A stretch of 64,000 bases of DNA from an uncultured Oceanisphaera sp. (lineage in GTDB: Bacteria; Pseudomonadota; Gammaproteobacteria; Enterobacterales; Aeromonadaceae), in assembly GCF_947495715.1 (NCBI RefSeq), contig NZ_CANLZU010000021.1, positions 1 to 64,000 of the forward strand. The letters are read 5' to 3'. The notes under the pieces were generated by a model that was given only the letters and a program-made list of their open reading frames with translations, was not told where the DNA came from and did not search any database. Shown here in pieces: positions 1 to 64,000 of the stretch; positions within the stretch are counted from its first letter, which is position 1; every line of letters begins with the position of its first letter. The position numbers and the translations under genes are program-made.

Positions 1-66
1 CCAGGGTCGAACGGCCTCCCCAGTAACTGTGAAATACTCTATCAACTCATCTAACTTAAACATACA

Positions 67-112
67 AGGGTCGAATTTATTCGACCAAAATCGGTCGATT
101 GAAATCGACCCT
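67..112. repeat. REP-like palindrome (GGGTCGA family)
   Basis: The left arm at 67-86 and right arm at 93-112 are inverted repeats that pair at 16 of 20 positions, with a 6-nt loop. Each arm is itself partly palindromic. The core GGTCGAATAAATTCGACC recurs at 23569-23586, so this is a dispersed family and not a one-off terminator. It lies just downstream of etfA on the minus strand and could stabilise the mRNA end. There is no T-tract. Confidence 0.6.
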
Positions 113-148
113 ACGGAAGACCATTGTCTGTCTTGCTCACCTCACTCC

Positions 149-1075
149 TCACAACAACTTATTCAGCTCGGGTAATACTTCGAACAAATCGGCGACCAGG
201 CCGTAGTCGGCCACCTCGAAGATGGGCGCCTCGCCGTCCTTGTTGATGGCGACGATGATTTTGGAGTCTTTCATCCCGGCCAGATGTTGTATGGCGCCGG
301 ACAGGCCCACGGCAATGTAAAGCTCGGGCGCCACTATCTTGCCGGTTTGCCCTACCTGCATGTCGTTGGCGGCAAAGCCTGCATCCACCGCCGCCCGGGT
401 GGATCCCACGGCCCCGTTCAGCTTGTCGGCCAGTCGTTCCAGCAGGGCAAAATTCTCTTTCGAGCCCATTCCCCGACCGCCGGAGATCACCACCCGCGCC
501 GCCGTCAGTTCGGGCCGTTCGCTGGACGCCAGCTCCTCGCCGATAAAGCGGCTACCTTCAGGGCCGGCAACCGGCGCCAGCACCTCAATTTCCGCCTGTT
601 CATCGCCGGAAGCCATGGCGTCAAAAGCGGTGGTGCGCACGGTCAGCACCTTGACTGGATCCAGCGACTGCACAGTGGCGATGGCATTGCCCGCATAGAT
701 GGGCCGCCGAAAAATGTCATCGGCCTCGATGGCAATCACATCCGACACCATGCCCACATCCAGCAACGCCGCCACCCGGGGCAACAGATTCTTGCCCTGA
801 GTGGTGGCCGCCGCCACCAGATGACTGTAACTATCGGCCTGCGACACCACCAGGGCGGCGCAGGGCTCGGCCAACTGATGTTCATAACGGGCATCATCTG
901 CCAGCCATACCTTGCCAACGCCAAGCCCGCGAGCGGCCTCGGCCACCGCCTGGCAACCATGCCCCATCACCAGCAGATCAACCTCGCCCCCCAGTCGGGC
1001 GGCGGCAGTCAGGGCATGCAAACTGGCCGGCTTGAGTTCAAGGTTGTCGTGTTCCGCTATCACCAGAGTCGCCAT
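149..1075 (-). CDS. etfA: Electron transfer flavoprotein subunit alpha
   Basis: The 308-aa protein is the FAD-binding subunit of the ETF heterodimer, which takes electrons from acyl-CoA dehydrogenases and hands them to ETF:quinone oxidoreductase. The N-terminal half is the ETF alpha/beta fold. The C-terminal FAD domain shows SGGRGMGS at about 198-205 and the ETF-alpha signature from about 252 to 286 ([13 protein letters not shown] followed by KIIVAINKD). Length is normal for the family. The start codon overlaps the etfB stop by one base, so the two are translationally coupled. The dehydrogenases it serves are encoded 6-12 kb away in the same window. Confidence 0.97.
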
Positions 1076-1824
1076 CAGATCACCTTTGCGTCATTTTTCA
1101 GTTTATCCACCAGCTCGGCCACATCCGCCACCCTGATGCCCGCCTTGCGCACCGGGGGCGCCGTTACCTTCAGCAGTTGGCTGTGTGCCCGACCTTCCAC
1201 ACCCAGCTCTTCGAAGCCGAGTGTCTCCAGCGATTTCTGTTTCGCCTTCATTATATTGGGCAAGGAGGCATAGCGCGGTTCATTCAGCCGCAGATCCGTG
1301 GTGACCACTGCCGGCAGCGTCAGCGCCAGAGTCTGCAGGCCGCCATCCACCTCGCGGGTGACCTGCAGTTCGTCGCCCTGTCGCTCGATGCGGGAAGCGA
1401 AGGTTCCCTGCGGCCAGCCGGTGAGCGCGGCCAGCATCTGCCCGACCTGATTGTTGTCGGTGTCGATGGACTGCTTGCCAAGCAGTACCAGGCCGGGCTG
1501 TTCTCGCTCGACCAGTTTTGCCAGCAACTTGGCCACCGTGAGCGGTTCAACCACGCCCTCGGCAAGCACCAGCAGCGCCCGGTCGGCGCCCAGCGCCAGG
1601 GCCATGCGCAGTTGCTCCTGTGCCGCCTGCGGCCCGATGGATACGGCGACAATTTCCGATACCCAACCCGCCTCCTTCATGCGTACCGCTTCTTCCAGCG
1701 CAATCTCGCAGAAGGGGTTGGCCGCCATCTTCACATTGTTCAGATCCACGTTACTTTCATCATTCAGTACTCTGACCCTGACGTGGTAATCGATAACCCG
1801 CTTGATTGAAACCAGCACCTTCAT
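1075..1824 (-). CDS. etfB: Electron transfer flavoprotein subunit beta
   Basis: The 249-aa beta subunit of ETF is the partner of EtfA. It binds AMP and carries the recognition loop for dehydrogenases. The ETF-beta signature is visible at about 116-126 (GKQSIDTDNNQ), preceded by the conserved LALGADRALLV segment. It is the first gene of an etfBA operon read on the minus strand. The 130-bp gap to the divergent ETF-QO gene must contain both promoters. I see no recognisable regulator site there. Confidence 0.97.
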   Translation of the reverse strand: MKVLVSIKRVIDYHVRVRVLNDESNVDLNNVKMAANPFCEIALEEAVRMKEAGWVSEIVAVSIGPQAAQEQLRMALALGADRALLVLAEGVVEPLTVAKLLAKLVEREQPGLVLLGKQSIDTDNNQVGQMLAALTGWPQGTFASRIERQGDELQVTREVDGGLQTLALTLPAVVTTDLRLNEPRYASLPNIMKAKQKSLETLGFEELGVEGRAHSQLLKVTAPPVRKAGIRVADVAELVDKLKNDAKVI

Positions 1825-1954
1825 CCTTGCCTCCGCAGGTGTTCGGACGTGACTTAATACTATGCCATCCCCCCGAATCCTGCCGATTTAGCCGTTTGTT
1901 AAATACCACAACCAATACAATACTTTAGCCATTAGCCCGAAAGGATGGAGCCGG

Positions 1955-3604
1955 ATGATGCAACGGGAATCGATGGAGTTTGACGTGGTGATAGTGGGAG
2001 CCGGTCCTGCCGGCCTGGCCGCCGCCTGCCGACTGATGCAGCAGGCCGCCGCTGCCGGCCTGACGCTCAGTGTCTGCGTGGTGGAAAAAGGCGCCGAGGT
2101 AGGCGCGCATATTCTGTCCGGTGCCCTGCTCGAGCCTCGCGCCCTGGACGAGCTGTTTCCCGACTGGCGCCAGCGGGGAGCCCCGGTCACCACCGCCGTC
2201 AGTGAAGAACGGCTTTATATGCTGACCAGCGAACAGGGCGGTATCGAGCTGCCCCCTGCACTGGTACCGACACCGCTGCACAATAACGGCAACTACATCA
2301 TCAGCCTGGGTAATCTGTGCCGCTGGCTGGCGGCACAGGCCGAACAGCTGGGGGTGGCCATTTTTCCCGGCTTTGCCGCCCGGTCACCGCTCTACGACGA
2401 TCAGGGTGCCGTGTGCGGTATTCTCACCGGCGACATGGGGCTGGCGGCCGATGGTAGCCCCAAGCCCGGTCACGTACCGGGCATGGAATTGCGTGCCCGA
2501 TACACCCTGTTCGCCGAGGGCTGTCGGGGCCATATCGGCAAGGAGCTGATCGCCCGCTTCGGGCTCGATCAAGGTCGGGATCCTCAGCATTATGCGCTGG
2601 GCATCAAGGAATTATGGCGGGCGGCGTCGCATCGTCATCAGCCGGGGCTGATATTGCACGGCACCGGCTGGCCACTGGCAGAAGCGCAAGGCGGTTTTTT
2701 TCTGTATCACGGCGATGAGGATCTGCTCACCGTGGGCCTGATTGTGGATCTCGACTACAGCAATCCTTATCTCGATCCTTTCGAAGAATTTCAGCGGCTG
2801 AAACAGCATCCCTTGCTGGCACACCATCTCTTTGAAGGCAAGCGACTGGCGTTTGGTGCCCGTACTCTTGCCAAGGGCGGTTTGAACTCGCTGCCGCAGA
2901 TGACCATGCCCGGCGCCCTGTTACTGGGCTGCAACGCCGGCACTCTGAACGGCGCCAAGCTCAAGGGCATTCATACCGCCATGAAGTCGGGCATGCTGGC
3001 CGCCGATACCCTGGTACAGTCTTTGGCCGGGGGAGATACCGGCGCACGCAGACTCACCGACTTCGATGCGACCTTCAAGGACAGCTGGCTGCACCGGGAA
3101 CTGTATCAGAGCAGAAATTTCACTCCCGCACTGCACAAGTTCGGTCCCTGGCTGGGAGGCGCCTTCAATTACCTGAATCACAACTGGCTGGGAGGCAGGC
3201 TGCCATTGACCCTGCACGACCGCACACCCGATCACGCCACCCTGTTTCCCGCCGCCGAGTGCCGTAAAATCCATTACCCCCGGCCAGACGGCCAGTTGTC
3301 GTTCAACCGGTTATCATCGGTGTACCTGGCCAATACCGGCCACATTGAGGATCAGCCCTGTCATCTGCAACTCGGGGATCCCGAGTTGCCAATACGCGAC
3401 AACCTGCCCCGCTTCGATGAACCGGCCCAGCGTTATTGCCCCGCCGGTGTTTACGAAATTATTGATACGGACGGTTCACCCCGCTTTCAGATCAATGCTG
3501 CCAACTGTGTGCACTGCAAGGCCTGCGACATCAAGGATCCGGCGCAGAATATTCGCTGGACACCGCCGGAAGGCGGCAGCGGGCCCAACTACCCCAATAT
3601 GTGA
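1955..3604 (+). CDS. Electron transfer flavoprotein-ubiquinone oxidoreductase (ETF-QO)
   Basis: This 549-aa membrane-associated flavoprotein with one 4Fe-4S cluster oxidises reduced ETF and reduces ubiquinone. The dinucleotide-binding motif GAGPAGLAAA is at about 15-24. The C-terminal ferredoxin-like part has the cluster cysteines in NCVHCKACDIKDP (about 517-529) plus an upstream cysteine in RYCPAG. The family-typical end GGSGPNYPNM is intact. The chosen ATG follows a GGAG at a good distance; a second ATG follows at once, and a third in MEFDVV lies six codons in. It is divergent from etfBA, so all three parts of the electron route are together. Confidence 0.96.
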   Translation: MMQRESMEFDVVIVGAGPAGLAAACRLMQQAAAAGLTLSVCVVEKGAEVGAHILSGALLEPRALDELFPDWRQRGAPVTTAVSEERLYMLTSEQGGIELPPALVPTPLHNNGNYIISLGNLCRWLAAQAEQLGVAIFPGFAARSPLYDDQGAVCGILTGDMGLAADGSPKPGHVPGMELRARYTLFAEGCRGHIGKELIARFGLDQGRDPQHYALGIKELWRAASHRHQPGLILHGTGWPLAEAQGGFFLYHGDEDLLTVGLIVDLDYSNPYLDPFEEFQRLKQHPLLAHHLFEGKRLAFGARTLAKGGLNSLPQMTMPGALLLGCNAGTLNGAKLKGIHTAMKSGMLAADTLVQSLAGGDTGARRLTDFDATFKDSWLHRELYQSRNFTPALHKFGPWLGGAFNYLNHNWLGGRLPLTLHDRTPDHATLFPAAECRKIHYPRPDGQLSFNRLSSVYLANTGHIEDQPCHLQLGDPELPIRDNLPRFDEPAQRYCPAGVYEIIDTDGSPRFQINAANCVHCKACDIKDPAQNIRWTPPEGGSGPNYPNM

Positions 3605-3608
3605 ACAC

Positions 3609-3876
3609 TAGGGTCTGTTGACCTTTCGAGATGATTTTTGCAGCCGTTTGTGGGGTCTTGATACAAGGCAGCGCTTATGCCGTGTAGTCACTCTACATAA
3701 ATAAGCGATAACGCAGTAGCAAGCCCCCACAAGCGCTGCCCTGCGGGTTCGGCTAAACGCGTTTTTCTCTTTGTTGAGAGGGCATTGCTTAGAATGACTA
3801 GGCTACATCCCTCTCGCCGCGATAAAAACGCGTTTAACTCGAACAAAACTTAACCGCGAAAGGTCAACAGACCCTA
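3609..3876. mobile_element. MITE with 18-bp inverted ends and TA target duplication
   Basis: The ends GGGTCTGTTGACCTTTCG (3611-3628) and its exact complement (3857-3874) face each other, and TA flanks both sides (3609-3610 and 3875-3876). The 264-bp element carries no transposase reading frame. It contains shorter internal inverted segments around an AACGCGTTT motif. A TA duplication fits Tc1/mariner-IS630 elements or some IS5-group elements, so it would be mobilised in trans. It sits 5 bp after the ETF-QO stop. The family name is unknown to me. Confidence 0.8.
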
Positions 3877-3881
3877 AACAT

Positions 3882-3940
3882 AAAAAAATCCCCGAAAGCA
3901 GTGATTCAAATGACCGAGGAGAATCAATGCATTCAGGGAT
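3882..3940 (-). terminator. Intrinsic terminator of the valine-degradation operon
   Basis: On the minus strand the arms 3929-3940 and 3888-3899 pair with two mismatches. An inner stem TGATTC/GAATCA (3902-3907 with 3921-3926) extends the hairpin, and a run of seven T follows (complement of 3882-3888). It ends the minus-strand cluster after the short-chain dehydrogenase gene. It also marks the boundary with the MITE. Confidence 0.75.
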
Positions 3941-4062
3941 ATGGCAGTGCTTGTTATTATTTTTTATCGTTAGCTCTGTAGTAACGCCGGGCACGTCCGT
4001 TCTTGTGTGCGTTGCAAAAACTCTACGCTTCAGCCCTTCGTTAAACAAGCCAGACTTTAGTC

Positions 4063-4824
4063 CTACAGCCGCAGGCCGCCGTCCATTTCCAGCATGCGAC
4101 CATGAAAATAATCGTTGTCGATGAGGTACTGCAGGCTGTGCACCAGCTCGTCGACCTCGGCCAACCGGCCCAGAGGAATGTGTTGGGTAATGCGGGCCAT
4201 CGCCTCCGGTTTCATCTGCGCCGTCATGGTGGTGTCGATCACACCGGGAGCGATGCCCGCCACCCGAATACCATAACGGCTGAGTTCACCGGCCCAGCAC
4301 ACCACCAGCGCCGCCACCCCGGCCTTGGTGGCCGCATAATTGCTCTGACCCCGGTTACCGGCCCGGGCCACCGACGAGATATTAACGATAAGCCCGCCTT
4401 CGTCCCGTCCGGCCATGACTGCCGCCGCTTCCCGCCCGCAGAGAAAGGTGCCGGTCAGATTGACATCCATCACCTGCTGCCACTGCTCCAGGCTCATCTT
4501 GCCGGTGAGTTTGCCATCCTCCAGCTTGACCAGCAGGGCATCACGCATCAGGCCCGCGTTATTGACCAGCACCTGCAGCCCACCCAGCTCTCGCACCAGA
4601 TGGCCAAAGGTTTCCGTTACCTGGGTTTCGTCGGTAATATCACACAGATAAACGCCTACCCGGGCGCCGGTGGCCGCCACCATTTCGCCGCTTTTGGCCA
4701 GCGCCGACTCGTCGTTGTCGATCAGCGCCAACGTCGCCCCCTGCCGGGCCAGATGATACGCCATCGCCTGCCCCAGCCCACGGCCCCCGCCGGTAATCGC
4801 CACCACCTTGCCTTTGATATCCAT
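4063..4824 (-). CDS. SDR-family dehydrogenase of branched-chain amino acid degradation (IvdG-like)
   Basis: This is a 253-aa classical short-chain dehydrogenase/reductase. It has the NAD(P)-binding TGGGRGLG (11-18), NNAG (88-91), a catalytic serine at 150/151 and Tyr163-x3-Lys167. The fold cannot fix the substrate. Its place after mmsB matches the ivdG-type gene of marine gammaproteobacteria, predicted to oxidise 2-methyl-3-hydroxybutyryl-CoA in isoleucine breakdown. A 3-oxoacyl reductase of the FabG type is the main alternative. It starts two bases after the mmsB stop and is the last gene before the terminator at 3882-3940. The fold is certain and the substrate is inferred. Confidence 0.85.
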   Translation of the reverse strand: MDIKGKVVAITGGGRGLGQAMAYHLARQGATLALIDNDESALAKSGEMVAATGARVGVYLCDITDETQVTETFGHLVRELGGLQVLVNNAGLMRDALLVKLEDGKLTGKMSLEQWQQVMDVNLTGTFLCGREAAAVMAGRDEGGLIVNISSVARAGNRGQSNYAATKAGVAALVVCWAGELSRYGIRVAGIAPGVIDTTMTAQMKPEAMARITQHIPLGRLAEVDELVHSLQYLIDNDYFHGRMLEMDGGLRL

Positions 4825-4826
4825 GA

Positions 4827-5732
4827 TTATTTACCTCCCTCTGTCGGCCGAAACAGTCGGAACAGGCTGGAAAAGTCCAGCTCCTCATGGCCTGCCACCT
4901 GATGCAGGTTGAACAACGCCCTGGCCGCCGATCCCATGGGTACCGGCGAGCCGCTGTCTCGACTCAGATCCATGGCCAGATTCAGATCCTTGCACATCAG
5001 TTTGACCAAAAAACCGCCCTGATAACCGCGGGATGCGGGCACCTTGTCCATCACGCCCGGCACCGGATTATAAAGCTGCAGCACCCAGTTATTGCCCGAG
5101 CTCAGCTTGATGATCTCCGACAGCACGCCGGGATCCAGGCCGTTGTTGATGCCCATGTTCAGCGCCTCGCAGGTGCCTGCCATCTGCACCGCCAGCAGCA
5201 TGTTGTTGCAGGCCTTGGCAATCTGGCCCGCGCCGTGCTCCCCCGCATGCAGCACCTGCTTGCCCATCTGCTGCAATACAAGCTTTGCTTTAGCAAACTG
5301 CGCTTCGCTGCCGCCAACGATAAAGGTAAGGGTACCGGCCTCGGCGCCGGCCACGCCGCCCGACACCGGAGCGTCAACAAACTCCAGCCCATGGGTCAGG
5401 GCCTGAGCCGCCGTGGCCCTGGCGGTGGCCGCGTCTATGGTAGAGCAGTCGATCACCAGGGTGCCCGCGGGCAGATGATCGAACAAGGGGGTCGGACCAC
5501 TCACGTAGAGTGAGTCCACCTGGGTACCGCTTTGCAGCATGGAGATCACCACTTGTGCCTGCTGCACCGCCTCAACGGCAGAAGTGGCCGGCACGGCTCC
5601 CTTCTCGGCGGCACCTTGCACCGCGGCCTGCTGCAGATCGAACGCCTGCACTCTGTGCCCGGCCTTGAGCAGGTTCGCCACCATGGGACTACCCATGTTG
5701 CCCAGACCGATAAATGCGATGGTTGCCATCAT
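4827..5732 (-). CDS. mmsB: 3-hydroxyisobutyrate dehydrogenase
   Basis: The 301-aa NAD-dependent enzyme converts 3-hydroxyisobutyrate to methylmalonate semialdehyde in valine degradation. The N-terminal Rossmann motif GLGNMGSPM is at about 9-17. The substrate signature DAPVSGGVAGAEAG and the catalytic lysine in GQIAKACNN are both present. GGAGG lies just upstream of the first of two adjacent ATG codons. It lies between the 3-hydroxyisobutyryl-CoA hydrolase gene, which makes its substrate, and the SDR gene. MmsA, which takes its product, is in the same cluster. Confidence 0.93.
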   Translation of the reverse strand: MMATIAFIGLGNMGSPMVANLLKAGHRVQAFDLQQAAVQGAAEKGAVPATSAVEAVQQAQVVISMLQSGTQVDSLYVSGPTPLFDHLPAGTLVIDCSTIDAATARATAAQALTHGLEFVDAPVSGGVAGAEAGTLTFIVGGSEAQFAKAKLVLQQMGKQVLHAGEHGAGQIAKACNNMLLAVQMAGTCEALNMGINNGLDPGVLSEIIKLSSGNNWVLQLYNPVPGVMDKVPASRGYQGGFLVKLMCKDLNLAMDLSRDSGSPVPMGSAARALFNLHQVAGHEELDFSSLFRLFRPTEGGK

Positions 5733-5743
5733 GCTTACCTCCG

Positions 5744-6871
5744 TTACAGACTCGCCAGTGGGCTCACCGGCCAGGGTGACGCGAACAAATGCGCCAGCAA
5801 GACCTCATCCACCTCGTCGAGACGGCTGAAGGTCCAGTCGGGCCGGTTGTCCTTGTCAATCAGCCGGGCTCGCACCCCCTCGGCAAATTCCCGAAACCGG
5901 CACAGTTGCACCGACAGCGCCAGCTCGGACCGAAACACCTCGGCCAGCGAACGATGACGACAACGCTGCAACTGCTCGGCAATGATACGAATGGCCAACG
6001 GGCTGCCCGCCGCCAGACTCTGCCGGGCGTGTTGATACCAGGCATCTTCCATTTCGGCACCACGTATCGCCGCCACCTTTTCCGCCAGGCTGTCTTTATC
6101 CAGCAAGGAACGGATCTGTTGTTGATGGCGCCGCAACGGCGATACCAATTCGGCAAAAACCTCGTGCGATTCGACTTCCAGCTGGCGCAACACCCGGTTC
6201 ACCGCCGCCTGGGGTTGATGCCAGTTTTGCACCGCAAGCAGGGCCGGCAGCAACTCGGCACTCTTGTCGGCGGCGATGGTCCTGTTGCCCAGCCCCAGCC
6301 AGTGCGCATCCTTCCCATTGATGGCGCACCCGGTCAGCGCCATAAACTCGCCCATTCCCGGCGGCAAATGATTGAGAAACCAGCTACCGCCCACATCCGG
6401 ATACAGGGCTATGGTCACCTCCGGCATCGCCAATCGGCTGGTCTCGGTCACGATGCGATGCGAACTGGCAGTGAACAGCCCCATGCCACCGCCCATGACG
6501 ATGCCGCCCCCCCAGCACAGCACCGGCTTGCCGAAGGTATGCAGCAGATAATCGAGCCGGTATTCCTGCTCGAAGAAGCGCGCCGCCAATTCGGGAACCG
6601 GCGTCAGCCCCCGCGCGTCGGCAGGCCCGGCTTCTCGGATGGCGTGATACAGACTCACCACATCGCCGCCGGCGCAGAAGGCCTTGTCACCGGCCCCATC
6701 CAGCAGCACCACCACCAGCTGCGGGTCCTGCTGCCAGGCCCTCAGAGTCGACAGCATTCGCTCGATCATCTTCAGCGTCAGGGCATTGAGACTGCGTTCG
6801 GCATTCAGCCGGATGTGACCGATACGGTTACCATCTTCAGTCGGGTATTCCTCGATGATCAAGCCGCTCAT
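5744..6871 (-). CDS. 3-hydroxyisobutyryl-CoA hydrolase
   Basis: The 375-aa crotonase-superfamily protein probably releases 3-hydroxyisobutyrate from its CoA ester in valine catabolism. The length and the long C-terminal extension separate the hydrolase (about 350-390 aa) from simple hydratases (about 260 aa). Visible are CAGGD (66-70), the oxyanion-hole stretch GGGIVMGGGMG (121-131), Glu151 in MPEVTIALYPD and Asp159. I chose ATG 6871 because AGGAG lies seven bases upstream; an in-frame ATG 22 codons earlier has no such site. The mmsB product acts next in the pathway. Confidence 0.9.
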   Translation of the reverse strand: MSGLIIEEYPTEDGNRIGHIRLNAERSLNALTLKMIERMLSTLRAWQQDPQLVVVLLDGAGDKAFCAGGDVVSLYHAIREAGPADARGLTPVPELAARFFEQEYRLDYLLHTFGKPVLCWGGGIVMGGGMGLFTASSHRIVTETSRLAMPEVTIALYPDVGGSWFLNHLPPGMGEFMALTGCAINGKDAHWLGLGNRTIAADKSAELLPALLAVQNWHQPQAAVNRVLRQLEVESHEVFAELVSPLRRHQQQIRSLLDKDSLAEKVAAIRGAEMEDAWYQHARQSLAAGSPLAIRIIAEQLQRCRHRSLAEVFRSELALSVQLCRFREFAEGVRARLIDKDNRPDWTFSRLDEVDEVLLAHLFASPWPVSPLASL

Positions 6872-6981
6872 GCATTCTCCTTGGCTTATAAAGTCTCCAT
6901 TAAAGGTCCGGTCATATGTGCAGGGCGATGGAAACAAAATTTACTGCGAGCTGATCACACAGGCGATGCAGGTACATCAGG

Positions 6982-7087
6982 GAGAATAAAGGGAACCACA
7001 GAGCCGACCGTGACATGCCATGGATGGCATGTCCGAGCCTACAAGGATGTACTCGTGGCGTGTCGGCGTTGTGGTCCCTTTATTCTC
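6982..7087 (+). repeat. ANGGA-hairpin palindromic unit E1 (single)
   Basis: An outer stem (6982-7009 with 7061-7087) encloses two hairpins. The first has arms GACATGCC/GGCATGTC (7012-7019, 7026-7033) and loop ATGGAT. The second has CGAG/CTCG and TAC/GTA arms and loop AAGGAT (7043-7048). The unit fills the gap between the acyl-CoA dehydrogenase and hydrolase genes, which are read on the opposite strand. It belongs to a family of 17 copies in this window. Confidence 0.85.
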
Positions 7088-7113
7088 TTTTCTCCGGCCT
7101 GCATCCGACGTCA

Positions 7114-8268
7114 TCACAACTCCCCGCTTCCTTCCGCCAGCACCCGCCGGGCAATCAGCAGCTTCATGATTTCGTTGGTGCCTTCAAGAATACGATGCAC
7201 CCGGGTATCACGCAGATAACGCTCCAGCGGATACTCCCGAATATAACCGTAGCCGCCATACAGCTGCAGCGCCTGATCGCACACCCGAAACCCCACATCG
7301 GTGGCAAAGCGCTTGGCCATGGCGCAATAGGTGGTGGCATCCGCATGCCCCCCGTCCAGCCTGCAGGCGGCCAGCCGCACCAGCTGACGAGCCGCCACCA
7401 GCTCGGTCGCCATGTCGGCGATGGTAAATTGCAGCGCCTGAAACTCGGCCAGCTTGCGGCCAAACTGGCTGCGCTCCTGCAAATACTGCCGCGCCTGATT
7501 CAGCGCCTGCTGGGCCGTACCCAGCGAGCAGCTGGCAATGTTGATACGCCCGCCATCCAGCCCCTTCATGGCGATTTTGAAGCCTTCGCCTTCCCGCCCC
7601 AGCAGCTGCCCGGCCGGAACTTTTACCCCCTCGAAGGTGACGGTGCGGGTCGGCTGACTGTTCCAGCCCATCTTGTCTTCGGGCCGACCGTAGCTGATGC
7701 CGGGACTGTCGGCGTCCAGTGCAAAGGCGGAGATCCCCCCGGCGCCCTCACCGCCGGTGCGGGCCATCACCACCAGTACCTGGGTGCTGCCGGCGCCGGA
7801 AATAAACATCTTGCTGCCGTTGAGCTCATAATGATCGTCGACCCGCCGGGCAACCGTTTTCAGGGCGGCCGCATCGGAGCCGGCGTTGGCTTCGGTCAGG
7901 CAGTAGGAGCCAAGCAAACGGCCGTCGTTCAGTCCCTCACCCCAGCGATCCCGGCAGCCCTGTGCTCCGAAGCTGGCTATCATCCAGGTGACCATGTTGT
8001 GAATGGTGAGAAAAGCGGTGGTAGAGGTGCAGCCCATGGACAGGCGCTCGAAGATAAGACTGGCATCGAGCCGGCTCAGCCCGAGGCCACCGGCCGACTC
8101 GGGGGTGTAGAGGCCGCAAAAGCCGAGCCCGCCCGCCTTTTGCAGTACCTCGACCGGAAAGTGATGATCCCGATCCCAGTCGGCGGCGTGAGGCTCCAGT
8201 TCATTACGGGCAAAGTCATCGGCCAGCTCGACGAAGGCACGCTGTTCGTCACTCAGTTCAAAGTCCAT
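7114..8268 (-). CDS. Acyl-CoA dehydrogenase, probably isobutyryl-CoA dehydrogenase
   Basis: The 384-aa FAD enzyme oxidises a short branched acyl-CoA and reduces ETF. Motifs include LTEANAGSDA, the FAD-binding W/T region, and the catalytic base Glu at about 362 in RILEGTNEI. That is the position used by isobutyryl-, short- and medium-chain dehydrogenases, unlike isovaleryl-CoA dehydrogenase. Its place between mmsA and the 3-hydroxyisobutyryl-CoA hydrolase gene points to isobutyryl-CoA, and probably 2-methylbutyryl-CoA, as substrate. ATG 8268 follows GGGAG by five bases; a GTG two codons earlier is less well placed. Confidence 0.9.
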   Translation of the reverse strand: MDFELSDEQRAFVELADDFARNELEPHAADWDRDHHFPVEVLQKAGGLGFCGLYTPESAGGLGLSRLDASLIFERLSMGCTSTTAFLTIHNMVTWMIASFGAQGCRDRWGEGLNDGRLLGSYCLTEANAGSDAAALKTVARRVDDHYELNGSKMFISGAGSTQVLVVMARTGGEGAGGISAFALDADSPGISYGRPEDKMGWNSQPTRTVTFEGVKVPAGQLLGREGEGFKIAMKGLDGGRINIASCSLGTAQQALNQARQYLQERSQFGRKLAEFQALQFTIADMATELVAARQLVRLAACRLDGGHADATTYCAMAKRFATDVGFRVCDQALQLYGGYGYIREYPLERYLRDTRVHRILEGTNEIMKLLIARRVLAEGSGEL

Positions 8269-8287
8269 ACACACTCCCTAAGCAAGC

Positions 8288-8660
8288 GGTAAGCCGTAAG
8301 CTGTAAGCGAAAAACAACCCACAGTAACCCCACCCCAGCCCTCCCCTTGCGTTGCACCCCGCTGTCATTCTGTGGCTCACGAGTTCAGGGGAGGGAGCTA
8401 ACAGCCCCTCCCCCTTGGCAGCGGGACTACAGACATCACAGTGGGGTTTCGCCAGGGGGAGGCTGGGTGGGGGTGTTATTTCTGGCCTTGGCATCGGAAC
8501 GGCAGAACATGCAACTATCCTGCAGAAGCCCCTCCCCAGCCTCCCCCTGGCGTTGCACATTGGCACTACTCTGTTGAAACAGAGGTCAAGGGGAGGGAGC
8601 AAAACCGACCCAGAGGTCTCATTTGGGACCCTTACGGCTGATCGCTTAAGGCTTACGGCT
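8288..8660. repeat. C-rich 70-bp repeat triplet flanked by TAAGCCG arrays
   Basis: Three related copies lie at 8329-8400, 8403-8475 (inverted) and 8527-8600. Each starts with a CCCCTCCC/CCAGCC block and ends with GGGGAGGG, so each can fold on itself, and the first two also form one large palindrome. The cluster is flanked by short arrays of TAAGC-type units, in one orientation at 8288-8309 and inverted at 8631-8660. It fills the whole 393-bp gap between mmsA and the dehydrogenase gene. I see no reading frame or promoter I would trust. The family is unknown to me. Confidence 0.7.
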
Positions 8661-8661
8661 G

Positions 8662-10155
8662 TCATTTCAGGTGAATCGACATGTTGGGTCCGGCGACGAC
8701 GTCATCATCAAACCAGCGGGCGGTGACGGTTTTGGTCTCGGTATAAAAACGCACCGCCTGCTTGCCGTAGGCATGCAGGTCGCCGTAGAAAGAGTTGCGC
8801 CAGCCGGTGAAGGAGAAAAACGGCAAGGGTACCGGTATCGGCACATTGATGCCCACCTGCCCTACCTGAATTTCGTGCTGATATTTGCGCGCCGCCGCCC
8901 CCGAGGCGGTAAAGATCGAGGTGCCGTTGCCGTAGGGATTGGCGTTCACCAGCGCGATGGCCTCCTCCAGGTTGTCTACCGTTATCACCAATAATACCGG
9001 GCCGAAAATTTCTTCCTTGTAGATGCTCATCTCGGTGGTCACGCCGCTGAACAGGGTGGGCCCCAGCCAGTTGCCGTCCGGGTAACCGCTCACCTCGGCA
9101 TGACTGCCGTCGAGCAGGCAGTTGGCGCCCTCGCGCTTGCCCTCGGCAATCAGCCGCAGCACCCGCTCCCTGGCCGATGTGCTGATCAGCGGGCCGTAAC
9201 CGGCCTTGGGGTCATTCCAGATACCGGGGCGCACTTTTGCCATCGCCGCCTGCAACTCGGGAATCCAGCTGGCGGCTTCGCCCACCAGCACCGCCACCGA
9301 AATCGCCATGCAACGCTGGCCGGCAGCACCGACCGAGGCGCCAACCAGATTGTTGATCGCCTGCTGCCGATTGGCGTCGGGCAACACTACCATGTGGTTT
9401 TTAGCGCCGGCAAAGGCCTGCACCCGCTTCAGATGATCGGTGCCGGTACGGTAAATATGCTGGCCCACCGCCACCGAGCCGACGAAGGAAATCGCGCGCA
9501 CCTTTGGGTGTACCAGCAGCCGGTCGACCACTTCCTTACCACCATGCACCACTTGCAGCAGACCGTCGGGGGCGCCCGCTTCCATAAACAGCTCCGCCAG
9601 TCGCATCGGCACCAATGGATCCTGCTCCGAAGGCTTGAGCACGAAGGTGTTGCCGCAGGCGATGGCCAGCGGAAACATCCACAGCGGTATCATCGCCGGA
9701 AAGTTGAACGGCGTGATGCCCACGCACACCCCCAGCGGCTGGGTCAGGCTGTAGCAGTCGACGCCACTGGCCACGTTTTCCAGCGCTTCGCCCATGCTGA
9801 GGGCCGCGATATTGGCCGCCTGCTCCACCACCTCGATGCCGCGCCAGACATCGCCTTTGGCATCTTCGAAGGTCTTGCCGGTATCACGACTGAGCAAGCG
9901 CGCCACATCGTCGTGATGCTCTTTCAGCAGCGCCTGATACCGCAGCATTAACCGGGCCCGCTCCGGCACCGGTGTTTCCTTCCAGGTCACAAACGCTTCG
10001 CTGGCCGCCTGTATCGCCGCTGCCACTTCCGCCTCGGTGGCACAGGGCAGGCGGGCGATCACTTTCTGGGTGGCCGGGTTGTTGACCTCCAGCCACTGAT
10101 CGGTGCGGCTGGCCACCATGCTGCCGCCAATCAGCAGCGGAATCTGATACGCCAT
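8662..10155 (-). CDS. mmsA: Methylmalonate-semialdehyde dehydrogenase (CoA-acylating)
   Basis: The 497-aa aldehyde dehydrogenase family enzyme converts methylmalonate semialdehyde, NAD and CoA to propionyl-CoA and CO2, the last step specific to valine. The catalytic Cys282 sits in [10 protein letters not shown], and the cofactor-binding [11 protein letters not shown] is at 147-157. The start ATG 10155 has GGAGG seven bases upstream; the in-frame codon eight residues earlier is poorer. It follows the thiolase gene by 35 bp. A 393-bp repeat block separates it from the dehydrogenase gene downstream. Confidence 0.95.
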
Positions 10156-10190
10156 GGCTATTCCTCCCTTCAGGTTCAATCAACACCGGG

Positions 10191-11372
10191 TTACATCAGC
10201 TCCAGTGCCATTGCCGTGGCTTCACCACCACCGATACACAACGCCGCCACCCCTCGCTTCAGCCCGCGTCGGCGCAGGGCATGCAGCAGGGTCACCACAA
10301 TACGGGCACCGCTGGCACCAATGGGGTGACCCAGGGCGCAGGCGCCACCATTGACGTTGACCTTGCCCGCATCGAGCCCGAGTTCGTTTATCGCCAGCAG
10401 AGTCACTACCGCAAAGGCTTCGTTGATTTCAAACAAGTCCACCTCGTCGACCTGCCAGCCGACCTTGTCCAGCAGCTTTTGAATGGCACCGATGGGCGCC
10501 AGAGTGAACTCGGCAGGCAGCTGAGCATGGGTGGCATGGCCCAGTATTCGGGCCAGGGGAACAATACCCTGCGCCCGGGCCTGCTCGGCGGTGGTGACCA
10601 CCAGCGCGGCAGCACCGTCGGAAATGGAGCTGGAATTGGCGGCCGTGACGGTGCCGTCTTTGGCAAAGGCAGGCTTGAGCCGGCGAATCTTTTCCGGCCT
10701 GGCCTTGCCCGGTTGCTCATCGGTAGCCACCGCCACCCTGTCATGCTTATGCTCGACCAGTACGGCGGTAATCTCATCGGTAAATGCCCCTTCGGCCATG
10801 GCGCGGCGGGCTCGACTCAGGGACTCGAGTGCAAAGTCATCCATCGCCTCACGGCTTACGCCGCACTTGTCTGCCGTTTGCTGGGCAAAGCTGCCCATCA
10901 GCCTCCCTTCGTAGGCGTCTTCCAGGCCGTCGAAAAACATGTGATCGAGCAGTTGAGTATGCCCCATGCGCAAGCCCGCCCGCGCCTTAGGCAACAGGTA
11001 GGGCGCCAGGCTCATGCTTTCCATGCCGCCGGCCACCATCAGCTCGGCACTGCCGGCCCTGAGCTGATCGTGCGCCAGCATCAGCGCCTTCATGCCGGAA
11101 CCACACATCTTGTTGACCGTGGTGCAACCCGTGCCCACCGGCAACCCCGCCGCCAGCGCCGCTTGCCGGGCCGGCGCCTGCCCCAGGCCCGCCGCCAGCA
11201 CGCAGCCCATCACCACTTCGTCAATTTGCTCCGGCGTGACTCCGGCCCGTTGCAGGGCGGCGGCAATGGCGGTCCCACCCAATTGTGGCGCCGGTACCGT
11301 GCCCAGCTCCCCCATCAGAGCCCCCATTGGCGTGCGGGCCGCCCCCACTATCACTATTTCGCTGTTGCTCAT
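10191..11372 (-). CDS. Acetyl-CoA C-acyltransferase (thiolase) of the valine/isoleucine cluster
   Basis: This is a 393-aa thiolase with all three catalytic residues: Cys90 in VNKMCGSGMK, His349 in LGHPIGASG and Cys379 in ALCIGGGEA. In this setting it probably cleaves 2-methylacetoacetyl-CoA from isoleucine, as proposed for ivdA-type genes; acetoacetyl-CoA from the leucine branch is also possible. The start after GGTGGAG is preferred over an ATG five codons upstream. It is the first gene of the minus-strand cluster and divergent from liuA. Confidence 0.9.
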   Translation of the reverse strand: MSNSEIVIVGAARTPMGALMGELGTVPAPQLGGTAIAAALQRAGVTPEQIDEVVMGCVLAAGLGQAPARQAALAAGLPVGTGCTTVNKMCGSGMKALMLAHDQLRAGSAELMVAGGMESMSLAPYLLPKARAGLRMGHTQLLDHMFFDGLEDAYEGRLMGSFAQQTADKCGVSREAMDDFALESLSRARRAMAEGAFTDEITAVLVEHKHDRVAVATDEQPGKARPEKIRRLKPAFAKDGTVTAANSSSISDGAAALVVTTAEQARAQGIVPLARILGHATHAQLPAEFTLAPIGAIQKLLDKVGWQVDEVDLFEINEAFAVVTLLAINELGLDAGKVNVNGGACALGHPIGASGARIVVTLLHALRRRGLKRGVAALCIGGGEATAMALELM

Positions 11373-11430
11373 GCTGGCTCCACCCATCCGTGAAACAAAG
11401 CAGAAAGTGTCTATTTATTCTGCTGAATAA

Positions 11431-11532
11431 GGACAAAGGGCCAGCTCCGCCGACTCGCTGTGAATACCTCCATGTACGCTCACACATGCCTTCCCTGGCA
11501 TGTGACGGTCTGCGGAGCCGATCCCTTTGTCC
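11431..11532 (-). repeat. ANGGA-hairpin palindromic unit E2 (single, reversed)
   Basis: Outer arms starting GGACAAAGGG (11431) and ending CCCTTTGTCC (11532) enclose two hairpins: TAC-loop-GTA (11465-11476) and ACATGCC-loop-GGCATGT (11484-11503). Read on the minus strand the loops are ATGGAG and AGGGAA. The unit lies in the 347-bp divergent gap between the thiolase gene and liuA. The rest of that gap holds the two promoters and a short palindrome AACTATAGTT near 11636; I recognise no LiuR-type site. Confidence 0.85.
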
Positions 11533-11719
11533 TCTCGCAAATAGCGGCGTCATCTGTATGGAACTCCACCCCCCCACTCCTGCGCACCATCTCAAATACT
11601 TATTCAAGCTTAGCCGCCGCCAATCGCCCTGTGGCAACTATAGTTAATTCGGCAACACCGGCAGCAAACGAACCCATATTTGGCACCGCAGTCCCTGCCC
11701 CCATCAAGAGGAGGACGCC

Positions 11720-12883
11720 ATGACTCTCAACTCCCCCCTGAATATTGGGTTGGACGACACCCTGACCCTGCTGCGCGAGCAGGTCGCGGCCTTCGCCAAA
11801 CACGAAGTCGCCCCGCTGGCCGATGCCATCGATCGGGAGAATCGTTTCCCTGCCGAGCTGTGGCCCAAACTCGGTGACATGGGATTGTTCGGCATCACGG
11901 TGGACGAGGCCTGGGGCGGCGTGAACATGGGTTATCTGGCCCATGTGCTGGCGATGGAAGAAATAAGTCGGGCCTCGGCGGCGGTAGGGCTGTCTTACGG
12001 CGCCCATTCCAATCTGTGCGTCAATCAGATCCATCGCCATGGCAGCGAAGCCCAGAAACAACGCTACCTGCCACCCTTGCTCAGCGGCGAGCATATCGGC
12101 GCCCTGGCCATGTCCGAGCCCAATGCGGGATCCGACGTGGTGTCGATGAGCCTGCAGGCCCGGGCCGACGGCGATCACTTCGTGCTGAACGGCACCAAGA
12201 TGTGGATCACCAACGGGCCCGAAGCCCAGGTGCTGGTGGTGTACGCCAAGACAGAGCCGCAGGCCACAAGCCGCGGTATCAGTGCCTTCATCGTGGAGCG
12301 CGACACGCCCGGTTTCAGCCACGCCCAGAAGCTCGACAAACTCGGCATGCGCGGCTCCAGCACCTGCGAACTGGTGTTTCAGGACTGCCGGGTGCCGGCG
12401 GCCAATCTGCTCGGTCCGCTGAACGGCGGAGTGGATGTGCTGATGAGCGGCCTCGATTACGAACGGCTGGTGCTGGCCGGCGGGCCGCTCGGCATCATGC
12501 AGGCGGCCATGGATCTGGTGCTGCCCTACGTGCGCGAACGCAAACAATTCGGCCGGGCCATCGGCGACTTTCAGCTGGTGCAGGGAAAGCTGGCGGACAT
12601 GTACACTCAAATGAACGCCGCCCGCTGCTATACCTACATGACCGCCATGGCGGCGGACCGGGGCGAGCTGAATCGCAAGGATGCCGCCGGCGTGATTCTG
12701 CTGGCTTCAGAAACCGCCACTCAAATGGCACTGGACGCCATTCAGCTGCTGGGCGGCAACGGCTATATCAACGAGTTTCCCGCCGGCCGACTGCTGCGGG
12801 ATGCCAAGCTGTACGAAATCGGCGCCGGCACCTCGGAGATCCGCCGCATGCTGATCGGCCGCGAGCTGGTACAGAATCGGTGA
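11720..12883 (+). CDS. liuA: Isovaleryl-CoA dehydrogenase
   Basis: The 387-aa acyl-CoA dehydrogenase is the first enzyme of the leucine/isovalerate pathway and produces 3-methylcrotonyl-CoA while reducing ETF. The family-specific catalytic base is Glu248 in [14 protein letters not shown]. The usual C-terminal Glu position is Gly in [11 protein letters not shown], which is the hallmark of isovaleryl-CoA dehydrogenases. AGGAGG precedes the ATG closely. It is followed by liuB after 183 bp that contain repeat unit E3. Confidence 0.95.
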
Positions 12884-12922
12884 TTGTTTATGTCTGGAAC
12901 AGACAGTTTCAAGCTTACAGAG

Positions 12923-13030
12923 CGGATGAAGGGATCTGCTCAGCCGACCATCACGTGACAGGGATGTCATGTGTTGAGCGTTACAGGGATGTACTTGAAG
13001 CGTGTCGGCGGAGCAAACCCTTTACCCGTT
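12923..13030 (+). repeat. ANGGA-hairpin palindromic unit E3 (single, inside liu operon)
   Basis: The outer arms GGGATCTGCTC...CCGAC and GTCGGCGGAGC...CCC enclose two hairpins with loop AGGGAT. The first has arms ACGTGAC/GTCATGT at 12953-12972, the second TAC/GTA near 12982-12993. Both present ACAGGGATGT in the plus-strand transcript. The unit is in the sense orientation between liuA and liuB, so it should be part of the liu mRNA. Confidence 0.85.
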
Positions 13031-13066
13031 CATTAACGGAGCACACACGCAACGCGGGAGTCGGTC

Positions 13067-14671
<1,605 letters not shown>

Positions 14672-14679
14672 GAGGCAAG

Positions 14680-15477
14680 ATGAAGGAGCCCGTGCTACTG
14701 CAGCAATGCCGCCCCGGCGTGTGGGAGCTGATACTGAACCGGCCCGAACGCCGCAACGCCTTCGACGCGCGGCTGATTGCCGCCATGCGCGAGCAACTGG
14801 AGCAGGCTGCCCGCCAACCCGGACTGCGGGTGCTGGTGCTGCGCGGGGCCGGTAGCCACTTCAGTGCCGGGGCGGATCTGGGCTGGATGCAACAGACGGC
14901 CAGCCTCGATGAGAGACAGAATCTGATTGATGCCCGGCAACTGGCCCAGCTGTTGTGGCAGCTGGATACCTTTCCTCATCCGACCCTGGCGCTGGTGCAG
15001 GGCGCCGCCTACGGTGGCGCCCTGGGGTTGATTGCCTGCTGCGACCTGGTGGTGGCCGCGGCGGACGCACGCTTTGCCCTGAGCGAGGTGAAGCTGGGCC
15101 TGATTCCCGCCACTATCAGCCCCTATGTGTTGCGCGCCATCGGCGCCCGCCTGGCTAGGCGTTACATGCTCACCGCCGAAGTCATGGCAGCCGACGTGGC
15201 CGAGCGGCTGGGGCTGGTGCATCTGCAGGCCTCCCCCGACCAAAGCCTGGATGACGCGGCGGCGCCCCTTATTCAGGCGATAAGTCGCAATGCCCCCCAG
15301 GCCCTTGCCGCCGCCAAGCAGCTGGTGCGGGATTTTTCCGGCCGGGTCATCGACGAGGCGTTAATCGAAGACAGTGCCCGCCGCCTTGCCGAGCTGCGGG
15401 TCGGCGTCGAGGCCCGGGAAGGGCTGGATGCCTTTATCAACAAGCGCAAGCCTGCCTGGGAGGACAAGGATGTTTAA
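14680..15477 (+). CDS. liuC: 3-methylglutaconyl-CoA hydratase
   Basis: The 265-aa enoyl-CoA hydratase family enzyme adds water to 3-methylglutaconyl-CoA to give HMG-CoA. Motifs: FSAGADLGWM (61-70), the oxyanion loop GAAYGGALGL (108-117) and Glu136 in SEVKLGL. The start follows GGAGG by five bases; a longer in-frame reading would overlap liuB deeply and was rejected. Its last eight bases overlap liuD. It is the only simple hydratase in the window, so it might also serve methacrylyl-CoA, but that is speculation. Confidence 0.94.
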   Translation: MKEPVLLQQCRPGVWELILNRPERRNAFDARLIAAMREQLEQAARQPGLRVLVLRGAGSHFSAGADLGWMQQTASLDERQNLIDARQLAQLLWQLDTFPHPTLALVQGAAYGGALGLIACCDLVVAAADARFALSEVKLGLIPATISPYVLRAIGARLARRYMLTAEVMAADVAERLGLVHLQASPDQSLDDAAAPLIQAISRNAPQALAAAKQLVRDFSGRVIDEALIEDSARRLAELRVGVEAREGLDAFINKRKPAWEDKDV

Positions 15478-17491
15478 CCGAATACTGATTGCCAACCGGG
15501 GTGAAATTGCCTATCGCATCATCCGCACCGCCCACCGGCTCGGCATCGAGACGGTGGCCGTGTATTCCGATGCCGATGCAAATGCCGCCCATGTGGAGCT
15601 GGCCGACCAGGCCTGGCGGCTGGGGCCGGCCCCGGCCAGCGACAGTTATCTTTGCCAGGACAAGTTACTGGATATCGCCAAGGCCTGTGGCGCCGAGGCC
15701 ATTCATCCGGGCTACGGCTTTCTGTCGGAGAACGCCGACTTCGCCCATGCCTGCGCCGAGCAAGGATTAGTCTTTATCGGGCCGCCCGCCGCCGCCATCA
15801 CCGCCATGGGCTCCAAGTCTGCCGCCAAGGCGCTGATGAGTGCCGCCGGTGTGCCGGTAGTGCCCGGCTATCACGGGACCAATCAAGATCTCGGCCAGCT
15901 GAGAACAGAGGCCGAACGCTGCGGCTTTCCGCTGCTGCTGAAGGCGGTAGCCGGCGGCGGCGGCAAGGGCATGCGGGTGGTCCATTCGATTGATGACTTC
16001 GACGAGGCACTGGCCTCGGCCCGCCGCGAGGCCAGTGCCGCCTTTGGCAATGACGCCATGCTACTGGAACGCTACCTGCCCCAGGCGCGTCATGTGGAGG
16101 TACAGGTATTCTGCGACCAGTTCGGTCACGGCATTTATCTGTCGGAGCGAGACTGCTCGGTGCAGCGCCGTCACCAAAAGGTGCTGGAAGAAGCCCCCGC
16201 CCCCCATCTTGCACCACAAACCCGCATCGCCATCGGCGAAGCGGCGGTCAGGGCGGCGCTGGCCATCGACTATCGCGGCGCCGGCACGGTGGAGTTTCTG
16301 TATCTGGCCGACGGCGACTTTTTCTTTATGGAAATGAACACCCGCCTGCAGGTGGAGCACCCGGTCACCGAGCTGATCACCGGCCTGGATCTGGTGGAGT
16401 GGCAGTTACGCGTCGCCTACGGCGAGCCACTGCCGCTGGCCCAGGAACAAATAAAGCTTCAGGGGCACGCCGTGGAGGCCCGAGTCTATGCGGAAGATCC
16501 CGAGCATGAGTTTCTGCCCGCCGCCGGCACCCTGCATTATCTGCACGAGCCCGGCACCGGCACCACTGGCAGTCCAGCGGCCGTTATTCGGCTGGATACC
16601 GGCGTGCGCCAGGGTGACGAGGTCGGAATATTCTACGATCCATTGATCGCCAAACTGATCGTCTGGGCCGAGACCCGCGAGCAAGCCCTGCGCCAGCTGG
16701 CCCGCTCGCTGGCGCAATATCGTATCGGCGGCGTGCGCACCAATCTGCGCTTTCTGCATAGGCTTGCCGAATCGGCCCCGCTGAAGGCCGCCGAGCTGCA
16801 CACCGGCTTTATTGAGCAACACGGTGAGCTGTTGTTTACCCCACCTGCCCTGCAGCCATCCCGGGTGCTGGCACTCTGCGCCGCCTTTGTACTGCTCACC
16901 GAATCCGACGAAGACAGCTCCCCTTTTGCCAGCCGTCAGGGCTGGCGGCTCAATCTGCCGGCCAGCAGGAAATTAGTGTTGAAACGGGAAGAAAAAATCG
17001 GTGAAGTCGACATTGATGCCGATCATTCGGGCTGGCGAATGACGGTTGACGATCAGTCACATAGCATCACCGCCGAACTGCACGGGGACCAACTGCAGGC
17101 GGTGCTCGACGGCATACCGCTGCGTTGCCATCTGGCCCGGTACCGGGATCGACTCTGGCTGTTTTATCAGGCCGAGTGTTACCAGGTGCAATTGCACCAG
17201 GCCGATGTCCAGCAGACCGGCACCCATGATGGCGGCGGCCTCAGTGCCCCCATGCCCGGGATGGTCAGCCAGCTCAAGGTGGCGGTCGGCGATGTGGTTG
17301 CCACCGGCCAGACGCTGCTGGTGCTGGAGGCGATGAAGATGGAGCACCCCATCGTCGCCCCCATTGCCGGGCGGGTAGCCGAGGTGTATTACCGGCAAGG
17401 CAGCCAGGTCGATGAAGGTGCCGAATTGCTGCGACTGGAGCCAGAGTTGAAGCCCGAGTTACAGCCAGAGCAGGAGCCAAAGGCGCCATGA
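15470..17491 (+). CDS. liuD: Methylcrotonyl-CoA carboxylase, biotin-containing (alpha) subunit
   Basis: The 673-aa protein has an N-terminal biotin carboxylase (about 1-450) and a C-terminal biotin carrier domain. The ATP-grasp loop GGGGKGMRVV, the EMNTRLQVEHPVTE signature and the biotinylation site EAMKMEHP (Lys about 623) are intact. ATG 15470 follows GGACAAGG and overlaps liuC by eight bases; the longer in-frame extension overlaps liuC far more and is not used. After the biotin domain there is an unusual Glu/Pro/Lys-rich tail of about 17 residues. The stop overlaps the liuE start (ATGA). Confidence 0.96.
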   Translation: MFNRILIANRGEIAYRIIRTAHRLGIETVAVYSDADANAAHVELADQAWRLGPAPASDSYLCQDKLLDIAKACGAEAIHPGYGFLSENADFAHACAEQGLVFIGPPAAAITAMGSKSAAKALMSAAGVPVVPGYHGTNQDLGQLRTEAERCGFPLLLKAVAGGGGKGMRVVHSIDDFDEALASARREASAAFGNDAMLLERYLPQARHVEVQVFCDQFGHGIYLSERDCSVQRRHQKVLEEAPAPHLAPQTRIAIGEAAVRAALAIDYRGAGTVEFLYLADGDFFFMEMNTRLQVEHPVTELITGLDLVEWQLRVAYGEPLPLAQEQIKLQGHAVEARVYAEDPEHEFLPAAGTLHYLHEPGTGTTGSPAAVIRLDTGVRQGDEVGIFYDPLIAKLIVWAETREQALRQLARSLAQYRIGGVRTNLRFLHRLAESAPLKAAELHTGFIEQHGELLFTPPALQPSRVLALCAAFVLLTESDEDSSPFASRQGWRLNLPASRKLVLKREEKIGEVDIDADHSGWRMTVDDQSHSITAELHGDQLQAVLDGIPLRCHLARYRDRLWLFYQAECYQVQLHQADVQQTGTHDGGGLSAPMPGMVSQLKVAVGDVVATGQTLLVLEAMKMEHPIVAPIAGRVAEVYYRQGSQVDEGAELLRLEPELKPELQPEQEPKAP

Positions 17492-18378
17492 ACGACAAGG
17501 TCAAACTGGTGGAAGTCGGCCCGCGCGACGGCCTGCAGAACGAGCCGGGGCTGGTGCCGACGGCGGTGAAAATCGCGCTGGTCGAGCGTCTCGCCGACTG
17601 TGGCCTGGGCCATATCGAGGCCGCCAGCTTTGTCTCGCCCAAATGGGTACCGCAAATGGCCGACGGCCACGCCGTGCTCACCGGTATTCGGCGCCGGCCC
17701 CAGGTGATCTACAGCGCCCTCACCCCCAATATGCACGGCCTGGAGGCAGCCCTGACCGCCGGTGCCGACGAAGTGGCGGTGTTTACCGCCGCTTCCGAGT
17801 CGTTCTGCCGGCACAATATCCATTGCTCCATCGCAGAGAGCCTGACCCGCTTCGCGCCGCTGCTGGCCAAGGCCCGGCAGCATCGGCTACGAGTGCGCGG
17901 CTATGTGTCCACCGTGCTCGGCTGCCCCTATGAAGGCAAGGTGTCGCCCGCCGCCGTGGCCCGGGTGGCCGACGCCTTGTACCAACTGGGCTGCGCTGAA
18001 ATCTCTCTCGGCGACACCATCGGCATAGGCACCCCGAACCGGGCCCGGGCCATGTTGGCCGCGGTACGCCGGCAGGTGCCGATAGAAAACCTGGCCGTGC
18101 ATTTTCACGATACCTACGGCCAGGCGCTGGCCAATATTCATGCGCTGCTGGAAGATGGTATTCGCATCATCGACAGTTCGGTCGCCGGGCTCGGCGGCTG
18201 CCCCTACGCCCCCGGCGCCTCGGGTAACATCGCCACCGAAGAGGTGGTTTATCTGCTCAACGGGCTGGGCCTGGACACCGGCGTCGATCTGGACCGACTG
18301 GTAGACACCGGCCGCTGGATCAGCCAGCAGCTGGGCCGGCACAACGGCTCCAAGGTGGGCCTGGCCTGGCCAAAGTGA
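17488..18378 (+). CDS. liuE: Hydroxymethylglutaryl-CoA lyase
   Basis: The 296-aa TIM-barrel lyase cleaves HMG-CoA to acetyl-CoA and acetoacetate and so completes leucine breakdown. VGPRDGLQNE near the N-terminus carries metal and substrate ligands, and GLGGCPYAPGASGN contains the active-site cysteine loop. It overlaps liuD by four bases. No acetoacetate-activating gene (CoA transferase or acetoacetyl-CoA synthetase) and no liuR regulator lie in the window, so those must be elsewhere. Confidence 0.95.
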   Translation: MNDKVKLVEVGPRDGLQNEPGLVPTAVKIALVERLADCGLGHIEAASFVSPKWVPQMADGHAVLTGIRRRPQVIYSALTPNMHGLEAALTAGADEVAVFTAASESFCRHNIHCSIAESLTRFAPLLAKARQHRLRVRGYVSTVLGCPYEGKVSPAAVARVADALYQLGCAEISLGDTIGIGTPNRARAMLAAVRRQVPIENLAVHFHDTYGQALANIHALLEDGIRIIDSSVAGLGGCPYAPGASGNIATEEVVYLLNGLGLDTGVDLDRLVDTGRWISQQLGRHNGSKVGLAWPK

Positions 18379-18401
18379 GGGGGTAAAAATCTGGCAATGT
18401 C

Positions 18402-18666
18402 GGACAAAGGATCCGCTCCGCCGACTCGCTATGAATACCTCCGTGTACGCTCTCTGTTTCATCCCTGAAACAGAAGGTCGCCGGAGCAGATCCCTTTGTC
18501 CTTCTTGATGCTACCGCGTCTTCGGTTAGCCTTGTCTACGGGCAACTCGGTATTCAAGAAGAGGCAACAGAGAACGGCTCCCACGACCGTGAAATGCCAG
18601 GGATGGCATTTCCGAGCTTACATGGACGTACTCGTAGCGCGTCGTGGGAGGTGGCTGTGTTGCCTC
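18402..18666. repeat. Paired ANGGA-hairpin element E4
   Basis: A reversed unit (18402-18501) and a forward unit (18561-18666) are joined by a 59-nt linker containing CAACTCGG. In the reversed unit the first hairpin has arms TCTGTTTC and GAAACAGA; in the forward unit it has AAATGCC and GGCATTT. Each has loop AGGGAT when read in sense. The second hairpins have loops ACGGAG and ATGGAC. It fills most of the 463-bp gap between liuE and mdh. The rest holds a short run of AATCCC-type heptamers (18764-18790) and the mdh terminator. Confidence 0.85.
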
Positions 18667-18796
18667 TGGAGATAAAGCCAATTCATCGTAAAAGGTTAGA
18701 TCTGTGCATCAGAACCTGCTCTGCAGGTTTTCGCGGCTGAAGCACGCGACTACTCCCCTCAAATCCCCAATCCCTATTCCCCAATCCCTGAACTGA

Positions 18797-18822
18797 AAAA
18801 GGGAGCCGAAGCTCCCTTTTTT
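18797..18822 (-). terminator. Intrinsic terminator of mdh (probably bidirectional)
   Basis: The perfect stem AAAAGGGAGC/GCTCCCTTTT around CGAA lies 20 bp past the mdh stop. On the minus strand a T-run follows the stem (complement of 18796-18800). On the plus strand TTTTTT follows, so it can also stop liu transcripts. Confidence 0.9.
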
Positions 18823-18841
18823 AGCGGACCGAATTCGAACC

Positions 18842-19780
18842 TTACTGGTTAACGAACTCGACACCCTTGACGATATCGCCTTTCAGGGTTTCCAGCATGC
18901 CGTCCATCGCGGCCTGTTCGAATGCGCTGATTTCGCCGTAAGGCAGCACTTTCTCAACGCCGTTCTTGCCCAGCAGTACCGGCTGTGCGAAGAATTGAGC
19001 GTGCTCGCTGCCGCCGTCGACGTAGGTGCACTCGACCACATTGGCTTCGCCCTGCATGGCCTTGACCAGAGACAGTGCGAAACGACAGGCAGCCTGACCC
19101 ATGGACAGGGTGGCAGAACCGCCGCCGGCCTTGGCTTCAACCACTTCGGTACCGGCATTCTGGATGCGGTAGGTCATCTTCTCGATTTCTTCATCGGAGA
19201 AAGAAGCACCTTCTACCTGAGACAGCAACGGCAGTATGGTCACGCCGCTGTGGCCACCGATCACCGGTACTTTAACATCAGAAACATTCAGACCCTTGGC
19301 TTCGGCCACGAAGGTCTCGGCGCGGATCACGTCCAGCGTAGTGATACCGAACAGCTTGTTCTTGTCGTAGACACCGGCTTTCTTCAGCACTTCGGCGGCA
19401 ATCGGCACAGTAGTGTTCACCGGGTTGGTGATGATGGCGATGCAGGCCTTGGGGCAAGTGGCAGCGGCTTTCTCGATCAGGTTTTTGACGATACCGGCGT
19501 TCACGTTGAACAGGTCGGCACGATCCATGCCCGGCTTACGAGCAACACCGGCGGAGATCAGCACGATATCGGCGCCTTCCAGCGCAGGAGTCGGATCTTC
19601 ACCACCAAAACCAACCACGCTGACGGCAGTCGGGATGTGGCTCAGGTCGGCGGCAACACCGGGAGTGACGGGGGCAATATCATACAGGCTTAATGCAGAA
19701 CCGGCAGGCAGGTTGTTTTTCAACAGCAGGGCCAAAGCCTGACCGATACCACCGGCGGCTCCAAGTACGGCAACTTTCAT
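18842..19780 (-). CDS. mdh: Malate dehydrogenase
   Basis: The 312-aa NAD-dependent TCA-cycle enzyme interconverts malate and oxaloacetate. Every key residue of the E. coli enzyme is at the same position: GAAGGIG (7-13), Arg81 and Arg87 in the mobile loop, Asp150, Arg153 and catalytic His177 in GGHSG. It ends at a strong terminator. Upstream, 123 bp separate it from artM on the same strand. In E. coli mdh is the divergent neighbour of argR; here the art operon lies between them. Confidence 0.98.
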
Positions 19781-19903
19781 AGCTGAACTCCGTTTTATTA
19801 TGGGTTGTTAGACGTTTCCTAGGGCTTTAGCAACATAGCGAAAGCGCCGTAGAAAGACAATGGGTAAGGCTGGGTGAATGCGCAGTTCTGTGAAGCGCGC
19901 GGC

Positions 19904-20581
19904 TCATCCTTGAGTCTGAAATTCCAGTGCTCGCCGTTCAAGCAGACGAAACAAAAAGGTCAGCAGACCATTCAAAACCAGATAAATGGCGCCCGCCATC
20001 CCGAACACCGCCAGGGTGTCGTAGGTCTGGCCGTTAAGCCGCTGGGCCAGGCCCATGATTTCCATGATCGAGATGGTACTGGCCAGCGAGCTGCCCTTGA
20101 GCACCAATACCACTTCGTTGGAATAAGCCGGAATCACCCGTCTTGCGGCATGGCGCAGCTTGACGCTCAGCGTCTGCCAGCCATTCATGCCCAGCGCCTG
20201 GCAGGCCAGGGTTTCGCCTTTCGGCACCGCCTCCAGCGCGCCCTTGAACAGGCGGCAGGTATAGGCACCGGCATTCATGCCCAGCGCCAGAATGGCACAG
20301 AACATGGGCTCGCGCAGATAAGTCCAGGCCCAGCTGGTCTTGATCCAGTCAAACTGGGCCGGGCCATAGTAAACCAGAAAAATCTGTACCAGCAGCGGCG
20401 TCCCGGTCAGCAACAGCAAATAACCTTCCGTCAGTTGCGCCAGCACCGGCACCCGGCGCTCCAGCACCCAGGTCAGCAGCAGCGCGATCACCAGCCCCAG
20501 TAACAGGCCGGCACCGGTAATGGTCAGGGTGATTTTCACCCCCTGCAGCAGGGTCGGCAAATAATTAAGCCACTCAGTCAT
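19904..20581 (-). CDS. artM: Arginine ABC transporter permease ArtM
   Basis: The 225-aa inner-membrane permease of the HisMQ family contains [17 protein letters not shown], nearly identical to E. coli ArtM. The EAA coupling loop is [17 protein letters not shown], followed by [16 protein letters not shown]. About five membrane segments are expected. It overlaps artQ by eight bases and is the last gene of artPIQM. Confidence 0.93.
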
Positions 20582-21221
20582 AACGGGTTACCCTGGTTCT
20601 CAGCCGTTTCAGCCCCTGCTGGCTAAGCACGGTAATCGCCAGATAAATCAGCGCCGCCATGCCGTACCAGGTAAAGGGTTCGTAGGTGCGGGCAGCAATG
20701 GCCTTGGCCTGATACATCAAATCGTGCACCCCGATCAACGACACCAGCGCCGTGTCCTTCAGCAGGATCAGCCACTGGTTACCCAGCCCCGGCAGCGCAT
20801 GGCGCCAGGTTTGCGGCAACACGATACGCACAAAGGTGTACAGGGGCGGCAGGCCCAGTGCCTGCGCCGCCTGCCGCTGGCCCTTGGGCACCGCGTTCAG
20901 CGCCCCGCGCAACGTCTGGGCGGCGTAGGCGGCAAACAGCAGCGACAAGGCCGTCACTCCACACCAGAAGGGGCTGAATTCCAGATACTCGCCGGTCAGC
21001 AAAAACAGTATCTGGGTCGAGCCGAAATAGATAAAGAATACCACCAGGATTTCGGGCAGGCCGCGCAGTACCGTGGTGAGCAGGGTGGTCGGCCAGCGTA
21101 AAACCGCAAAGCGGCTCATCTCGGCGCCGCACAGCAAAATGGCCAGCACCAGGCCGGCCGCCAATGACATCAATGCCAGCCCCAGCGTCATCAGGCTGGC
21201 ATTCATCAGGTGAGTCAGCAT
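20574..21221 (-). CDS. artQ: Arginine ABC transporter permease ArtQ
   Basis: The 215-aa HisMQ-family permease pairs with ArtM. The EAA loop is visible in [20 protein letters not shown], and [18 protein letters not shown] matches the family. It begins one base after the artI stop and overlaps artM. Together the four genes encode a high-affinity arginine uptake system. Confidence 0.92.
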
Positions 21222-21222
21222 C

Positions 21223-21957
21223 TTACTGGGGGAAATACTTTTGGTAGAGACGGTCGTAGCTGCCGTTGGCCTTGAGCTCGCTCAGGCCCTGGTTCAGCTT
21301 GTCGAGCAGCTCCTGATTCCCCTTGGTCACCGCGATGCCGAAGCCGGTACCAAAGTAATTGTCATCGGTGATGCGCTCACCCAGTACCGCATAGCCGTCG
21401 TTCTTGCCCAGCCATTCCCCCACCACGGCGGTATCGGCAAACACCGCATTCAAACGACCGTTGGTCATGTCCAGCAGGGCGTCCTGCACACTCTGATAGG
21501 GACGCGCTTCCAGGCCTTCGCTTTCCAGCTTGTCCTGAATGTATTTCTGGTGCGAGGTGCCGTTCTGCACGCCGACTGTCTTGTCGTTAAGATCGTCGAT
21601 GCCGTCGAACTTGCCGGTTGGCGCCACGAATACGGCGGAATTTTCATAATAGATATCGCTGAAGTCCACCTGCTTGGCACGCTCGGGGGTGATGTCCATG
21701 GCGGCGATGGCGGCATGATAACGACGGAACTTGAGGCTCGGAATCAGGCTGTCGAAAGACTGGTTGTGAAAGCTGCACTGCAGGGCGGCCACGTCACACA
21801 GCGCTCGGGCCAGATCGAGATCGAACCCCTGCATCTCGTTGTTTTCATCGACAAACTCGAAGGGAGGATAGGCCGCATTGGTAACAAACTTCACTTCTGC
21901 CGCCTGAGCGGTGCCAACGGTGGCCAGCAGGGCCAGGGATAACAGGGTCTTGTTCAT
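21223..21957 (-). CDS. artI: Arginine-binding periplasmic protein (ArtI/ArtJ type)
   Basis: The 244-aa solute-binding protein has a clear Sec signal peptide ([19 protein letters not shown], cut before AEVKF). The mature part starts with [20 protein letters not shown], the polar amino-acid binding-protein signature. It captures basic amino acids for ArtPQM. Only one binding protein is encoded here, whereas E. coli has both ArtI and ArtJ, so the I/J assignment is by operon position. Confidence 0.92.
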
Positions 21958-21976
21958 GATGATGTCCTTATGGTCA

Positions 21977-22714
21977 TTAATGGGTCAGAAACTCGGCCAA
22001 CCGCTGAGTCTGAGGGTGTTCGAGCAGCCCGGCATCGCCGTATTCCACCAGACGGCCCTGTTCGAGATAGGCCACCCTGGTCGCTATGCGGCGGGCAAAG
22101 CCGACTTCGTGGGTCACAATCACCTGAGTGATACCGGTTTGACCCAGCTGCAGTATGATGTCGGCCACTTCCTTGGTGATCTCCGGATCCAGTGCCGCCG
22201 TGGGTTCGTCGAACAGCAGCACCGACGGATTCATCATCAGCGCCCGGGCAATGGCCACCCGCTGCTGCTGACCGCCCGACAAGGCGCCCGGCCAGGCATG
22301 CCGCTTGTCGGCCAGCTTGAGCTGACTCAGCAGGTAACCGGCCTTATCCTGCGCCTTGGTCTTGTCCATGCCCAGCACCTTGAGCGGCGCCTCCAGCAGG
22401 TTCTGCTCTACCGTCAGATGTGGCCACAGGTGATATTGCTGAAACACCATGCCCACCTTGCCGCGCAGTTGCTGCGCTCTTTTCTGCAACTGGCTGCTGC
22501 GAACATCGGGAAAGGAAAAATGTTCACCAGCAATGGTCAATTGACCGGAATCCGGAATATCCAGCAGGTTGAGCAACCGTAACAGCGAACTTTTACCTGC
22601 ACCGCTTGGCCCAAGTAGCACTAATGTCTCTCCGGCATCGCATTTAAGCGAAACCTGGCTTAAAATTTCCTGACCAGCCCAGGACTTGCAAATGCCGCTG
22701 AATTCTATGCCCAT
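21977..22714 (-). CDS. artP: Arginine ABC transporter ATP-binding protein
   Basis: The 245-aa ABC ATPase has Walker A GPSGAGKS (35-42), the signature LSGGQQQRVAIARAL and Walker B LLFDEPTAALDP. The segment GETLVLLGPSGAGKSSLLR is shared with E. coli ArtP. It is the first gene of the operon. The 133-bp divergent gap to argR carries two ARG-box-like palindromes, so transport is probably repressed by ArgR with arginine. Confidence 0.94.
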   Translation of the reverse strand: MGIEFSGICKSWAGQEILSQVSLKCDAGETLVLLGPSGAGKSSLLRLLNLLDIPDSGQLTIAGEHFSFPDVRSSQLQKRAQQLRGKVGMVFQQYHLWPHLTVEQNLLEAPLKVLGMDKTKAQDKAGYLLSQLKLADKRHAWPGALSGGQQQRVAIARALMMNPSVLLFDEPTAALDPEITKEVADIILQLGQTGITQVIVTHEVGFARRIATRVAYLEQGRLVEYGDAGLLEHPQTQRLAEFLTH

Positions 22715-22759
22715 GCGCTATGTTCACATCATTTGTCAGAGTGTTCGGCTGATTTTATT

Positions 22760-22805
22760 TTGCATTGTTGTTAATGCAAGCTTATTTTGCATCTTTATGC
22801 AAAAT
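22760..22805. promoter_or_regulatory. Two ARG-box-like operators between artP and argR
   Basis: Box 1 is TTGCATT-6 nt-AATGCAA (22760-22779). Box 2 is ATTTTGCAT-4 nt-ATGCAAAAT (22784-22805). Both are AT-rich perfect palindromes resembling the TGAAT/ATTCA ARG box with TGCAT arms. Their centres are 25 bp apart, slightly more than the 21 bp usual for tandem ARG boxes. The position suggests autoregulation of argR and control of artPIQM. Confidence 0.7.
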
Positions 22806-22847
22806 AAATGACTATTCCTTGATAAAAAATGGCCACGGATAGACAAT

Positions 22848-23348
22848 ATGTCCCATTCAACCACGCTCAGTCGGCTGCAAAAAATGAACGAAAAGCAAGA
22901 ACAACTGATCAAGGCCTTCAAGGCCCTGCTCAAGGAAGAACGCTTCGGCTCCCAGGCAGAGATAGTGAGTGCGCTGCAGGATTCGGGGTTCGACAATATC
23001 AACCAGTCCAAAGTCTCGCGCATGCTGAGCAAGTTCGGCGCCGTGCGTACCCGCAATGCCAAGATGGAAATGGTCTATTGCCTGCCGGTCGAACTGGGCG
23101 TGCCCACCAGCAGCAGCCAGTTGAAAAATCTGGTGCTGGATGTGGGCCACAACAGTGCCCTCATCGTGATCCATACCAGCCCCGGTGCCGCCCAGCTGAT
23201 TGCGCGCATGCTCGACTCGCTCGGCAAGGCTGAAGGCATTCTCGGCACCATCGCCGGTGATGACACCATTTTCATTACTCCCACCAACGATACCCCGATA
23301 GAAACCCTGTTCCAGGGTGTACTGGAGCTGTTCGAGCAGTACGTCTGA
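22848..23348 (+). CDS. argR: Arginine repressor
   Basis: This is a winged-helix regulator. DNA-binding residues [12 protein letters not shown] and [19 protein letters not shown] are in the N-half, and the hexamerisation/arginine-binding domain with [18 protein letters not shown] and [10 protein letters not shown] is in the C-half. It is nearly collinear with E. coli ArgR. I keep the ATG at 22848 (166 aa); an internal ATG at 22884 would give the more typical length of about 154 aa, and neither has a strong ribosome site. The stop codon falls on the first base pairs of a GACTCGG tandem array. Confidence 0.96.
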
Positions 23349-23426
23349 CTCGGGACTCGGGACTCGGGACTCGGGACTCGGGACTCGGGACTCGGGACTC
23401 GGGACTCGGGACTCGGGACTCGGGAC
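23347..23426 (+). repeat. Tandem heptamer array GACTCGG x11
   Basis: Eleven perfect copies of the 7-bp unit GACTCGG plus three bases run directly from the argR stop codon. The first unit provides the last two bases of TGA. Perfect copies suggest recent expansion by slippage. C-rich heptamer tracts follow in the opposite sense at 23513-23550 and 23603-23624. Confidence 0.95.
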
Positions 23427-23433
23427 ATTGTAG

Positions 23434-23451
23434 GCCCCGCTTTAGCGGGGC
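23434..23451. terminator. Short GC hairpin after argR
   Basis: GCCCCGC-TTTA-GCGGGGC is a perfect 7-bp stem just past the heptamer array. There is no T-tract, so it is a weak or factor-dependent terminator, or simply an mRNA 3-prime stabiliser. Confidence 0.45.
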
Positions 23452-23512
23452 ATCAAGCACACACCCGGCCCGATTAGCCCTGAATAAATCAGGGACTGCG
23501 AGCATCTCTGTA

Positions 23513-23624
23513 CCAATCCCTAATCCCTAATCCCCTGTCCCTAATCCCGGGGTTCATCAGCCCTGAGCGGTCGAATAAATTCGACCCTACGCCCCTCGAT
23601 TTCCCCTCACCCCTCACCCCTCAC
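23513..23624. repeat. C-rich heptamer tracts and REP-like palindrome
   Basis: TAATCCC-type units (23513-23550) and CCCTCAC units (23603-23624) lie between argR and the convergent peroxidase gene. Between them is the palindrome GGTCGAATAAATTCGACC (23569-23586), also present at 67-112. Upstream, near 23478-23493, CCCTGA/TCAGGG forms another small hairpin. No gene is visible in this stretch. Confidence 0.7.
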
Positions 23625-23632
23625 AATCGATT

Positions 23633-24547
23633 TTACACATCGCCCTGCGTAACCAGCCACTCTTGCGAGGGCGCGAAGAAGGCGGCGCCGGTTTCGGCCT
23701 GGGTAAACAGCGTCAGGTGATCGAAGTGCCCGTTGTCGTCGGGCTGAAACATGTTTTCCAGCATGCGGGTAAAGTGCAGCGAGGTGTTGCAGCAGGCTAC
23801 AAACACCAGCCCCTGTGTGGAGGCCGTGCCCCAGGGCATACTCTGGCGCAGAATTTCCATGCTGTTGCCGGCCGCATTCTTGAGGCTGGTTCTTCTGGTA
23901 TGAGCCGTTGGTGCTTTGTGGGCCGACTCGTACTCGATGTTATCCACCTTGGTACGACCGTAGACATCTTCCTGCGCCTTCACCGCCAGCCTTTGCCAGC
24001 GAGCCATCTTGTGCTTGTAACGCTGCACATGAAGGTAGCTGCCATCGACAAAACGGCCCTCGCTCACCAGCGCCACTTCGGCCTTGTGTTCCCCTTCCGG
24101 ATTTTCGGTACCGTCCACAAAACCGGTCATGTCGCGACCATCGAGATAACGAAAGCCCTGCCGCTCGTCTTTCAACTCGACCTTGCCGGCCAGTAACGCC
24201 ATGACCCGTTGCACCGCGATATAGGCCACATCCAGCCGGTCGGCACGCAGCTGAAAGAACAGATCGAACGGGGTTTCCGGGGCGATACGTTGTCCTTCCT
24301 GCTGGGCCGGAAAGGGCGCCAGCTCGGCCGGGCGAGCCGCAGGATAGAGTTCATCCCAGGCCTCGTTGCCCACGGCTACCAGCCCGGTAAAGGCCGCATC
24401 GGGATACTCTTGCTGCAGGGCCTGCCACAAGGTCGGCACCTCGGCCAGGGCGGCGCGAGTCGCACCGAAAGCATCGGGCTTGATGTCGAACATCAGATAA
24501 TAGGCATGAAGATTGGGTTCGGCGCAAATACCGGCTTGTGCTGTCAT
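23633..24547 (-). CDS. DyP-type heme peroxidase (YfeX-like)
   Basis: The 304-aa dye-decolorising peroxidase has the family motif GFVDGTENP, whose Asp is the distal catalytic residue, and a C-terminal region around NTSLHFTRMLENMF. There is no Tat or Sec signal, so it should be cytoplasmic, as YfeX is. It lies 104 bp downstream of fbpC on the same strand, so it could be the tail of the iron-uptake operon. A role in heme or iron handling is inferred from this context only. Confidence 0.88.
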   Translation of the reverse strand: MTAQAGICAEPNLHAYYLMFDIKPDAFGATRAALAEVPTLWQALQQEYPDAAFTGLVAVGNEAWDELYPAARPAELAPFPAQQEGQRIAPETPFDLFFQLRADRLDVAYIAVQRVMALLAGKVELKDERQGFRYLDGRDMTGFVDGTENPEGEHKAEVALVSEGRFVDGSYLHVQRYKHKMARWQRLAVKAQEDVYGRTKVDNIEYESAHKAPTAHTRRTSLKNAAGNSMEILRQSMPWGTASTQGLVFVACCNTSLHFTRMLENMFQPDDNGHFDHLTLFTQAETGAAFFAPSQEWLVTQGDV

Positions 24548-24651
24548 TCTCTGCTCTTCCGTTGCTTCGAAAGAGGCCAGTATAACGACAAAAACGGGGG
24601 CTAGGGAACGGGGGCTACGAGTCCCAAATCACGAATCCCCAATCCCCGGAG

Positions 24652-25713
24652 TCAGGCGACGGCGCGCTGGCCTTCGGAATCGGGAAAGAAAGTCAGGGCA
24701 TGGGGCAGCACCTTCACGCTGACCTGGCTGACCGCCGGCAGGGGCTCGTTGATGCTCACTTCCAGCTGCAGACCCTGACATTCCACCACACAGCGGGTAT
24801 GGGTGCCGAGGAACTGCTGTTCCAGCACCCGGCCATTGCCCTGTTCGGTCAACGACAGCTGAATTTGCCGCGGCCGCAGCATCAGCTGGCCGCTGGTGCC
24901 CGGATCGACATTAAGTGCCGCCTGACTCGCAATGGGGCCCATGGCGGTCAGCAGGGAATTGTTGTCGAGCACGGTGGCGGGCACATAGTTGGCCTGACCG
25001 AGAAAATCGGCCACGAAGCGGCTTTGCGGATGCTGGTACAGGGTTTGCGGCCGCCCCACCTGCTCGATATGGCCGGCGCGGAACAGCGCCAGCCGATCGG
25101 AAAAGGCGAAGGCTTCTTCCTTGCTGTGGGTGACGAAGATGGCGCTGATCCCCTGCCCCTTGAGCAGATCCCGGATTTCACCGATCAGCCGCATCCGCAC
25201 CTGGGTGTCGATGTTGGAGAAGGGTTCGTCCAGCAACATCAGTCCCGGCTGGCAGATCATGGCCCGGGCAATGGCCACCCGTTGCTGTTGACCACCGGAC
25301 AGCTGGTGCGGGTAACGCTCCCCCAGATCCGCCAGGTTTACCAGCTCCAGTACCTCGGCGACCCGCGTCTTGATGCGCGCCTTGCTGCTTTCCTTGCTTT
25401 GCAGGCCAAAAGCCACGTTTTGCGCCACATTCAGATGCGGAAACAAGGCGTAGTCCTGAAAAATCATGCCGATATTGCGCCGTTCGGGCACCACCTCCAC
25501 GCCGTTACCGTTCATCTGCCGACCGTGGATATAAATGTCCCCTTCGGTCACCGGCAGCAAGCCCGCCACCGCCTTCAGCAACGTGGTCTTGCCGCAGCCA
25601 CTGGCGCCCAGCAGACACATGATTTCATTTTCGGCCACCTGCAGTGACAGATCATTCAGTATGGGATTACCGTTATAACTACAGCAAATGCCGTTTACAT
25701 CCAATGCCGCCAT
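24652..25713 (-). CDS. fbpC: Iron(III) ABC transporter ATP-binding protein
   Basis: The 353-aa ATPase of the FbpABC/AfuABC ferric-iron importer has Walker A GASGCGKT (36-43), the signature HQLSGGQQQRVAIARAM and LLDEPFSNID. The C-terminal third (about 240-353) is the regulatory/TOBE-like extension usual for FbpC. The start overlaps the fbpB stop by one base (TGATG). A longer upstream in-frame reading lies within fbpB and was not used. Confidence 0.93.
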   Translation of the reverse strand: MAALDVNGICCSYNGNPILNDLSLQVAENEIMCLLGASGCGKTTLLKAVAGLLPVTEGDIYIHGRQMNGNGVEVVPERRNIGMIFQDYALFPHLNVAQNVAFGLQSKESSKARIKTRVAEVLELVNLADLGERYPHQLSGGQQQRVAIARAMICQPGLMLLDEPFSNIDTQVRMRLIGEIRDLLKGQGISAIFVTHSKEEAFAFSDRLALFRAGHIEQVGRPQTLYQHPQSRFVADFLGQANYVPATVLDNNSLLTAMGPIASQAALNVDPGTSGQLMLRPRQIQLSLTEQGNGRVLEQQFLGTHTRCVVECQGLQLEVSINEPLPAVSQVSVKVLPHALTFFPDSEGQRAVA

Positions 25714-27335
25714 CAGTGATGCTGCTCCAGTGATCGATTCAGGAAAATCAGCGGTATCAGCCCGACCAGCACGATGACGATGGCGGGCAGGGCCCCCACC
25801 TCCAGCTGTTCGTCGGACACAAACTGATATACGTAGGTCGCCAGGGTCTGAAAGTTGAACGGGCGCAGCAGCAGGGCCGCCGGCAGTTCTTTCATGCATT
25901 CGATAAACACCAGCAGGGCGCCGGCCAGCATGCCCTTGCGGATCAGCGGCATGTGCACCTTCATCATCATGGCGCCCGGGCCATAGCCCATGGTCTGGGT
26001 CACCATGTCCAGCGACGGCGATACCTTGCCGAGGCTGCTTTCCACCGCCCCCACCGCCATGGCGCCGAAGCGCACCAGATAACCGAAGGCGATGGCGGTC
26101 ATGGTGCCGGTCAGCAGCAGGCCGGGCTCGCTCATCCCCAGCCACAAGGCCAGATCGTTGATGGCAAAGTCGAGGCTGGTCAGCGGCACCAGCACCCCGA
26201 TGGCCAGCACGGTACCGGGCAGGGCATAGCCCATGCTCGCCAGTCGCATCGGCACAACCGTGTAGCTTTTACCGGTGAGTCTGTGGGTCATGCCCAGCAG
26301 CAGGGCGATGAACAGTGCCAGCCCGGCCACCAGGGTCGACAGCGCCAGGCTGTTGATGCTGTATTCGAAGAAGCGCGCATTCCAGGCCTGTTCAAAATAA
26401 TGAATGGCGTGATAGCAGAGAATGACAAAGGGCAGCAGAAAGCCCACCAGCACCAGCCCCCAACAAAACGCCAGGGCGCCCCATTTCGATACGCCGCCCA
26501 GTTGATAACCGGTTTCCTGTTCGTGGCCCATTCCCTTCTGAAAAACCTGCTGGCGCTTGCGACTGATGCGCTCGACACTCAGCAACAGCATCACCACCAG
26601 TAACATCATGGCGGCAATTTTGGCGGCGGCATTGAGGCTGCCATAGCCGAGCCAGGTGTCGTACACCGCCGTGGTCAGGGTATTGACCGCAAAGAAGTTG
26701 ACGGTACCGAAGTCGGACAGGGTTTCCATTGCCACCAGCGACAGTCCCACCGCGATGGAGGGGCGTGCCAGCGGCAAACTGACCCGTCTGAAGCTTTGCC
26801 AGGGCGTGCAACCCAGCAGGCGGCTGGACTGGATCAGGCTGGTGGACTGCTCCAGAAAGGCAGTTCGCGCCAGCAGATACACGTAAGGGTACAGCACCAG
26901 CCCCAGCATCAGGGCGGCACCGCCGAGGGTGCGAATGGGCGGAAAATAATAATCGGCGGCAGACTGCCAGCCAAACCACTGGCGCAAGGTGACTTGCACC
27001 GGGCCGGAAAAGTCCAGCAGGTCGGTATAAACGAAGGCGACGATATAGGAAGGCATGGCCAGGGGCAGGATCAACGCCCATTGCAGCCAGCGTTTGCCGG
27101 GCAGCTCGCACATGGCCATCAGCCAGGCGGCGGGTACCCCGCATAGCAGACTGAACACCATGACCAGCAACACCAGCCAGAAGGTATTGTTGATATACGC
27201 AGGAAGCACCGTGCCCCACAGATGACGGAAGAGGTCTTCTGCGGGTAACAGTGCTTCATATAATAGTGCCATCACAGGCAAGGTCAGCAGCAGAGCCAGT
27301 GCCCAGCTGCCGACCGTCCAACCAGGTCTTTTCAT
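25713..27335 (-). CDS. fbpB: Iron(III) ABC transporter permease
   Basis: The 540-aa protein is a fused two-domain permease with about twelve membrane segments. The two EAA-type loops lie near RLLGCTPWQSFRRVSLPLARP in the first half and MGYGPGAMMMKVHMPLIRKG in the second. Such internal duplication is usual for FbpB. It begins 34 bp after fbpA and couples directly to fbpC. Confidence 0.93.
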   Translation of the reverse strand: MKRPGWTVGSWALALLLTLPVMALLYEALLPAEDLFRHLWGTVLPAYINNTFWLVLLVMVFSLLCGVPAAWLMAMCELPGKRWLQWALILPLAMPSYIVAFVYTDLLDFSGPVQVTLRQWFGWQSAADYYFPPIRTLGGAALMLGLVLYPYVYLLARTAFLEQSTSLIQSSRLLGCTPWQSFRRVSLPLARPSIAVGLSLVAMETLSDFGTVNFFAVNTLTTAVYDTWLGYGSLNAAAKIAAMMLLVVMLLLSVERISRKRQQVFQKGMGHEQETGYQLGGVSKWGALAFCWGLVLVGFLLPFVILCYHAIHYFEQAWNARFFEYSINSLALSTLVAGLALFIALLLGMTHRLTGKSYTVVPMRLASMGYALPGTVLAIGVLVPLTSLDFAINDLALWLGMSEPGLLLTGTMTAIAFGYLVRFGAMAVGAVESSLGKVSPSLDMVTQTMGYGPGAMMMKVHMPLIRKGMLAGALLVFIECMKELPAALLLRPFNFQTLATYVYQFVSDEQLEVGALPAIVIVLVGLIPLIFLNRSLEQHH

Positions 27336-27369
27336 CTACAACTCGGAACGGGGGCTGACCCCCGTCTTT

Positions 27370-28383
27370 TTACAGGTCGTATTGGACTTCGTCCATCAAT
27401 TGCACCGCTTCTTTGGCATGTTTTGCCACATCGGTCAACGGACGAGCGTCGGATTTGAATTCACCCCAGCTCTTCACCAGCTCGGACGGCTCCACGCCGG
27501 GCTTGACCGGATATTCATGATTGGCGGAGGCATACAGGTGCTGCGCCTCGTCGCCGGCCAGGAATTCCATCAGCTTGACGGCGGCATCCTTGTTCTTGGC
27601 ATGCTTGGCCAGGGCCACGGCAGAAATGTTGACGTGGGTACCGCGATCCGCCTGATTGGGGAAGTTGATGTAGGCGGATTCGGCCCACTCGCGCTGCTTT
27701 TCGTTGGTCAGCATGACGCCGTAGTAGTAGCTGTTGCCCAGGGCGTAGTCACAGACACCATCGCGAATGGCCTTGACCTGATCCCGGTCACCGCCCTGGG
27801 GCTTCTGCGCCAGATTGGCTTTCACGCCTTCGAGCCAGGTCTTGGTGTATTCAACACCGTGCTCGTCAATCATGGAGGCAGCCAGTGCCACGTTGTAAGG
27901 ATGCTTGCCGCTACGGGTACAGATTTTACCCTTGTACTTGGGATCGGCCAGCTCTTCATAGGTGATATCATCACGCTTGCCAACCCGGTCAACCGAGCTG
28001 TAGATGGCGCGGGCACGGGTGGTAAGGGCAAACCACTTGCCGTCGGCATCCCGGTACTGGGCCGGAATATTCTCTTCCAGCACCTTGCTGTCGACCGCCT
28101 GGGTCAGATCCTTGTCGACCACATCCATCAAACGGCTGACGTCGACCGTCAGTACCAGATCGGCCGGTGACAGACGGCCTTCGCGCTGCAGGCGCTCACC
28201 CATGCCGTCCTTGATAAACACCACATTGACGTCGATACCGGTTTCCTGGGTAAAGGTGTCGATGATCGGCTTGATCAGAAAATCCTGGCGATTGGAGTAG
28301 ACGTTAACTTCTTCGGCAAACGCCTGGCTGGTGAAGCTGGAAACCAGCAGTGCCGCCGCCGACAGGAAAAATTTCTTAGACAT
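27370..28383 (-). CDS. fbpA: Iron(III) ABC transporter periplasmic binding protein
   Basis: The 337-aa solute-binding protein carries a signal peptide (MSKKFFLSAAALLVSS...AFA, cleaved before EEVNVYS). Mature features include EEVNVYSNRQDFLIKP at the start and YNVALAASM and ALGNSYYYGVML, matching ferric-binding proteins of the FbpA/FutA class, in which adjacent tyrosines bind iron. I use the second of two tandem ATG codons; the long upstream extension lacks a signal-like start. A Fur-like box lies 23 bp upstream. Confidence 0.93.
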   Translation of the reverse strand: MSKKFFLSAAALLVSSFTSQAFAEEVNVYSNRQDFLIKPIIDTFTQETGIDVNVVFIKDGMGERLQREGRLSPADLVLTVDVSRLMDVVDKDLTQAVDSKVLEENIPAQYRDADGKWFALTTRARAIYSSVDRVGKRDDITYEELADPKYKGKICTRSGKHPYNVALAASMIDEHGVEYTKTWLEGVKANLAQKPQGGDRDQVKAIRDGVCDYALGNSYYYGVMLTNEKQREWAESAYINFPNQADRGTHVNISAVALAKHAKNKDAAVKLMEFLAGDEAQHLYASANHEYPVKPGVEPSELVKSWGEFKSDARPLTDVAKHAKEAVQLMDEVQYDL

Positions 28384-28405
28384 CATCCAGATCCATTTTG
28401 TTGAG

Positions 28406-28420
28406 TGAGAATAATTAACG
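28406..28420 (-). promoter_or_regulatory. Fur-box-like site upstream of fbpA
   Basis: TGAGAATAATTAACG matches the 7-1-7 Fur consensus TGAnAATnATTnTCA in its first three blocks and departs in the last. Its position just upstream of fbpA fits iron repression of fbpABC. Confidence 0.5.
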
Positions 28421-28547
28421 TTTAGAAGTATACCCGGACGCGACCCGGAATCAATAAGCAACTGGCATCTAAATAGTAAAAGTTTTCATCCTCAATAGTA
28501 TTCACTCGTTGAGCCGGATTTTCCTTGCGCTGGATCAGCTGGCAGAC

Positions 28548-28578
28548 AAAAAAACAAAGGGAGACCTCATGGCCTCCC
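28548..28578 (-). terminator. Terminator of the glnK-amtB operon, displaced from amtB
   Basis: On the minus strand GGGAGGCC/GGTCTCCC around a 4-nt loop is followed by TTTGTTTTTTT. It lies 460 bp beyond the amtB stop because repeat element E5 is inserted between. It also insulates fbpA from amtB. Confidence 0.75.
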
Positions 28579-28583
28579 CTGAC

Positions 28584-29043
28584 TACTGATACCAAACTGA
28601 GAAAGTAACTGTTCTATTCATCTGTTCTGAAAAGGCCGAACGAAGGATCTCCACCATCGACACGCTGCAAGCACTTCCCTGTGGCGCTCAGCACATGACG
28701 TCCTGTCATGTGATGGTCGCTGGAGTAGAACCCTTCATCCGCCCCAATGCTGCGGCGTCGTCTGTGGGAGCGACCTGCAGACAACTCGGTACTTAAGGAG
28801 AGGCAACAGAGATCGGCTCCCACGACCGTGACAATGCCAGGGATGGCATTTCCCGAGCCCTCAGGGGGCGAGCTTGTCTCGCCGTGACGAAAGGTTGTAG
28901 CTAAACCGAGCATCCAGTGAATGCTCGCAATTAGCTGCAACTGTGAGTGTCTTTTATCAGTGGCGTGTCGCGGGAGGTGGCTCTGTTTCCTCGTGTATTC
29001 AGTTTTAAACTAGATCATATTTTTACTTAGATTGGTATTAGTT
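28584..29043. mobile_element. Composite element E5: ATACCAAT-type inverted ends around a paired ANGGA-hairpin core
   Basis: The end ACTGATACCAAACTGAG (28584-28600) is the imperfect inverse of CTTAGATTGGTATTAGT (29026-29042). Inside are a reversed unit (28640-28737) and a forward unit (28799-28991) joined by a linker with CAACTCGG. The forward unit is interrupted by a hairpin insertion at about 28867-28945. The right end contains the TAA stop of amtB (29038-29040). Apart from the Fur site and the terminator, the 654-bp gap between fbpA and amtB is this element. Confidence 0.75.
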
Positions 29044-30264
29044 ACGCTTCAGGGTCACAAACTCGGGATAGGCATCGATGCCACAGTCAATTCTGTCCAT
29101 ACCCGACAGCTCATCCTCTTCGGTCACGCGAATGCCCATGGTGCGTTTGAGCAGATACCAGACCAGCAGACTGGCACCGAATACCCAGCCACCAATCACC
29201 AGGATGCCGGCCAACTGCACCCACAGGGTGGCGTCGGGGTTGGTCACCGGTACCAGCAGCAAGCCCAGAATACCGCAGACACCGTGTACCGAAATGGCCC
29301 CGACCGGATCATCGATGCGCAGCTTGTCCAACGCGACGATGGCATACACCACCACCATGCCCGCCAGCAGGCCGATACCGGCGGCCCACAGATGACCGGG
29401 CGACAGCGGGTCGGCGGTAATGGCCACCAGGCCTGCCAGAGCACCGTTGAGGATCATGGTCAGATCGGCCTTGCCCCAGGTCAGCTTGGTCACCACCAGG
29501 GCACCGATGGCACCGGTGGCGGCGGCGGCATTGGTGTTGACGAAGATACCGGCCACGGCGGTGGCATTTTCCACATCCGACAGCAACAGCTGCGAGCCGC
29601 CGTTGAAACCAAACCAGCCCATCCACAGAATAAAGGTACCCAGGGTCGCCAGCGGCATGTTGGAGCCGGGAATGGGGTGAATTTCGCCGTTTTTACCATA
29701 CTTTCCCTTACGTGCTCCCAGCAGCAGCACCCCGGCCAGCGCCGCACAGGCCCCCGCCAGATGCACTATGCCGGAGCCGGCAAAGTCGGTGAAGCCCCAC
29801 TCGGACAGGAAGCCACCGCCCCAGGTCCAGTAGCCTTCTACCGGATAGATAACGCCGGTCATTACCACGCTGAAGGCGAGGAACACCCACAACTTCATGC
29901 GCTCGGCCACGGCCCCGGAGACGATGGACATGGCGGTAGCCACAAACACCACCTGAAAGAAGAAATCGGCTTCCAGTGCATGATCGGCACCCGCGTCTAC
30001 CTCCCCTATCAAACCGCCCAGGCTCGGCAACCAGCCACCCTCGGGGTTATCCAGATACATGAGGTGATAACCCACCAGCAGGTACATGGTGCAGGCAATG
30101 GCAAACAGCAGTACGTTCTTGGTGAGAATTTCGGTGGTGTTCTTGGCGCGCACCAGGCCCGCCTCCAGCATGGCGAACCCCGCCGCCATCCACATCACCA
30201 ATACGCCGGACATCAGGAAATAAAAGGTGTCCAGGGCAAACTTCATTTCGGTTAAGGTATCCAT
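29038..30264 (-). CDS. amtB: Ammonium transporter
   Basis: The 408-aa Amt/MEP/Rh channel has about eleven membrane segments. Recognisable blocks are MLEAGLVRAKN, DFAGSGIVHLAGACAA (ammonium-transporter signature with the first pore histidine) and SVHGVCGILGLL with the second pore region. The C-terminal tail GIRVTEEDELSGMD is the GlnK-contact region. It follows glnK by 15 bp. Its stop codon lies in the end repeat of element E5. Confidence 0.96.
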   Translation of the reverse strand: MDTLTEMKFALDTFYFLMSGVLVMWMAAGFAMLEAGLVRAKNTTEILTKNVLLFAIACTMYLLVGYHLMYLDNPEGGWLPSLGGLIGEVDAGADHALEADFFFQVVFVATAMSIVSGAVAERMKLWVFLAFSVVMTGVIYPVEGYWTWGGGFLSEWGFTDFAGSGIVHLAGACAALAGVLLLGARKGKYGKNGEIHPIPGSNMPLATLGTFILWMGWFGFNGGSQLLLSDVENATAVAGIFVNTNAAAATGAIGALVVTKLTWGKADLTMILNGALAGLVAITADPLSPGHLWAAGIGLLAGMVVVYAIVALDKLRIDDPVGAISVHGVCGILGLLLVPVTNPDATLWVQLAGILVIGGWVFGASLLVWYLLKRTMGIRVTEEDELSGMDRIDCGIDAYPEFVTLKRN

Positions 30265-30279
30265 TATGCTCTCCCTCGC

Positions 30280-30699
<420 letters not shown>

Positions 30700-30743
30700 T
30701 TAACACGAATCCGCGGATTGGCTTGAGCATGGTGATATGATGC

Positions 30744-30781
30744 TGGTGCAGTAGAACCACTAAAGGCACCAGTATGGTGCA
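30744..30781 (-). promoter_or_regulatory. NtrC-like enhancer sites upstream of glnK
   Basis: GCACCA-GTA-TGGTGC (30766-30780) is a perfect 15-bp palindrome resembling the TGCACCA/TGGTGCA NtrC site, and a TGGTGCA half-site lies at 30744-30750. They are about 75-110 bp upstream of the -24 element, a normal enhancer distance. The full site ends 12 bp before the divergent arfB start. Confidence 0.65.
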
Positions 30782-30792
30782 ATGGAGTCACC

Positions 30793-31209
30793 ATGTTATC
30801 TCTATCGGCCCGGGTGCAGATCCCCGAGCAGGAACTGGAATTTATCACCATGCGCGCCAGCGGGCCCGGCGGCCAGCATGTGAACAAGACCGACTCGGCG
30901 GTGCAGCTGCGTTTCGACTACGCCAACAGCCCCAGCCTGCCCGAGTCCTACAAGGCGGCACTGCGGCAAATGAAGGACAATCGAATACTGGCGTCGGGCT
31001 GGATCATGATCCGGGTCGAAAGCCACCGCAGCCAGCTGATGAACAAGGAAACCGCCAAAGAAGCCCTGCTCGCCCTGCTGCAGCAAGCCGGCAAACCGGT
31101 CAAGGTGCGCCGTCCCACCAAGCCCAGCAAAAATGCGAAACGCAAACGCACCGACAGCAAGACACTCAGGGGGAAAATCAAAAGCGGGCGGGGGAAGGTA
31201 AAGCTGTGA
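30793..31209 (+). CDS. arfB: Alternative ribosome-rescue factor (peptidyl-tRNA hydrolase)
   Basis: The 138-aa YaeJ/ArfB protein frees ribosomes stalled without a stop codon. GGQ at 26-28, in RASGPGGQHVNKTDSAV, is the catalytic motif of class-I release factors. There is no stop-codon-reading domain. The C-terminal tail is strongly basic (many K/R), as needed to occupy the empty mRNA channel. It is divergent from glnK and followed at once by a GGGGAAT array. Confidence 0.94.
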   Translation: MLSLSARVQIPEQELEFITMRASGPGGQHVNKTDSAVQLRFDYANSPSLPESYKAALRQMKDNRILASGWIMIRVESHRSQLMNKETAKEALLALLQQAGKPVKVRRPTKPSKNAKRKRTDSKTLRGKIKSGRGKVKL

Positions 31210-31211
31210 CT

Positions 31212-31318
31212 GGGGAATGGGGAATGGGGAATGGGGAATGGGGAATGGGGAATGGGGAATGGGGAATCGATCGTATAATCCCTAATCCCTAATCCCTAAT
31301 CCCTAATCACCAATCCCT
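31212..31318. repeat. Facing heptamer arrays (GGGGAAT)8 and (TAATCCC)4
   Basis: Eight perfect GGGGAAT units run from 31212 to 31267. After an 8-bp spacer come four TAATCCC units (31276-31303) and degenerate copies. The two arrays are near-complementary, so the transcript can fold. The G-runs could also form a quadruplex. The block fills the gap between convergent arfB and yacL and may act as their shared transcription end. Confidence 0.9.
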
Positions 31319-31320
31319 GT

Positions 31321-31680
31321 TTACCGGTTACTGCAGAACTCCCGCCATTGCTCCAGTACCCGGGCCAGATCGTCCAGGCCGCAACCGGCGTACAGCTCGT
31401 CGTCGTAGTAGGCCAGACCGTCTTCCATATCATCGGTATCGAAGGCCAGGGCGTGAGCGCTGAGCTCGGCTTCTTCCCGGGTCAGCAGCAGGGTGCATTC
31501 GGGATAGGTCTTTTTGAATTCCTGCGTTTCGCCCGCTTCAAGAGTCTTGATGGTCTCGAGTAGCGCCGTCGCCTCGGCAATACCGACCTCGTCGGTCAGC
31601 CATTGCCCCATCACCTCGTGGCCCATGGTAAAACGGGCTCGATGATGGCCATTCAGATCCCGAAAAAATTCAAACTCCAC
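31321..31680 (-). CDS. yacL: UPF0231 family protein YacL
   Basis: The 119-aa acidic cytosolic protein is similar to E. coli YacL throughout: FEFFRDLNG at the start (E. coli YEFLRDITG), the shared GHEVMGQW block, and a D/E-rich end with YYDDE and CGLDDL. Its function is not known. The GTG start at 31680 follows GGAGG by six bases and gives the family length (about 120). A 326-aa in-frame extension runs through the neighbouring gene in another frame and is not real. Confidence 0.88.
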   Translation of the reverse strand: MEFEFFRDLNGHHRARFTMGHEVMGQWLTDEVGIAEATALLETIKTLEAGETQEFKKTYPECTLLLTREEAELSAHALAFDTDDMEDGLAYYDDELYAGCGLDDLARVLEQWREFCSNR

Positions 31681-31742
31681 AGACACCTCCAGCAATAAAG
31701 CCGCGATTCTACTCCCGGTGGCTGGCACTGAACAGCGCTGTT

Positions 31743-32783
31743 TCAGCCGGTCATACCGGGTGGCGACCGGCGTCTCATCAGGCGCAACCGCAGTCGGTCC
31801 CGTAACCGGCTGAATGTCAGGATAAAAGGCAGAAAGATCAGCGCCCACAGGCTGCGGTAGCGGTTGTTTTCCGGCTTGCCGGCGCCGAAGGTCAGCGGCT
31901 CCGGCTGCCAGCCGGTGACATAGAGGGTGCCGAACATCCAGTCCCAGAGCGACAGGTTGGTGCCGAAATTGCGGTTGAAGTGCCTGGGGTCGTTGCTGTG
32001 ATGGATTTGATGCTGGGCCGGGCTGTTGATCACATGCTCGACCACAGGGCCAAACGACAACCAGATATGGGTATGCCGCAGGTTGGCGGCCAGGGAGTTG
32101 AACAGCAGCACCATATAGCTGGAGCCGAACAGGGTATATTTGCTCACGCTGCCGCCACAAAGGTAATAAAAGCCGCCCGCATAAGCGCCGATAAAGACGC
32201 CCTTGGCCAGCTTCTCGGCCACTTTTTCCACCACATGGATACGACTGGCGGTGGCCGGCACCATCACCTCTGCCGAATGATGTACCTTGTGAAACTCCCA
32301 CAGCCAGCGACAGTGAAAGGCTCTGTGCACCCAGTAATGCACAACATCGGCCACCAGAAACAGGCCCAGACCGTAGAGCAGCATCAGCCCCATGTTTTCA
32401 CCCAGCTGCGGACGCTCGCCCCATACCCGTTCAAAGAAACCGACATAGTCCCGGGACTCCCAGATATAGGGATCCACCAGCGCCACCACCGGCAGCACAA
32501 ACAGCAACTTGAGCACGCCGCGCACCAGGTAATACAGATAGTCCAGTCGGGCCGAAGGGTGCAGCAGTACCTCCCGGCCGCCGATAAAGCGCCAGTAACT
32601 GCTGGCCGTGGTGGTGCCATCCTGCAAGCGCCGCCGGTAAAGCAGCAACGCCGTCAGGTAGGAGATGCCGATAAAGACCACCGAGAAACGGCCGTTGAGA
32701 TCGAAAATGCCCACCAGCCGCTCGAGCATCGGGTTCAGCAGCAGGGCCTGCAAAGACAGCAGCAGCGCATCGAGGCGTTCCAT
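31743..32783 (-). CDS. Sterol desaturase / fatty acid hydroxylase family membrane protein
   Basis: The 346-aa membrane-bound di-iron oxygenase family member has the eight-histidine set spread as HxxxH/HxxHH clusters: HYWVHRAFH, WEFHKVHHSAE and HQIHHSNDPRHFNRNFG. Hydrophobic segments lie in the N-half and near the histidine clusters. Lipid hydroxylation or desaturation is expected, but the substrate cannot be told from sequence. It stands alone on the minus strand, 62 bp upstream of yacL, with a large repeat-filled gap behind it. Confidence 0.88.
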   Translation of the reverse strand: MERLDALLLSLQALLLNPMLERLVGIFDLNGRFSVVFIGISYLTALLLYRRRLQDGTTTASSYWRFIGGREVLLHPSARLDYLYYLVRGVLKLLFVLPVVALVDPYIWESRDYVGFFERVWGERPQLGENMGLMLLYGLGLFLVADVVHYWVHRAFHCRWLWEFHKVHHSAEVMVPATASRIHVVEKVAEKLAKGVFIGAYAGGFYYLCGGSVSKYTLFGSSYMVLLFNSLAANLRHTHIWLSFGPVVEHVINSPAQHQIHHSNDPRHFNRNFGTNLSLWDWMFGTLYVTGWQPEPLTFGAGKPENNRYRSLWALIFLPFILTFSRLRDRLRLRLMRRRSPPGMTG

Positions 32784-32933
32784 GGTTCATCTCCGTACGA
32801 TTGGTTCGGCCTGGCATTTCCGACCGGTGCGCACGAGATTCTAAAAGAAAACCATTCGCAACACCATTGCAAGTCATGAATAGTAAATAATACTAATTCC
32901 AGCAATGATCTGGTCATATTGAGGCCCCAGACC

Positions 32934-33200
32934 AGAGGCAACACAGCCGTCTCCCTCGACACGCCATAAACCTTCCCTGGGGCTCGGAAATGCCGTCCCT
33001 GGCATTTCACGGTCGTGGGAGCCATTCTCTGTTGCCTCTTCTGGAACACCGAGTAGCCCGCTGACGGCGCCAACAGGCCTCGCCGGAGCTTCAAGGAGGA
33101 CGAAGGGATCTGCTTCACCGACCATCACATGACAGGGAAGTCATGTGTTGAGCGTCACAAGGAGGTGCTTGAGCGAGTCGGCGAAGCGGGCCCTTTGTCC
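32934..33200. repeat. Paired ANGGA-hairpin element E6
   Basis: A reversed unit (32934-33039, outer arms AGAGGCAAC/GTTGCCTCT) and a forward unit (33098-33200, outer arms GGAC-AAGGG/CCCTTTGTCC) are joined by a 58-nt linker containing CCGAG. Loops in sense are AGGGAC and AGGGAA (first unit), AGGGAA and AAGGAG (second). At 32888-32915 an ACTAATtCCA...GATCTGGTC flank resembles the outer ends of E5 and E8. Confidence 0.85.
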
Positions 33201-33558
33201 GGGGTTGATATCCCAGCCAAAAAGATAGAATGTTGAATGTGAAGGGTATAACGAGTGGCAACCAACAGCCCTCATCGCTCCCGAACGATCACGCCTTTTC
33301 CGGATTCACAGGCATCCGGTAACGATATTGTTCACAACACTCCATGAAAATTCAGCTCCAGGAAACTGGCCTGATGCATTTATCTCCAGTATCCTATGCC
33401 GCTTTCCTCCACCAGAGGGAATATTCGGTCATATTCCGCAATATATGCAGATAAAAAGTCTTTACATAAAGAAAATCTGACCCATCAGACAGGCCAATCA
33501 TAAAAACAATCAGGCCGTCTCATTAATAAATTGTATACATCATTGGAACGCAGACACC
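33201..33558 (+). other. Long AT-rich leader of xanP
   Basis: The 358-bp non-coding stretch ahead of xanP is clearly more AT-rich than the genes. It has a small hairpin CCGGAT/ATCCGG (33300-33319) and, close to the gene, the palindrome TGTATACA (33532-33539), a form often bound by GntR-type repressors. I see no purine-riboswitch core. The promoter position is not clear. Confidence 0.4.
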
Positions 33559-34953
33559 ATGAGTCATGACCCGCACCATCAGACCAGCCAACAGGAACTG
33601 GTCTATAAGCTACACGATAAACCGCCCTTCGTTCAGTCGCTGTTCGCCGCCATTCAGCACCTGCTGGCGCTGTTCGTGGCGGTGATCACCCCGCCGCTGA
33701 TCATCTGTCAGACCCTGGGTATTCCCGCCGCCGACACCTCTCATATCATCAGCATGTCGCTGTTCATTACCGGTGTGGCGTCCTTTATTCAGATGAAACG
33801 TTTCGGCCCGGTCGGCACCGGTCTGCTGTCGATTCAGGGCACCAGCTTCAACTTTCTCGGCCCCATCATCGCCAGTGGCCTGGCGATGAAAGACGGTGGC
33901 GTCACCACCGAAGCCATGCTGGCCGCCATTTTCGGTACCGCCCTGCTGGCCGCCCCCACCGAGATGATTCTGTCGCGTTTTCTGCACCTGGCCCGTCGCA
34001 TCATCTCGCCGCTGGTCAGCGGCATCATAGTGACCCTGATTGGCCTGACGCTGATCCAATTGGGTCTGACCTCCATCGGTGGCGGCTTCGGCGCCATGTC
34101 CAGCGGCACCTTCGGTGCGCTCGACAACCTGGCCCTGGCCGGTACCGTGCTGGGTATCATCATTCTGATGAATCGCAGCCGTAACCCCTATGTTCGCCTG
34201 TCGTCCATTCTGGTTGCCATGGTCACCGGCACCCTGCTGGCCTGGTACATGGGCAAGCTGGCCCCGCTGGAAGGGACTCTGCCCTCCATGGCCTTCCCCA
34301 TTCCGCTGCAATACGGCCTGGGTTTCGACGCCTCGCTGTTTATTCCGCTGGTACTGGTGTTCCTGATCACCGCGCTGGAAGGCATCGGCGACACCACCGC
34401 GACTTCCGAAGTGTCCGGCGAGCCGGTCTCAGGCCCCATTTACATGCGCCGCCTCAAGGGCTGCGTGCTGGGTGATGGCGTCAACTCGTCGCTGGCCTCG
34501 GTGTTCAACACCTTTCCGGTGTCGACCTTCAGCCAGAACAACGGCGTGATCCAGATGACCGGTGTTGCCAGCCGTCATGTCGGTTTCTTCGTGGCGGGTA
34601 TTCTGGTGATCATGGGCCTGTTCCCGGCCATCAGCACCCTGGTGCAGCGCATTCCCGAGCCGGTACTGGGCGGCGCCACCCTGGTGATGTTCGGCTCCAT
34701 TGCCGCCGCCGGGGTACGCATTTTGTCCCGAGAGCGTCTGGACCGTCGCGCCCTGTTCATCATGGCCATATCCTTCGGCATGGGCCTGGGCATTTCCCAG
34801 CGCCCGGATATCCTGCAGTTCATGCCCGAACTCATCAAGAACGTGTTTTCTTCCGGCATCGCCGCCGGTGGTATCACCGCCATCCTGATGAACATCATCA
34901 TGCCGCTGAGCCAGCCGCAGGCAGAAGAAACCACCGAAGCGCAACAGGCTTAA
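33559..34953 (+). CDS. xanP: Xanthine permease of the nucleobase:cation symporter-2 family
   Basis: The 464-aa inner-membrane symporter has about 14 membrane spans. It follows E. coli XanP closely: [19 protein letters not shown], the [10 protein letters not shown] block, the TM8 region [18 protein letters not shown] with its key Glu, and the NCS2 signature [18 protein letters not shown] with the conserved Gln-Asn. These features favour xanthine over uracil. No purine catabolism genes adjoin it. Heptamer arrays follow the stop. Confidence 0.88.
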
Positions 34954-34959
34954 AATACT

Positions 34960-35066
34960 GGGAATGGGGATTGGGGATTGGGGATTAGGGATTCGAGGAT
35001 CGGGACTGGTGAAACCGGCCTTTATTCCCCGCTCCCTATTCCCTATTCCCCGCCCCCTAATCCCTC
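34960..35066. repeat. Facing degenerate heptamer arrays after xanP
   Basis: GGGAATG/GGGATTG/GGGATTA units (34960-34990) face CCCTATT/CCCTAAT units (35027-35066) across a 36-bp spacer containing CCGG palindromes. They lie exactly between the convergent xanP and piuC stops. The arrangement repeats that of 31212-31318 with different unit sequences. Confidence 0.8.
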
Positions 35067-35072
35067 AACAAA

Positions 35073-35753
35073 TTACAACGCCCAGCGCCGCAGCAGGTTG
35101 TGATACACACCGGTCAGCTGAATGCTGGCCTCGCTGTCGGCTCCCAGCTGCTGGTTCACCTGCTGTATGCCGGTGTCCATATCAAACAACAGGCTACGCT
35201 GGCCGTCATCCCGCACCATGCTCTGAATCCAGAAAAACGAACAGATCCGCGCCCCCGCCGTGACCGGTTTCACCTGATGCAGGCTGCTCGACGGGTACAG
35301 GATCAAATCACCCGCCGGCAGCTTGACGCTGTGGGCGCCATAGCTGTCTTCCACCACCAGCTCACCGCCTTCGTATTCATGTGGCTCGCAGAAAAACAGC
35401 GTGGCCGACAGGTCGGTACGAATCGACTCGCCGGTGGCCCTGTTGACGCGCACCGCGTTATCCACGTGCACGCCAAACGACTGACCGCCCTGATAACAAT
35501 TGAACAGCGGCGGAAAAATTTTGGCCGGCAAGGCACCGGCAATAAACAGCGGATGCCGGGCCAGGGCCGACGTGATCAGCTCGCCGATTGCGCGCGCCGT
35601 TTCGTCATCTTCCGGCAACTGCAGGTTGTTCTTGGCCCGGGCCGACTGAAAGCCGGCGGTAATGTTACCGTCGGTCCATTGAGCGGCCAGCAGCTTTTGT
35701 CGGCACTCGGCCAGCTGTTCGGCGCTGAGCACGCCGGGAATATGTAACATCAT
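35073..35753 (-). CDS. piuC: Fe(II)/2-oxoglutarate-dependent PKHD-type hydroxylase (PiuC/YbiX)
   Basis: The 226-aa dioxygenase has an iron-binding H-x-D in [10 protein letters not shown] and a distal His in [11 protein letters not shown], with an R for 2-oxoglutarate in [13 protein letters not shown]. It is collinear with E. coli YbiX. Such genes travel with catecholate-type TonB receptors and are iron-repressed. The receptor gene lies upstream on the same strand, separated by 440 bp of repeat and a hairpin. Two tandem ATG codons are present; neither has a strong ribosome site. Confidence 0.9.
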
Positions 35754-35783
35754 GATGAAATACTCATTTCGTTATAAATGGTA

Positions 35784-35801
35784 AAGCCCCGTCAGGGGCT
35801 T
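35784..35801 (-). terminator. Possible terminator between receptor gene and piuC
   Basis: The 7-bp stem AAGCCCC/GGGGCTT around GTCA (TGAC on the minus strand) is followed on the minus strand by only TTTA. It could partly stop read-through from the receptor gene into piuC. Confidence 0.4.
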
Positions 35802-35854
35802 GAAATAACTAAGGGTGCTGCCATGACTTGAATGCCACTGTGCTCCTGCTGGAA

Positions 35855-36130
35855 GGGCAAAAGGAATGACTCCACCGGCCCTCTGCGCCAGGGACGGCGC
35901 AGTGGAGCCCCCAGGGAAGGGTTTACGGCGAGCCGGTGGAGTTGGCCTTTTGGCCGACATACACGGCTCCGACAGATGGCTTTGCTATCAGACAACACTG
36001 CTGCCGGCACCTGCACTGCGAAGCACCAGCACGGTTACCTTCGCCGACACGCTTCAAGCCCATCCATGGGACGCTCGGCAAATGCCATCCCTGGCATTTG
36101 ACGGTCGGCTACGGTAATCCCTGCTGCTAC
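35855..36130. repeat. Paired ANGGA-hairpin element E7 (forward then reversed)
   Basis: A forward unit (35855-35955) has hairpins CTGCGCC-AGGGAC-GGCGCAG and CCC-AGGGAA-GGG. A reversed unit (about 36020-36130) has, in sense, loops AGGGAT and ATGGAT. This pair is in the opposite order to the other six. It fills the gap between piuC and its receptor gene. Confidence 0.8.
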
Positions 36131-36193
36131 TTCGAGCAACGCCGAGTCGCTGACAGATTGCTCACAGCTCATCATCGCAGTAGATGATTAGCC

Positions 36194-38416
36194 TCAGAAC
36201 CGATAGTTGGCGGACAGCACTGCCGAGCGACCATCGCCGAGCTCTACCGCAGAGCTGCGCGTATCGGTACCCGGACGACCGCGCACCCGCTCCACATATT
36301 CCTCATCGAACAGGTTGTTCACGTTCAATTGCAGGCTCAATGCCTCGTTCACCCGGTAGGAGGCCATGGCATTGTGCAGCCAGTAGCTGTCAATCTTGGC
36401 ATCCACATCGGAGGCCACATAACGAGAGCCGACATAACGGGCGCCGTAGCCGATTTCCAGCCCGGAAGCCAGTTCATAGGTGGTCCACAGGTTGCCGCTG
36501 TTGCGTGGCGTGTTACCCAGTGGCTGACCTTCGGCCGAGCGGCCTCCGGTCTGCGGCGCGGCCGCCGACTTCAGGGTTTCGCTGTCGAGCAGGGTGTAGT
36601 TGGCAAACACTTTCCATTGTTCGGTCAGCTCGCCGGTCAACCCCACTTCGACCCCCTGCACCCGCTGCTCGCCAGCCAGTTGCAGATCGTCATTGGCATC
36701 CTTCTCCCGGGCATTGGTTTTATCGACCCGGAACAGGGCGCCGTCGAGTCCCAAACGGCCATCCATCAGCTCCCACTTGGTGCCCAGCTCCCAGGTGTTG
36801 TTTTTCTCGGGCGCCAGGTTTTCGGCACCGTTACCGCGAGGTAAACCACCAGAGGTGGCCAGCGCTTCGGCCGACGGGTTAAAGGAGGTGCCGTAAGCCA
36901 GGTAGATGCGACCATTGTCTGCCGGTTTGAATACCAGCCCGGCACGACCGCTGAACATCTGATCGCTGCTGTGCACCTGTTCGGCGGAAATGGCACCAGT
37001 AGTGCGGTCAACATTGGTCAGCAGTGCCTCACCAGAGATCCAGTCGTGGCGCAGACCCAGGCTCAGATCCCACTGCGGGGCAAGAGTGATGGTATCAAAT
37101 ATATAGAGAGCACGAGTATCCAGCTCGGCGTCTTTTCCGCCCCGGAAGTTAGCACTGGTAGGGCCATTCCAGACACCCGGCGGGTTGGCAAGCTCATAAT
37201 TAATACCGGTGAAATCCAGCCCATTGTTGGAGGCGGTCAGATCATAAGTCTCGCGAGAAATCTCGCCCCCCACCAGCATATCGTGCTTGAGTGCGCCGGT
37301 GTCGAACTCAAAGGTCAGGCCGGTCTGATTGACCCACAGCTCGGTCTGGGCATCGCGCCGATAAGCCTGCGGGCCGGCCGGCGTGTAACGGCCGGGGGCC
37401 AGGCCGTCGGTATTCACATGAGCGGCAGAAATGGTGGTGTCTCTGTCTACCCGGCTGTAGCGGGTCTGGTTCTCGATGCGAACGGTATCGCTCAGCTCGT
37501 GCTCCAGTTTGAGGGTAACGGCATCGGACTGGATTTTCTCTTCATCCAGATTGCGCCAGCCGAAGTAACTTTCCGAATCCACACCGGGCAGTATCTTGCC
37601 GTCGCGAGCCGGCAAGCCGTAGTCGGGCAAGTTATCGTCGGTCTGATGGAAATAGCTCAGGGTGGCCCGGGTCTGCTCACTCAGACCTATGGTAACGGAA
37701 GGCGCAATACCGAAGCGCTGGCGGTCAACCTCATCGCGCCCCGGTACCTCGTTTTCGTGCGCCATCAGGTTGATGCGAAACGCACTGTCGACTCCGACAT
37801 CGTCCAGGGTCTTGTTGGCATCCAGGGTCAGCCGGTGATAGTTATCGGTGCCGATGCCGGCGCCCACTTCGGCAAAGTCGCGCAGCTTCGGGGCCTTGCT
37901 GACCTGATTGATGGCACCGCCGGTGGTGCCGGCGCCGCCAAATACCGAGTTGGGCCCTTTTAGCACTTCCACCTGTTCGATATTGAAGGTGTCGGTACGG
38001 TTGTTCTGGCTGCTGTCACGCAGGCCGTCGATCTGCATGTTGGAATTGGCACTGAAGCCGCGAATATTGATCTTGTCGCCGGAGCCACCACCGCCCTCGC
38101 CCGCATCGAAGGTAATGCCCGACACGTTCGACAGCACCTGCCGCAAACTCAGCGCCTGCTGCTCTTCCATCACCTTCTTCGTCACCACGGTCACGGTCTG
38201 CGGTGTCTCCAGCAGCGGTTTTACGTACTTGGACGAGGCCGACTCGTTCGCCTTGTAGCCCTGCTCGCGTACATCCTTGACGGTAATGATATCGAGCTGG
38301 GTGACATCCGGCGATTCGGCCTGTGCCGGAACGGCCAGAGCCGCCACCGCCAGGCCCACGGCCGACGCCATCATTTTTCTGGGAGGAAGAGCGGAGGACT
38401 GAATAAAGGTATGCAC
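36194..38416 (-). CDS. TonB-dependent siderophore receptor (Fiu/PiuA-like)
   Basis: This 740-aa outer-membrane receptor has a signal peptide ending at about AVPAQA, a TonB-box-like DIITVKD, a plug domain (from about VKPLLETPQTVTVV), and a 22-strand barrel ending in LSANYRF. GTG 38416 is chosen because AAGGAG lies seven bases upstream. The neighbouring piuC and the Fur-like site upstream suggest a catecholate siderophore receptor of the Fiu/PiuA group; the ligand itself cannot be read from sequence. Confidence 0.92.
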   Translation of the reverse strand: MHTFIQSSALPPRKMMASAVGLAVAALAVPAQAESPDVTQLDIITVKDVREQGYKANESASSKYVKPLLETPQTVTVVTKKVMEEQQALSLRQVLSNVSGITFDAGEGGGGSGDKINIRGFSANSNMQIDGLRDSSQNNRTDTFNIEQVEVLKGPNSVFGGAGTTGGAINQVSKAPKLRDFAEVGAGIGTDNYHRLTLDANKTLDDVGVDSAFRINLMAHENEVPGRDEVDRQRFGIAPSVTIGLSEQTRATLSYFHQTDDNLPDYGLPARDGKILPGVDSESYFGWRNLDEEKIQSDAVTLKLEHELSDTVRIENQTRYSRVDRDTTISAAHVNTDGLAPGRYTPAGPQAYRRDAQTELWVNQTGLTFEFDTGALKHDMLVGGEISRETYDLTASNNGLDFTGINYELANPPGVWNGPTSANFRGGKDAELDTRALYIFDTITLAPQWDLSLGLRHDWISGEALLTNVDRTTGAISAEQVHSSDQMFSGRAGLVFKPADNGRIYLAYGTSFNPSAEALATSGGLPRGNGAENLAPEKNNTWELGTKWELMDGRLGLDGALFRVDKTNAREKDANDDLQLAGEQRVQGVEVGLTGELTEQWKVFANYTLLDSETLKSAAAPQTGGRSAEGQPLGNTPRNSGNLWTTYELASGLEIGYGARYVGSRYVASDVDAKIDSYWLHNAMASYRVNEALSLQLNVNNLFDEEYVERVRGRPGTDTRSSAVELGDGRSAVLSANYRF

Positions 38417-38461
38417 GAACAACTCCTTGTAAAAATAGAAAGATAAAACCACAAAACAAAA

Positions 38462-38476
38462 GGAGAAGCATTCTCA
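38462..38476 (-). promoter_or_regulatory. Fur-box-like site upstream of the TonB receptor
   Basis: TGAGAATGCTTCTCC on the minus strand contains the palindrome GAGAA-TGC-TTCTC and matches TGAnAATnATTnTCA at seven of nine fixed positions. It lies 46 bp before the GTG start, a usual operator position. Confidence 0.65.
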
Positions 38477-38548
38477 TTTATTTTTTGATTTAGATCAATA
38501 TGAACGGTTAAATTTCAATATGTTCCCTTCAACCAGATGGTGCAGTGC

Positions 38549-38920
38549 GTAATAACAATCTGACTAAGCAAATGATCTGTTTACCTGCCTTTTAAAGGTC
38601 GAACGAAGGGTCTACTCCATCGACACGCTGCAAGCACCTCCATGTGACGCTCAGCACATAACTTCCATGTCATGTAATGGTCGCTGGAGTAGAACCCTTC
38701 ATCCGCCCCTCTGCTGCGGCGTCGCCTGTGGGAGCCCCTGCAGACAACTCGGTGTTTGAGAAGAGGCAACAGAGATCGACTCCCATGACCGTGAAATGCC
38801 AGGGAAGGCATTTCCGAGCTTACAGGGAAGTACTTGTAGCGTGTCGTGGGAGGTGGCTGTGTTGCCTCTGATCTCGGATTTAAATTAATGATCAGATCTT
38901 TATTCAAATTGGTATAAACA
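38549..38920. mobile_element. Composite element E8: inverted ends around a paired ANGGA-hairpin core
   Basis: The left end TAATAACAATCTGACTAAG (38550-38568) and right end ATTCAAATTGGTATAAA (38903-38919) are diverged inverted copies of the E5 ends. The core holds a reversed unit (38602-38700) and a forward unit (38762-38869) with the same linker type as E5. Loops in sense are ATGGAA and ATGGAG, then AGGGAA and AGGGAA. With the Fur site and the acnB terminator, it accounts for most of the 608-bp gap. Confidence 0.75.
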
Positions 38921-38971
38921 GACAATGCGGTGCGAGAGCAAGCGCATGATCCGAGGCCGAGCAGCAGGATC

Positions 38972-38998
38972 AAAAAAGCCAGCCCGAAGGCTGGCTTT
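38972..38998 (-). terminator. Intrinsic terminator of acnB
   Basis: A perfect 10-bp stem AAAGCCAGCC/GGCTGGCTTT around a 4-nt loop (CGAA, TTCG in the minus-strand RNA) is followed on the minus strand by a T-run (complement of 38972-38977). It lies 26 bp past the acnB stop. Confidence 0.9.
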
Positions 38999-39024
38999 GA
39001 CGTTCACACTGTCACTTTGGCGGT

Positions 39025-41622
39025 TTAGATGGCCTGCTGGAAAATCACCGTGTCGGCTTTTTCCACATAGCTGTCCAGCTCGTCGAAGTTCAGGTAACGA
39101 TAGGTGTCGGCCGCGGTGGCATTCAACTCCCTGGCGTAGGTCTGATATTCCTCGACCGTCGGAAGCTTGCCGTGAATGGCGGCCACGGCAGCCAGCTCGG
39201 CAGACGCCAGGTACACGTTGGCGCCCTTGCCCAGACGGTTGGGGAAGTTACGGGTAGAGGTCGACACCACAGTGGTGTTGTCGCCTACCCGTGCCTGGTT
39301 ACCCATGCACAGGGAGCAGCCCGGAATCTCGATGCGGGCACCGACCCGGCCGAAGATGCCGTAATAGCCTTCGACCGTCAGCTGATCCTTGTCCATCTTG
39401 GTGGGCGGTGCCACCCACAGCTTGGTCGGCAGCTGGCCCTTATACTTGTCGAGCAGCTTGCCGGCGGCACGGAAGTGACCGATGTTGGTCATGCAGGAAC
39501 CGATGAATACCTCATCGATCTGCTCGCCGGTCACGTCGGACAGCAGGCGGGCGTCGTCCGGATCGTTGGGGGCACACAGAATGGGCTCCTTGATCTCGCT
39601 CATGTCGATTTCCAGTACGTGGGCGTACTCGGCATCGGCATCCGCTTCCAGCAGCTCGGGGTTGGCCAGCCACTCTTCCATGCCCTTGATGCGGCGTTCC
39701 AGGGTGCGCGGGTCACCGTAGCCTTCGGCCATCATCCACTTCAGCATCACGATGTTGGAGTTGAGGTATTCGGCAACCGGCTCCTTGTCCAGCTTGATGG
39801 TACAACCGGCGGCGGAGCGCTCGGCAGTCGCATCGGCCAGCTCGAACGCCTGCTCGACTTTCAGCTGGGGCAGACCTTCGATTTCCACCACACGACCGGA
39901 GAACTCGTTGATCTTGCCTTCTTTGGCCACGGTCAGCAGACCGTTCTGAATGCCGTAGTAAGGGATGGCATGTACCAGATCACGCAGGGTGATGCCGGGC
40001 TGCATTTCGCCCTTGAAGCGCACCAGTACCGATTCCGGCATGTCCAGCGGCATCACGCCGGTGGCAGCGGCAAAGGCCACCAGACCGGAGCCCGCCGGGA
40101 AGGAAAGACCGATGGGGAAACGGGTGTGGGAGTCACCGCCGGTGCCCACGGTATCGGGCAGCAGCATGCGGTTCAGCCAGGAGTGAATAACACCGTCGCC
40201 CGGACGCAGCGATACACCGCCCCGGTTCATGATGAAGTCCGGCAGGGTGTGATGGGTGGTCACGTCTATCGGCTTGGGATAGGCGGCGGTATGACAGAAC
40301 GACTGCATGGTCAGGTCGGCAGAGAAGCCCAGACAAGCCAGATCTTTCAGCTCGTCCCGGGTCATGGGACCCGTGGTGTCCTGAGAGCCGACCGTGGTCA
40401 TCTTGGGCTCGCAGTACTGGTTGGGGCGCACGCCTTTCACGCCGCAGGCCTTGCCTACCATCTTCTGGGCCAGGGTAAAGCCCTTGCTGGAGTCGGCCAC
40501 GGCAGCCGCACGCTTGAACACGGTGGAGGCATCCAGACCCAGCGCTTCGCGGGCCTTGTCGGTCAGACCGCGACCGATGATCAGCGGAATACGGCCGCCG
40601 GCGCGAACTTCGTCCAGCAGCACGTCGGTTTTCAGCTTGAAGGTGCTGACCACTTCATCGCTGTCGTGACGGCAGACCTTGCCTTCATAGGGATAGATAT
40701 CGATCACATCACCGGTGTTCAGCTTGGTGACATCGCATTCGATGGGCAGGGCACCGGCATCTTCCATGGTGTTGAAGAAGATGGGGGCAATCTTGTTACC
40801 GATGCAGATGCCGCCGGCGCGCTTGTTGGGCACGAACGGAATGTCGTCACCCATGTGCCACAGCACCGAGTTGGTGGCGGACTTGCGGCTGGAGCCGGTA
40901 CCGACCACGTCACCCACGTAGACCAGCGGGAAGCCTTTTTCTTTCAGCGCTTCGATGGCGGTGATCGGGCCGATCACGCCTTCTTCGTCCGGCTCGATGC
41001 CGGGACGACCGTTCTTCAGCATGGCCTGCGCGTGCAGCGGAATGTCCGGGCGGGACCAGGCGTCCTGAGCCGGAGACAGATCATCGGTGTTGGTTTCGCC
41101 GGGCACCTTGAACACCGTCATGGTGATCTTGTCGGCCAGTTTGGGGCGCTGCAGGAACCATTCGGCCTCGGCCCAGGACTGCATCACCTGCTTGGCGAAG
41201 GCATTGCCGGCCTTGGCCTTTTCGTCCACGTCGTGGAAGGCGTCAAACATCAGCAGGGTGTGACTCAGGGCCGTGGCGGCGATCGGCGCCAGGGCGTCAA
41301 CGTCCAGCAGCTCGACCAGGGGGGCGATATTGTAACCGCCCTGCATGGTACCAAGCAGCTGGGTGGCCTGCTCGGCAGACACCACGGGGGAGCTCACTTC
41401 ACCCTTGGCCACGGCCGCCAGAAAACCGGCTTTTACATAAGCGGCTTCATCAACACCCGGGGGGATACGGTTGGACAGTAGTTCATAAAGAAAGGATTCT
41501 TCGCCGGCGGGGGGATTTTTGAGTAATTCAACCAGGGCGGCAACTTGCTCTGCGTCGAGGGGTTTGGCTACCACTCCCTCGGCGGCACGTTCTTCGACGT
41601 GTTTACGATAGGCTTCAAGCAC
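39025..41622 (-). CDS. acnB: Bifunctional aconitate hydratase 2 / 2-methylisocitrate dehydratase
   Basis: The 865-aa 4Fe-4S enzyme of the TCA cycle has the AcnB order: N-terminal HEAT-like domain, swivel domain with [15 protein letters not shown], then the cluster domains. Cluster cysteines are visible in [17 protein letters not shown] and [13 protein letters not shown]. Length equals that of E. coli AcnB (865). AcnB can also dehydrate 2-methylcitrate-derived intermediates, useful where propionyl-CoA comes from valine and isoleucine. It is a single gene with its own terminator. Confidence 0.98.
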
Positions 41623-41849
41623 GACTGTATCCTCTTATTATCATTCGCCATCTAGGGCGGGAATATCCTTGTTTAGGGCGTCCTTGCTGGGGGCTAGTCC
41701 CTTGCGGATGCCGCAGCAGTATATAAGTTTTAACCGTAAATTAAAATCGAGCCCCCCTGCCCTTTGGTCGAATACGAGACTAAGCCGATGTTTTTAAAAT
41801 AATTATCGACTCGCTCAACCCCACTCAAGGCTAATACAAGCCATTAACA

Positions 41850-44111
41850 TCAGAAGCTGAACAGGTTGCCGAAATACAGATACACACTGCTTTTATCTCC
41901 TTCCCCCAGCCCATAGGCCAGATACAGGGGCCCCCAGTTGGTATCCACACCGATGAAAACACTACCGGCCATCAATGCCGACTCCCAACTGACCTCGGCG
42001 CCGGTATTCCAGACCCCGCCCCGTTCCAGCGAGCCGCCCAGGTAGACCGGCGAACGGAAGGCGCCGAAGTCGTTATCAAACCAGCGATAGTGGTACAAAA
42101 GGCCGCCAAAGCCGCTGTAGCGCCCGTTGAGTTGATCGCGCTGATATCCGGAAAGGTTGAACAGCCCCCCCAGGCTGCGGGCAAATACCGGTACTTCCTG
42201 TTCGGCGCTGGAGCCCCCCAGAACCAGCTTGCCGATAAGGGTATGACGCTCAAGCTGATAGGGCCTGAGCCACTCCAGCTCGTAATCCAGTCCGCTCACG
42301 CTCTCTCTGCTCCCCGCAGCGTTCAGACTGTTACGGAAATAGCCCAGTCGCAGCTCGGCCGCCTCGCCATGAGTGGGAAAAAACACGTTATCCAGGGTAT
42401 CGTGACTGAAGCGCAGATAAGGACCAATAGAGTCTATATCCAGCTGATCATCGGTATTGCGTGCCTCGATATCGCCCGTCAGTCCCTGTACCCCCAGCGC
42501 CAGCTCGCTCCAGGGGCGCAGGTTGTAGCCCAGCTCGGTGCTGAAACGCCAGGTGGCATAATCCACTACCAGGCTGGTCAGGGGACGAAACAGCTCATAC
42601 TGGGGGTCGGTGGTATCGAAGAAGAAGCTGCGACTGCGTTTGTCATATTCTCCGCGCAGCTTCCAGAACAGGTCGTAGTCGGTGTCCAGCGGGGTATAAA
42701 ACTCGCTGGCCAGCTGTTTGTTGCTGCCGAAGGTGGTCTCCACCAGCCACTCGCCCCCCAGCATGTTGATATTGGTACGGCGGAACTGGGCGCCGATTTC
42801 ATAATTGGATTGACTGGAAAAATCGTCTTCCAGCGCAAACTTCAGATCGACAAAGCCCGGCCCCCAGCCCTTTTCGCTGGTTTCTACCGTCAACACCTGC
42901 TGGTCGTCCTGCTCTTCGATGCGATAGCTGACCCGTTCGAAGGCATCCAGCGCATAGAGTCGGCGCACCCCGGCTTCCAGATCCTCGGTTTGATGAAACC
43001 GGCCCGGTACCACCCCCAGCACATCGCGGATCACCGCCTCGCTGAGCCCGGAGCGATTCTTGACTTCGATGCGATCCAGATAGACGGCGTCGGAACGTTG
43101 CAGCTGCGCTCGCCGGTCGAGCTTGCCGGATTGGTAGGCAAAGTAGTCTGCTTCGCTCAGCGCCAGCGCCTGCAGCCGGGGCAGCAGGGCCTGCGCCGCC
43201 GCTTCACCACGGCGAATGGCCTCGGGCATCAGCTCGAAGTCGCCGACACCGATGCCGTCGATGGCCGGGGTGAGCAGCATGTCCTGCTCCGACATCAGGG
43301 CCAACTGGCGTTGTGTGCTGGAGCGGGTCAGGTAATTGGTGAGCTGGCTGACCATGGCCAGGGCGCCGTCCAGTTGTTTTCGGGACAGCATGGCATCACC
43401 GATATCGACGGCAATCACCACATCGGCGCCCATCGCCTTGGCCACATCCACCGGCATGTTGTTGACCACGCCGCCGTCGGCCAGCAGGCGCCCCTCAATC
43501 TCTACCGGCTGCAGGGCGCCCGGCACCGACATCGAAGCCTGCATCGCCGTCGCCAGGTGCCCTTCTTTCAATACCACCGGAGTGACGGTTTCCATGTCGG
43601 TGGCCACGGCACGAAACGGAATGGGCAGCTCGTCGAAGCTGTGCAGACCCGGCAGGTTGAGCGTACTTTGTCGCAGCAGCGCCCCCATGGCCTGGCCCTG
43701 AAAGAAACCGGCGGGCAGGCTCAGCTGCCAGTTTTTGTTGATGCCGACATCGGTACGCAACAAAAACTCGTCGTTCTGACGCTTGCGCCTGAGCGACAGC
43801 TGATCCCGCCCCACCTTGTCCTGATAGCCCTGATTCCAGTCGAGCGCCAACAGCTGCCGCTCCAGCTCGGTGGCATCCAGCCCCAGCGCATACATGCCGG
43901 CCACATAGGCGCCCATGCTGGTACCGGTAACGATGTCGACCGGTATACGGTGCTGTTCCAGCACCTTGATCACCCCGATATGGGCCGCGCCCTTAGCCCC
44001 GCCGCCACTGAGTACCAGGGCGATGGTCGGCCGCCCAGCCTGGCCCACGCCCTGAGCATGGGCCGCAACGGTGCTCAGCAAGAACAGCAGGGGGAGTAGG
44101 TAACGGCGCAT
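41850..44111 (-). CDS. Patatin-like phospholipase with BamA-type barrel (PlpD family, type Vd secretion)
   Basis: The 753-aa protein has a signal peptide (MRRYLLPLLFLLSTVAAHA), a patatin domain, a POTRA-like stretch and a C-terminal outer-membrane barrel. The lipase signature GGGAKGAAHIG (37-47), nucleophile Ser65 in GTSMG and DGG near 210 form the catalytic dyad. The end matches barrel proteins (YLYFGNLFSF). Such proteins move the lipase domain across the outer membrane through their own barrel. ATG 44111 starts the signal peptide directly; the 16-residue extension upstream would spoil it. Confidence 0.92.
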   Translation of the reverse strand: MRRYLLPLLFLLSTVAAHAQGVGQAGRPTIALVLSGGGAKGAAHIGVIKVLEQHRIPVDIVTGTSMGAYVAGMYALGLDATELERQLLALDWNQGYQDKVGRDQLSLRRKRQNDEFLLRTDVGINKNWQLSLPAGFFQGQAMGALLRQSTLNLPGLHSFDELPIPFRAVATDMETVTPVVLKEGHLATAMQASMSVPGALQPVEIEGRLLADGGVVNNMPVDVAKAMGADVVIAVDIGDAMLSRKQLDGALAMVSQLTNYLTRSSTQRQLALMSEQDMLLTPAIDGIGVGDFELMPEAIRRGEAAAQALLPRLQALALSEADYFAYQSGKLDRRAQLQRSDAVYLDRIEVKNRSGLSEAVIRDVLGVVPGRFHQTEDLEAGVRRLYALDAFERVSYRIEEQDDQQVLTVETSEKGWGPGFVDLKFALEDDFSSQSNYEIGAQFRRTNINMLGGEWLVETTFGSNKQLASEFYTPLDTDYDLFWKLRGEYDKRSRSFFFDTTDPQYELFRPLTSLVVDYATWRFSTELGYNLRPWSELALGVQGLTGDIEARNTDDQLDIDSIGPYLRFSHDTLDNVFFPTHGEAAELRLGYFRNSLNAAGSRESVSGLDYELEWLRPYQLERHTLIGKLVLGGSSAEQEVPVFARSLGGLFNLSGYQRDQLNGRYSGFGGLLYHYRWFDNDFGAFRSPVYLGGSLERGGVWNTGAEVSWESALMAGSVFIGVDTNWGPLYLAYGLGEGDKSSVYLYFGNLFSF

Positions 44112-44284
44112 GGGGTTATCTCGAGGCGATAAGGTAACGCCATTGTAGGTGCTGACCACAGCGGCAGGAAGCGAGAAAACGGCCGTTAAAAAGCACCGAA
44201 CACCGCCAGGGGCGATGCTCGGTGCATATAGGAGTTATCGGGGCCGAGACTCACGCCGATGGAACGGGCCTCGACACGACGAAT

Positions 44285-46159
44285 TCAGGCGGGCAGTCGA
44301 AAGCGGCCAACCTGTCTTTGCAGCTCGGCACTGAGCCGCGCCAGCTCGGTACTGCTGGCGGCGGTTTGTTCGGTAGCGGCGGCGGAGTGATCCGACAGCT
44401 CACGAATACTGAACACCGAGCGATTGATTTCTTCCGCCACCGAACTTTGCTGCTCGGAGGCGGTGGCAATCTGGCTGTTCATCTGCTGAATATCCGATAC
44501 CGAACGGGTAATAGCCTCAATAGAAGCACCCGCTTCGTTGGCAATGGTGACGGTGTGCGCCACAACGTCGGTGCTTTCTTTCATCATCACCACCGACTCC
44601 TGCGCCTTGCCCTGCAATCCCCTGATCAGGGTTTCAATTTCGGCGGTGGCCTGCTGGGTACGCTGGGCCAGCGCCCGCACCTCGTCGGCGACCACCGCAA
44701 AACCGCGGCCCTGTTCACCGGCCCGCGCCGCTTCTATCGCCGCGTTCAGCGCCAGCAGGTTGGTTTGCTCGGCCACCCCCTTGATCACATCGAGAATGCT
44801 GCCGATGTTCAGGCTTTCCGCTTCCAGCTGATTGATGGTGTTCAGCGACTTGCCGATATCTTCCGCCAGCTTGCCGATCTGACTGCTGGTCATATTGACT
44901 TTTCGGTTGCCGTCGCCGGCCTCGGTATCCGCCGTATTGGCCGAGCCAAAGGCGGTTTCTGCGTGGCGAGCCACTTCCAGCACGGTGGCCGCCATTTCGT
45001 TCATGGCGGTAGACACCTGCTCCAGCTCAAGTCGCTGCTGGTTAACGCCGGAACGACTCTGTTCCGACACCGACGACAACTCTTCTGCCGAACCGGCGAT
45101 ATGGTTGGCACTCTGATTGAGTTCGCTCACCAATTGGCGCAGGTTCACCGTCATGGTCTGCATTCGGTTCATCAGCAGACCCAGCTCGTCCTTGCGCCGG
45201 TGTTTGATATCCTGACTCAGATCGCCCTCGGCAATGCGACTGGCCTGGTCCACCAGCAACTGCAACGGCTTGACGATACCCAGGGTAATCAGCACGGCAA
45301 AGAAGATGCCTGCCACCAGACCGGACAACGTGACCAGCAGGATCAGCAACCTAGCGCCATTGCTGTCGGCGGCCATGCTCGCCTGCTGACTGGCCAGCAG
45401 TGCTTCGGATGCCGTGGCTATCTCTGTGGCCAGCTTATCGATACGCTGCTCGATATCATCCAGGCCATTCACCGTTGCGATAAAGTTCTGCTGCTGTTGC
45501 TGAAATTGCTTAAGCAGCTCCAGCAGCTCTTTTATGTCGGCGTCGTCCTGCATGTGCAGTCGATTTTCCAGGGTAAGCAGTAGTCCATTCAAACGGGAAG
45601 ACAGCTGTATGGCGTCACCTTCATTACCACTGAGGGCAAAGTCTTTCTGGCTCAGGCGGATGCCGGTCAGGCGCACCAGCCAGCTCATGGCACTGACGTC
45701 GCTGGCGCTGAGGTATTCGGCCCGCTGCTGGGCGGAAAAACCCAGCGCATTGAGATCGAACAACTGCTGCTGCGCCGCCTCGTTCAGCTCAAGCATCTGT
45801 TTCAGCTCGGTGTCATAGGCCTGGGTGCCGGTCAGGATCCGCTCGATCAGCGCCTGATTTTCCGTCATATCCAGAGACTGCCGCAGCTGCTCCGCCCGCT
45901 CCGACGCCAGGGCAATGTGCTCTCTGGCCTGGGCCAGCCGCTCGGGATCGTCCAGTAACAGATAGTCCTTCTCGAACAGGCGGGCCTTGGTTACCAACAG
46001 GTCGATGCTGGAGGACTGCGCCAGTTTGTTCGACCGATCCAGCACGGACGACAGGGCATAAAAACTGATACCGGCGATGATTAGCGTCGCCAGTATCACC
46101 AACGAAAAACCCAGGGCCAGTTTAACCCTGACACTCAAGGAGCCTAATTTGGAGAGCAT
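44285..46159 (-). CDS. Methyl-accepting chemotaxis protein
   Basis: The 624-aa chemoreceptor has a membrane segment at about 11-33, a long helical periplasmic sensor of roughly 250 residues resembling helical-bimodular (HBM) domains, a second membrane segment near 270-292, a HAMP domain, and a cytoplasmic helix bundle. The highly conserved tip is [20 protein letters not shown]. It stands alone, with no che genes nearby. The ligand is unknown; HBM receptors often sense organic acids, which is only a family hint. Confidence 0.93.
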
Positions 46160-46372
46160 CGCGTATTCCTTTACAGGGGGCTGTTGTTAATACCTTGTTT
46201 CAATCAACAACCATATCGGCTGTCGGTAAAAAGTGTGAAGTATTTCCGCGTGAAAGGTGATCTTGGACACAAATGAAACAAAACCAATTTCTCATCCGCC
46301 ACACAGACCGGTGGCAAGAAACAAAAAACGGGTATAGATCGATATGGATTGAACGAGAGTGGAAAGCAGACA

Positions 46373-46403
46373 AAAAAACGCCCGGCAGAGCCGGGCGTTT
46401 TTA
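46373..46403. terminator. Intrinsic terminator after lpd
   Basis: An 11-bp stem AAACGCCCGGC/GCCGGGCGTTT has A-runs on one side and T-runs on the other. On the minus strand it ends the pyruvate dehydrogenase operon 22 bp after lpd. Confidence 0.92.
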
Positions 46404-46425
46404 CTGACAAAACCGTAGAAGAAAC

Positions 46426-47853
46426 TTACTTCTTCTTCTTGGCCTTGGCGTTCGGCATGTCGGTGATGGAGCCTTCGAATACTTCGGCTGCCATGCCCAC
46501 AGACTCGTGCAGCGTCGGGTGAGCATGAATGGTCAGCGCGATGTCTTCGGCGTCGGCACCCATTTCGATGGCCAGACCGATTTCACCCAGCAGCTCGCCG
46601 GCGTTGGTACCGATAGTGGCACCACCCAGCACGCGATGGGTTTCCTTGTCGAAAATCAGCTTGGTCATGCCGTAGGAAGAGTCGGAGGCGATGGCACGGC
46701 CGGAGGCCGCCCAGGGGAAGCTGGCCACTTCAACATTCAGGCCTTTTTCCTTCGCTTCCTTCTCGGTGATACCTACCCAGGCAACTTCCGGCTCGGTATA
46801 GGCGATGGACGGAATCACTTTCGGGTCGAAGTAGTGCTTCATGCCGGCGATGACTTCGGCCGCCACGTGGCCTTCGTGCACACCCTTGTGCGCCAGCATC
46901 GGCTGACCGACGATGTCGCCGATAGCATGGATGTGCGGCACATTGGTACGCAGCTGCTTGTCGACGTTGATGAAACCACGCTCGTCGACGTTGACACCGG
47001 CTTTCTCGGCGTCCAGCGACTTGCCGTTGGGGGTACGGCCGATGGCCACCAGTACGGCGTCATAAACGGTGGTGTTGCTCTCGCCTTTCTTGTTTTCCAT
47101 GGTCACGTGAATGCCGTCGTCTTTGGCTTCTACGGCAGTAACCTTGGTTTCCAGCATCAGGTTGAACTTGTTTTTAACCTGCTTGGTATAGATCTTGATC
47201 AGATCTTTATCGGCGGCCGGAATCACCTGGTCGAACATCTCGACCACGTCAATCTTGGAACCCAGTGAGTAGTACACGGTTCCCATTTCCAGACCTATGA
47301 TACCGCCACCCATGACCAGCAGCTTCTCGGGCACTTCTTTCAGTTCCAGCGCGTCGGTAGAGTCCCAGATGCGGGGATCTTCATGCGGAATGAACGGCAG
47401 TTGGATCGGACGAGAGCCAGCGGCGATGATGGCGTTGTCGAAGTTGATGGTGGTGTTGCCACCCTCGCCTTCCACGACCATGGTGTTGGCACCGGTGAAC
47501 TTGGCAAAACCGTTCACGACCTTGACCTTGCGCATCTTGGCCATGCCACCCAGACCCTGGGTCAGCTGACCGATCACTTTTTCCTTGTGTGCACGAACCT
47601 GGTCCAGATCGATTTTGGGCTCGCCAAAAGTGACACCATGGCTGGCCATCATCTTGGATTCTTCGATGACCTTGGCGATGTGCAGTAACGCTTTGGAAGG
47701 GATACAGCCAACGTTCAGACAAACGCCGCCCAGCGTTGAATAACGCTCAACGATTACGGTTTCCAGACCCAGATCGGCAGCACGGAAAGCGGCAGAATAG
47801 CCAGCAGGACCCGCGCCCAATACCACAACCTGAGCTTTGACTTCTTGACTCAT
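46426..47853 (-). CDS. lpd: Dihydrolipoyl dehydrogenase (E3)
   Basis: The 475-aa FAD disulfide oxidoreductase re-oxidises lipoyl groups of the 2-oxoacid dehydrogenases. The redox pair is Cys45/Cys50 in GGVCLNVGCIPSK, the FAD motif GAGPAGYSAA is at 13-22, and the C-terminal catalytic His-Glu is in HAHPTLHESVG. It is the last gene of pdhR-aceE-aceF-lpd. A hairpin with T-run lies between aceF and lpd, so lpd probably also has its own promoter, as in E. coli. Confidence 0.97.
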   Translation of the reverse strand: MSQEVKAQVVVLGAGPAGYSAAFRAADLGLETVIVERYSTLGGVCLNVGCIPSKALLHIAKVIEESKMMASHGVTFGEPKIDLDQVRAHKEKVIGQLTQGLGGMAKMRKVKVVNGFAKFTGANTMVVEGEGGNTTINFDNAIIAAGSRPIQLPFIPHEDPRIWDSTDALELKEVPEKLLVMGGGIIGLEMGTVYYSLGSKIDVVEMFDQVIPAADKDLIKIYTKQVKNKFNLMLETKVTAVEAKDDGIHVTMENKKGESNTTVYDAVLVAIGRTPNGKSLDAEKAGVNVDERGFINVDKQLRTNVPHIHAIGDIVGQPMLAHKGVHEGHVAAEVIAGMKHYFDPKVIPSIAYTEPEVAWVGITEKEAKEKGLNVEVASFPWAASGRAIASDSSYGMTKLIFDKETHRVLGGATIGTNAGELLGEIGLAIEMGADAEDIALTIHAHPTLHESVGMAAEVFEGSITDMPNAKAKKKK

Positions 47854-47973
47854 GGTGACCTCTATTATGATTTTTAGCCCCGTTCAAGCAATGGTCGCTG
47901 AAAAGTCCAGACTCGATATGACCACTACAGGTTAAACGGGCCAAAGTTTACTGTTCTGTTATAGAAAAGAAAG

Positions 47974-47999
47974 TAAAAAGGCAGGCGAATGCCTGCCTT
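47974..47999 (-). terminator. Terminator/attenuator between aceF and lpd
   Basis: AAGGCAGGC/GCCTGCCTT with a 4-nt loop is followed on the minus strand by TTTTTACTTT. It lies seven bases past the aceF stop and can separate aceEF from lpd expression. Confidence 0.8.
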
Positions 48000-48005
48000 G
48001 TCACA

Positions 48006-49898
48006 TTAAAGGGCTAAACGACGAAGGTCGCTCAACACACCACTCATCATGGTGATGAAACGAGCACCGTCGGCGCCGTCAATCACCCGGTGGTCATAAG
48101 ACAGCGCCAGCGGCTGCATCAGGCGAGGCTCGAACTCTTTGCCGTTCCATACCGGCTTGATGCTGGACTTGGACACACCCAGAATGGCCACTTCCGGCGC
48201 ATTCACGATGGGGGTGAACTGGGTGCCACCGATACCGCCCAGAGACGAGATGGTGAAACAGCCGCCCTGCATGTCGGCCGCGGTCAGCTTGCCGGCACGC
48301 GCCTTCTTGGAGATTTCGCCCAGTTCCAGTGCCAGCTCGCGAATGCCTTTCTTGTTGACATCGCGCACTACCGGAACCACCAGACCGTTGGGGGTATCTA
48401 CCGCCACACCGATGTGGATGTACTTCTTCATGATCAAAGACTGCTCGTCTTGTGACAGTGAAGAACAGAACTTGGGATAGGCTTCCAGCGCCTTCGCAGC
48501 CGCCTTCATGATGAAGATCAGCGGGGAAATCTTGTAACCCAGCTTCTGCTTCTCGGCGATGGCGTTTTCCTGCTTGCGGAAGTCTTCCAGCTCGGTGATA
48601 TCGGTTTCGTCAAACTGCGTCACGTGCGGGATTTTCACCCAGTTGCGGTGCAGGTTGGGACCGGAGATCTTCTGAATGCGGGTCATGGCCACTTCTTCGA
48701 CTTCACCGAACTTGGCAAAATCAACCTTCGGCCAGGCCAGCACGGCCATGCCGCCGCCCGCTACTGCAACACCGGCGGGTTGCGCGGCAACCTGCTTGAT
48801 GATGCCCTTGACGTAGGTCTGCACGTCTTCTTTCAGGATGCGGCTCTTGGGACCGGTAGCGGCAACCTTGGACAGGTCGACACCGAATTCACGGGCCAGA
48901 CGACGTACCACAGGCGTGGCGTGCACGTAGGCGTTGTTCTCGACGAACTCGGCCTTGGCGGCAGGCGCGGCAGCCGCAGGGGCTGCTTTAGGGGCTTCTG
49001 CTTTCGGTGCTTCTGACTTGGCCGGTGCAGCAGCTGGGGCAGCTGCAGGAGCGGCACCTTCCACTTCAAACACCATCACCAGAGAGCCGGTAGAGACCTT
49101 GTCGCCGGTGGCGATTTTGATTTCCTTGACCACACCGGCGAAGGGCGCAGGCACTTCCATCGAGGCCTTGTCACCTTCCACGTTCAGAATGGACTGCTCG
49201 GCTTCCACCTTGTCGCCCACGGCAACCATGATTTCAGTCACTTCGACTTCGTCACCGCCGATGTCGGGGACGTTAACGTCTTTGGCTTGCGGTGCAGCAG
49301 AAGCCGCAGGCGCCGCTGCCGGAGCAGAGGCCTCGGCGGCTGCTGCAGGAGCCGCTTCGCCCGCCACTTCGAAGACCATGATCAGCGAGCCGGTGTTGAC
49401 CTTGTCGCCAACGGCTACTTTGATCTCGACCACTTTACCGCCGAAGGGAGACGGGACTTCCATGGAAGCCTTGTCGCCTTCTACCGCGATCAGGGTCTGC
49501 TCTTCGGTCACGGTGTCGCCGACGGCCACGGAGATTTCGGTCACTTCGACTTCATCACCACCGATGTCCGGCACCTGAACTTCTTTCAGGGCAGAAGCAG
49601 AAGCGGCCGGTGCCGCTACTGCAGGGGCTTCGGCCGCAGGTGCCTCAGCCGGGGCGGCGGCGCCGCCCTCTGCTTCGAATACCATGACCAGGCTGCCGGT
49701 GTTGACCTTGTCACCCACGGCAATCTTGATTTCCTTGACCACGCCGGCGGCGGGGGCCGGTACTTCCATGGAGGCCTTGTCACCTTCCACGGCGAGGATG
49801 GACTGCTCTTCCTCGACCTTGTCGCCTACGGCTACCAGAATCTCGGTTACTTCAACCTCGTCTGCGCCGATATCCGGCACCAGAATATCTTTAGACAT
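48006..49898 (-). CDS. aceF: Pyruvate dehydrogenase complex E2, dihydrolipoyllysine acetyltransferase
   Basis: The 630-aa core enzyme has three tandem lipoyl domains, each with the lipoylation site GDKASMEVP (first Lys at 41), joined by Ala/Pro-rich linkers. They are followed by the E1/E3-binding domain ([19 protein letters not shown]) and the catalytic domain ending with [14 protein letters not shown]. Three lipoyl domains are the arrangement in E. coli. It starts 10 bases after the aceE stop. Confidence 0.98.
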
Positions 49899-49908
49899 GT
49901 ATTACCCC

Positions 49909-52569
49909 TTATGCGTACAGCGGGTTGATCTTGTCGGCGTCGATGCCGTACTTGGTAATGGCATCGGCCACAACCTGCTTGTCCAGCGTGCCCTGCTTGG
50001 CCAGCTCGGTCAGTGCAGCAATCACTACATAGTGCTTGTTGACTTCGAAGTGACGACGCAGGTTTTCACGGCTGTCGGAACGACCGTAACCATCGGTACC
50101 CAGTACCTTGTAGCTGACAGACGGCATGAAGGCACGAACCTGATCGGCATAGTTCTTCATGTAATCGGTGGCAGCGATGGCCGGCTCGGTACCCATTACC
50201 TGAGCGATGTAAGGCACGCGCGGCTCTGAAGTCGGGTGCAGCATGTTCCAGCGCTCGACGTCCTGACCGTCACGGGTCAGTTCGTTGAAGGACGGTACGC
50301 TGAACACGTCGGAGCCGATACCGTACTCTTCAGACAGGATCTTGGCCGCTTCACGCACGTCGTTCAGTATGGTGCCGGAGCCCATCAGCTGAACCTTGCC
50401 CTGGTCGCCGGCAACGGTATCCAGCTTGTAGATACCCTTGCGAATACCTTCCTCGGCGCCTTCCGGCATGGCCGGCTGATGGTAGTTCTCGTTCAGGGTA
50501 GTCAGGTAGTAGTAAATGTTTTCCGGGTTGTCGCCATACATGCGACGCAGACCGTCCTGCACGATAACCGCAACTTCGTAAACGTAAGTCGGATCGTAGG
50601 TCACACAGTTCGGGATCACGTTGGCCTGAATGTGGCTGTGGCCATCTTCGTGCTGCAGACCTTCACCATTCAGGGTGGTACGACCGGAAGTACCGCCGAT
50701 CATGAAGCCGCGCGCCTGTTGGTCACCGGCTGCCCAGCACAAGTCGCCCACACGCTGGAAACCGAACATCGAGTAATAGATGTAGAACGGAATCATTGGG
50801 AAGTCGTTGGTGCTGTACGAGGTAGCGGCAGCCAGCCAGGACGAAGTAGCGCCCAGCTCGTTGATGCCTTCCTGCAGTACCTGACCCTTGATGTCTTCCT
50901 TGTAGTAAGCCACCTGCTCACGATCCTGCGGGGTATAGGTCTGACCGTTGGGGCTGTAGATACCGATTTGGCGGAACAGGCCTTCCATACCGAAGGTACG
51001 GGCTTCATCGGCCAGAATCGGTACGATGCGCTCACCGATGGACTTGTTCTTGAGCATGATGTTCAGCGCACGCACGAAGGCCATGGTAGTAGACACTTCA
51101 CGCTTCTGCTCTTCCAGCAGCGGCTGGAACTCTGACAGCTCGGGGATTTGCAGCTTGTCGGTGGTTTGCTCCAGGCGAGTCGGTACATAGCCTTTCAGCG
51201 CCTGACGACGGGCATGCAGGTATTCGTGCTCGCGGGTGCCTTCCTTGATGTCGATGTAAGGCAGGTTCGGCAGCTCTTCGTCGCTCACTTCGATGTTGAA
51301 GCGATCGCGGAAGTGCTTGAGCGAAGACATGTCCATCTTCTTGACCTGGTGTGCAATGTTCTTGCCTTCGGCCGCGTCACCCATGCCGTAACCCTTGATG
51401 GTCTTGGCCAGAATAACGGTCGGCTTGCCTTTGGTGTCCGCGGCATTTTTGTATGCGGCATACATCTTGGCAGGATCGTGACCACCCCGGTTGAGGGCGA
51501 AGATTTCGTCGTCGGACATATCCTTGACCAGTTCCAGGGTCTCGGGATATTTGCCGAAGAAGTGCTCGCGCACATAGGCACCGTCTTTGGACTTGAAGGT
51601 CTGGTAGTCACCGTCAACGGTTTCGTTCATCAGTTGAACCAGCTTGCCGCTCTTGTCTTTGGCGATCAGCTCGTCCCAACGACGACCCCAGATAACCTTG
51701 ACCACGTTCCAGCCGGCGCCGTTGAAGACACCGTCCAGCTCGTCGATGATCTTGCCGTTACCGATAACGGGGCCATCCAGACGCTGCAGGTTACAGTTGA
51801 TGACGAAGCACAGGTTGTCCAGCTTCTCGCGGGCGGCGATGGTGATGGCGCCCTTGGATTCCGGCTCATCCATCTCGCCATCGCCCAGGTAGGCGTATAC
51901 GCGCTGCTCGGAGCAGTCTTTCAGGCCACGGTTTGTCAGATACTTCAGGAAACGAGCCTGATAGATGGCGTTGATCGGACCCAGACCCATGGAGACGGTC
52001 GGGAACTGCCAGAAGTCGGGCATCAGCTTGGGATGCGGGTAAGACGGAATACCCTTGCCGTCCACTTCCTGACGGAACATGTCCAGCTGGGCTGCAGTCA
52101 AACGACCTTCGGCAAAGGCACGGGCATAGATACCGGGCGAGATATGGCCCTGGAAGAACACCAGATCGCCGCCGTCTTTTTCGTTACGGGCGCGATAGAA
52201 GTGGTTGAACGCCACTTCGTACATGGTGGCACTGGAAGAGAAGGAAGACATGTGTCCGCCCAGATCCAGATCTTTCTTGGAGCCACGTAATACGATCATT
52301 ACCGAGTTCCAGCGGATAATCGCACGAATACGACGTTCCAGATCCCAGTTACCCGGGTACTCAGGCTCGTCTTCAGACTTGATGCTGTTGACGTAGTCTG
52401 CGTGGGCATTTCTGGCCACAGCCACACCGGACTTGATGGCTTTGGTGGTGAGACGCTCGTAGATGTACTGGGCGCGCTCAGGTCCTTCTTGACGGATCAA
52501 TGACTCGAGGGCGTCAAGCCACTCTTGAGTTTCTATTGAATCCACATCGTTGTTCAGGATATCAGACAT
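49909..52569 (-). CDS. aceE: Pyruvate dehydrogenase complex E1 component
   Basis: The 886-aa thiamine-diphosphate enzyme is of the homodimeric type and has the same length as E. coli AceE (887). The ThDP/Mg motif YLGDGEMDEPES followed by NLCFVINCNLQRLDGPV is intact, and VYEVAVIVQDGLRRMYG is present in the C-half. It decarboxylates pyruvate and acetylates the lipoyl groups of AceF. It follows pdhR by 61 bp in the same operon. Confidence 0.98.
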   Translation of the reverse strand: MSDILNNDVDSIETQEWLDALESLIRQEGPERAQYIYERLTTKAIKSGVAVARNAHADYVNSIKSEDEPEYPGNWDLERRIRAIIRWNSVMIVLRGSKKDLDLGGHMSSFSSSATMYEVAFNHFYRARNEKDGGDLVFFQGHISPGIYARAFAEGRLTAAQLDMFRQEVDGKGIPSYPHPKLMPDFWQFPTVSMGLGPINAIYQARFLKYLTNRGLKDCSEQRVYAYLGDGEMDEPESKGAITIAAREKLDNLCFVINCNLQRLDGPVIGNGKIIDELDGVFNGAGWNVVKVIWGRRWDELIAKDKSGKLVQLMNETVDGDYQTFKSKDGAYVREHFFGKYPETLELVKDMSDDEIFALNRGGHDPAKMYAAYKNAADTKGKPTVILAKTIKGYGMGDAAEGKNIAHQVKKMDMSSLKHFRDRFNIEVSDEELPNLPYIDIKEGTREHEYLHARRQALKGYVPTRLEQTTDKLQIPELSEFQPLLEEQKREVSTTMAFVRALNIMLKNKSIGERIVPILADEARTFGMEGLFRQIGIYSPNGQTYTPQDREQVAYYKEDIKGQVLQEGINELGATSSWLAAATSYSTNDFPMIPFYIYYSMFGFQRVGDLCWAAGDQQARGFMIGGTSGRTTLNGEGLQHEDGHSHIQANVIPNCVTYDPTYVYEVAVIVQDGLRRMYGDNPENIYYYLTTLNENYHQPAMPEGAEEGIRKGIYKLDTVAGDQGKVQLMGSGTILNDVREAAKILSEEYGIGSDVFSVPSFNELTRDGQDVERWNMLHPTSEPRVPYIAQVMGTEPAIAATDYMKNYADQVRAFMPSVSYKVLGTDGYGRSDSRENLRRHFEVNKHYVVIAALTELAKQGTLDKQVVADAITKYGIDADKINPLYA

Positions 52570-52630
52570 GGCTGTTTCCTATCTCGTTTGGGGCACCTGC
52601 CCATGGGTTTCGTCGTTGCCGAAGGCGTTG

Positions 52631-53392
52631 TTATTCCTGCTGTCGATGTCGGCGCAAAGACCGCTGAATGCGGTTTTCTTCACGCTGAATGTCGAGCAGG
52701 GTTTCTTCAATAAAGGCCAGGTGCTCATGACAAGCATCCCTGGCCTGTTCCGGCTCGCGAGACAATATGCTTTGAATCAGATTGGCGCGATGTACGCGAA
52801 TCTTTTCCACCATACCGGCGCGCCGGTTAAGAATTTTGATATTGCGCAAGATACTGCTTTCCAGCATCGGCTGAATGGCCCGCAACAGGTGCAGCAGCAC
52901 CACATTGTGTGCCGCCGCCGCCACCGCGATATAGAACTCGGCGGCGGCCTTGGCTTCGGCCGGCAGATCGCCCAGCTCCTGCGCCTGCACTATGGCCTGC
53001 TGGGCATCACGGATGGTATCGAAGTCGGCCTCATTACCGCGCGTGGCGGCATAAAAGGCGGAGATACCCTCCATGGTATGACGAAACTCCAGCAGGTCGT
53101 ATTGCGACTCGGGGTGTTCCGCCAGCAGCTGAAACAGCGGATCGGCCAGCCCCTTGGTCAGGGCGTTCTGCACATAGGTGCCGCCGCCCTGGCGCCGGGA
53201 CACCAGCCCCCGCGCTTCCAGCTTTTGAATGGCCTCTCGTACCGAGGGTCGCGATACCGCGAACTGCTCGGCAAGCTCGCGCTCGGGCAACAGGCGTTGT
53301 CCGGGCTGCAGGCTGCCTTCCACTATCATCTGCTCGAGTTTGGCGGCGATGGTGTCGGCGAGTTTAGGCTGTTTGATACGCTGGTATGACAT
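52631..53392 (-). CDS. pdhR: Pyruvate dehydrogenase complex repressor
   Basis: The 253-aa GntR/FadR-family regulator has a winged helix in the N-terminus (LPERELAEQFAVSRPSVREAI, then RRQGGGTYVQ) and an FCD effector domain binding pyruvate in the C-half (HPESQYDLLEFRHTMEG). ATG 53392 gives the same start as E. coli PdhR; the 12-residue extension is rejected. A perfect PdhR box lies 14 bp upstream, so it represses its own operon when pyruvate is low. Confidence 0.96.
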   Translation of the reverse strand: MSYQRIKQPKLADTIAAKLEQMIVEGSLQPGQRLLPERELAEQFAVSRPSVREAIQKLEARGLVSRRQGGGTYVQNALTKGLADPLFQLLAEHPESQYDLLEFRHTMEGISAFYAATRGNEADFDTIRDAQQAIVQAQELGDLPAEAKAAAEFYIAVAAAAHNVVLLHLLRAIQPMLESSILRNIKILNRRAGMVEKIRVHRANLIQSILSREPEQARDACHEHLAFIEETLLDIQREENRIQRSLRRHRQQE

Positions 53393-53406
53393 CGGGTCCG
53401 CTTTAA

Positions 53407-53423
53407 AATTGGTAAGACCAATT
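53407..53423 (-). promoter_or_regulatory. PdhR box 1
   Basis: AATTGGTAAGACCAATT is a perfect palindrome with 3-nt spacer, identical in form to the E. coli PdhR operator (ATTGGTnnnACCAAT). It lies 14 bp before the pdhR start codon. Confidence 0.92.
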
Positions 53424-53566
53424 AACACTGTTAAAAAAAGGTATCAGAGCGGAGATAAAATGTCCAATAAATTAATCCGGATTGCGCACAATAGATGGCA
53501 AAACAAGCAGAAAAACCCGGGCATCATTCAACACTAGATCAGGTATCACAAAACACCAGTCGCGGT

Positions 53567-53583
53567 GATTGGTAAGGCCAAAT
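53567..53583 (-). promoter_or_regulatory. PdhR box 2 (imperfect)
   Basis: GATTGGTAAGGCCAAAT keeps TTGGT-aag-nCCAA, with one mismatch in each outer position of the second half. It lies 160 bp upstream of box 1 and could support looping or a second promoter. Confidence 0.6.
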
Positions 53584-53590
53584 AAATTAC

Positions 53591-53679
53591 TGTGAGGTGT
53601 GAGGTGTGAGGTGTGAGGTGTGAGAAGAAAGAAAGTCTGAGAGCTCCTCAGCCCTTCCTCCTCACCCCTTACCCCTCAC
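53591..53679. repeat. Heptamer array (TGTGAGG)5 facing C-rich units
   Basis: Five TGTGAGG units (53591-53624, last one short) face a CCTCCTCACCCC/CCCTCAC tract (53657-53679) that ends six bases before the nadC stop. Unlike the arrays at 31.2 and 35.0 kb, this one lies between two genes on the same strand. Confidence 0.85.
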
Positions 53680-53684
53680 TGTAT

Positions 53685-54563
<879 letters not shown>

Positions 54564-54678
54564 TTATTGTCTTGTCCATTTATTCAATATTTCAAGAAAT
54601 CTTTCTTGTTCCCAGGCTCCGCGTAACCGCTTTAAGCCATAAGCCTGTCTCTGAATCAAAAATCAACGTGTGGAATAA

Positions 54679-54947
54679 AGAGGCAACAGGGTTGCCTCTT
54701 CCGACACGCTGCAAGCACATCCCTGTGACGCTCAGCAAATGCCATCCCTGGCATTTGACGGTCGGCTGAGGCAATCCCTGTAGCCTCTTCTTGACGCCCG
54801 AGCTAGCTGTTGGCATCACAAACAGGCGACGCCGGAGCTTCAAGGAGGACAGAGGGATCTGCTCAGCCGACCATCCGCGCCACGGATGGCGCGGCTGAGC
54901 CCCCAAGGATGGGTTCACGGCGAGTCGGCGGAGCGGGCCCTATGGCC
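54679..54947. repeat. Paired ANGGA-hairpin element E9
   Basis: A reversed unit (54679-54788, outer arms AGAGGCAACAGGG/CCCTGTAGCCTCT) and a forward unit (54847-54947) are joined by a 58-nt linker. Sense loops are AGGGAT and AGGGAT in the first unit. The second unit has ACGGAT (arms CCGCGCC/GGCGCGG) and AAGGAT (arms CCC/GGG). It fills the centre of the 494-bp gap between nadC and the retropepsin-like gene; the rest shows no feature I can support. Confidence 0.85.
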
Positions 54948-55033
54948 GAAGTGCAAACATTGAGCTAAAAACCAAGCGATTTTTCTACTCTAGATTTGTG
55001 ACCAAGAGACAAGCTTAAAGCTTAACGCTTTCT

Positions 55034-55537
55034 TTATCGCTTCAGCGTCATCTGCCCGTCCCGCTGGATCAGTTCAAACTGACGCAGGGCGTTCATGCCC
55101 AGCAGGATTTCGTCGCTGTCGGCGGGCATGATAATAGCGTTCAGATCGTACAGGGTGAAGGGACCCAAAGACAGGGTTTTCAGTCGGGTGCGATAGCCGG
55201 TGACCACGCCCGCCGCCGTGCTCAGTCGCACCGCTTGTTCGACTTCCAACCCCAGTCGGGCCGCCACCGCCTGGGGGATGGCCACCTGAGTGGCGCCGGT
55301 GTCCAACAGAAACACCACCGGCTCGCCGTTGATACTGCCGCCGGCCAGATAATGCCCCTGCCGGTTCTGCTCCAGCACTATGGTTCTGGCATCCAGCCGC
55401 TGTACCTGTTGGTTGGGGTTGTAATCCTGCTCCAGCTTTTGCTGAAAATACCAGGTCAGCAGCACCATCCCCAGTCCCCACGCCAGCAGCCACATGATGC
55501 GGCCCAGCCGGCGCTGAGTATTGGTTGTCTTACTCAT
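55034..55537 (-). CDS. Membrane-anchored retropepsin-like aspartic protease (clan AA)
   Basis: The 167-aa protein has one N-terminal membrane segment (about 12-30, IMWLLAWGLGMVLLTWYF) and a single retropepsin domain. The catalytic DTG is at 79-81 in FLLDTGATQVAIP, and the hydrophobic ILLGMNALRQFEL near the C-terminus is the family closing motif. Such bacterial proteins are expected to act as dimers in the periplasm; their substrates are unknown. ATG 55537 follows GGAAGG. A longer in-frame extension overlaps ampD and is not used. Confidence 0.85.
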   Translation of the reverse strand: MSKTTNTQRRLGRIMWLLAWGLGMVLLTWYFQQKLEQDYNPNQQVQRLDARTIVLEQNRQGHYLAGGSINGEPVVFLLDTGATQVAIPQAVAARLGLEVEQAVRLSTAAGVVTGYRTRLKTLSLGPFTLYDLNAIIMPADSDEILLGMNALRQFELIQRDGQMTLKR

Positions 55538-55637
55538 GCTGCCTTCCCCGGGGCTTGCCCCTTTGCTATCGAGGCTTTTAGTATACCCCCAAGCTCCCTT
55601 CCCTTGTGTGCCAATCATGTGCAAAGAGTGTGCAACC

Positions 55638-56204
55638 ATGTCCCTGACCCCGCCCCTGAATCTGAATAACGACGGCTGGCTGTCTCCCGCCCGCCACTGC
55701 CCTTCGCCCCATTGCGATGAACGGCCGGACGGCGATATTTCGCTGCTGGTGGTGCATTGCATCAGCCTGCCGCCGGGGCGTTTCGGCGGCCCCCATATCG
55801 ATCGGCTGTTTCTGGGCAATCTGAATCCGAATGAGGATCCCTACTTCGCCGGCATTCATCAACTAAAGGTGTCGGCCCACTGCCTGATCCGCCGCGATGG
55901 CGAGCTGGTGCAGTATGTGCCCTTCAACAAGCGGGCCTGGCATGCGGGCCTGTCCTGCTTTGAAGGGCGGGAGCGATGCAACGATTTTTCGATAGGCATC
56001 GAGCTGGAGGGCACCGATACCGGCAGCTATACCGCCGCACAGTACCGACAACTGACCGCGGTCAGTCGGCTGCTGCTGGCCCACTATCCGGCCATCACCC
56101 CCGCGCGCATCGTCGGCCACAGCGACATTGCGCCCGGGCGCAAGACGGATCCGGGCACCGGTTTCGACTGGGACTTTGTCGAGCGGTTGCAGGAAGCTCC
56201 TTAG
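55638..56204 (+). CDS. ampD: 1,6-anhydro-N-acetylmuramoyl-L-alanine amidase
   Basis: The 188-aa cytoplasmic zinc amidase recycles cell-wall muropeptides and so limits AmpR-type induction of beta-lactamase. Zinc ligands are His40 (LLVVHCIS), His161 and Asp171, with catalytic Lys169 (GHSDIAPGRKTDPG). ATG 55638 gives the usual length; an upstream ATG at 55617 would add seven residues. No ampE follows; the pilin gene comes next. Confidence 0.95.
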   Translation: MSLTPPLNLNNDGWLSPARHCPSPHCDERPDGDISLLVVHCISLPPGRFGGPHIDRLFLGNLNPNEDPYFAGIHQLKVSAHCLIRRDGELVQYVPFNKRAWHAGLSCFEGRERCNDFSIGIELEGTDTGSYTAAQYRQLTAVSRLLLAHYPAITPARIVGHSDIAPGRKTDPGTGFDWDFVERLQEAP

Positions 56205-56408
56205 TGCAGAAAGAGGAAAACGACCAATATAAAAAATAGGCAGGTTTGCGGGTGTTTTTCGCCGTTTTAACGCAAAATTTCTATCAATACATTGGGAAAA
56301 ATTTCAAAGGCTTGCTATAGCTATTAGGCGGGCTTCAATTAGCGCCCCACTTAGGCACCCAGTGCGATAGCGTTAGCAACAACGTTTTATTGAATCAAGG
56401 ATGACGAT

Positions 56409-56831
56409 ATGAACCAGCTTCCCGTTACACGCCGCCAGGGCGGCTTTACCCTGATAGAACTGATGATAGTGGTGGCGATCGTGGCCATACTGGCTGCCGT
56501 GGCACTGCCGGCGTATCAGACCTATACCCAAAGAGCCAAATTCAGTGAGGTAATAGCGGCAACTGGCTCAGCGAAGACGGCCATAGAGGTCTGTGTACAG
56601 TCAGGTGAAACAACTATGTCTACCTGTGATACCAAAGCAGAAAGTGCGATTTCAGGCGCAGTTGATACTGATCTGGTTTCAGGTGTTGCTATATCTCAAG
56701 ATGGTACTGATTACACAGTTGTAGCATCTGGTGACGGCGCATTATCAGGTGCATCATATACATTAACCGGAACTCCGGACAACGGAAGGGTGATATGGGA
56801 ACAAGAATGCAGCCCGACTGAGCTTTGTTAA
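56409..56831 (+). CDS. pilA: Type IV pilin major subunit
   Basis: The 140-aa prepilin has a leader of 12 residues and cleavage at [20 protein letters not shown], with Glu5 of the mature protein present for assembly. Four cysteines (62, 73, 134, 140) allow two disulfides, the last pair forming a short C-terminal D-region loop. The part after the conserved helix is visibly richer in A/T than all neighbouring genes, as expected for a variable surface antigen. pilB follows seven bases later. Confidence 0.93.
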
Positions 56832-56838
56832 TTATTTC

Positions 56839-58551
56839 ATGACCATACCAATCAACACCTCCCAAAGCGGCCTGGCCAGAAGCCTGGCCGCTTCCGACCA
56901 GTTAAGCGCCGACCAGCTGACCCAGGCGCTCGCGCTGACCCGGCAGGAAGGCAAGTCGCTTAGTACCGTGCTGGTGGAACATCGGTTTCTGTCCAGTATC
57001 GAGCTGGCCCACTTCTGCGAGCGGGAATACGGGCTGCCGCTGACCGACCTGGATGAGATAGCGCCGGATCAGGTTCCGCCCCAGTACATGAGCATGGATC
57101 TGATTGAGCGCCATCATGTGGCGCCTGTCATGCTGCAGGGCCGGGTGCTGTATCTGGCGATGTCGGACCCTACCAAGGTGTCCGCGCTGGAAGACTTCGG
57201 CTTTCGCTTCAACCTGGTTACCGATGCCGTTCTGGTAGAGGAAGACAAGCTGCAACTGCTGCTTGCTCGCCTGCAACAGGCCGGTGACGCACTCGATCTG
57301 GATCATATCGAAGATAACGATATTGCCGACCTCGAGCTGGGTGAAGATCCCGAAGAGCGTTATCACGACGAGCTGGGCAAGTCCGACGACGATGCTCCCA
57401 TCGTCCGCTACATCAACAAGATCATACTGGATGCGGTGCGTCGCGAAGCCTCGGATCTGCACTTCGAACCCTATGAGCGCTTCTATCGTATTCGCTTTCG
57501 CATCGACGGCATGCTGCACGAAATCGCCTCGCCACCGGTCAACCTGGGCACCCGTTTTGCCGCCCGACTCAAGGTAATGGCGCGACTGGATATCGCCGAG
57601 CGACGATTGCCGCAGGATGGTCGTATCAAGATCAAGCTGACCCGCAACAAATCGGTAGACATGCGGGTCAACAGCCTGCCCACCCAGTGGGGCGAAAAAA
57701 TCGTAATGCGGATCCTCGACAGTTCGGCCGCCAAGCTGGATATCGACAAACTCGGCTACGACGAACAGCAAAAACAGCTGTATCTGGACGCGCTGAAAAA
57801 GCCTCAGGGCATGATACTGGTAACCGGCCCGACCGGCTCGGGCAAGACGGTGTCGCTCTATACCGGCTTAAGCATACTGAACACCGTCAGCGCCAATATT
57901 TCCACTGCCGAAGATCCGGTCGAGATCACCCTGCCCGGCATCAACCAGGTGCAGATCAATCCCAAGTCGGGACTCAGCTTCGCTCACGCCCTGCGCGCCT
58001 TTCTGCGGCAGGATCCGGATATCATCATGGTGGGGGAAATACGGGATCTGGAAACCGCCGAAATTGCGGTCAAGGCCGCCCAGACCGGGCACCTGGTGCT
58101 TTCTACCCTGCACACCAACTCCGCCGCCGAAACCCTGACCCGCCTCAGCAACATGGGGCTGCCCGCCTATAACATTGCCTCTTCGGTCACCCTGATCATG
58201 GCCCAGCGGCTGGCGCGCAAACTCTGCCTCGAATGCAGACAGCAAGAGCAGATCCCCGAAGAGCAACTGCGGGAGCTCGGTTTCGGTGCCGGCCAACTGA
58301 GCTCGCCCCCGACGCTGTACCGGGCCGTCGGCTGCAAACACTGCACCGAAGGCTACAAGGGCCGCATCGGCATCTATGAGGTGCTGCCGATGAGCAGTAC
58401 CCTGGCCAACCTGATCATGGAGGGCGCCAACTCGCTGACACTGGCCCGGGCGGCGGCAGAGTCCGGCATGATCAGCCTGCGGCAGGCGGCGCTGGAAAAG
58501 GCCCGACTCGGCATCATCAGCCTGGCGGAAGTCAACCGCATCACCCTTTAG
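56839..58551 (+). CDS. pilB: Type IV pilus assembly ATPase
   Basis: The 570-aa GspE/PilB-family extension motor has an N-terminal MshEN-like domain (about 1-150), Walker A GPTGSGKT near 330, Asp boxes, Walker B ([16 protein letters not shown]) and His box ([12 protein letters not shown]). A zinc tetracysteine is formed by CLEC (about 462-465) and CKHC (about 499-502). It powers pilus polymerisation at the inner membrane with PilC. It is in the pilA-pilB-pilC-(E10)-pilD run. Confidence 0.96.
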
Positions 58552-58590
58552 CCGACGGCTCTCTCCGGCCAGGAAACATAAGGATGTGTC

Positions 58591-59817
58591 ATGGCAGCAG
58601 CAAAAAAAAGCAGCGCTCAGCCCTACCAGTGGGAAGGCCTGAACCGACGCGGACAGAAGGTGTCCGGCTTTATGCTGGCGGCCAACGTGCAGGCGGTCAA
58701 GCGCGACCTGCAGCGCCAGGGGGTCAGTACCACCAGGGTTAAACGCAAGCGCGAGAGCCTTCTTTCCCGGCGCAAGAATGTCATCAAACCGATGGACATC
58801 GCGGTGATCACCCGCCAGGTGGCCACCATGCTCAGCGCCGGGGTGCCTCTGGTGCAAACCCTGCAGATCATCTCCCGCTCTTCCCAGAAAAGCAGCATTC
58901 GCGAACTGACCGGAATCATTGCCAGCGATGTGGAAGGCGGTACCCCGCTCTCCGAGGCGCTGAAGAAATTCCCACGCCAGTTTGATGAGCTGTATTGTGA
59001 TCTGGTGCATTCCGGCGAGCAGACCGGTGCCCTGGATCATATCTTCGCTCAGATTGCCATTTACCGGGAAAAGGCCGAGGCGCTGAAGTCGAAGATTAGA
59101 AAAGCCCTGTTCTACCCGGCCATGGTGATACTGGTGGCCATTATCGTTACCTCGATTCTGCTGCTGTTCGTGATTCCGCAGTTTGAAGAAATTTTCGCCG
59201 GATTCGGCGCCACCCTGCCCATGTTTACCCAGATGGTCATCATGCTGTCTCGCTGGATGCAGGACTACTGGCTCTATATTCTGGCCGCCACCGTGGCGGC
59301 GATATTCACCTATGTGCGCGCCTGGCGTCATTCGGAAAAAGTACGCGATGCCACCGATCGCTTTGTGCTGCGCCTGCCGGTGGTGGGCGACATATTGCAC
59401 AAGGCCGCCCTGGCCCGTTTTGCCCGCACTCTGGCCACCACCTTTTCTGCCGGTATTCCGCTGGTAGAAGGGCTGGTTTCCTCCGCCGGCGCCAGCGGCA
59501 ACGTGGTCTATCGTCAGGCGGTGATGATGGTTCGCTCCGAGGTGATGGCCGGCATGCAGATGAACCTGGCCCTGCGCTCGACCCAGCTGTTTCCGGATAT
59601 GGTGGTGCAGATGGTGATGATTGGCGAGGAGTCCGGCGCCATCGACGACATGATGAACAAGGTGGCGGTGATTTACGAACGGGAAGTGGATGATGCGGTA
59701 GACGGCCTTACCAGCCTGATTGAGCCGCTGATCATGGTGGTACTGGGTATTCTGGTTGGCGGCCTGGTCATTGCCATGTATCTTCCCATCTTTGACCTGG
59801 GTAACGTGGTACGCTGA
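58591..59817 (+). CDS. pilC: Type IV pilus inner-membrane platform protein
   Basis: The 408-aa GspF-family protein has two homologous cytoplasmic helical domains, each followed by membrane spans. Repeated motifs are RQVATMLSAGVPLVQTLQ in the first and RTLATTFSAGIPLVEGL in the second, with the C-terminal block IEPLIMVVLGILVGGLVIAM. It links the PilB motor to the growing pilus. A 419-bp gap filled by element E10 separates it from pilD. Confidence 0.96.
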   Translation: MAAAKKSSAQPYQWEGLNRRGQKVSGFMLAANVQAVKRDLQRQGVSTTRVKRKRESLLSRRKNVIKPMDIAVITRQVATMLSAGVPLVQTLQIISRSSQKSSIRELTGIIASDVEGGTPLSEALKKFPRQFDELYCDLVHSGEQTGALDHIFAQIAIYREKAEALKSKIRKALFYPAMVILVAIIVTSILLLFVIPQFEEIFAGFGATLPMFTQMVIMLSRWMQDYWLYILAATVAAIFTYVRAWRHSEKVRDATDRFVLRLPVVGDILHKAALARFARTLATTFSAGIPLVEGLVSSAGASGNVVYRQAVMMVRSEVMAGMQMNLALRSTQLFPDMVVQMVMIGEESGAIDDMMNKVAVIYEREVDDAVDGLTSLIEPLIMVVLGILVGGLVIAMYLPIFDLGNVVR

Positions 59818-59850
59818 GCCCTGCTTGCTTGTTGGGCCGTGCAGATTCGT

Positions 59851-60176
59851 CGGACAAAGGGCTCTGCTTCACGACACGCCGTAAACCCCTCCATGGGGGC
59901 TCCGCCGCGCCATCTGACCGCCATGGATGGCGGAAATGTCTAAAATGCAGGAGCATTTTTAGACCATGGCGCGAAGGGTCGTGAATCAGACGCCCTTTCC
60001 CCTCCTGTACTTACCCCGAGTTGCCGGGCAGCACCAACAGGCGGCGCCGCAGATGCACGAAGCAGCATCAGGGATTACCGTAGCCGACCGTCAAATTCCA
60101 TGGAAGGCATTTGCCGAGCGTCCCATGGAGGGGCTTGAAGCGTGTCGGCGCAGGTAACCCTGATGTTGCTTCGCGG
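59851..60176. repeat. Paired ANGGA-hairpin element E10 with internal insertion
   Basis: A reversed unit (59851-60001) is expanded by a roughly 50-nt insertion in its first hairpin (about 59914-59964). The insert itself folds as CCGCC-ATGGAT-GGCGG and as a GTCTAAAATGC/GCATTTTTAGAC stem with AGGA loop. A linker with CCGAGTTGCC leads to a forward unit (60057-60176) with loops ATGGAA and ATGGAG. It occupies the pilC-pilD gap in the sense strand of the pil operon. Confidence 0.8.
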
Positions 60177-60236
60177 TGCAGGATTAACAGACTACTTGCC
60201 TCCGGACAAACCGAAAGAAGCTAACGTGGAAACCTC

Positions 60237-61091
60237 ATGACCCAACTGCTCGACAATACCGCTCTGCTTTATATTGTTATCCCCCTGCTCGGCCTGCTGG
60301 TGGGCAGCTTTCTCAATGTGGTGATCCATCGGCTGCCGCTGATGCTGCAACGCGACTGGCAACAGGAATGCGCCGAGTTTAACGGTCAGCCGCCGGCCGA
60401 ACTGCCGACCTTCAACCTGTGCACTCCCCGCTCCCGCTGCCCTCATTGCCAGCATCAACTGAGCGCGCTCGACAATATTCCCCTGCTTAGCTGGTGCTGG
60501 TTGCGGGGCCGCTGCCGCTATTGCCGGGCCGGCGTCAGCAAGCGCTACCCGCTGGTCGAACTGGCGTCGGCGGCGCTGGCGGCGCTGGCGCTGTGGCGTT
60601 TCGGCGCCAGCCCGCAGTTGCTGGCCGCCCTGCTGTTCAGCTGGGTGTTGCTGTGCATGACCCTGATCGACATCGATCACCTGCTGCTGCCCGACAACCT
60701 GACCCTGCCGTTGCTGTGGCTGGGGCTGCTGCTTAACATCAACGACTTGTTCGTGTCCCTGTCCTCGGCCGTGCTCGGTGCCGCCCTGGGCTACGGCATA
60801 CTGTGGAGCCTGTTCTGGCTGTTCAAGCTGGCCACCGGCAAGGAAGGCATGGGCTATGGCGACTTCAAGCTGCTGGCCGCCATCGGTGCCTGGTTTGGCT
60901 GGCAGGCGCTGCTGCCGGTGCTGTTGCTGGCGTCTTTGGTGGGCTCGGTGCTGGGGCTGGCGCTGATGGCGAGCAAGCGACTGGGGGAAGACAGGGTACT
61001 GCCCTTTGGTCCGGCACTGGCGCTGGCCGGCTGGGTGTATTTGTTGTGGGGAACCGACGTGATAAACATTTACTGGAGTCTGGCGCTGTGA
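60237..61091 (+). CDS. pilD: Prepilin peptidase / N-methyltransferase
   Basis: The 284-aa inner-membrane aspartic peptidase cleaves and methylates prepilins, and usually type II secretion pseudopilins as well. The cytoplasmic zinc motif is Cys68-x2-Cys71...Cys93-x2-Cys96. The two catalytic Asp are in TLIDIDHLLLPD and GMGYGDFKLL. About eight membrane spans are visible. It overlaps coaE by four bases (GTGA). Confidence 0.96.
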   Translation: MTQLLDNTALLYIVIPLLGLLVGSFLNVVIHRLPLMLQRDWQQECAEFNGQPPAELPTFNLCTPRSRCPHCQHQLSALDNIPLLSWCWLRGRCRYCRAGVSKRYPLVELASAALAALALWRFGASPQLLAALLFSWVLLCMTLIDIDHLLLPDNLTLPLLWLGLLLNINDLFVSLSSAVLGAALGYGILWSLFWLFKLATGKEGMGYGDFKLLAAIGAWFGWQALLPVLLLASLVGSVLGLALMASKRLGEDRVLPFGPALALAGWVYLLWGTDVINIYWSLAL

Positions 61092-61693
61092 GCTATGTCA
61101 TCGGGCTGACCGGCGGCATCGGCAGCGGCAAGAGCACTGTGGCCAACCTGTTTGCCGAACTGGGCGTAGAGGTGGTGGATGCGGACATCATCGCCCGCGA
61201 GGTAGTCGCTCCGGGCGAGCCGGCGCTGGCCGCCATTGCCGCCCGTTTCGGACCCGACATCATAGCGGCAGACGGCAGCCTTGACCGGCGCGAACTGCGC
61301 ACCAGAGTGTTCGACAATCCGGACGATAAAGACTGGCTCAACGCCCTGCTGCACCCGCTGATCCGTGAACGCATGATCTCGGCCTGCGCCGCCGCCCATT
61401 CTGCTTATTGCCTGCTGGTGGTGCCGCTGTTGGTAGAAAACAAGCTGACCGGTTTATGCCAGCGGGTGCTGGTGGTGGATGTCTCTCCCGAGCAGCAGCT
61501 GGCCCGCACCATTCGACGCGATCAGAGCAACGAGGCGCAAATTCGCGCCATCATGGCCGCCCAGGCCAGCCGGGAACAACGCCTGGCCGCCGCCGACGAC
61601 GTTATCAATAACAACAGCCCCGACCAAGCGGGGCTGAAACAACAGGTGGCACGGCTGCACAGAGAGTATCTGGCCCGGGTCCGGAGCAACTAG
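61088..61693 (+). CDS. coaE: Dephospho-CoA kinase
   Basis: The 201-aa P-loop kinase performs the last step of coenzyme A synthesis. GLTGGIGSGKST (6-17) is the nucleotide-binding loop, and DADIIAREVVAPGEPAL and LHPLIRERM are family motifs. The GTG start overlaps the pilD stop and gives the usual length; a longer in-frame reading lies within pilD. In related genomes zapD (yacF) and yacG follow; here a convergent gene of unknown role follows instead. Confidence 0.96.
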   Translation: MSYVIGLTGGIGSGKSTVANLFAELGVEVVDADIIAREVVAPGEPALAAIAARFGPDIIAADGSLDRRELRTRVFDNPDDKDWLNALLHPLIRERMISACAAAHSAYCLLVVPLLVENKLTGLCQRVLVVDVSPEQQLARTIRRDQSNEAQIRAIMAAQASREQRLAAADDVINNNSPDQAGLKQQVARLHREYLARVRSN

Positions 61694-61701
61694 TCCGGAC
61701 C
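61678..61701. terminator. Hairpin around the coaE stop codon
   Basis: GGTCCGGA (61678-61685) and TCCGGACC (61694-61701) form a perfect 8-bp stem whose loop contains the TAG stop of coaE. No T-tract follows. It lies between convergent genes, so it may end or protect the coaE mRNA. Confidence 0.45.
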
Positions 61702-61707
61702 AAATGC

Positions 61708-62895
61708 TCAGAGGATCACACCGCCGCCCTCGGCGGTTTGAGTGCTTTCCCGGGGCGGTGACTTGCTGGCCGAGCTTTTACGCGGGGCCGGCTTGCGAAC
61801 CGGCGCCTTGGCGGGACGTACTATCTGTCCTTTTTCCACCAGGCCGGCGTCTCCTTCCACCAGTCTGGCATAGGCCATTTTGGGCTTGACCGTGGTAATG
61901 CGAATCTTGCCAATGGCTGCTTCATCCTGGCCCAGCACCTCGCCGGTGTAGGGATCCACCAGTTTTTCGCCCAGGCTGTAGACGGTAAAATAGCTACCGT
62001 TTTTCAGGGTCTTGCCGCCCTGGTTGATGATCACCCGGTTCCCGGTCACGCCGATCACCCGCAGCGGATAGATATTCTCCATCGACTCCTGGAAAATCCG
62101 CGTTACCGCCTGGTTGATCAGCCCGTTCAGGTTGCCGTTTTTGGCACTCAAGCTGACGGTATCGGACCACTTCACCTGGCGGGTTGGCACCTCGATGATC
62201 TGGTAGCGCACTTTAAGCGCGCTGCGGGCATAATGGTTGACCTCGCCGGTGAGCGCCACGCTTTCCGACCAGCGCCGGGTGCCGGCCTTTTCCACCTTGC
62301 CCACCACCATGTAGTCGAGCCCCAGCACCTGACCCATGCGGGCCTTTTCGGTCAGGGCGGTGTTATCGCTCTCCCACAGCTGGCGTTCGCGCTGATAGGC
62401 CTGATCCTGCTCTCGATCCAACACCGCAAAGCGCCGGCTCTGGGTGTAGAGATCCTGCAAATCACGGCTGAAGGTGGCACCATGACTGCCCTTGAAGGGC
62501 AGCACCGCCAGCTTGCGCCGGCTGTCGGCGGACCTGCCCGCCGGCTTGTAACGCAGCACGTTGACGTGCAGCTCTACCCGGCAGCCGGCGTCGTCGCACT
62601 GCTGCGACAGCATCTGATAGCTGTCCACCATGCCCTTGGCGGCCATGCGGCCGTCCCGCTGGGTGTGGGTCAGGCTTTCGGTTTCACCGTTTTTCTTGTG
62701 CAGCAACTGCTCGACCTGCTGCGAGCTGTTGATGTCCACGCCGTTGACCTGGCGCACCGCTTCCACCAGGGCGTTTTCTACCGCCAACTGCTCGGTCACA
62801 CCGAAACCGCTCACCTGCACCGGGGTGACATCAGCTCGGGCGTGACCGGCCAGCAGGCACAATGGCAGCAGCGCTGCCAGCAACCATGTTTTCAT
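61708..62895 (-). CDS. Exported protein of unknown role with FlgT/CsgG-like domain order
   Basis: The 395-aa protein has a Sec signal peptide ending at GHARA (about 21) and no lipobox. The N-part (about 25-115) has a VSGFGVTEQLAVENALVEAV segment like the N-domain of FlgT-type proteins. A middle part with KLAVLPFKG, RRFAVLDREQDQAY and GLDYMVVGKV resembles the CsgG/FlgT nucleotide-fold-like domain. A C-part (about 285-365, VIINQGGKTLKNGSYFTVY) looks like a small beta-barrel. A Lys/Arg/Pro/Ser-rich tail ends the protein. It begins 10 bases after the upstream gene, so they form an operon. I do not recognise a specific function; an envelope role is inferred. Confidence 0.6.
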   Translation of the reverse strand: MKTWLLAALLPLCLLAGHARADVTPVQVSGFGVTEQLAVENALVEAVRQVNGVDINSSQQVEQLLHKKNGETESLTHTQRDGRMAAKGMVDSYQMLSQQCDDAGCRVELHVNVLRYKPAGRSADSRRKLAVLPFKGSHGATFSRDLQDLYTQSRRFAVLDREQDQAYQRERQLWESDNTALTEKARMGQVLGLDYMVVGKVEKAGTRRWSESVALTGEVNHYARSALKVRYQIIEVPTRQVKWSDTVSLSAKNGNLNGLINQAVTRIFQESMENIYPLRVIGVTGNRVIINQGGKTLKNGSYFTVYSLGEKLVDPYTGEVLGQDEAAIGKIRITTVKPKMAYARLVEGDAGLVEKGQIVRPAKAPVRKPAPRKSSASKSPPRESTQTAEGGGVIL

Positions 62896-62905
62896 GCTCT
62901 GCTCC

Positions 62906-64000
62906 TCAGAAATCCGATATGTCCATCATGTCCATGCTGGCGCCCTGGTTGCTGCCAGATTGATAACCGTTCTGCCCCTGTTGCCCCGGCACCTTGCCAG
63001 CCTTGAAGGTACGCATGGCCTGCTCTTTCTGCGGATGCCAGGCCACCACCACCCCGTTGATCTCGCGGTTGGAAATCGGGTGCTTGTGAGTCCATCGTTT
63101 GGCTACCTGCAGCCCCACCAGACCTTTTACCGACGAGCTCATGCGCGACATCTGCCGGGTTTCCTTCAGCAAAGTAGTGGTCGTCTCTTCCAGAGTTTCC
63201 TCACCGGCATCGGTTTTGGTCAGGGTGGCATTGCGCTCCCGTTCCTGACCTTTGGTATTTTGGGTTTCCATGCTGCCGTAAAGGTTATAGGCCTCGGAAA
63301 TATGGGCATAGGCCTCCTGTTCCGCCTCGATAAAGGCGAAATCCCGGTTGTCGTTGCACTCCTCGTAGTCCACCGGGTTGCAGTCATTGCCGGCCATGCC
63401 GAACGACACCAGCATGGGATACCCCTGCTCGTCACGCATCATCTTGACGCCGTATTCGTACATCAGGTTGGCCTTGTTGGACTCCAGAAAGCTGTCCAGA
63501 TTGATCCCGCGCTTTTCCGGCTCGGGCTCCACATGCCCCTTGCTCTGGCGCAGGGACGCCAGCACGTTTTTCATCTTGTTGGAGGTAGACAGCACCGCCG
63601 CCACCGAGGTGTTGCCGTTGGTGTCGGTGATCTCGAAGGTGCGAATGATCATGGCACCGCCGATTTCCCCCCGGGAGCGGGTTCCCACGGTGCGGCTGAT
63701 GGCCTTGCGCATCATCAGCTTGCGCTTGGATGGCGGTGCGGCATTGAATTCCTCGGGATCCACTCCCAGCTCCACCAGCTTTTGATCCAGCGAGGCGTCA
63801 GCCACCGCCACCAGCTTGTCGAACATGGCGTCCAGCTTGCCGCTGCGCTGCAGCTCTTCCGGGGTAAATTCCGGCCCCTGGTTGGTTGTAAATGCTTCCC
63901 GCGCCACGTCGGAAGAAATGCTGATATACAGCTCCTTGATCAGCGCTTCCCGCGCCTTGGTCTGGGCCTGCAGATAGGCGATGCTGCGGGCATCGGCCCA
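62906..64000 (-). CDS. Uncharacterised protein, partial (5-prime end outside window)
   Basis: The reading frame is open to the last base of the window, so at least 364 residues are visible and the start is missing. A GTG at 63907 could be read as a start, but coding continues upstream (ADARSIAYLQAQTKAREALI), so I treat it as internal. The visible part has a helical Ala/Lys-rich N-portion, a centre with CNPVDYEECNDNRDF, a block SVKGLVGLQVAKRW, and a Gln/Gly/Asn-rich end (VPGQQGQNGYQSGSNQG). No catalytic motif is recognised. It is cotranscribed with the exported gene downstream. Confidence 0.6.
   Translation of the reverse strand, partial: WADARSIAYLQAQTKAREALIKELYISISSDVAREAFTTNQGPEFTPEELQRSGKLDAMFDKLVAVADASLDQKLVELGVDPEEFNAAPPSKRKLMMRKAISRTVGTRSRGEIGGAMIIRTFEITDTNGNTSVAAVLSTSNKMKNVLASLRQSKGHVEPEPEKRGINLDSFLESNKANLMYEYGVKMMRDEQGYPMLVSFGMAGNDCNPVDYEECNDNRDFAFIEAEQEAYAHISEAYNLYGSMETQNTKGQERERNATLTKTDAGEETLEETTTTLLKETRQMSRMSSSVKGLVGLQVAKRWTHKHPISNREINGVVVAWHPQKEQAMRTFKAGKVPGQQGQNGYQSGSNQGASMDMMDISDF

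Follow-up and report, generated by a model that had tools for sequence, protein, structure and literature searches.

The window, the whole stretch of 64,000 nucleotides that was analyzed, carries a family of palindromic repeats. The earlier note had described ten gaps (E1–E10) with 17 units of about 100 bp, and all of them were present. A covariance model, R1, was built from 15 window units, and the window was scored with filters off. R1 covered these 15 units at 80.9 to 106.9 bits, a match by construction because the model was built from them, plus two interrupted units at 34.7 and 26.5 bits. The features are as follows.

6985..7085, plus strand: unit E1, single; R1 106.9 bits; outer stem and two hairpins with loops ATGGAT and AAGGAT
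11431..11531, minus strand: unit E2, single; R1 102.8 bits
12925..13027, plus strand: unit E3, single; R1 97.4 bits
18402..18500, minus strand: unit E4 left, the left-hand unit of a doublet; R1 85.0 bits
18501..18563, no strand: E4 doublet spacer, 63 bp; folds below shuffles, z −1.9
18564..18664, plus strand: unit E4 right; R1 101 bits
28638..28739, minus strand: unit E5 left, short hairpin 1 loop AGGAC in the sequence; R1 83.6 bits
28803..28902, plus strand: unit E5 right, with an N2-type insert (N2 core at 28865) in place of the hairpin 2 loop; R1 26.5 bits
32937..33035, minus strand: unit E6 left; R1 80.9 bits
33099..33200, plus strand: unit E6 right; R1 92.7 bits
35856..35955, plus strand: unit E7 left; R1 87.7 bits
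36025..36127, minus strand: unit E7 right; R1 100.7 bits
38601..38703, minus strand: unit E8 left; R1 95.8 bits
38766..38866, plus strand: unit E8 right; R1 100.2 bits
54682..54784, minus strand: unit E9 left; R1 98.5 bits
54848..54947, plus strand: unit E9 right; R1 98.3 bits
59868..59985, minus strand: unit E10 left, with an N1-type insert (N1 core) in place of the hairpin 1 loop; R1 34.7 bits, model positions 17–85 only
60065..60167, plus strand: unit E10 right; R1 91.9 bits

E5 right extends beyond its called right end because the N2-type insert replaces its hairpin 2 loop. The left flank of E3 looked by eye like half a doublet spacer. The ANGGAN loop had been claimed for nearly all intact hairpins, which was right; two of the 17 units had one hairpin loop replaced by an insert. 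The shorter AGGAC loop reported in E5 was also real. When the window was scanned for hexaloops on uninterrupted stems of at least 8 pairs (G–U allowed), 11 A.GGA. loops were found, and nine other loop patterns gave 0 to 2 apiece. The inserts, N1–N3, usually destroyed the loop they entered, and both loops of one unit were lost to them at times (L145, L147, and L154). Three of the 16 N1 inserts (L063, L092, and L127) lay beside the hairpin 1 loop in reverse orientation.

Paired changes in the stems were analyzed with RNAalifold. The 15 window units gave 33 pairs, 21 with double changes, in line with the compensatory stems noted earlier. Toward its base, hairpin 2 had little covariation support. 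When 47 copies were taken from a 464-kb sample of the genome, 94.3% of cells were paired versus 76.9% in shuffles, and double changes occurred at 25 of 33 pairs. None of 500 shuffles reached any of the five covariation measures, and pairing dropped to 35–45% when the partners were slid. Against a column-pair null, which omitted columns with ≥30% gaps and null pairs adjoining structural ones, 25 of 33 pairs stood out; the top-scoring null pair, 34–129, proved to be a real pair. A Watson–Crick pair absent from the earlier note closes hairpin 1 at the junction side. Covariation was seen both within the genome and across genera. The earlier note had staked its reading on covariation among genome-wide copies and on loops less variable than stems. 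The covariation was significant, and loop positions 1, 3, 4, and 5 barely varied, whereas positions 2 and 6 did. The junction letters GGCG, GAGC, and GACC were about as constant as the loops.

The strand that folds was deduced from the mismatches. G–U pairs far outnumbered A–C mismatches (137 versus 17, and 320 versus 81), indicating that the strand with GGA is the one that folds. Among the 45 of 47 units with a length of 90–110 nt, 42 folded better on the GGA strand than on its complement. These results showed that the fold, in which an outer stem carries two hairpins with C-ANGGAN-G hexaloops, is under selection on the GGA strand. There is good support for selection acting on a folded single strand, and RNA and single-stranded DNA both fit. 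A folded nucleic acid and not a simple DNA site had been proposed. The folded strand, the covariation, and the G–U excess agreed with the first part and a double-stranded DNA site did not fit, but a single-stranded DNA site is possible.

A covariance-model search of the genome, which had been suggested as a check, found at least 150 copies, or about 300 by extrapolation; we estimate that this marine bacterium has a few hundred. With up to 14 candidates per genome scored by the model, so that copy numbers are floors and absences are soft, units were present in at least 46 of 276 Gammaproteobacteria genomes, its own included. In a second survey (up to 10 candidates per genome; share outside Gammaproteobacteria not given), at least 35 of 397 Pseudomonadota genomes were positive, its own included, all in the same class as the window. 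A pattern scan named Zobellella, Oceanisphaera, Lysobacter, Xanthomonas, and others. Judging from such matches, the repeat appeared in dozens of related genera. Two plasmid records matched a third query, with Ancylobacter and Xanthobacter, both Alphaproteobacteria, as hosts; the model confirmed a unit in the first. Two other queries had no match in plasmids, one query had none in phages, one narrow exact pattern had none in viral contigs, and one exact sequence pattern had none in the genome itself. No paper in the literature searched, which excluded most subscription journals, was recognizable as describing this repeat. Rfam gave no match at the gathering score in the window and none at E up to 1 in 18300–18800; on six other loci only two tRNA matches were returned.

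The arrangement of the copies was then compared. Most often the copies formed a head-to-head doublet of about 270 bp, in which a spacer of usually 61–64 bp separates two inverted units. In the 464-kb sample, 15 of 16 neighboring unit pairs within 130 bp were head-to-head, and the orientation listing gave E7 as the sole tail-to-tail pair. Units in doublets had a mean nearest-copy identity of 0.927 (n = 28), versus 0.828 (n = 19) for single units (P = 3e-5). Among the matches listed, the E4 block (18396–18668, about 273 bp) recurred whole, with full-length and partial repeats in the genome and its congeners. Orthologous gaps were examined in 12 congener stretches. A unit was found in 5 of 10 readable stretches for E2, 5 of 11 for E3, and 5 of 8 for E4, some in opposite orientation; the remaining readable gaps were unit-free. 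The E2 gap was 24 nt without a unit in one congener (L227), and the E3 gap was only 9 nt in two others (L223 and L224). Genome G059 had dispersed copies of a longer composite, with many alignments at 92–98% identity and others lower. No consistent target-site duplication was found round 15 doublets; the longest shared words were 4–6 nt or none. On the basis of the doublets, the congener turnover, and the high copy number, the repeats are REPIN/BIME-like non-autonomous mobile DNA. Neither this kinship nor the CsrA-type loops described below had been recognized in the earlier note.

If they were classical REP/REPIN elements, a RAYT (Y1 tyrosine transposase) would mobilize them. The plan is alike, with inverted doublets, extragenic location, and high copy number, and in one genome (G453) units alternated by eye with a GTAG-type palindrome. 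RAYT matches occurred in 39 of 45 element-bearing genomes versus 16 of 37 comparison genomes, of which 20 were from one order and in which no unit was found among the candidates scored (Fisher P = 4e-5). When only matches above the family cut-off were counted, the figures were 25/45 versus 9/37 (P = 0.007). Published work describes RAYTs as invariably flanked by their REPs (PMC2817692). Here, 30 RAYT loci, part of the many RAYT places listed for the 45 genomes, and the two Y1 loci of the genome itself were inspected to about 1.5 kb on either side, as far as the contig reached, and no unit was present. No GT(A/G)G head was found at a fixed offset (at most 2 of 49 units shared a GTRG offset), 6 of 45 bearers had no RAYT match, and the genome's own RAYT-like match was a fragment below the cut-off. 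RAYT was rejected as the mobilizer since no unit lay near these loci, and we consider the classical explanation improbable.

The units could also be MITEs of a DDE insertion sequence, such as one of the ISAs1 family. Plasmid pDCA has an ISAs1-type transposase gene between two inverted units, all of it within 17-bp terminal inverted repeats and, by eye, an 8-bp target duplication. However, ISAs1 turned up in just 13 of the 77 genomes that bear the element. Among 30 ISAs1 loci retrieved, 3 held a unit and none had units on both sides. The lack of a consistent target duplication round the 15 doublets does not agree with a DDE MITE either. ISAs1 as mobilizer is thus not general, and this origin is very improbable. 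A GIY-YIG/DUF4357 gene also lay between two inverted units, in genome G366, yet DUF4357 was present in only 8 of 77 bearers, and units were found at the G366 locus only among the eight DUF4357 loci. This candidate was rejected. No mobilizing enzyme was found in the gene neighborhoods examined, namely those of ISAs1, Y1, and DUF4357.

Both hairpin loops match the CsrA/Rsm site (CANGGANG), a match that is new here. In hairpin 1, the loop letters were A in 121/121, G in 121/122, G in 118/121, and A in 116/116. In hairpin 2, A, G, G, and A were found in 120/122, 121/122, 121/122, and 121/122. Across genera these counts are partly biased, as the search pattern required the hairpin 2 loop and the models carry both loops. 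The closing C–G was nearly constant, and positions 2 and 6 were free. At least two CA(N)GGANG motifs were present in 42 of 47 (A2) and 105 of 123 (A4) units. The GGA-to-GGA distance was 19–22 nt in all 42 units with exactly two motifs (45 examined). The SELEX consensus for CsrA is given as RUACARGGAUGU with mostly six-nucleotide loops, the ANGGAN loop is contacted at A and GGA, and a CsrA dimer is reported to bridge sites separated by 10–63 nt, best at more than 18 nt (PMC7652899). The observed distance falls in the published range, so one CsrA dimer could bridge both loops. The loop positions free to vary are those free in RsmE contacts.

The genomic context of these loops was examined. The csrA gene was present in the genome itself and in 44 of 45 element-bearing genomes. 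csrA is very common across Gammaproteobacteria, and because of this the co-occurrence says little. Genome G175 (98% complete) had no csrA match, and both GGA loops were kept in the single G175 unit inspected. Relative to neighboring genes, 14 units were antisense and 11 sense, indicating no preference. With gene calls from a simple script, 48 of 49 units were intergenic. A scan of two doublets for sigma-70 type promoters found no promoter-like site, and one of the two had one weak terminator-like site. Outside the family, ANGGAN hairpins were not enriched (2 of 978 intergenic hairpins in a sample of the genome). Convergence of unrelated hairpins on ANGGAN was rejected, as it was not seen in that sample.

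Dispersed CsrA-sponge or 3′-UTR elements that are kept for the host and not themselves mobile would account for the CsrA-type loops, their spacing, and the intergenic placement (48/49). The turnover at orthologous sites already speaks against such a host regulatory RNA, as do the patchy presence (at least 46/276 genomes), the lack of strand bias, and the lack of a promoter-like site in two doublets. We regard it as extremely improbable. A stronger rival is that a putative transposase or nuclease recognizes the hairpins as single-stranded DNA, that this is their sole function, and that their likeness to CsrA sites is coincidence. The whole-doublet repeats, congener turnover, and doublet identity agree with this explanation. 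So does the lack of a consistent target-site duplication, which is the expectation for single-strand transposition. The absent strand bias, the loss of loops to inserts, the GGA loops in G175 despite no csrA match, and junction letters as constant as the loops also favor it, and the same observations count against a role of CsrA; CsrA alone would not explain the junction. The lack of enrichment outside the family and the predicted openness of GGA (mean unpaired probability 0.85, but above 0.8 in only 76% of 87 motifs) are likewise against CsrA, as is the lack of a promoter-like site in the two doublets scanned. On the other side, both hairpins carry the exact CsrA contact letters, the free positions fit RsmE, the spacing suits one dimer, and the G–U-rich pairing suits RNA at least as well. 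We regard a pure DNA element as less likely than not.

We tentatively favor, at not quite an even chance, a mobile doublet that is moved by a single-strand enzyme, whose fold is selected, and whose transcripts would bind CsrA. Copies would move via a single-stranded intermediate handled by a putative enzyme; that no mobilizing enzyme was found in the neighborhoods examined counts against this. Upon transcription, one CsrA dimer would bind both loops of the GGA unit, at sites 19–22 nt apart. Whichever side a transcript comes from, it holds one GGA unit, as the two units of the doublet are inverted, and this makes the doublet an orientation-independent putative CsrA site. All copies together could hold back CsrA. 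The repeat may thus both spread and tune gene expression. A bolder version is unlikely: a mobile, orientation-independent CsrA cassette, whose few hundred copies and relatives in dozens of genera would rewire genes at landing sites and together form a distributed sponge for CsrA; the host's Csr strength would then be set by a selfish repeat.

If CsrA binds, transposable repeats give a global post-transcriptional regulator many sites, a route by which Csr regulons diverge among related species, and a natural CsrA sponge beyond the known small RNAs. Even without CsrA, the family is REPIN-like and widespread, its branched fold covaries strongly, and no mobilizing enzyme was found for it. The spread of extragenic palindromes becomes directly testable in culturable marine bacteria.

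We compared the repeats with known systems as described in the cited sources. They share with CsrA/Rsm hairpins of CsrB, RsmZ, and target leaders the ANGGAN hexaloop closed by C–G and two sites at one-dimer spacing (PMC7652899, PMC6849547, and PMC12047976). Unlike these, the units form a dispersed repeat with two sites each and a constant three-way junction, with no promoter of their own in two doublets and with predicted binding only. In IS200/IS605, the transposase also reads subterminal secondary structure in one strand (PMC6006769). Unlike that family, the units have no such gene linked, and the one full IS605-type element found in the genome (L031) has none nearby. QMITE1 and QMITE2 of Coxiella burnetii are likewise small and dispersed, small RNAs are transcribed from some of them, and QMITE2 contains a GTAG REP (PMC5896051). 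They are set apart by description: they have variable-sequence direct repeats, and the abstract mentions no CsrA-type paired loops. REPIN/REP doublets and BIMEs differ from the units here, which measure about 100 nt, fold into a branched structure with two constant loops, lack a GT(A/G)G head, and lie near none of the 32 Y1/RAYT loci examined. Both are extragenic palindromes in high copy number, with inverted doublets whose spacer forms a hairpin and which are more conserved than single units; compensatory changes and an alternating array, here at L120, are shared as well (PMC3116915 and PMC2817692).

The earlier note had described 17 units in ten intergenic gaps of the window, and this was borne out. 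The covariance model R1 was built from 15 window units; those same units scored 80.9-106.9 bits against it, and the two interrupted units scored 34.7 and 26.5 bits. On uninterrupted stems of at least 8 pairs, the window held 11 ANGGAN hexaloops, and nine other loop patterns under the same stem criterion gave 0-2 apiece. The window also has short tandem arrays with 7-bp repeats (GACTCGG, TGGGGAA, TAATCCC, GGGATTG and TGTGAGG) at 23347-23426, 31211-31318, 34960-34993 and 53591-53624.

Searching the own genome, 82 contigs totalling 3.65 Mb, with the model gave at least 150 unit matches when the best 150 of 1934 first-look candidates were scored, the weakest of these at E 5e-14. A 464-kb sample, consisting of the window and parts of two other contigs (C1 1-280000 and C2 1-120000), had 47 matches at E ≤1e-5. 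The window was rich in units (15) compared with the remaining 400 kb (32). Extrapolation from this sample puts the genome total at about 300 copies. Of 276 Gammaproteobacteria genomes searched with R1, 46 had units (own genome counted), as did 42 of 216 genera. A pattern of hairpin 2 plus junction was run on species-level genomes; the matches listed include Zobellella, Oceanimonas, Oceanisphaera, Halopseudomonas, Pseudomonas, Rheinheimera, Arsukibacterium, Lysobacter, Xanthomonas, Arenimonas, Marinimicrobium, Oleispira and others. When 80 of the pattern-matched loci were searched with the model, 126 matches were obtained at E ≤0.01.

The compensatory stem changes noted earlier were matched by strong covariation, both among 47 own-genome copies (alignment A2) and across genera (A3). 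In A3, 92.8% of cells were paired and 30 of 33 pairs had double changes, which was matched by 0 of 500 shuffles. In A4, an across-genera alignment of 123 units, 25 of 33 pairs were significant at E <0.05 against a null of 4443 non-structural column pairs, and 16 of the 33 exceeded every null pair. The lower stem of hairpin 2, mostly constant or G-U, had no clear covariation support. The strongest extra signal in A4 was between columns 34 and 129, a Watson-Crick pair (GC 72, AT 23, CG 10 and TA 7 of 123) by which the junction is closed beneath hairpin 1. Cells with G-U outnumbered those with A-C in A2 (137 vs 17) and in A4 (320 vs 81, with one doubtful pair supplying 47 of the 81). With RNA parameters, the GGA strand was the more stable of the two strands in 42 of 45 units, and with DNA parameters in 41 of 45. 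The G-U excess and this stability difference indicated that one strand of the unit folds; the data fit RNA and single-stranded DNA alike.

The claim of constant ANGGAN loops also held. In A4, the letters A, G, G and A were near-invariant in hairpin 1 (121/121, 121/122, 118/121 and 116/116) and hairpin 2 (120/122, 121/122, 121/122 and 121/122), although these across-genera counts are partly biased by the way copies were found. Positions 2 and 6 varied, and the loop-closing C-G was near-invariant. The CsrA/Rsm motif is given as CANGGANG in PMC6849547, and by sequence match the unit loops are this motif. The GGA-to-GGA distance was 19-22 nt in all 42 units with exactly two motifs (45 examined); PMC7652899 places CsrA bridging at sites 10-63 nt apart, with an optimum >18. 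A single csrA match was found in the own genome, and 44 of 45 element-bearing genomes have a match. No csrA match was found in the remaining genome, G175, where one unit read kept its GGA loops.

Some hairpins carry recurring inserts, whose positions were judged by eye and whose matches were counted from patterns. N2 (~100 nt) lay inside units in 13 of 16 matches, in all 13 directly after CANGG of hairpin 2 and in a single orientation. N1 (~50 nt) occupied the hairpin 1 loop in 13 of 16 matches; in the other three (loci L063, L092 and L127) it was reversed and beside hairpin 1. The copies in loops are as follows (L-numbers are fetched loci).

N2 in the hairpin 2 loop: window 28865 onwards; L079, L112, L128, L145, L147, L154, L224, L225, L231, L233
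N1 in the hairpin 1 loop: window 59868-59985; L046, L047, L053, L067, L081, L088, L096, L100, L112, L145, L147, L154

N3 had eight matches, four in the hairpin 1 loop, one elsewhere near a unit and three unrelated. As the N1 complement carries a CANGGANG-like hairpin, N1 looks like a small nested relative in the opposite orientation. Entry of an insert into a loop removed its GGA, and both loops were gone in some units, which counts against a strict GGA requirement.

With simple gene calls, 48 of 49 sample units were intergenic. Counting gaps of at least 50 bp, those with units numbered 5/57 between divergent genes, 10/54 between convergent genes and 18/117 between codirectional genes; in the codirectional gaps, units had no strand preference (14 antisense vs 11 sense). 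Thirty sample units formed 15 head-to-head doublets, with spacers of 61-64 bp in 13, and one additional pair was tail-to-tail. Nearest-copy identity was 0.927 for doublet units (n=28) vs 0.828 for single units (n=19; P 3e-5). Compared with shuffles, the 15 spacers gave z from -2.4 to +1.7, some folding better and others not. No consistent target duplication was found around the 15 doublets. A ~273-bp block around gap E4 is repeated in the own genome and congeners. Among readable orthologous gaps in 12 congener stretches, a unit was present in 5 of 10 for E2, 5 of 11 for E3 and 5 of 8 for E4; unit-free gaps included two of 9 nt (E3) and one of 24 nt (E2). At L120 6871-7633, Xanthomonas codiaei has a BIME-like array: five units whose orientation alternates, separated by 104, 35, 106 and 35 bp. 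Genome G059 has several dispersed copies of a ~370-bp composite with one unit (L161, L245-L252), some at contig ends; many alignments between copies were 92-98% identical, and the composite is probably a recently active form.

RAYT genes, the Y1 tyrosine transposases of REPs, are always flanked by their own REPs according to PMC2817692. No unit was near a Y1/RAYT gene in 32 loci examined, and the GT(A/G)G head was not found on units. RAYT matches were commoner in element-bearing genomes (39/45) than in genomes without a unit found (16/37). Two other genes were considered as mobilisers and rejected, each lying between inverted units once and not generally. One, at L244 2142-3330 (genome G366), is DUF4357 by Pfam and GIY-YIG-like by motif reading; G366 had only three unit matches among ten candidates scored. 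The other belongs to an ISAs1-type element of plasmid pDCA (Ancylobacter novellus; L272 3560-5133) with two inverted units inside its ends, 17-bp terminal repeats and, by eye, an 8-bp target duplication; it adjoins a haloalkane dehalogenase gene. A hybrid array at L253 1921-3157 (genome G453) has six tandem units at ~227 bp, alternating with a GTAG-type palindrome.

The sequences suggest a REPIN-like mobile family in which the fold is branched, the loops are of CsrA type and transcripts may bind CsrA, a combined reading to which we give slightly less than an even chance; the CsrA part is its weak link. The family falls outside the RAYT-REP class by two tested features: none of the 32 Y1/RAYT loci examined was flanked by units, and the units had no GT(A/G)G head. 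It resembles REPINs, as described in PMC3116915, in that doublet units are better conserved than single units. The unit loops fit both the CsrA SELEX consensus and the ANGGAN loop contacts presented in a review (PMC7652899).
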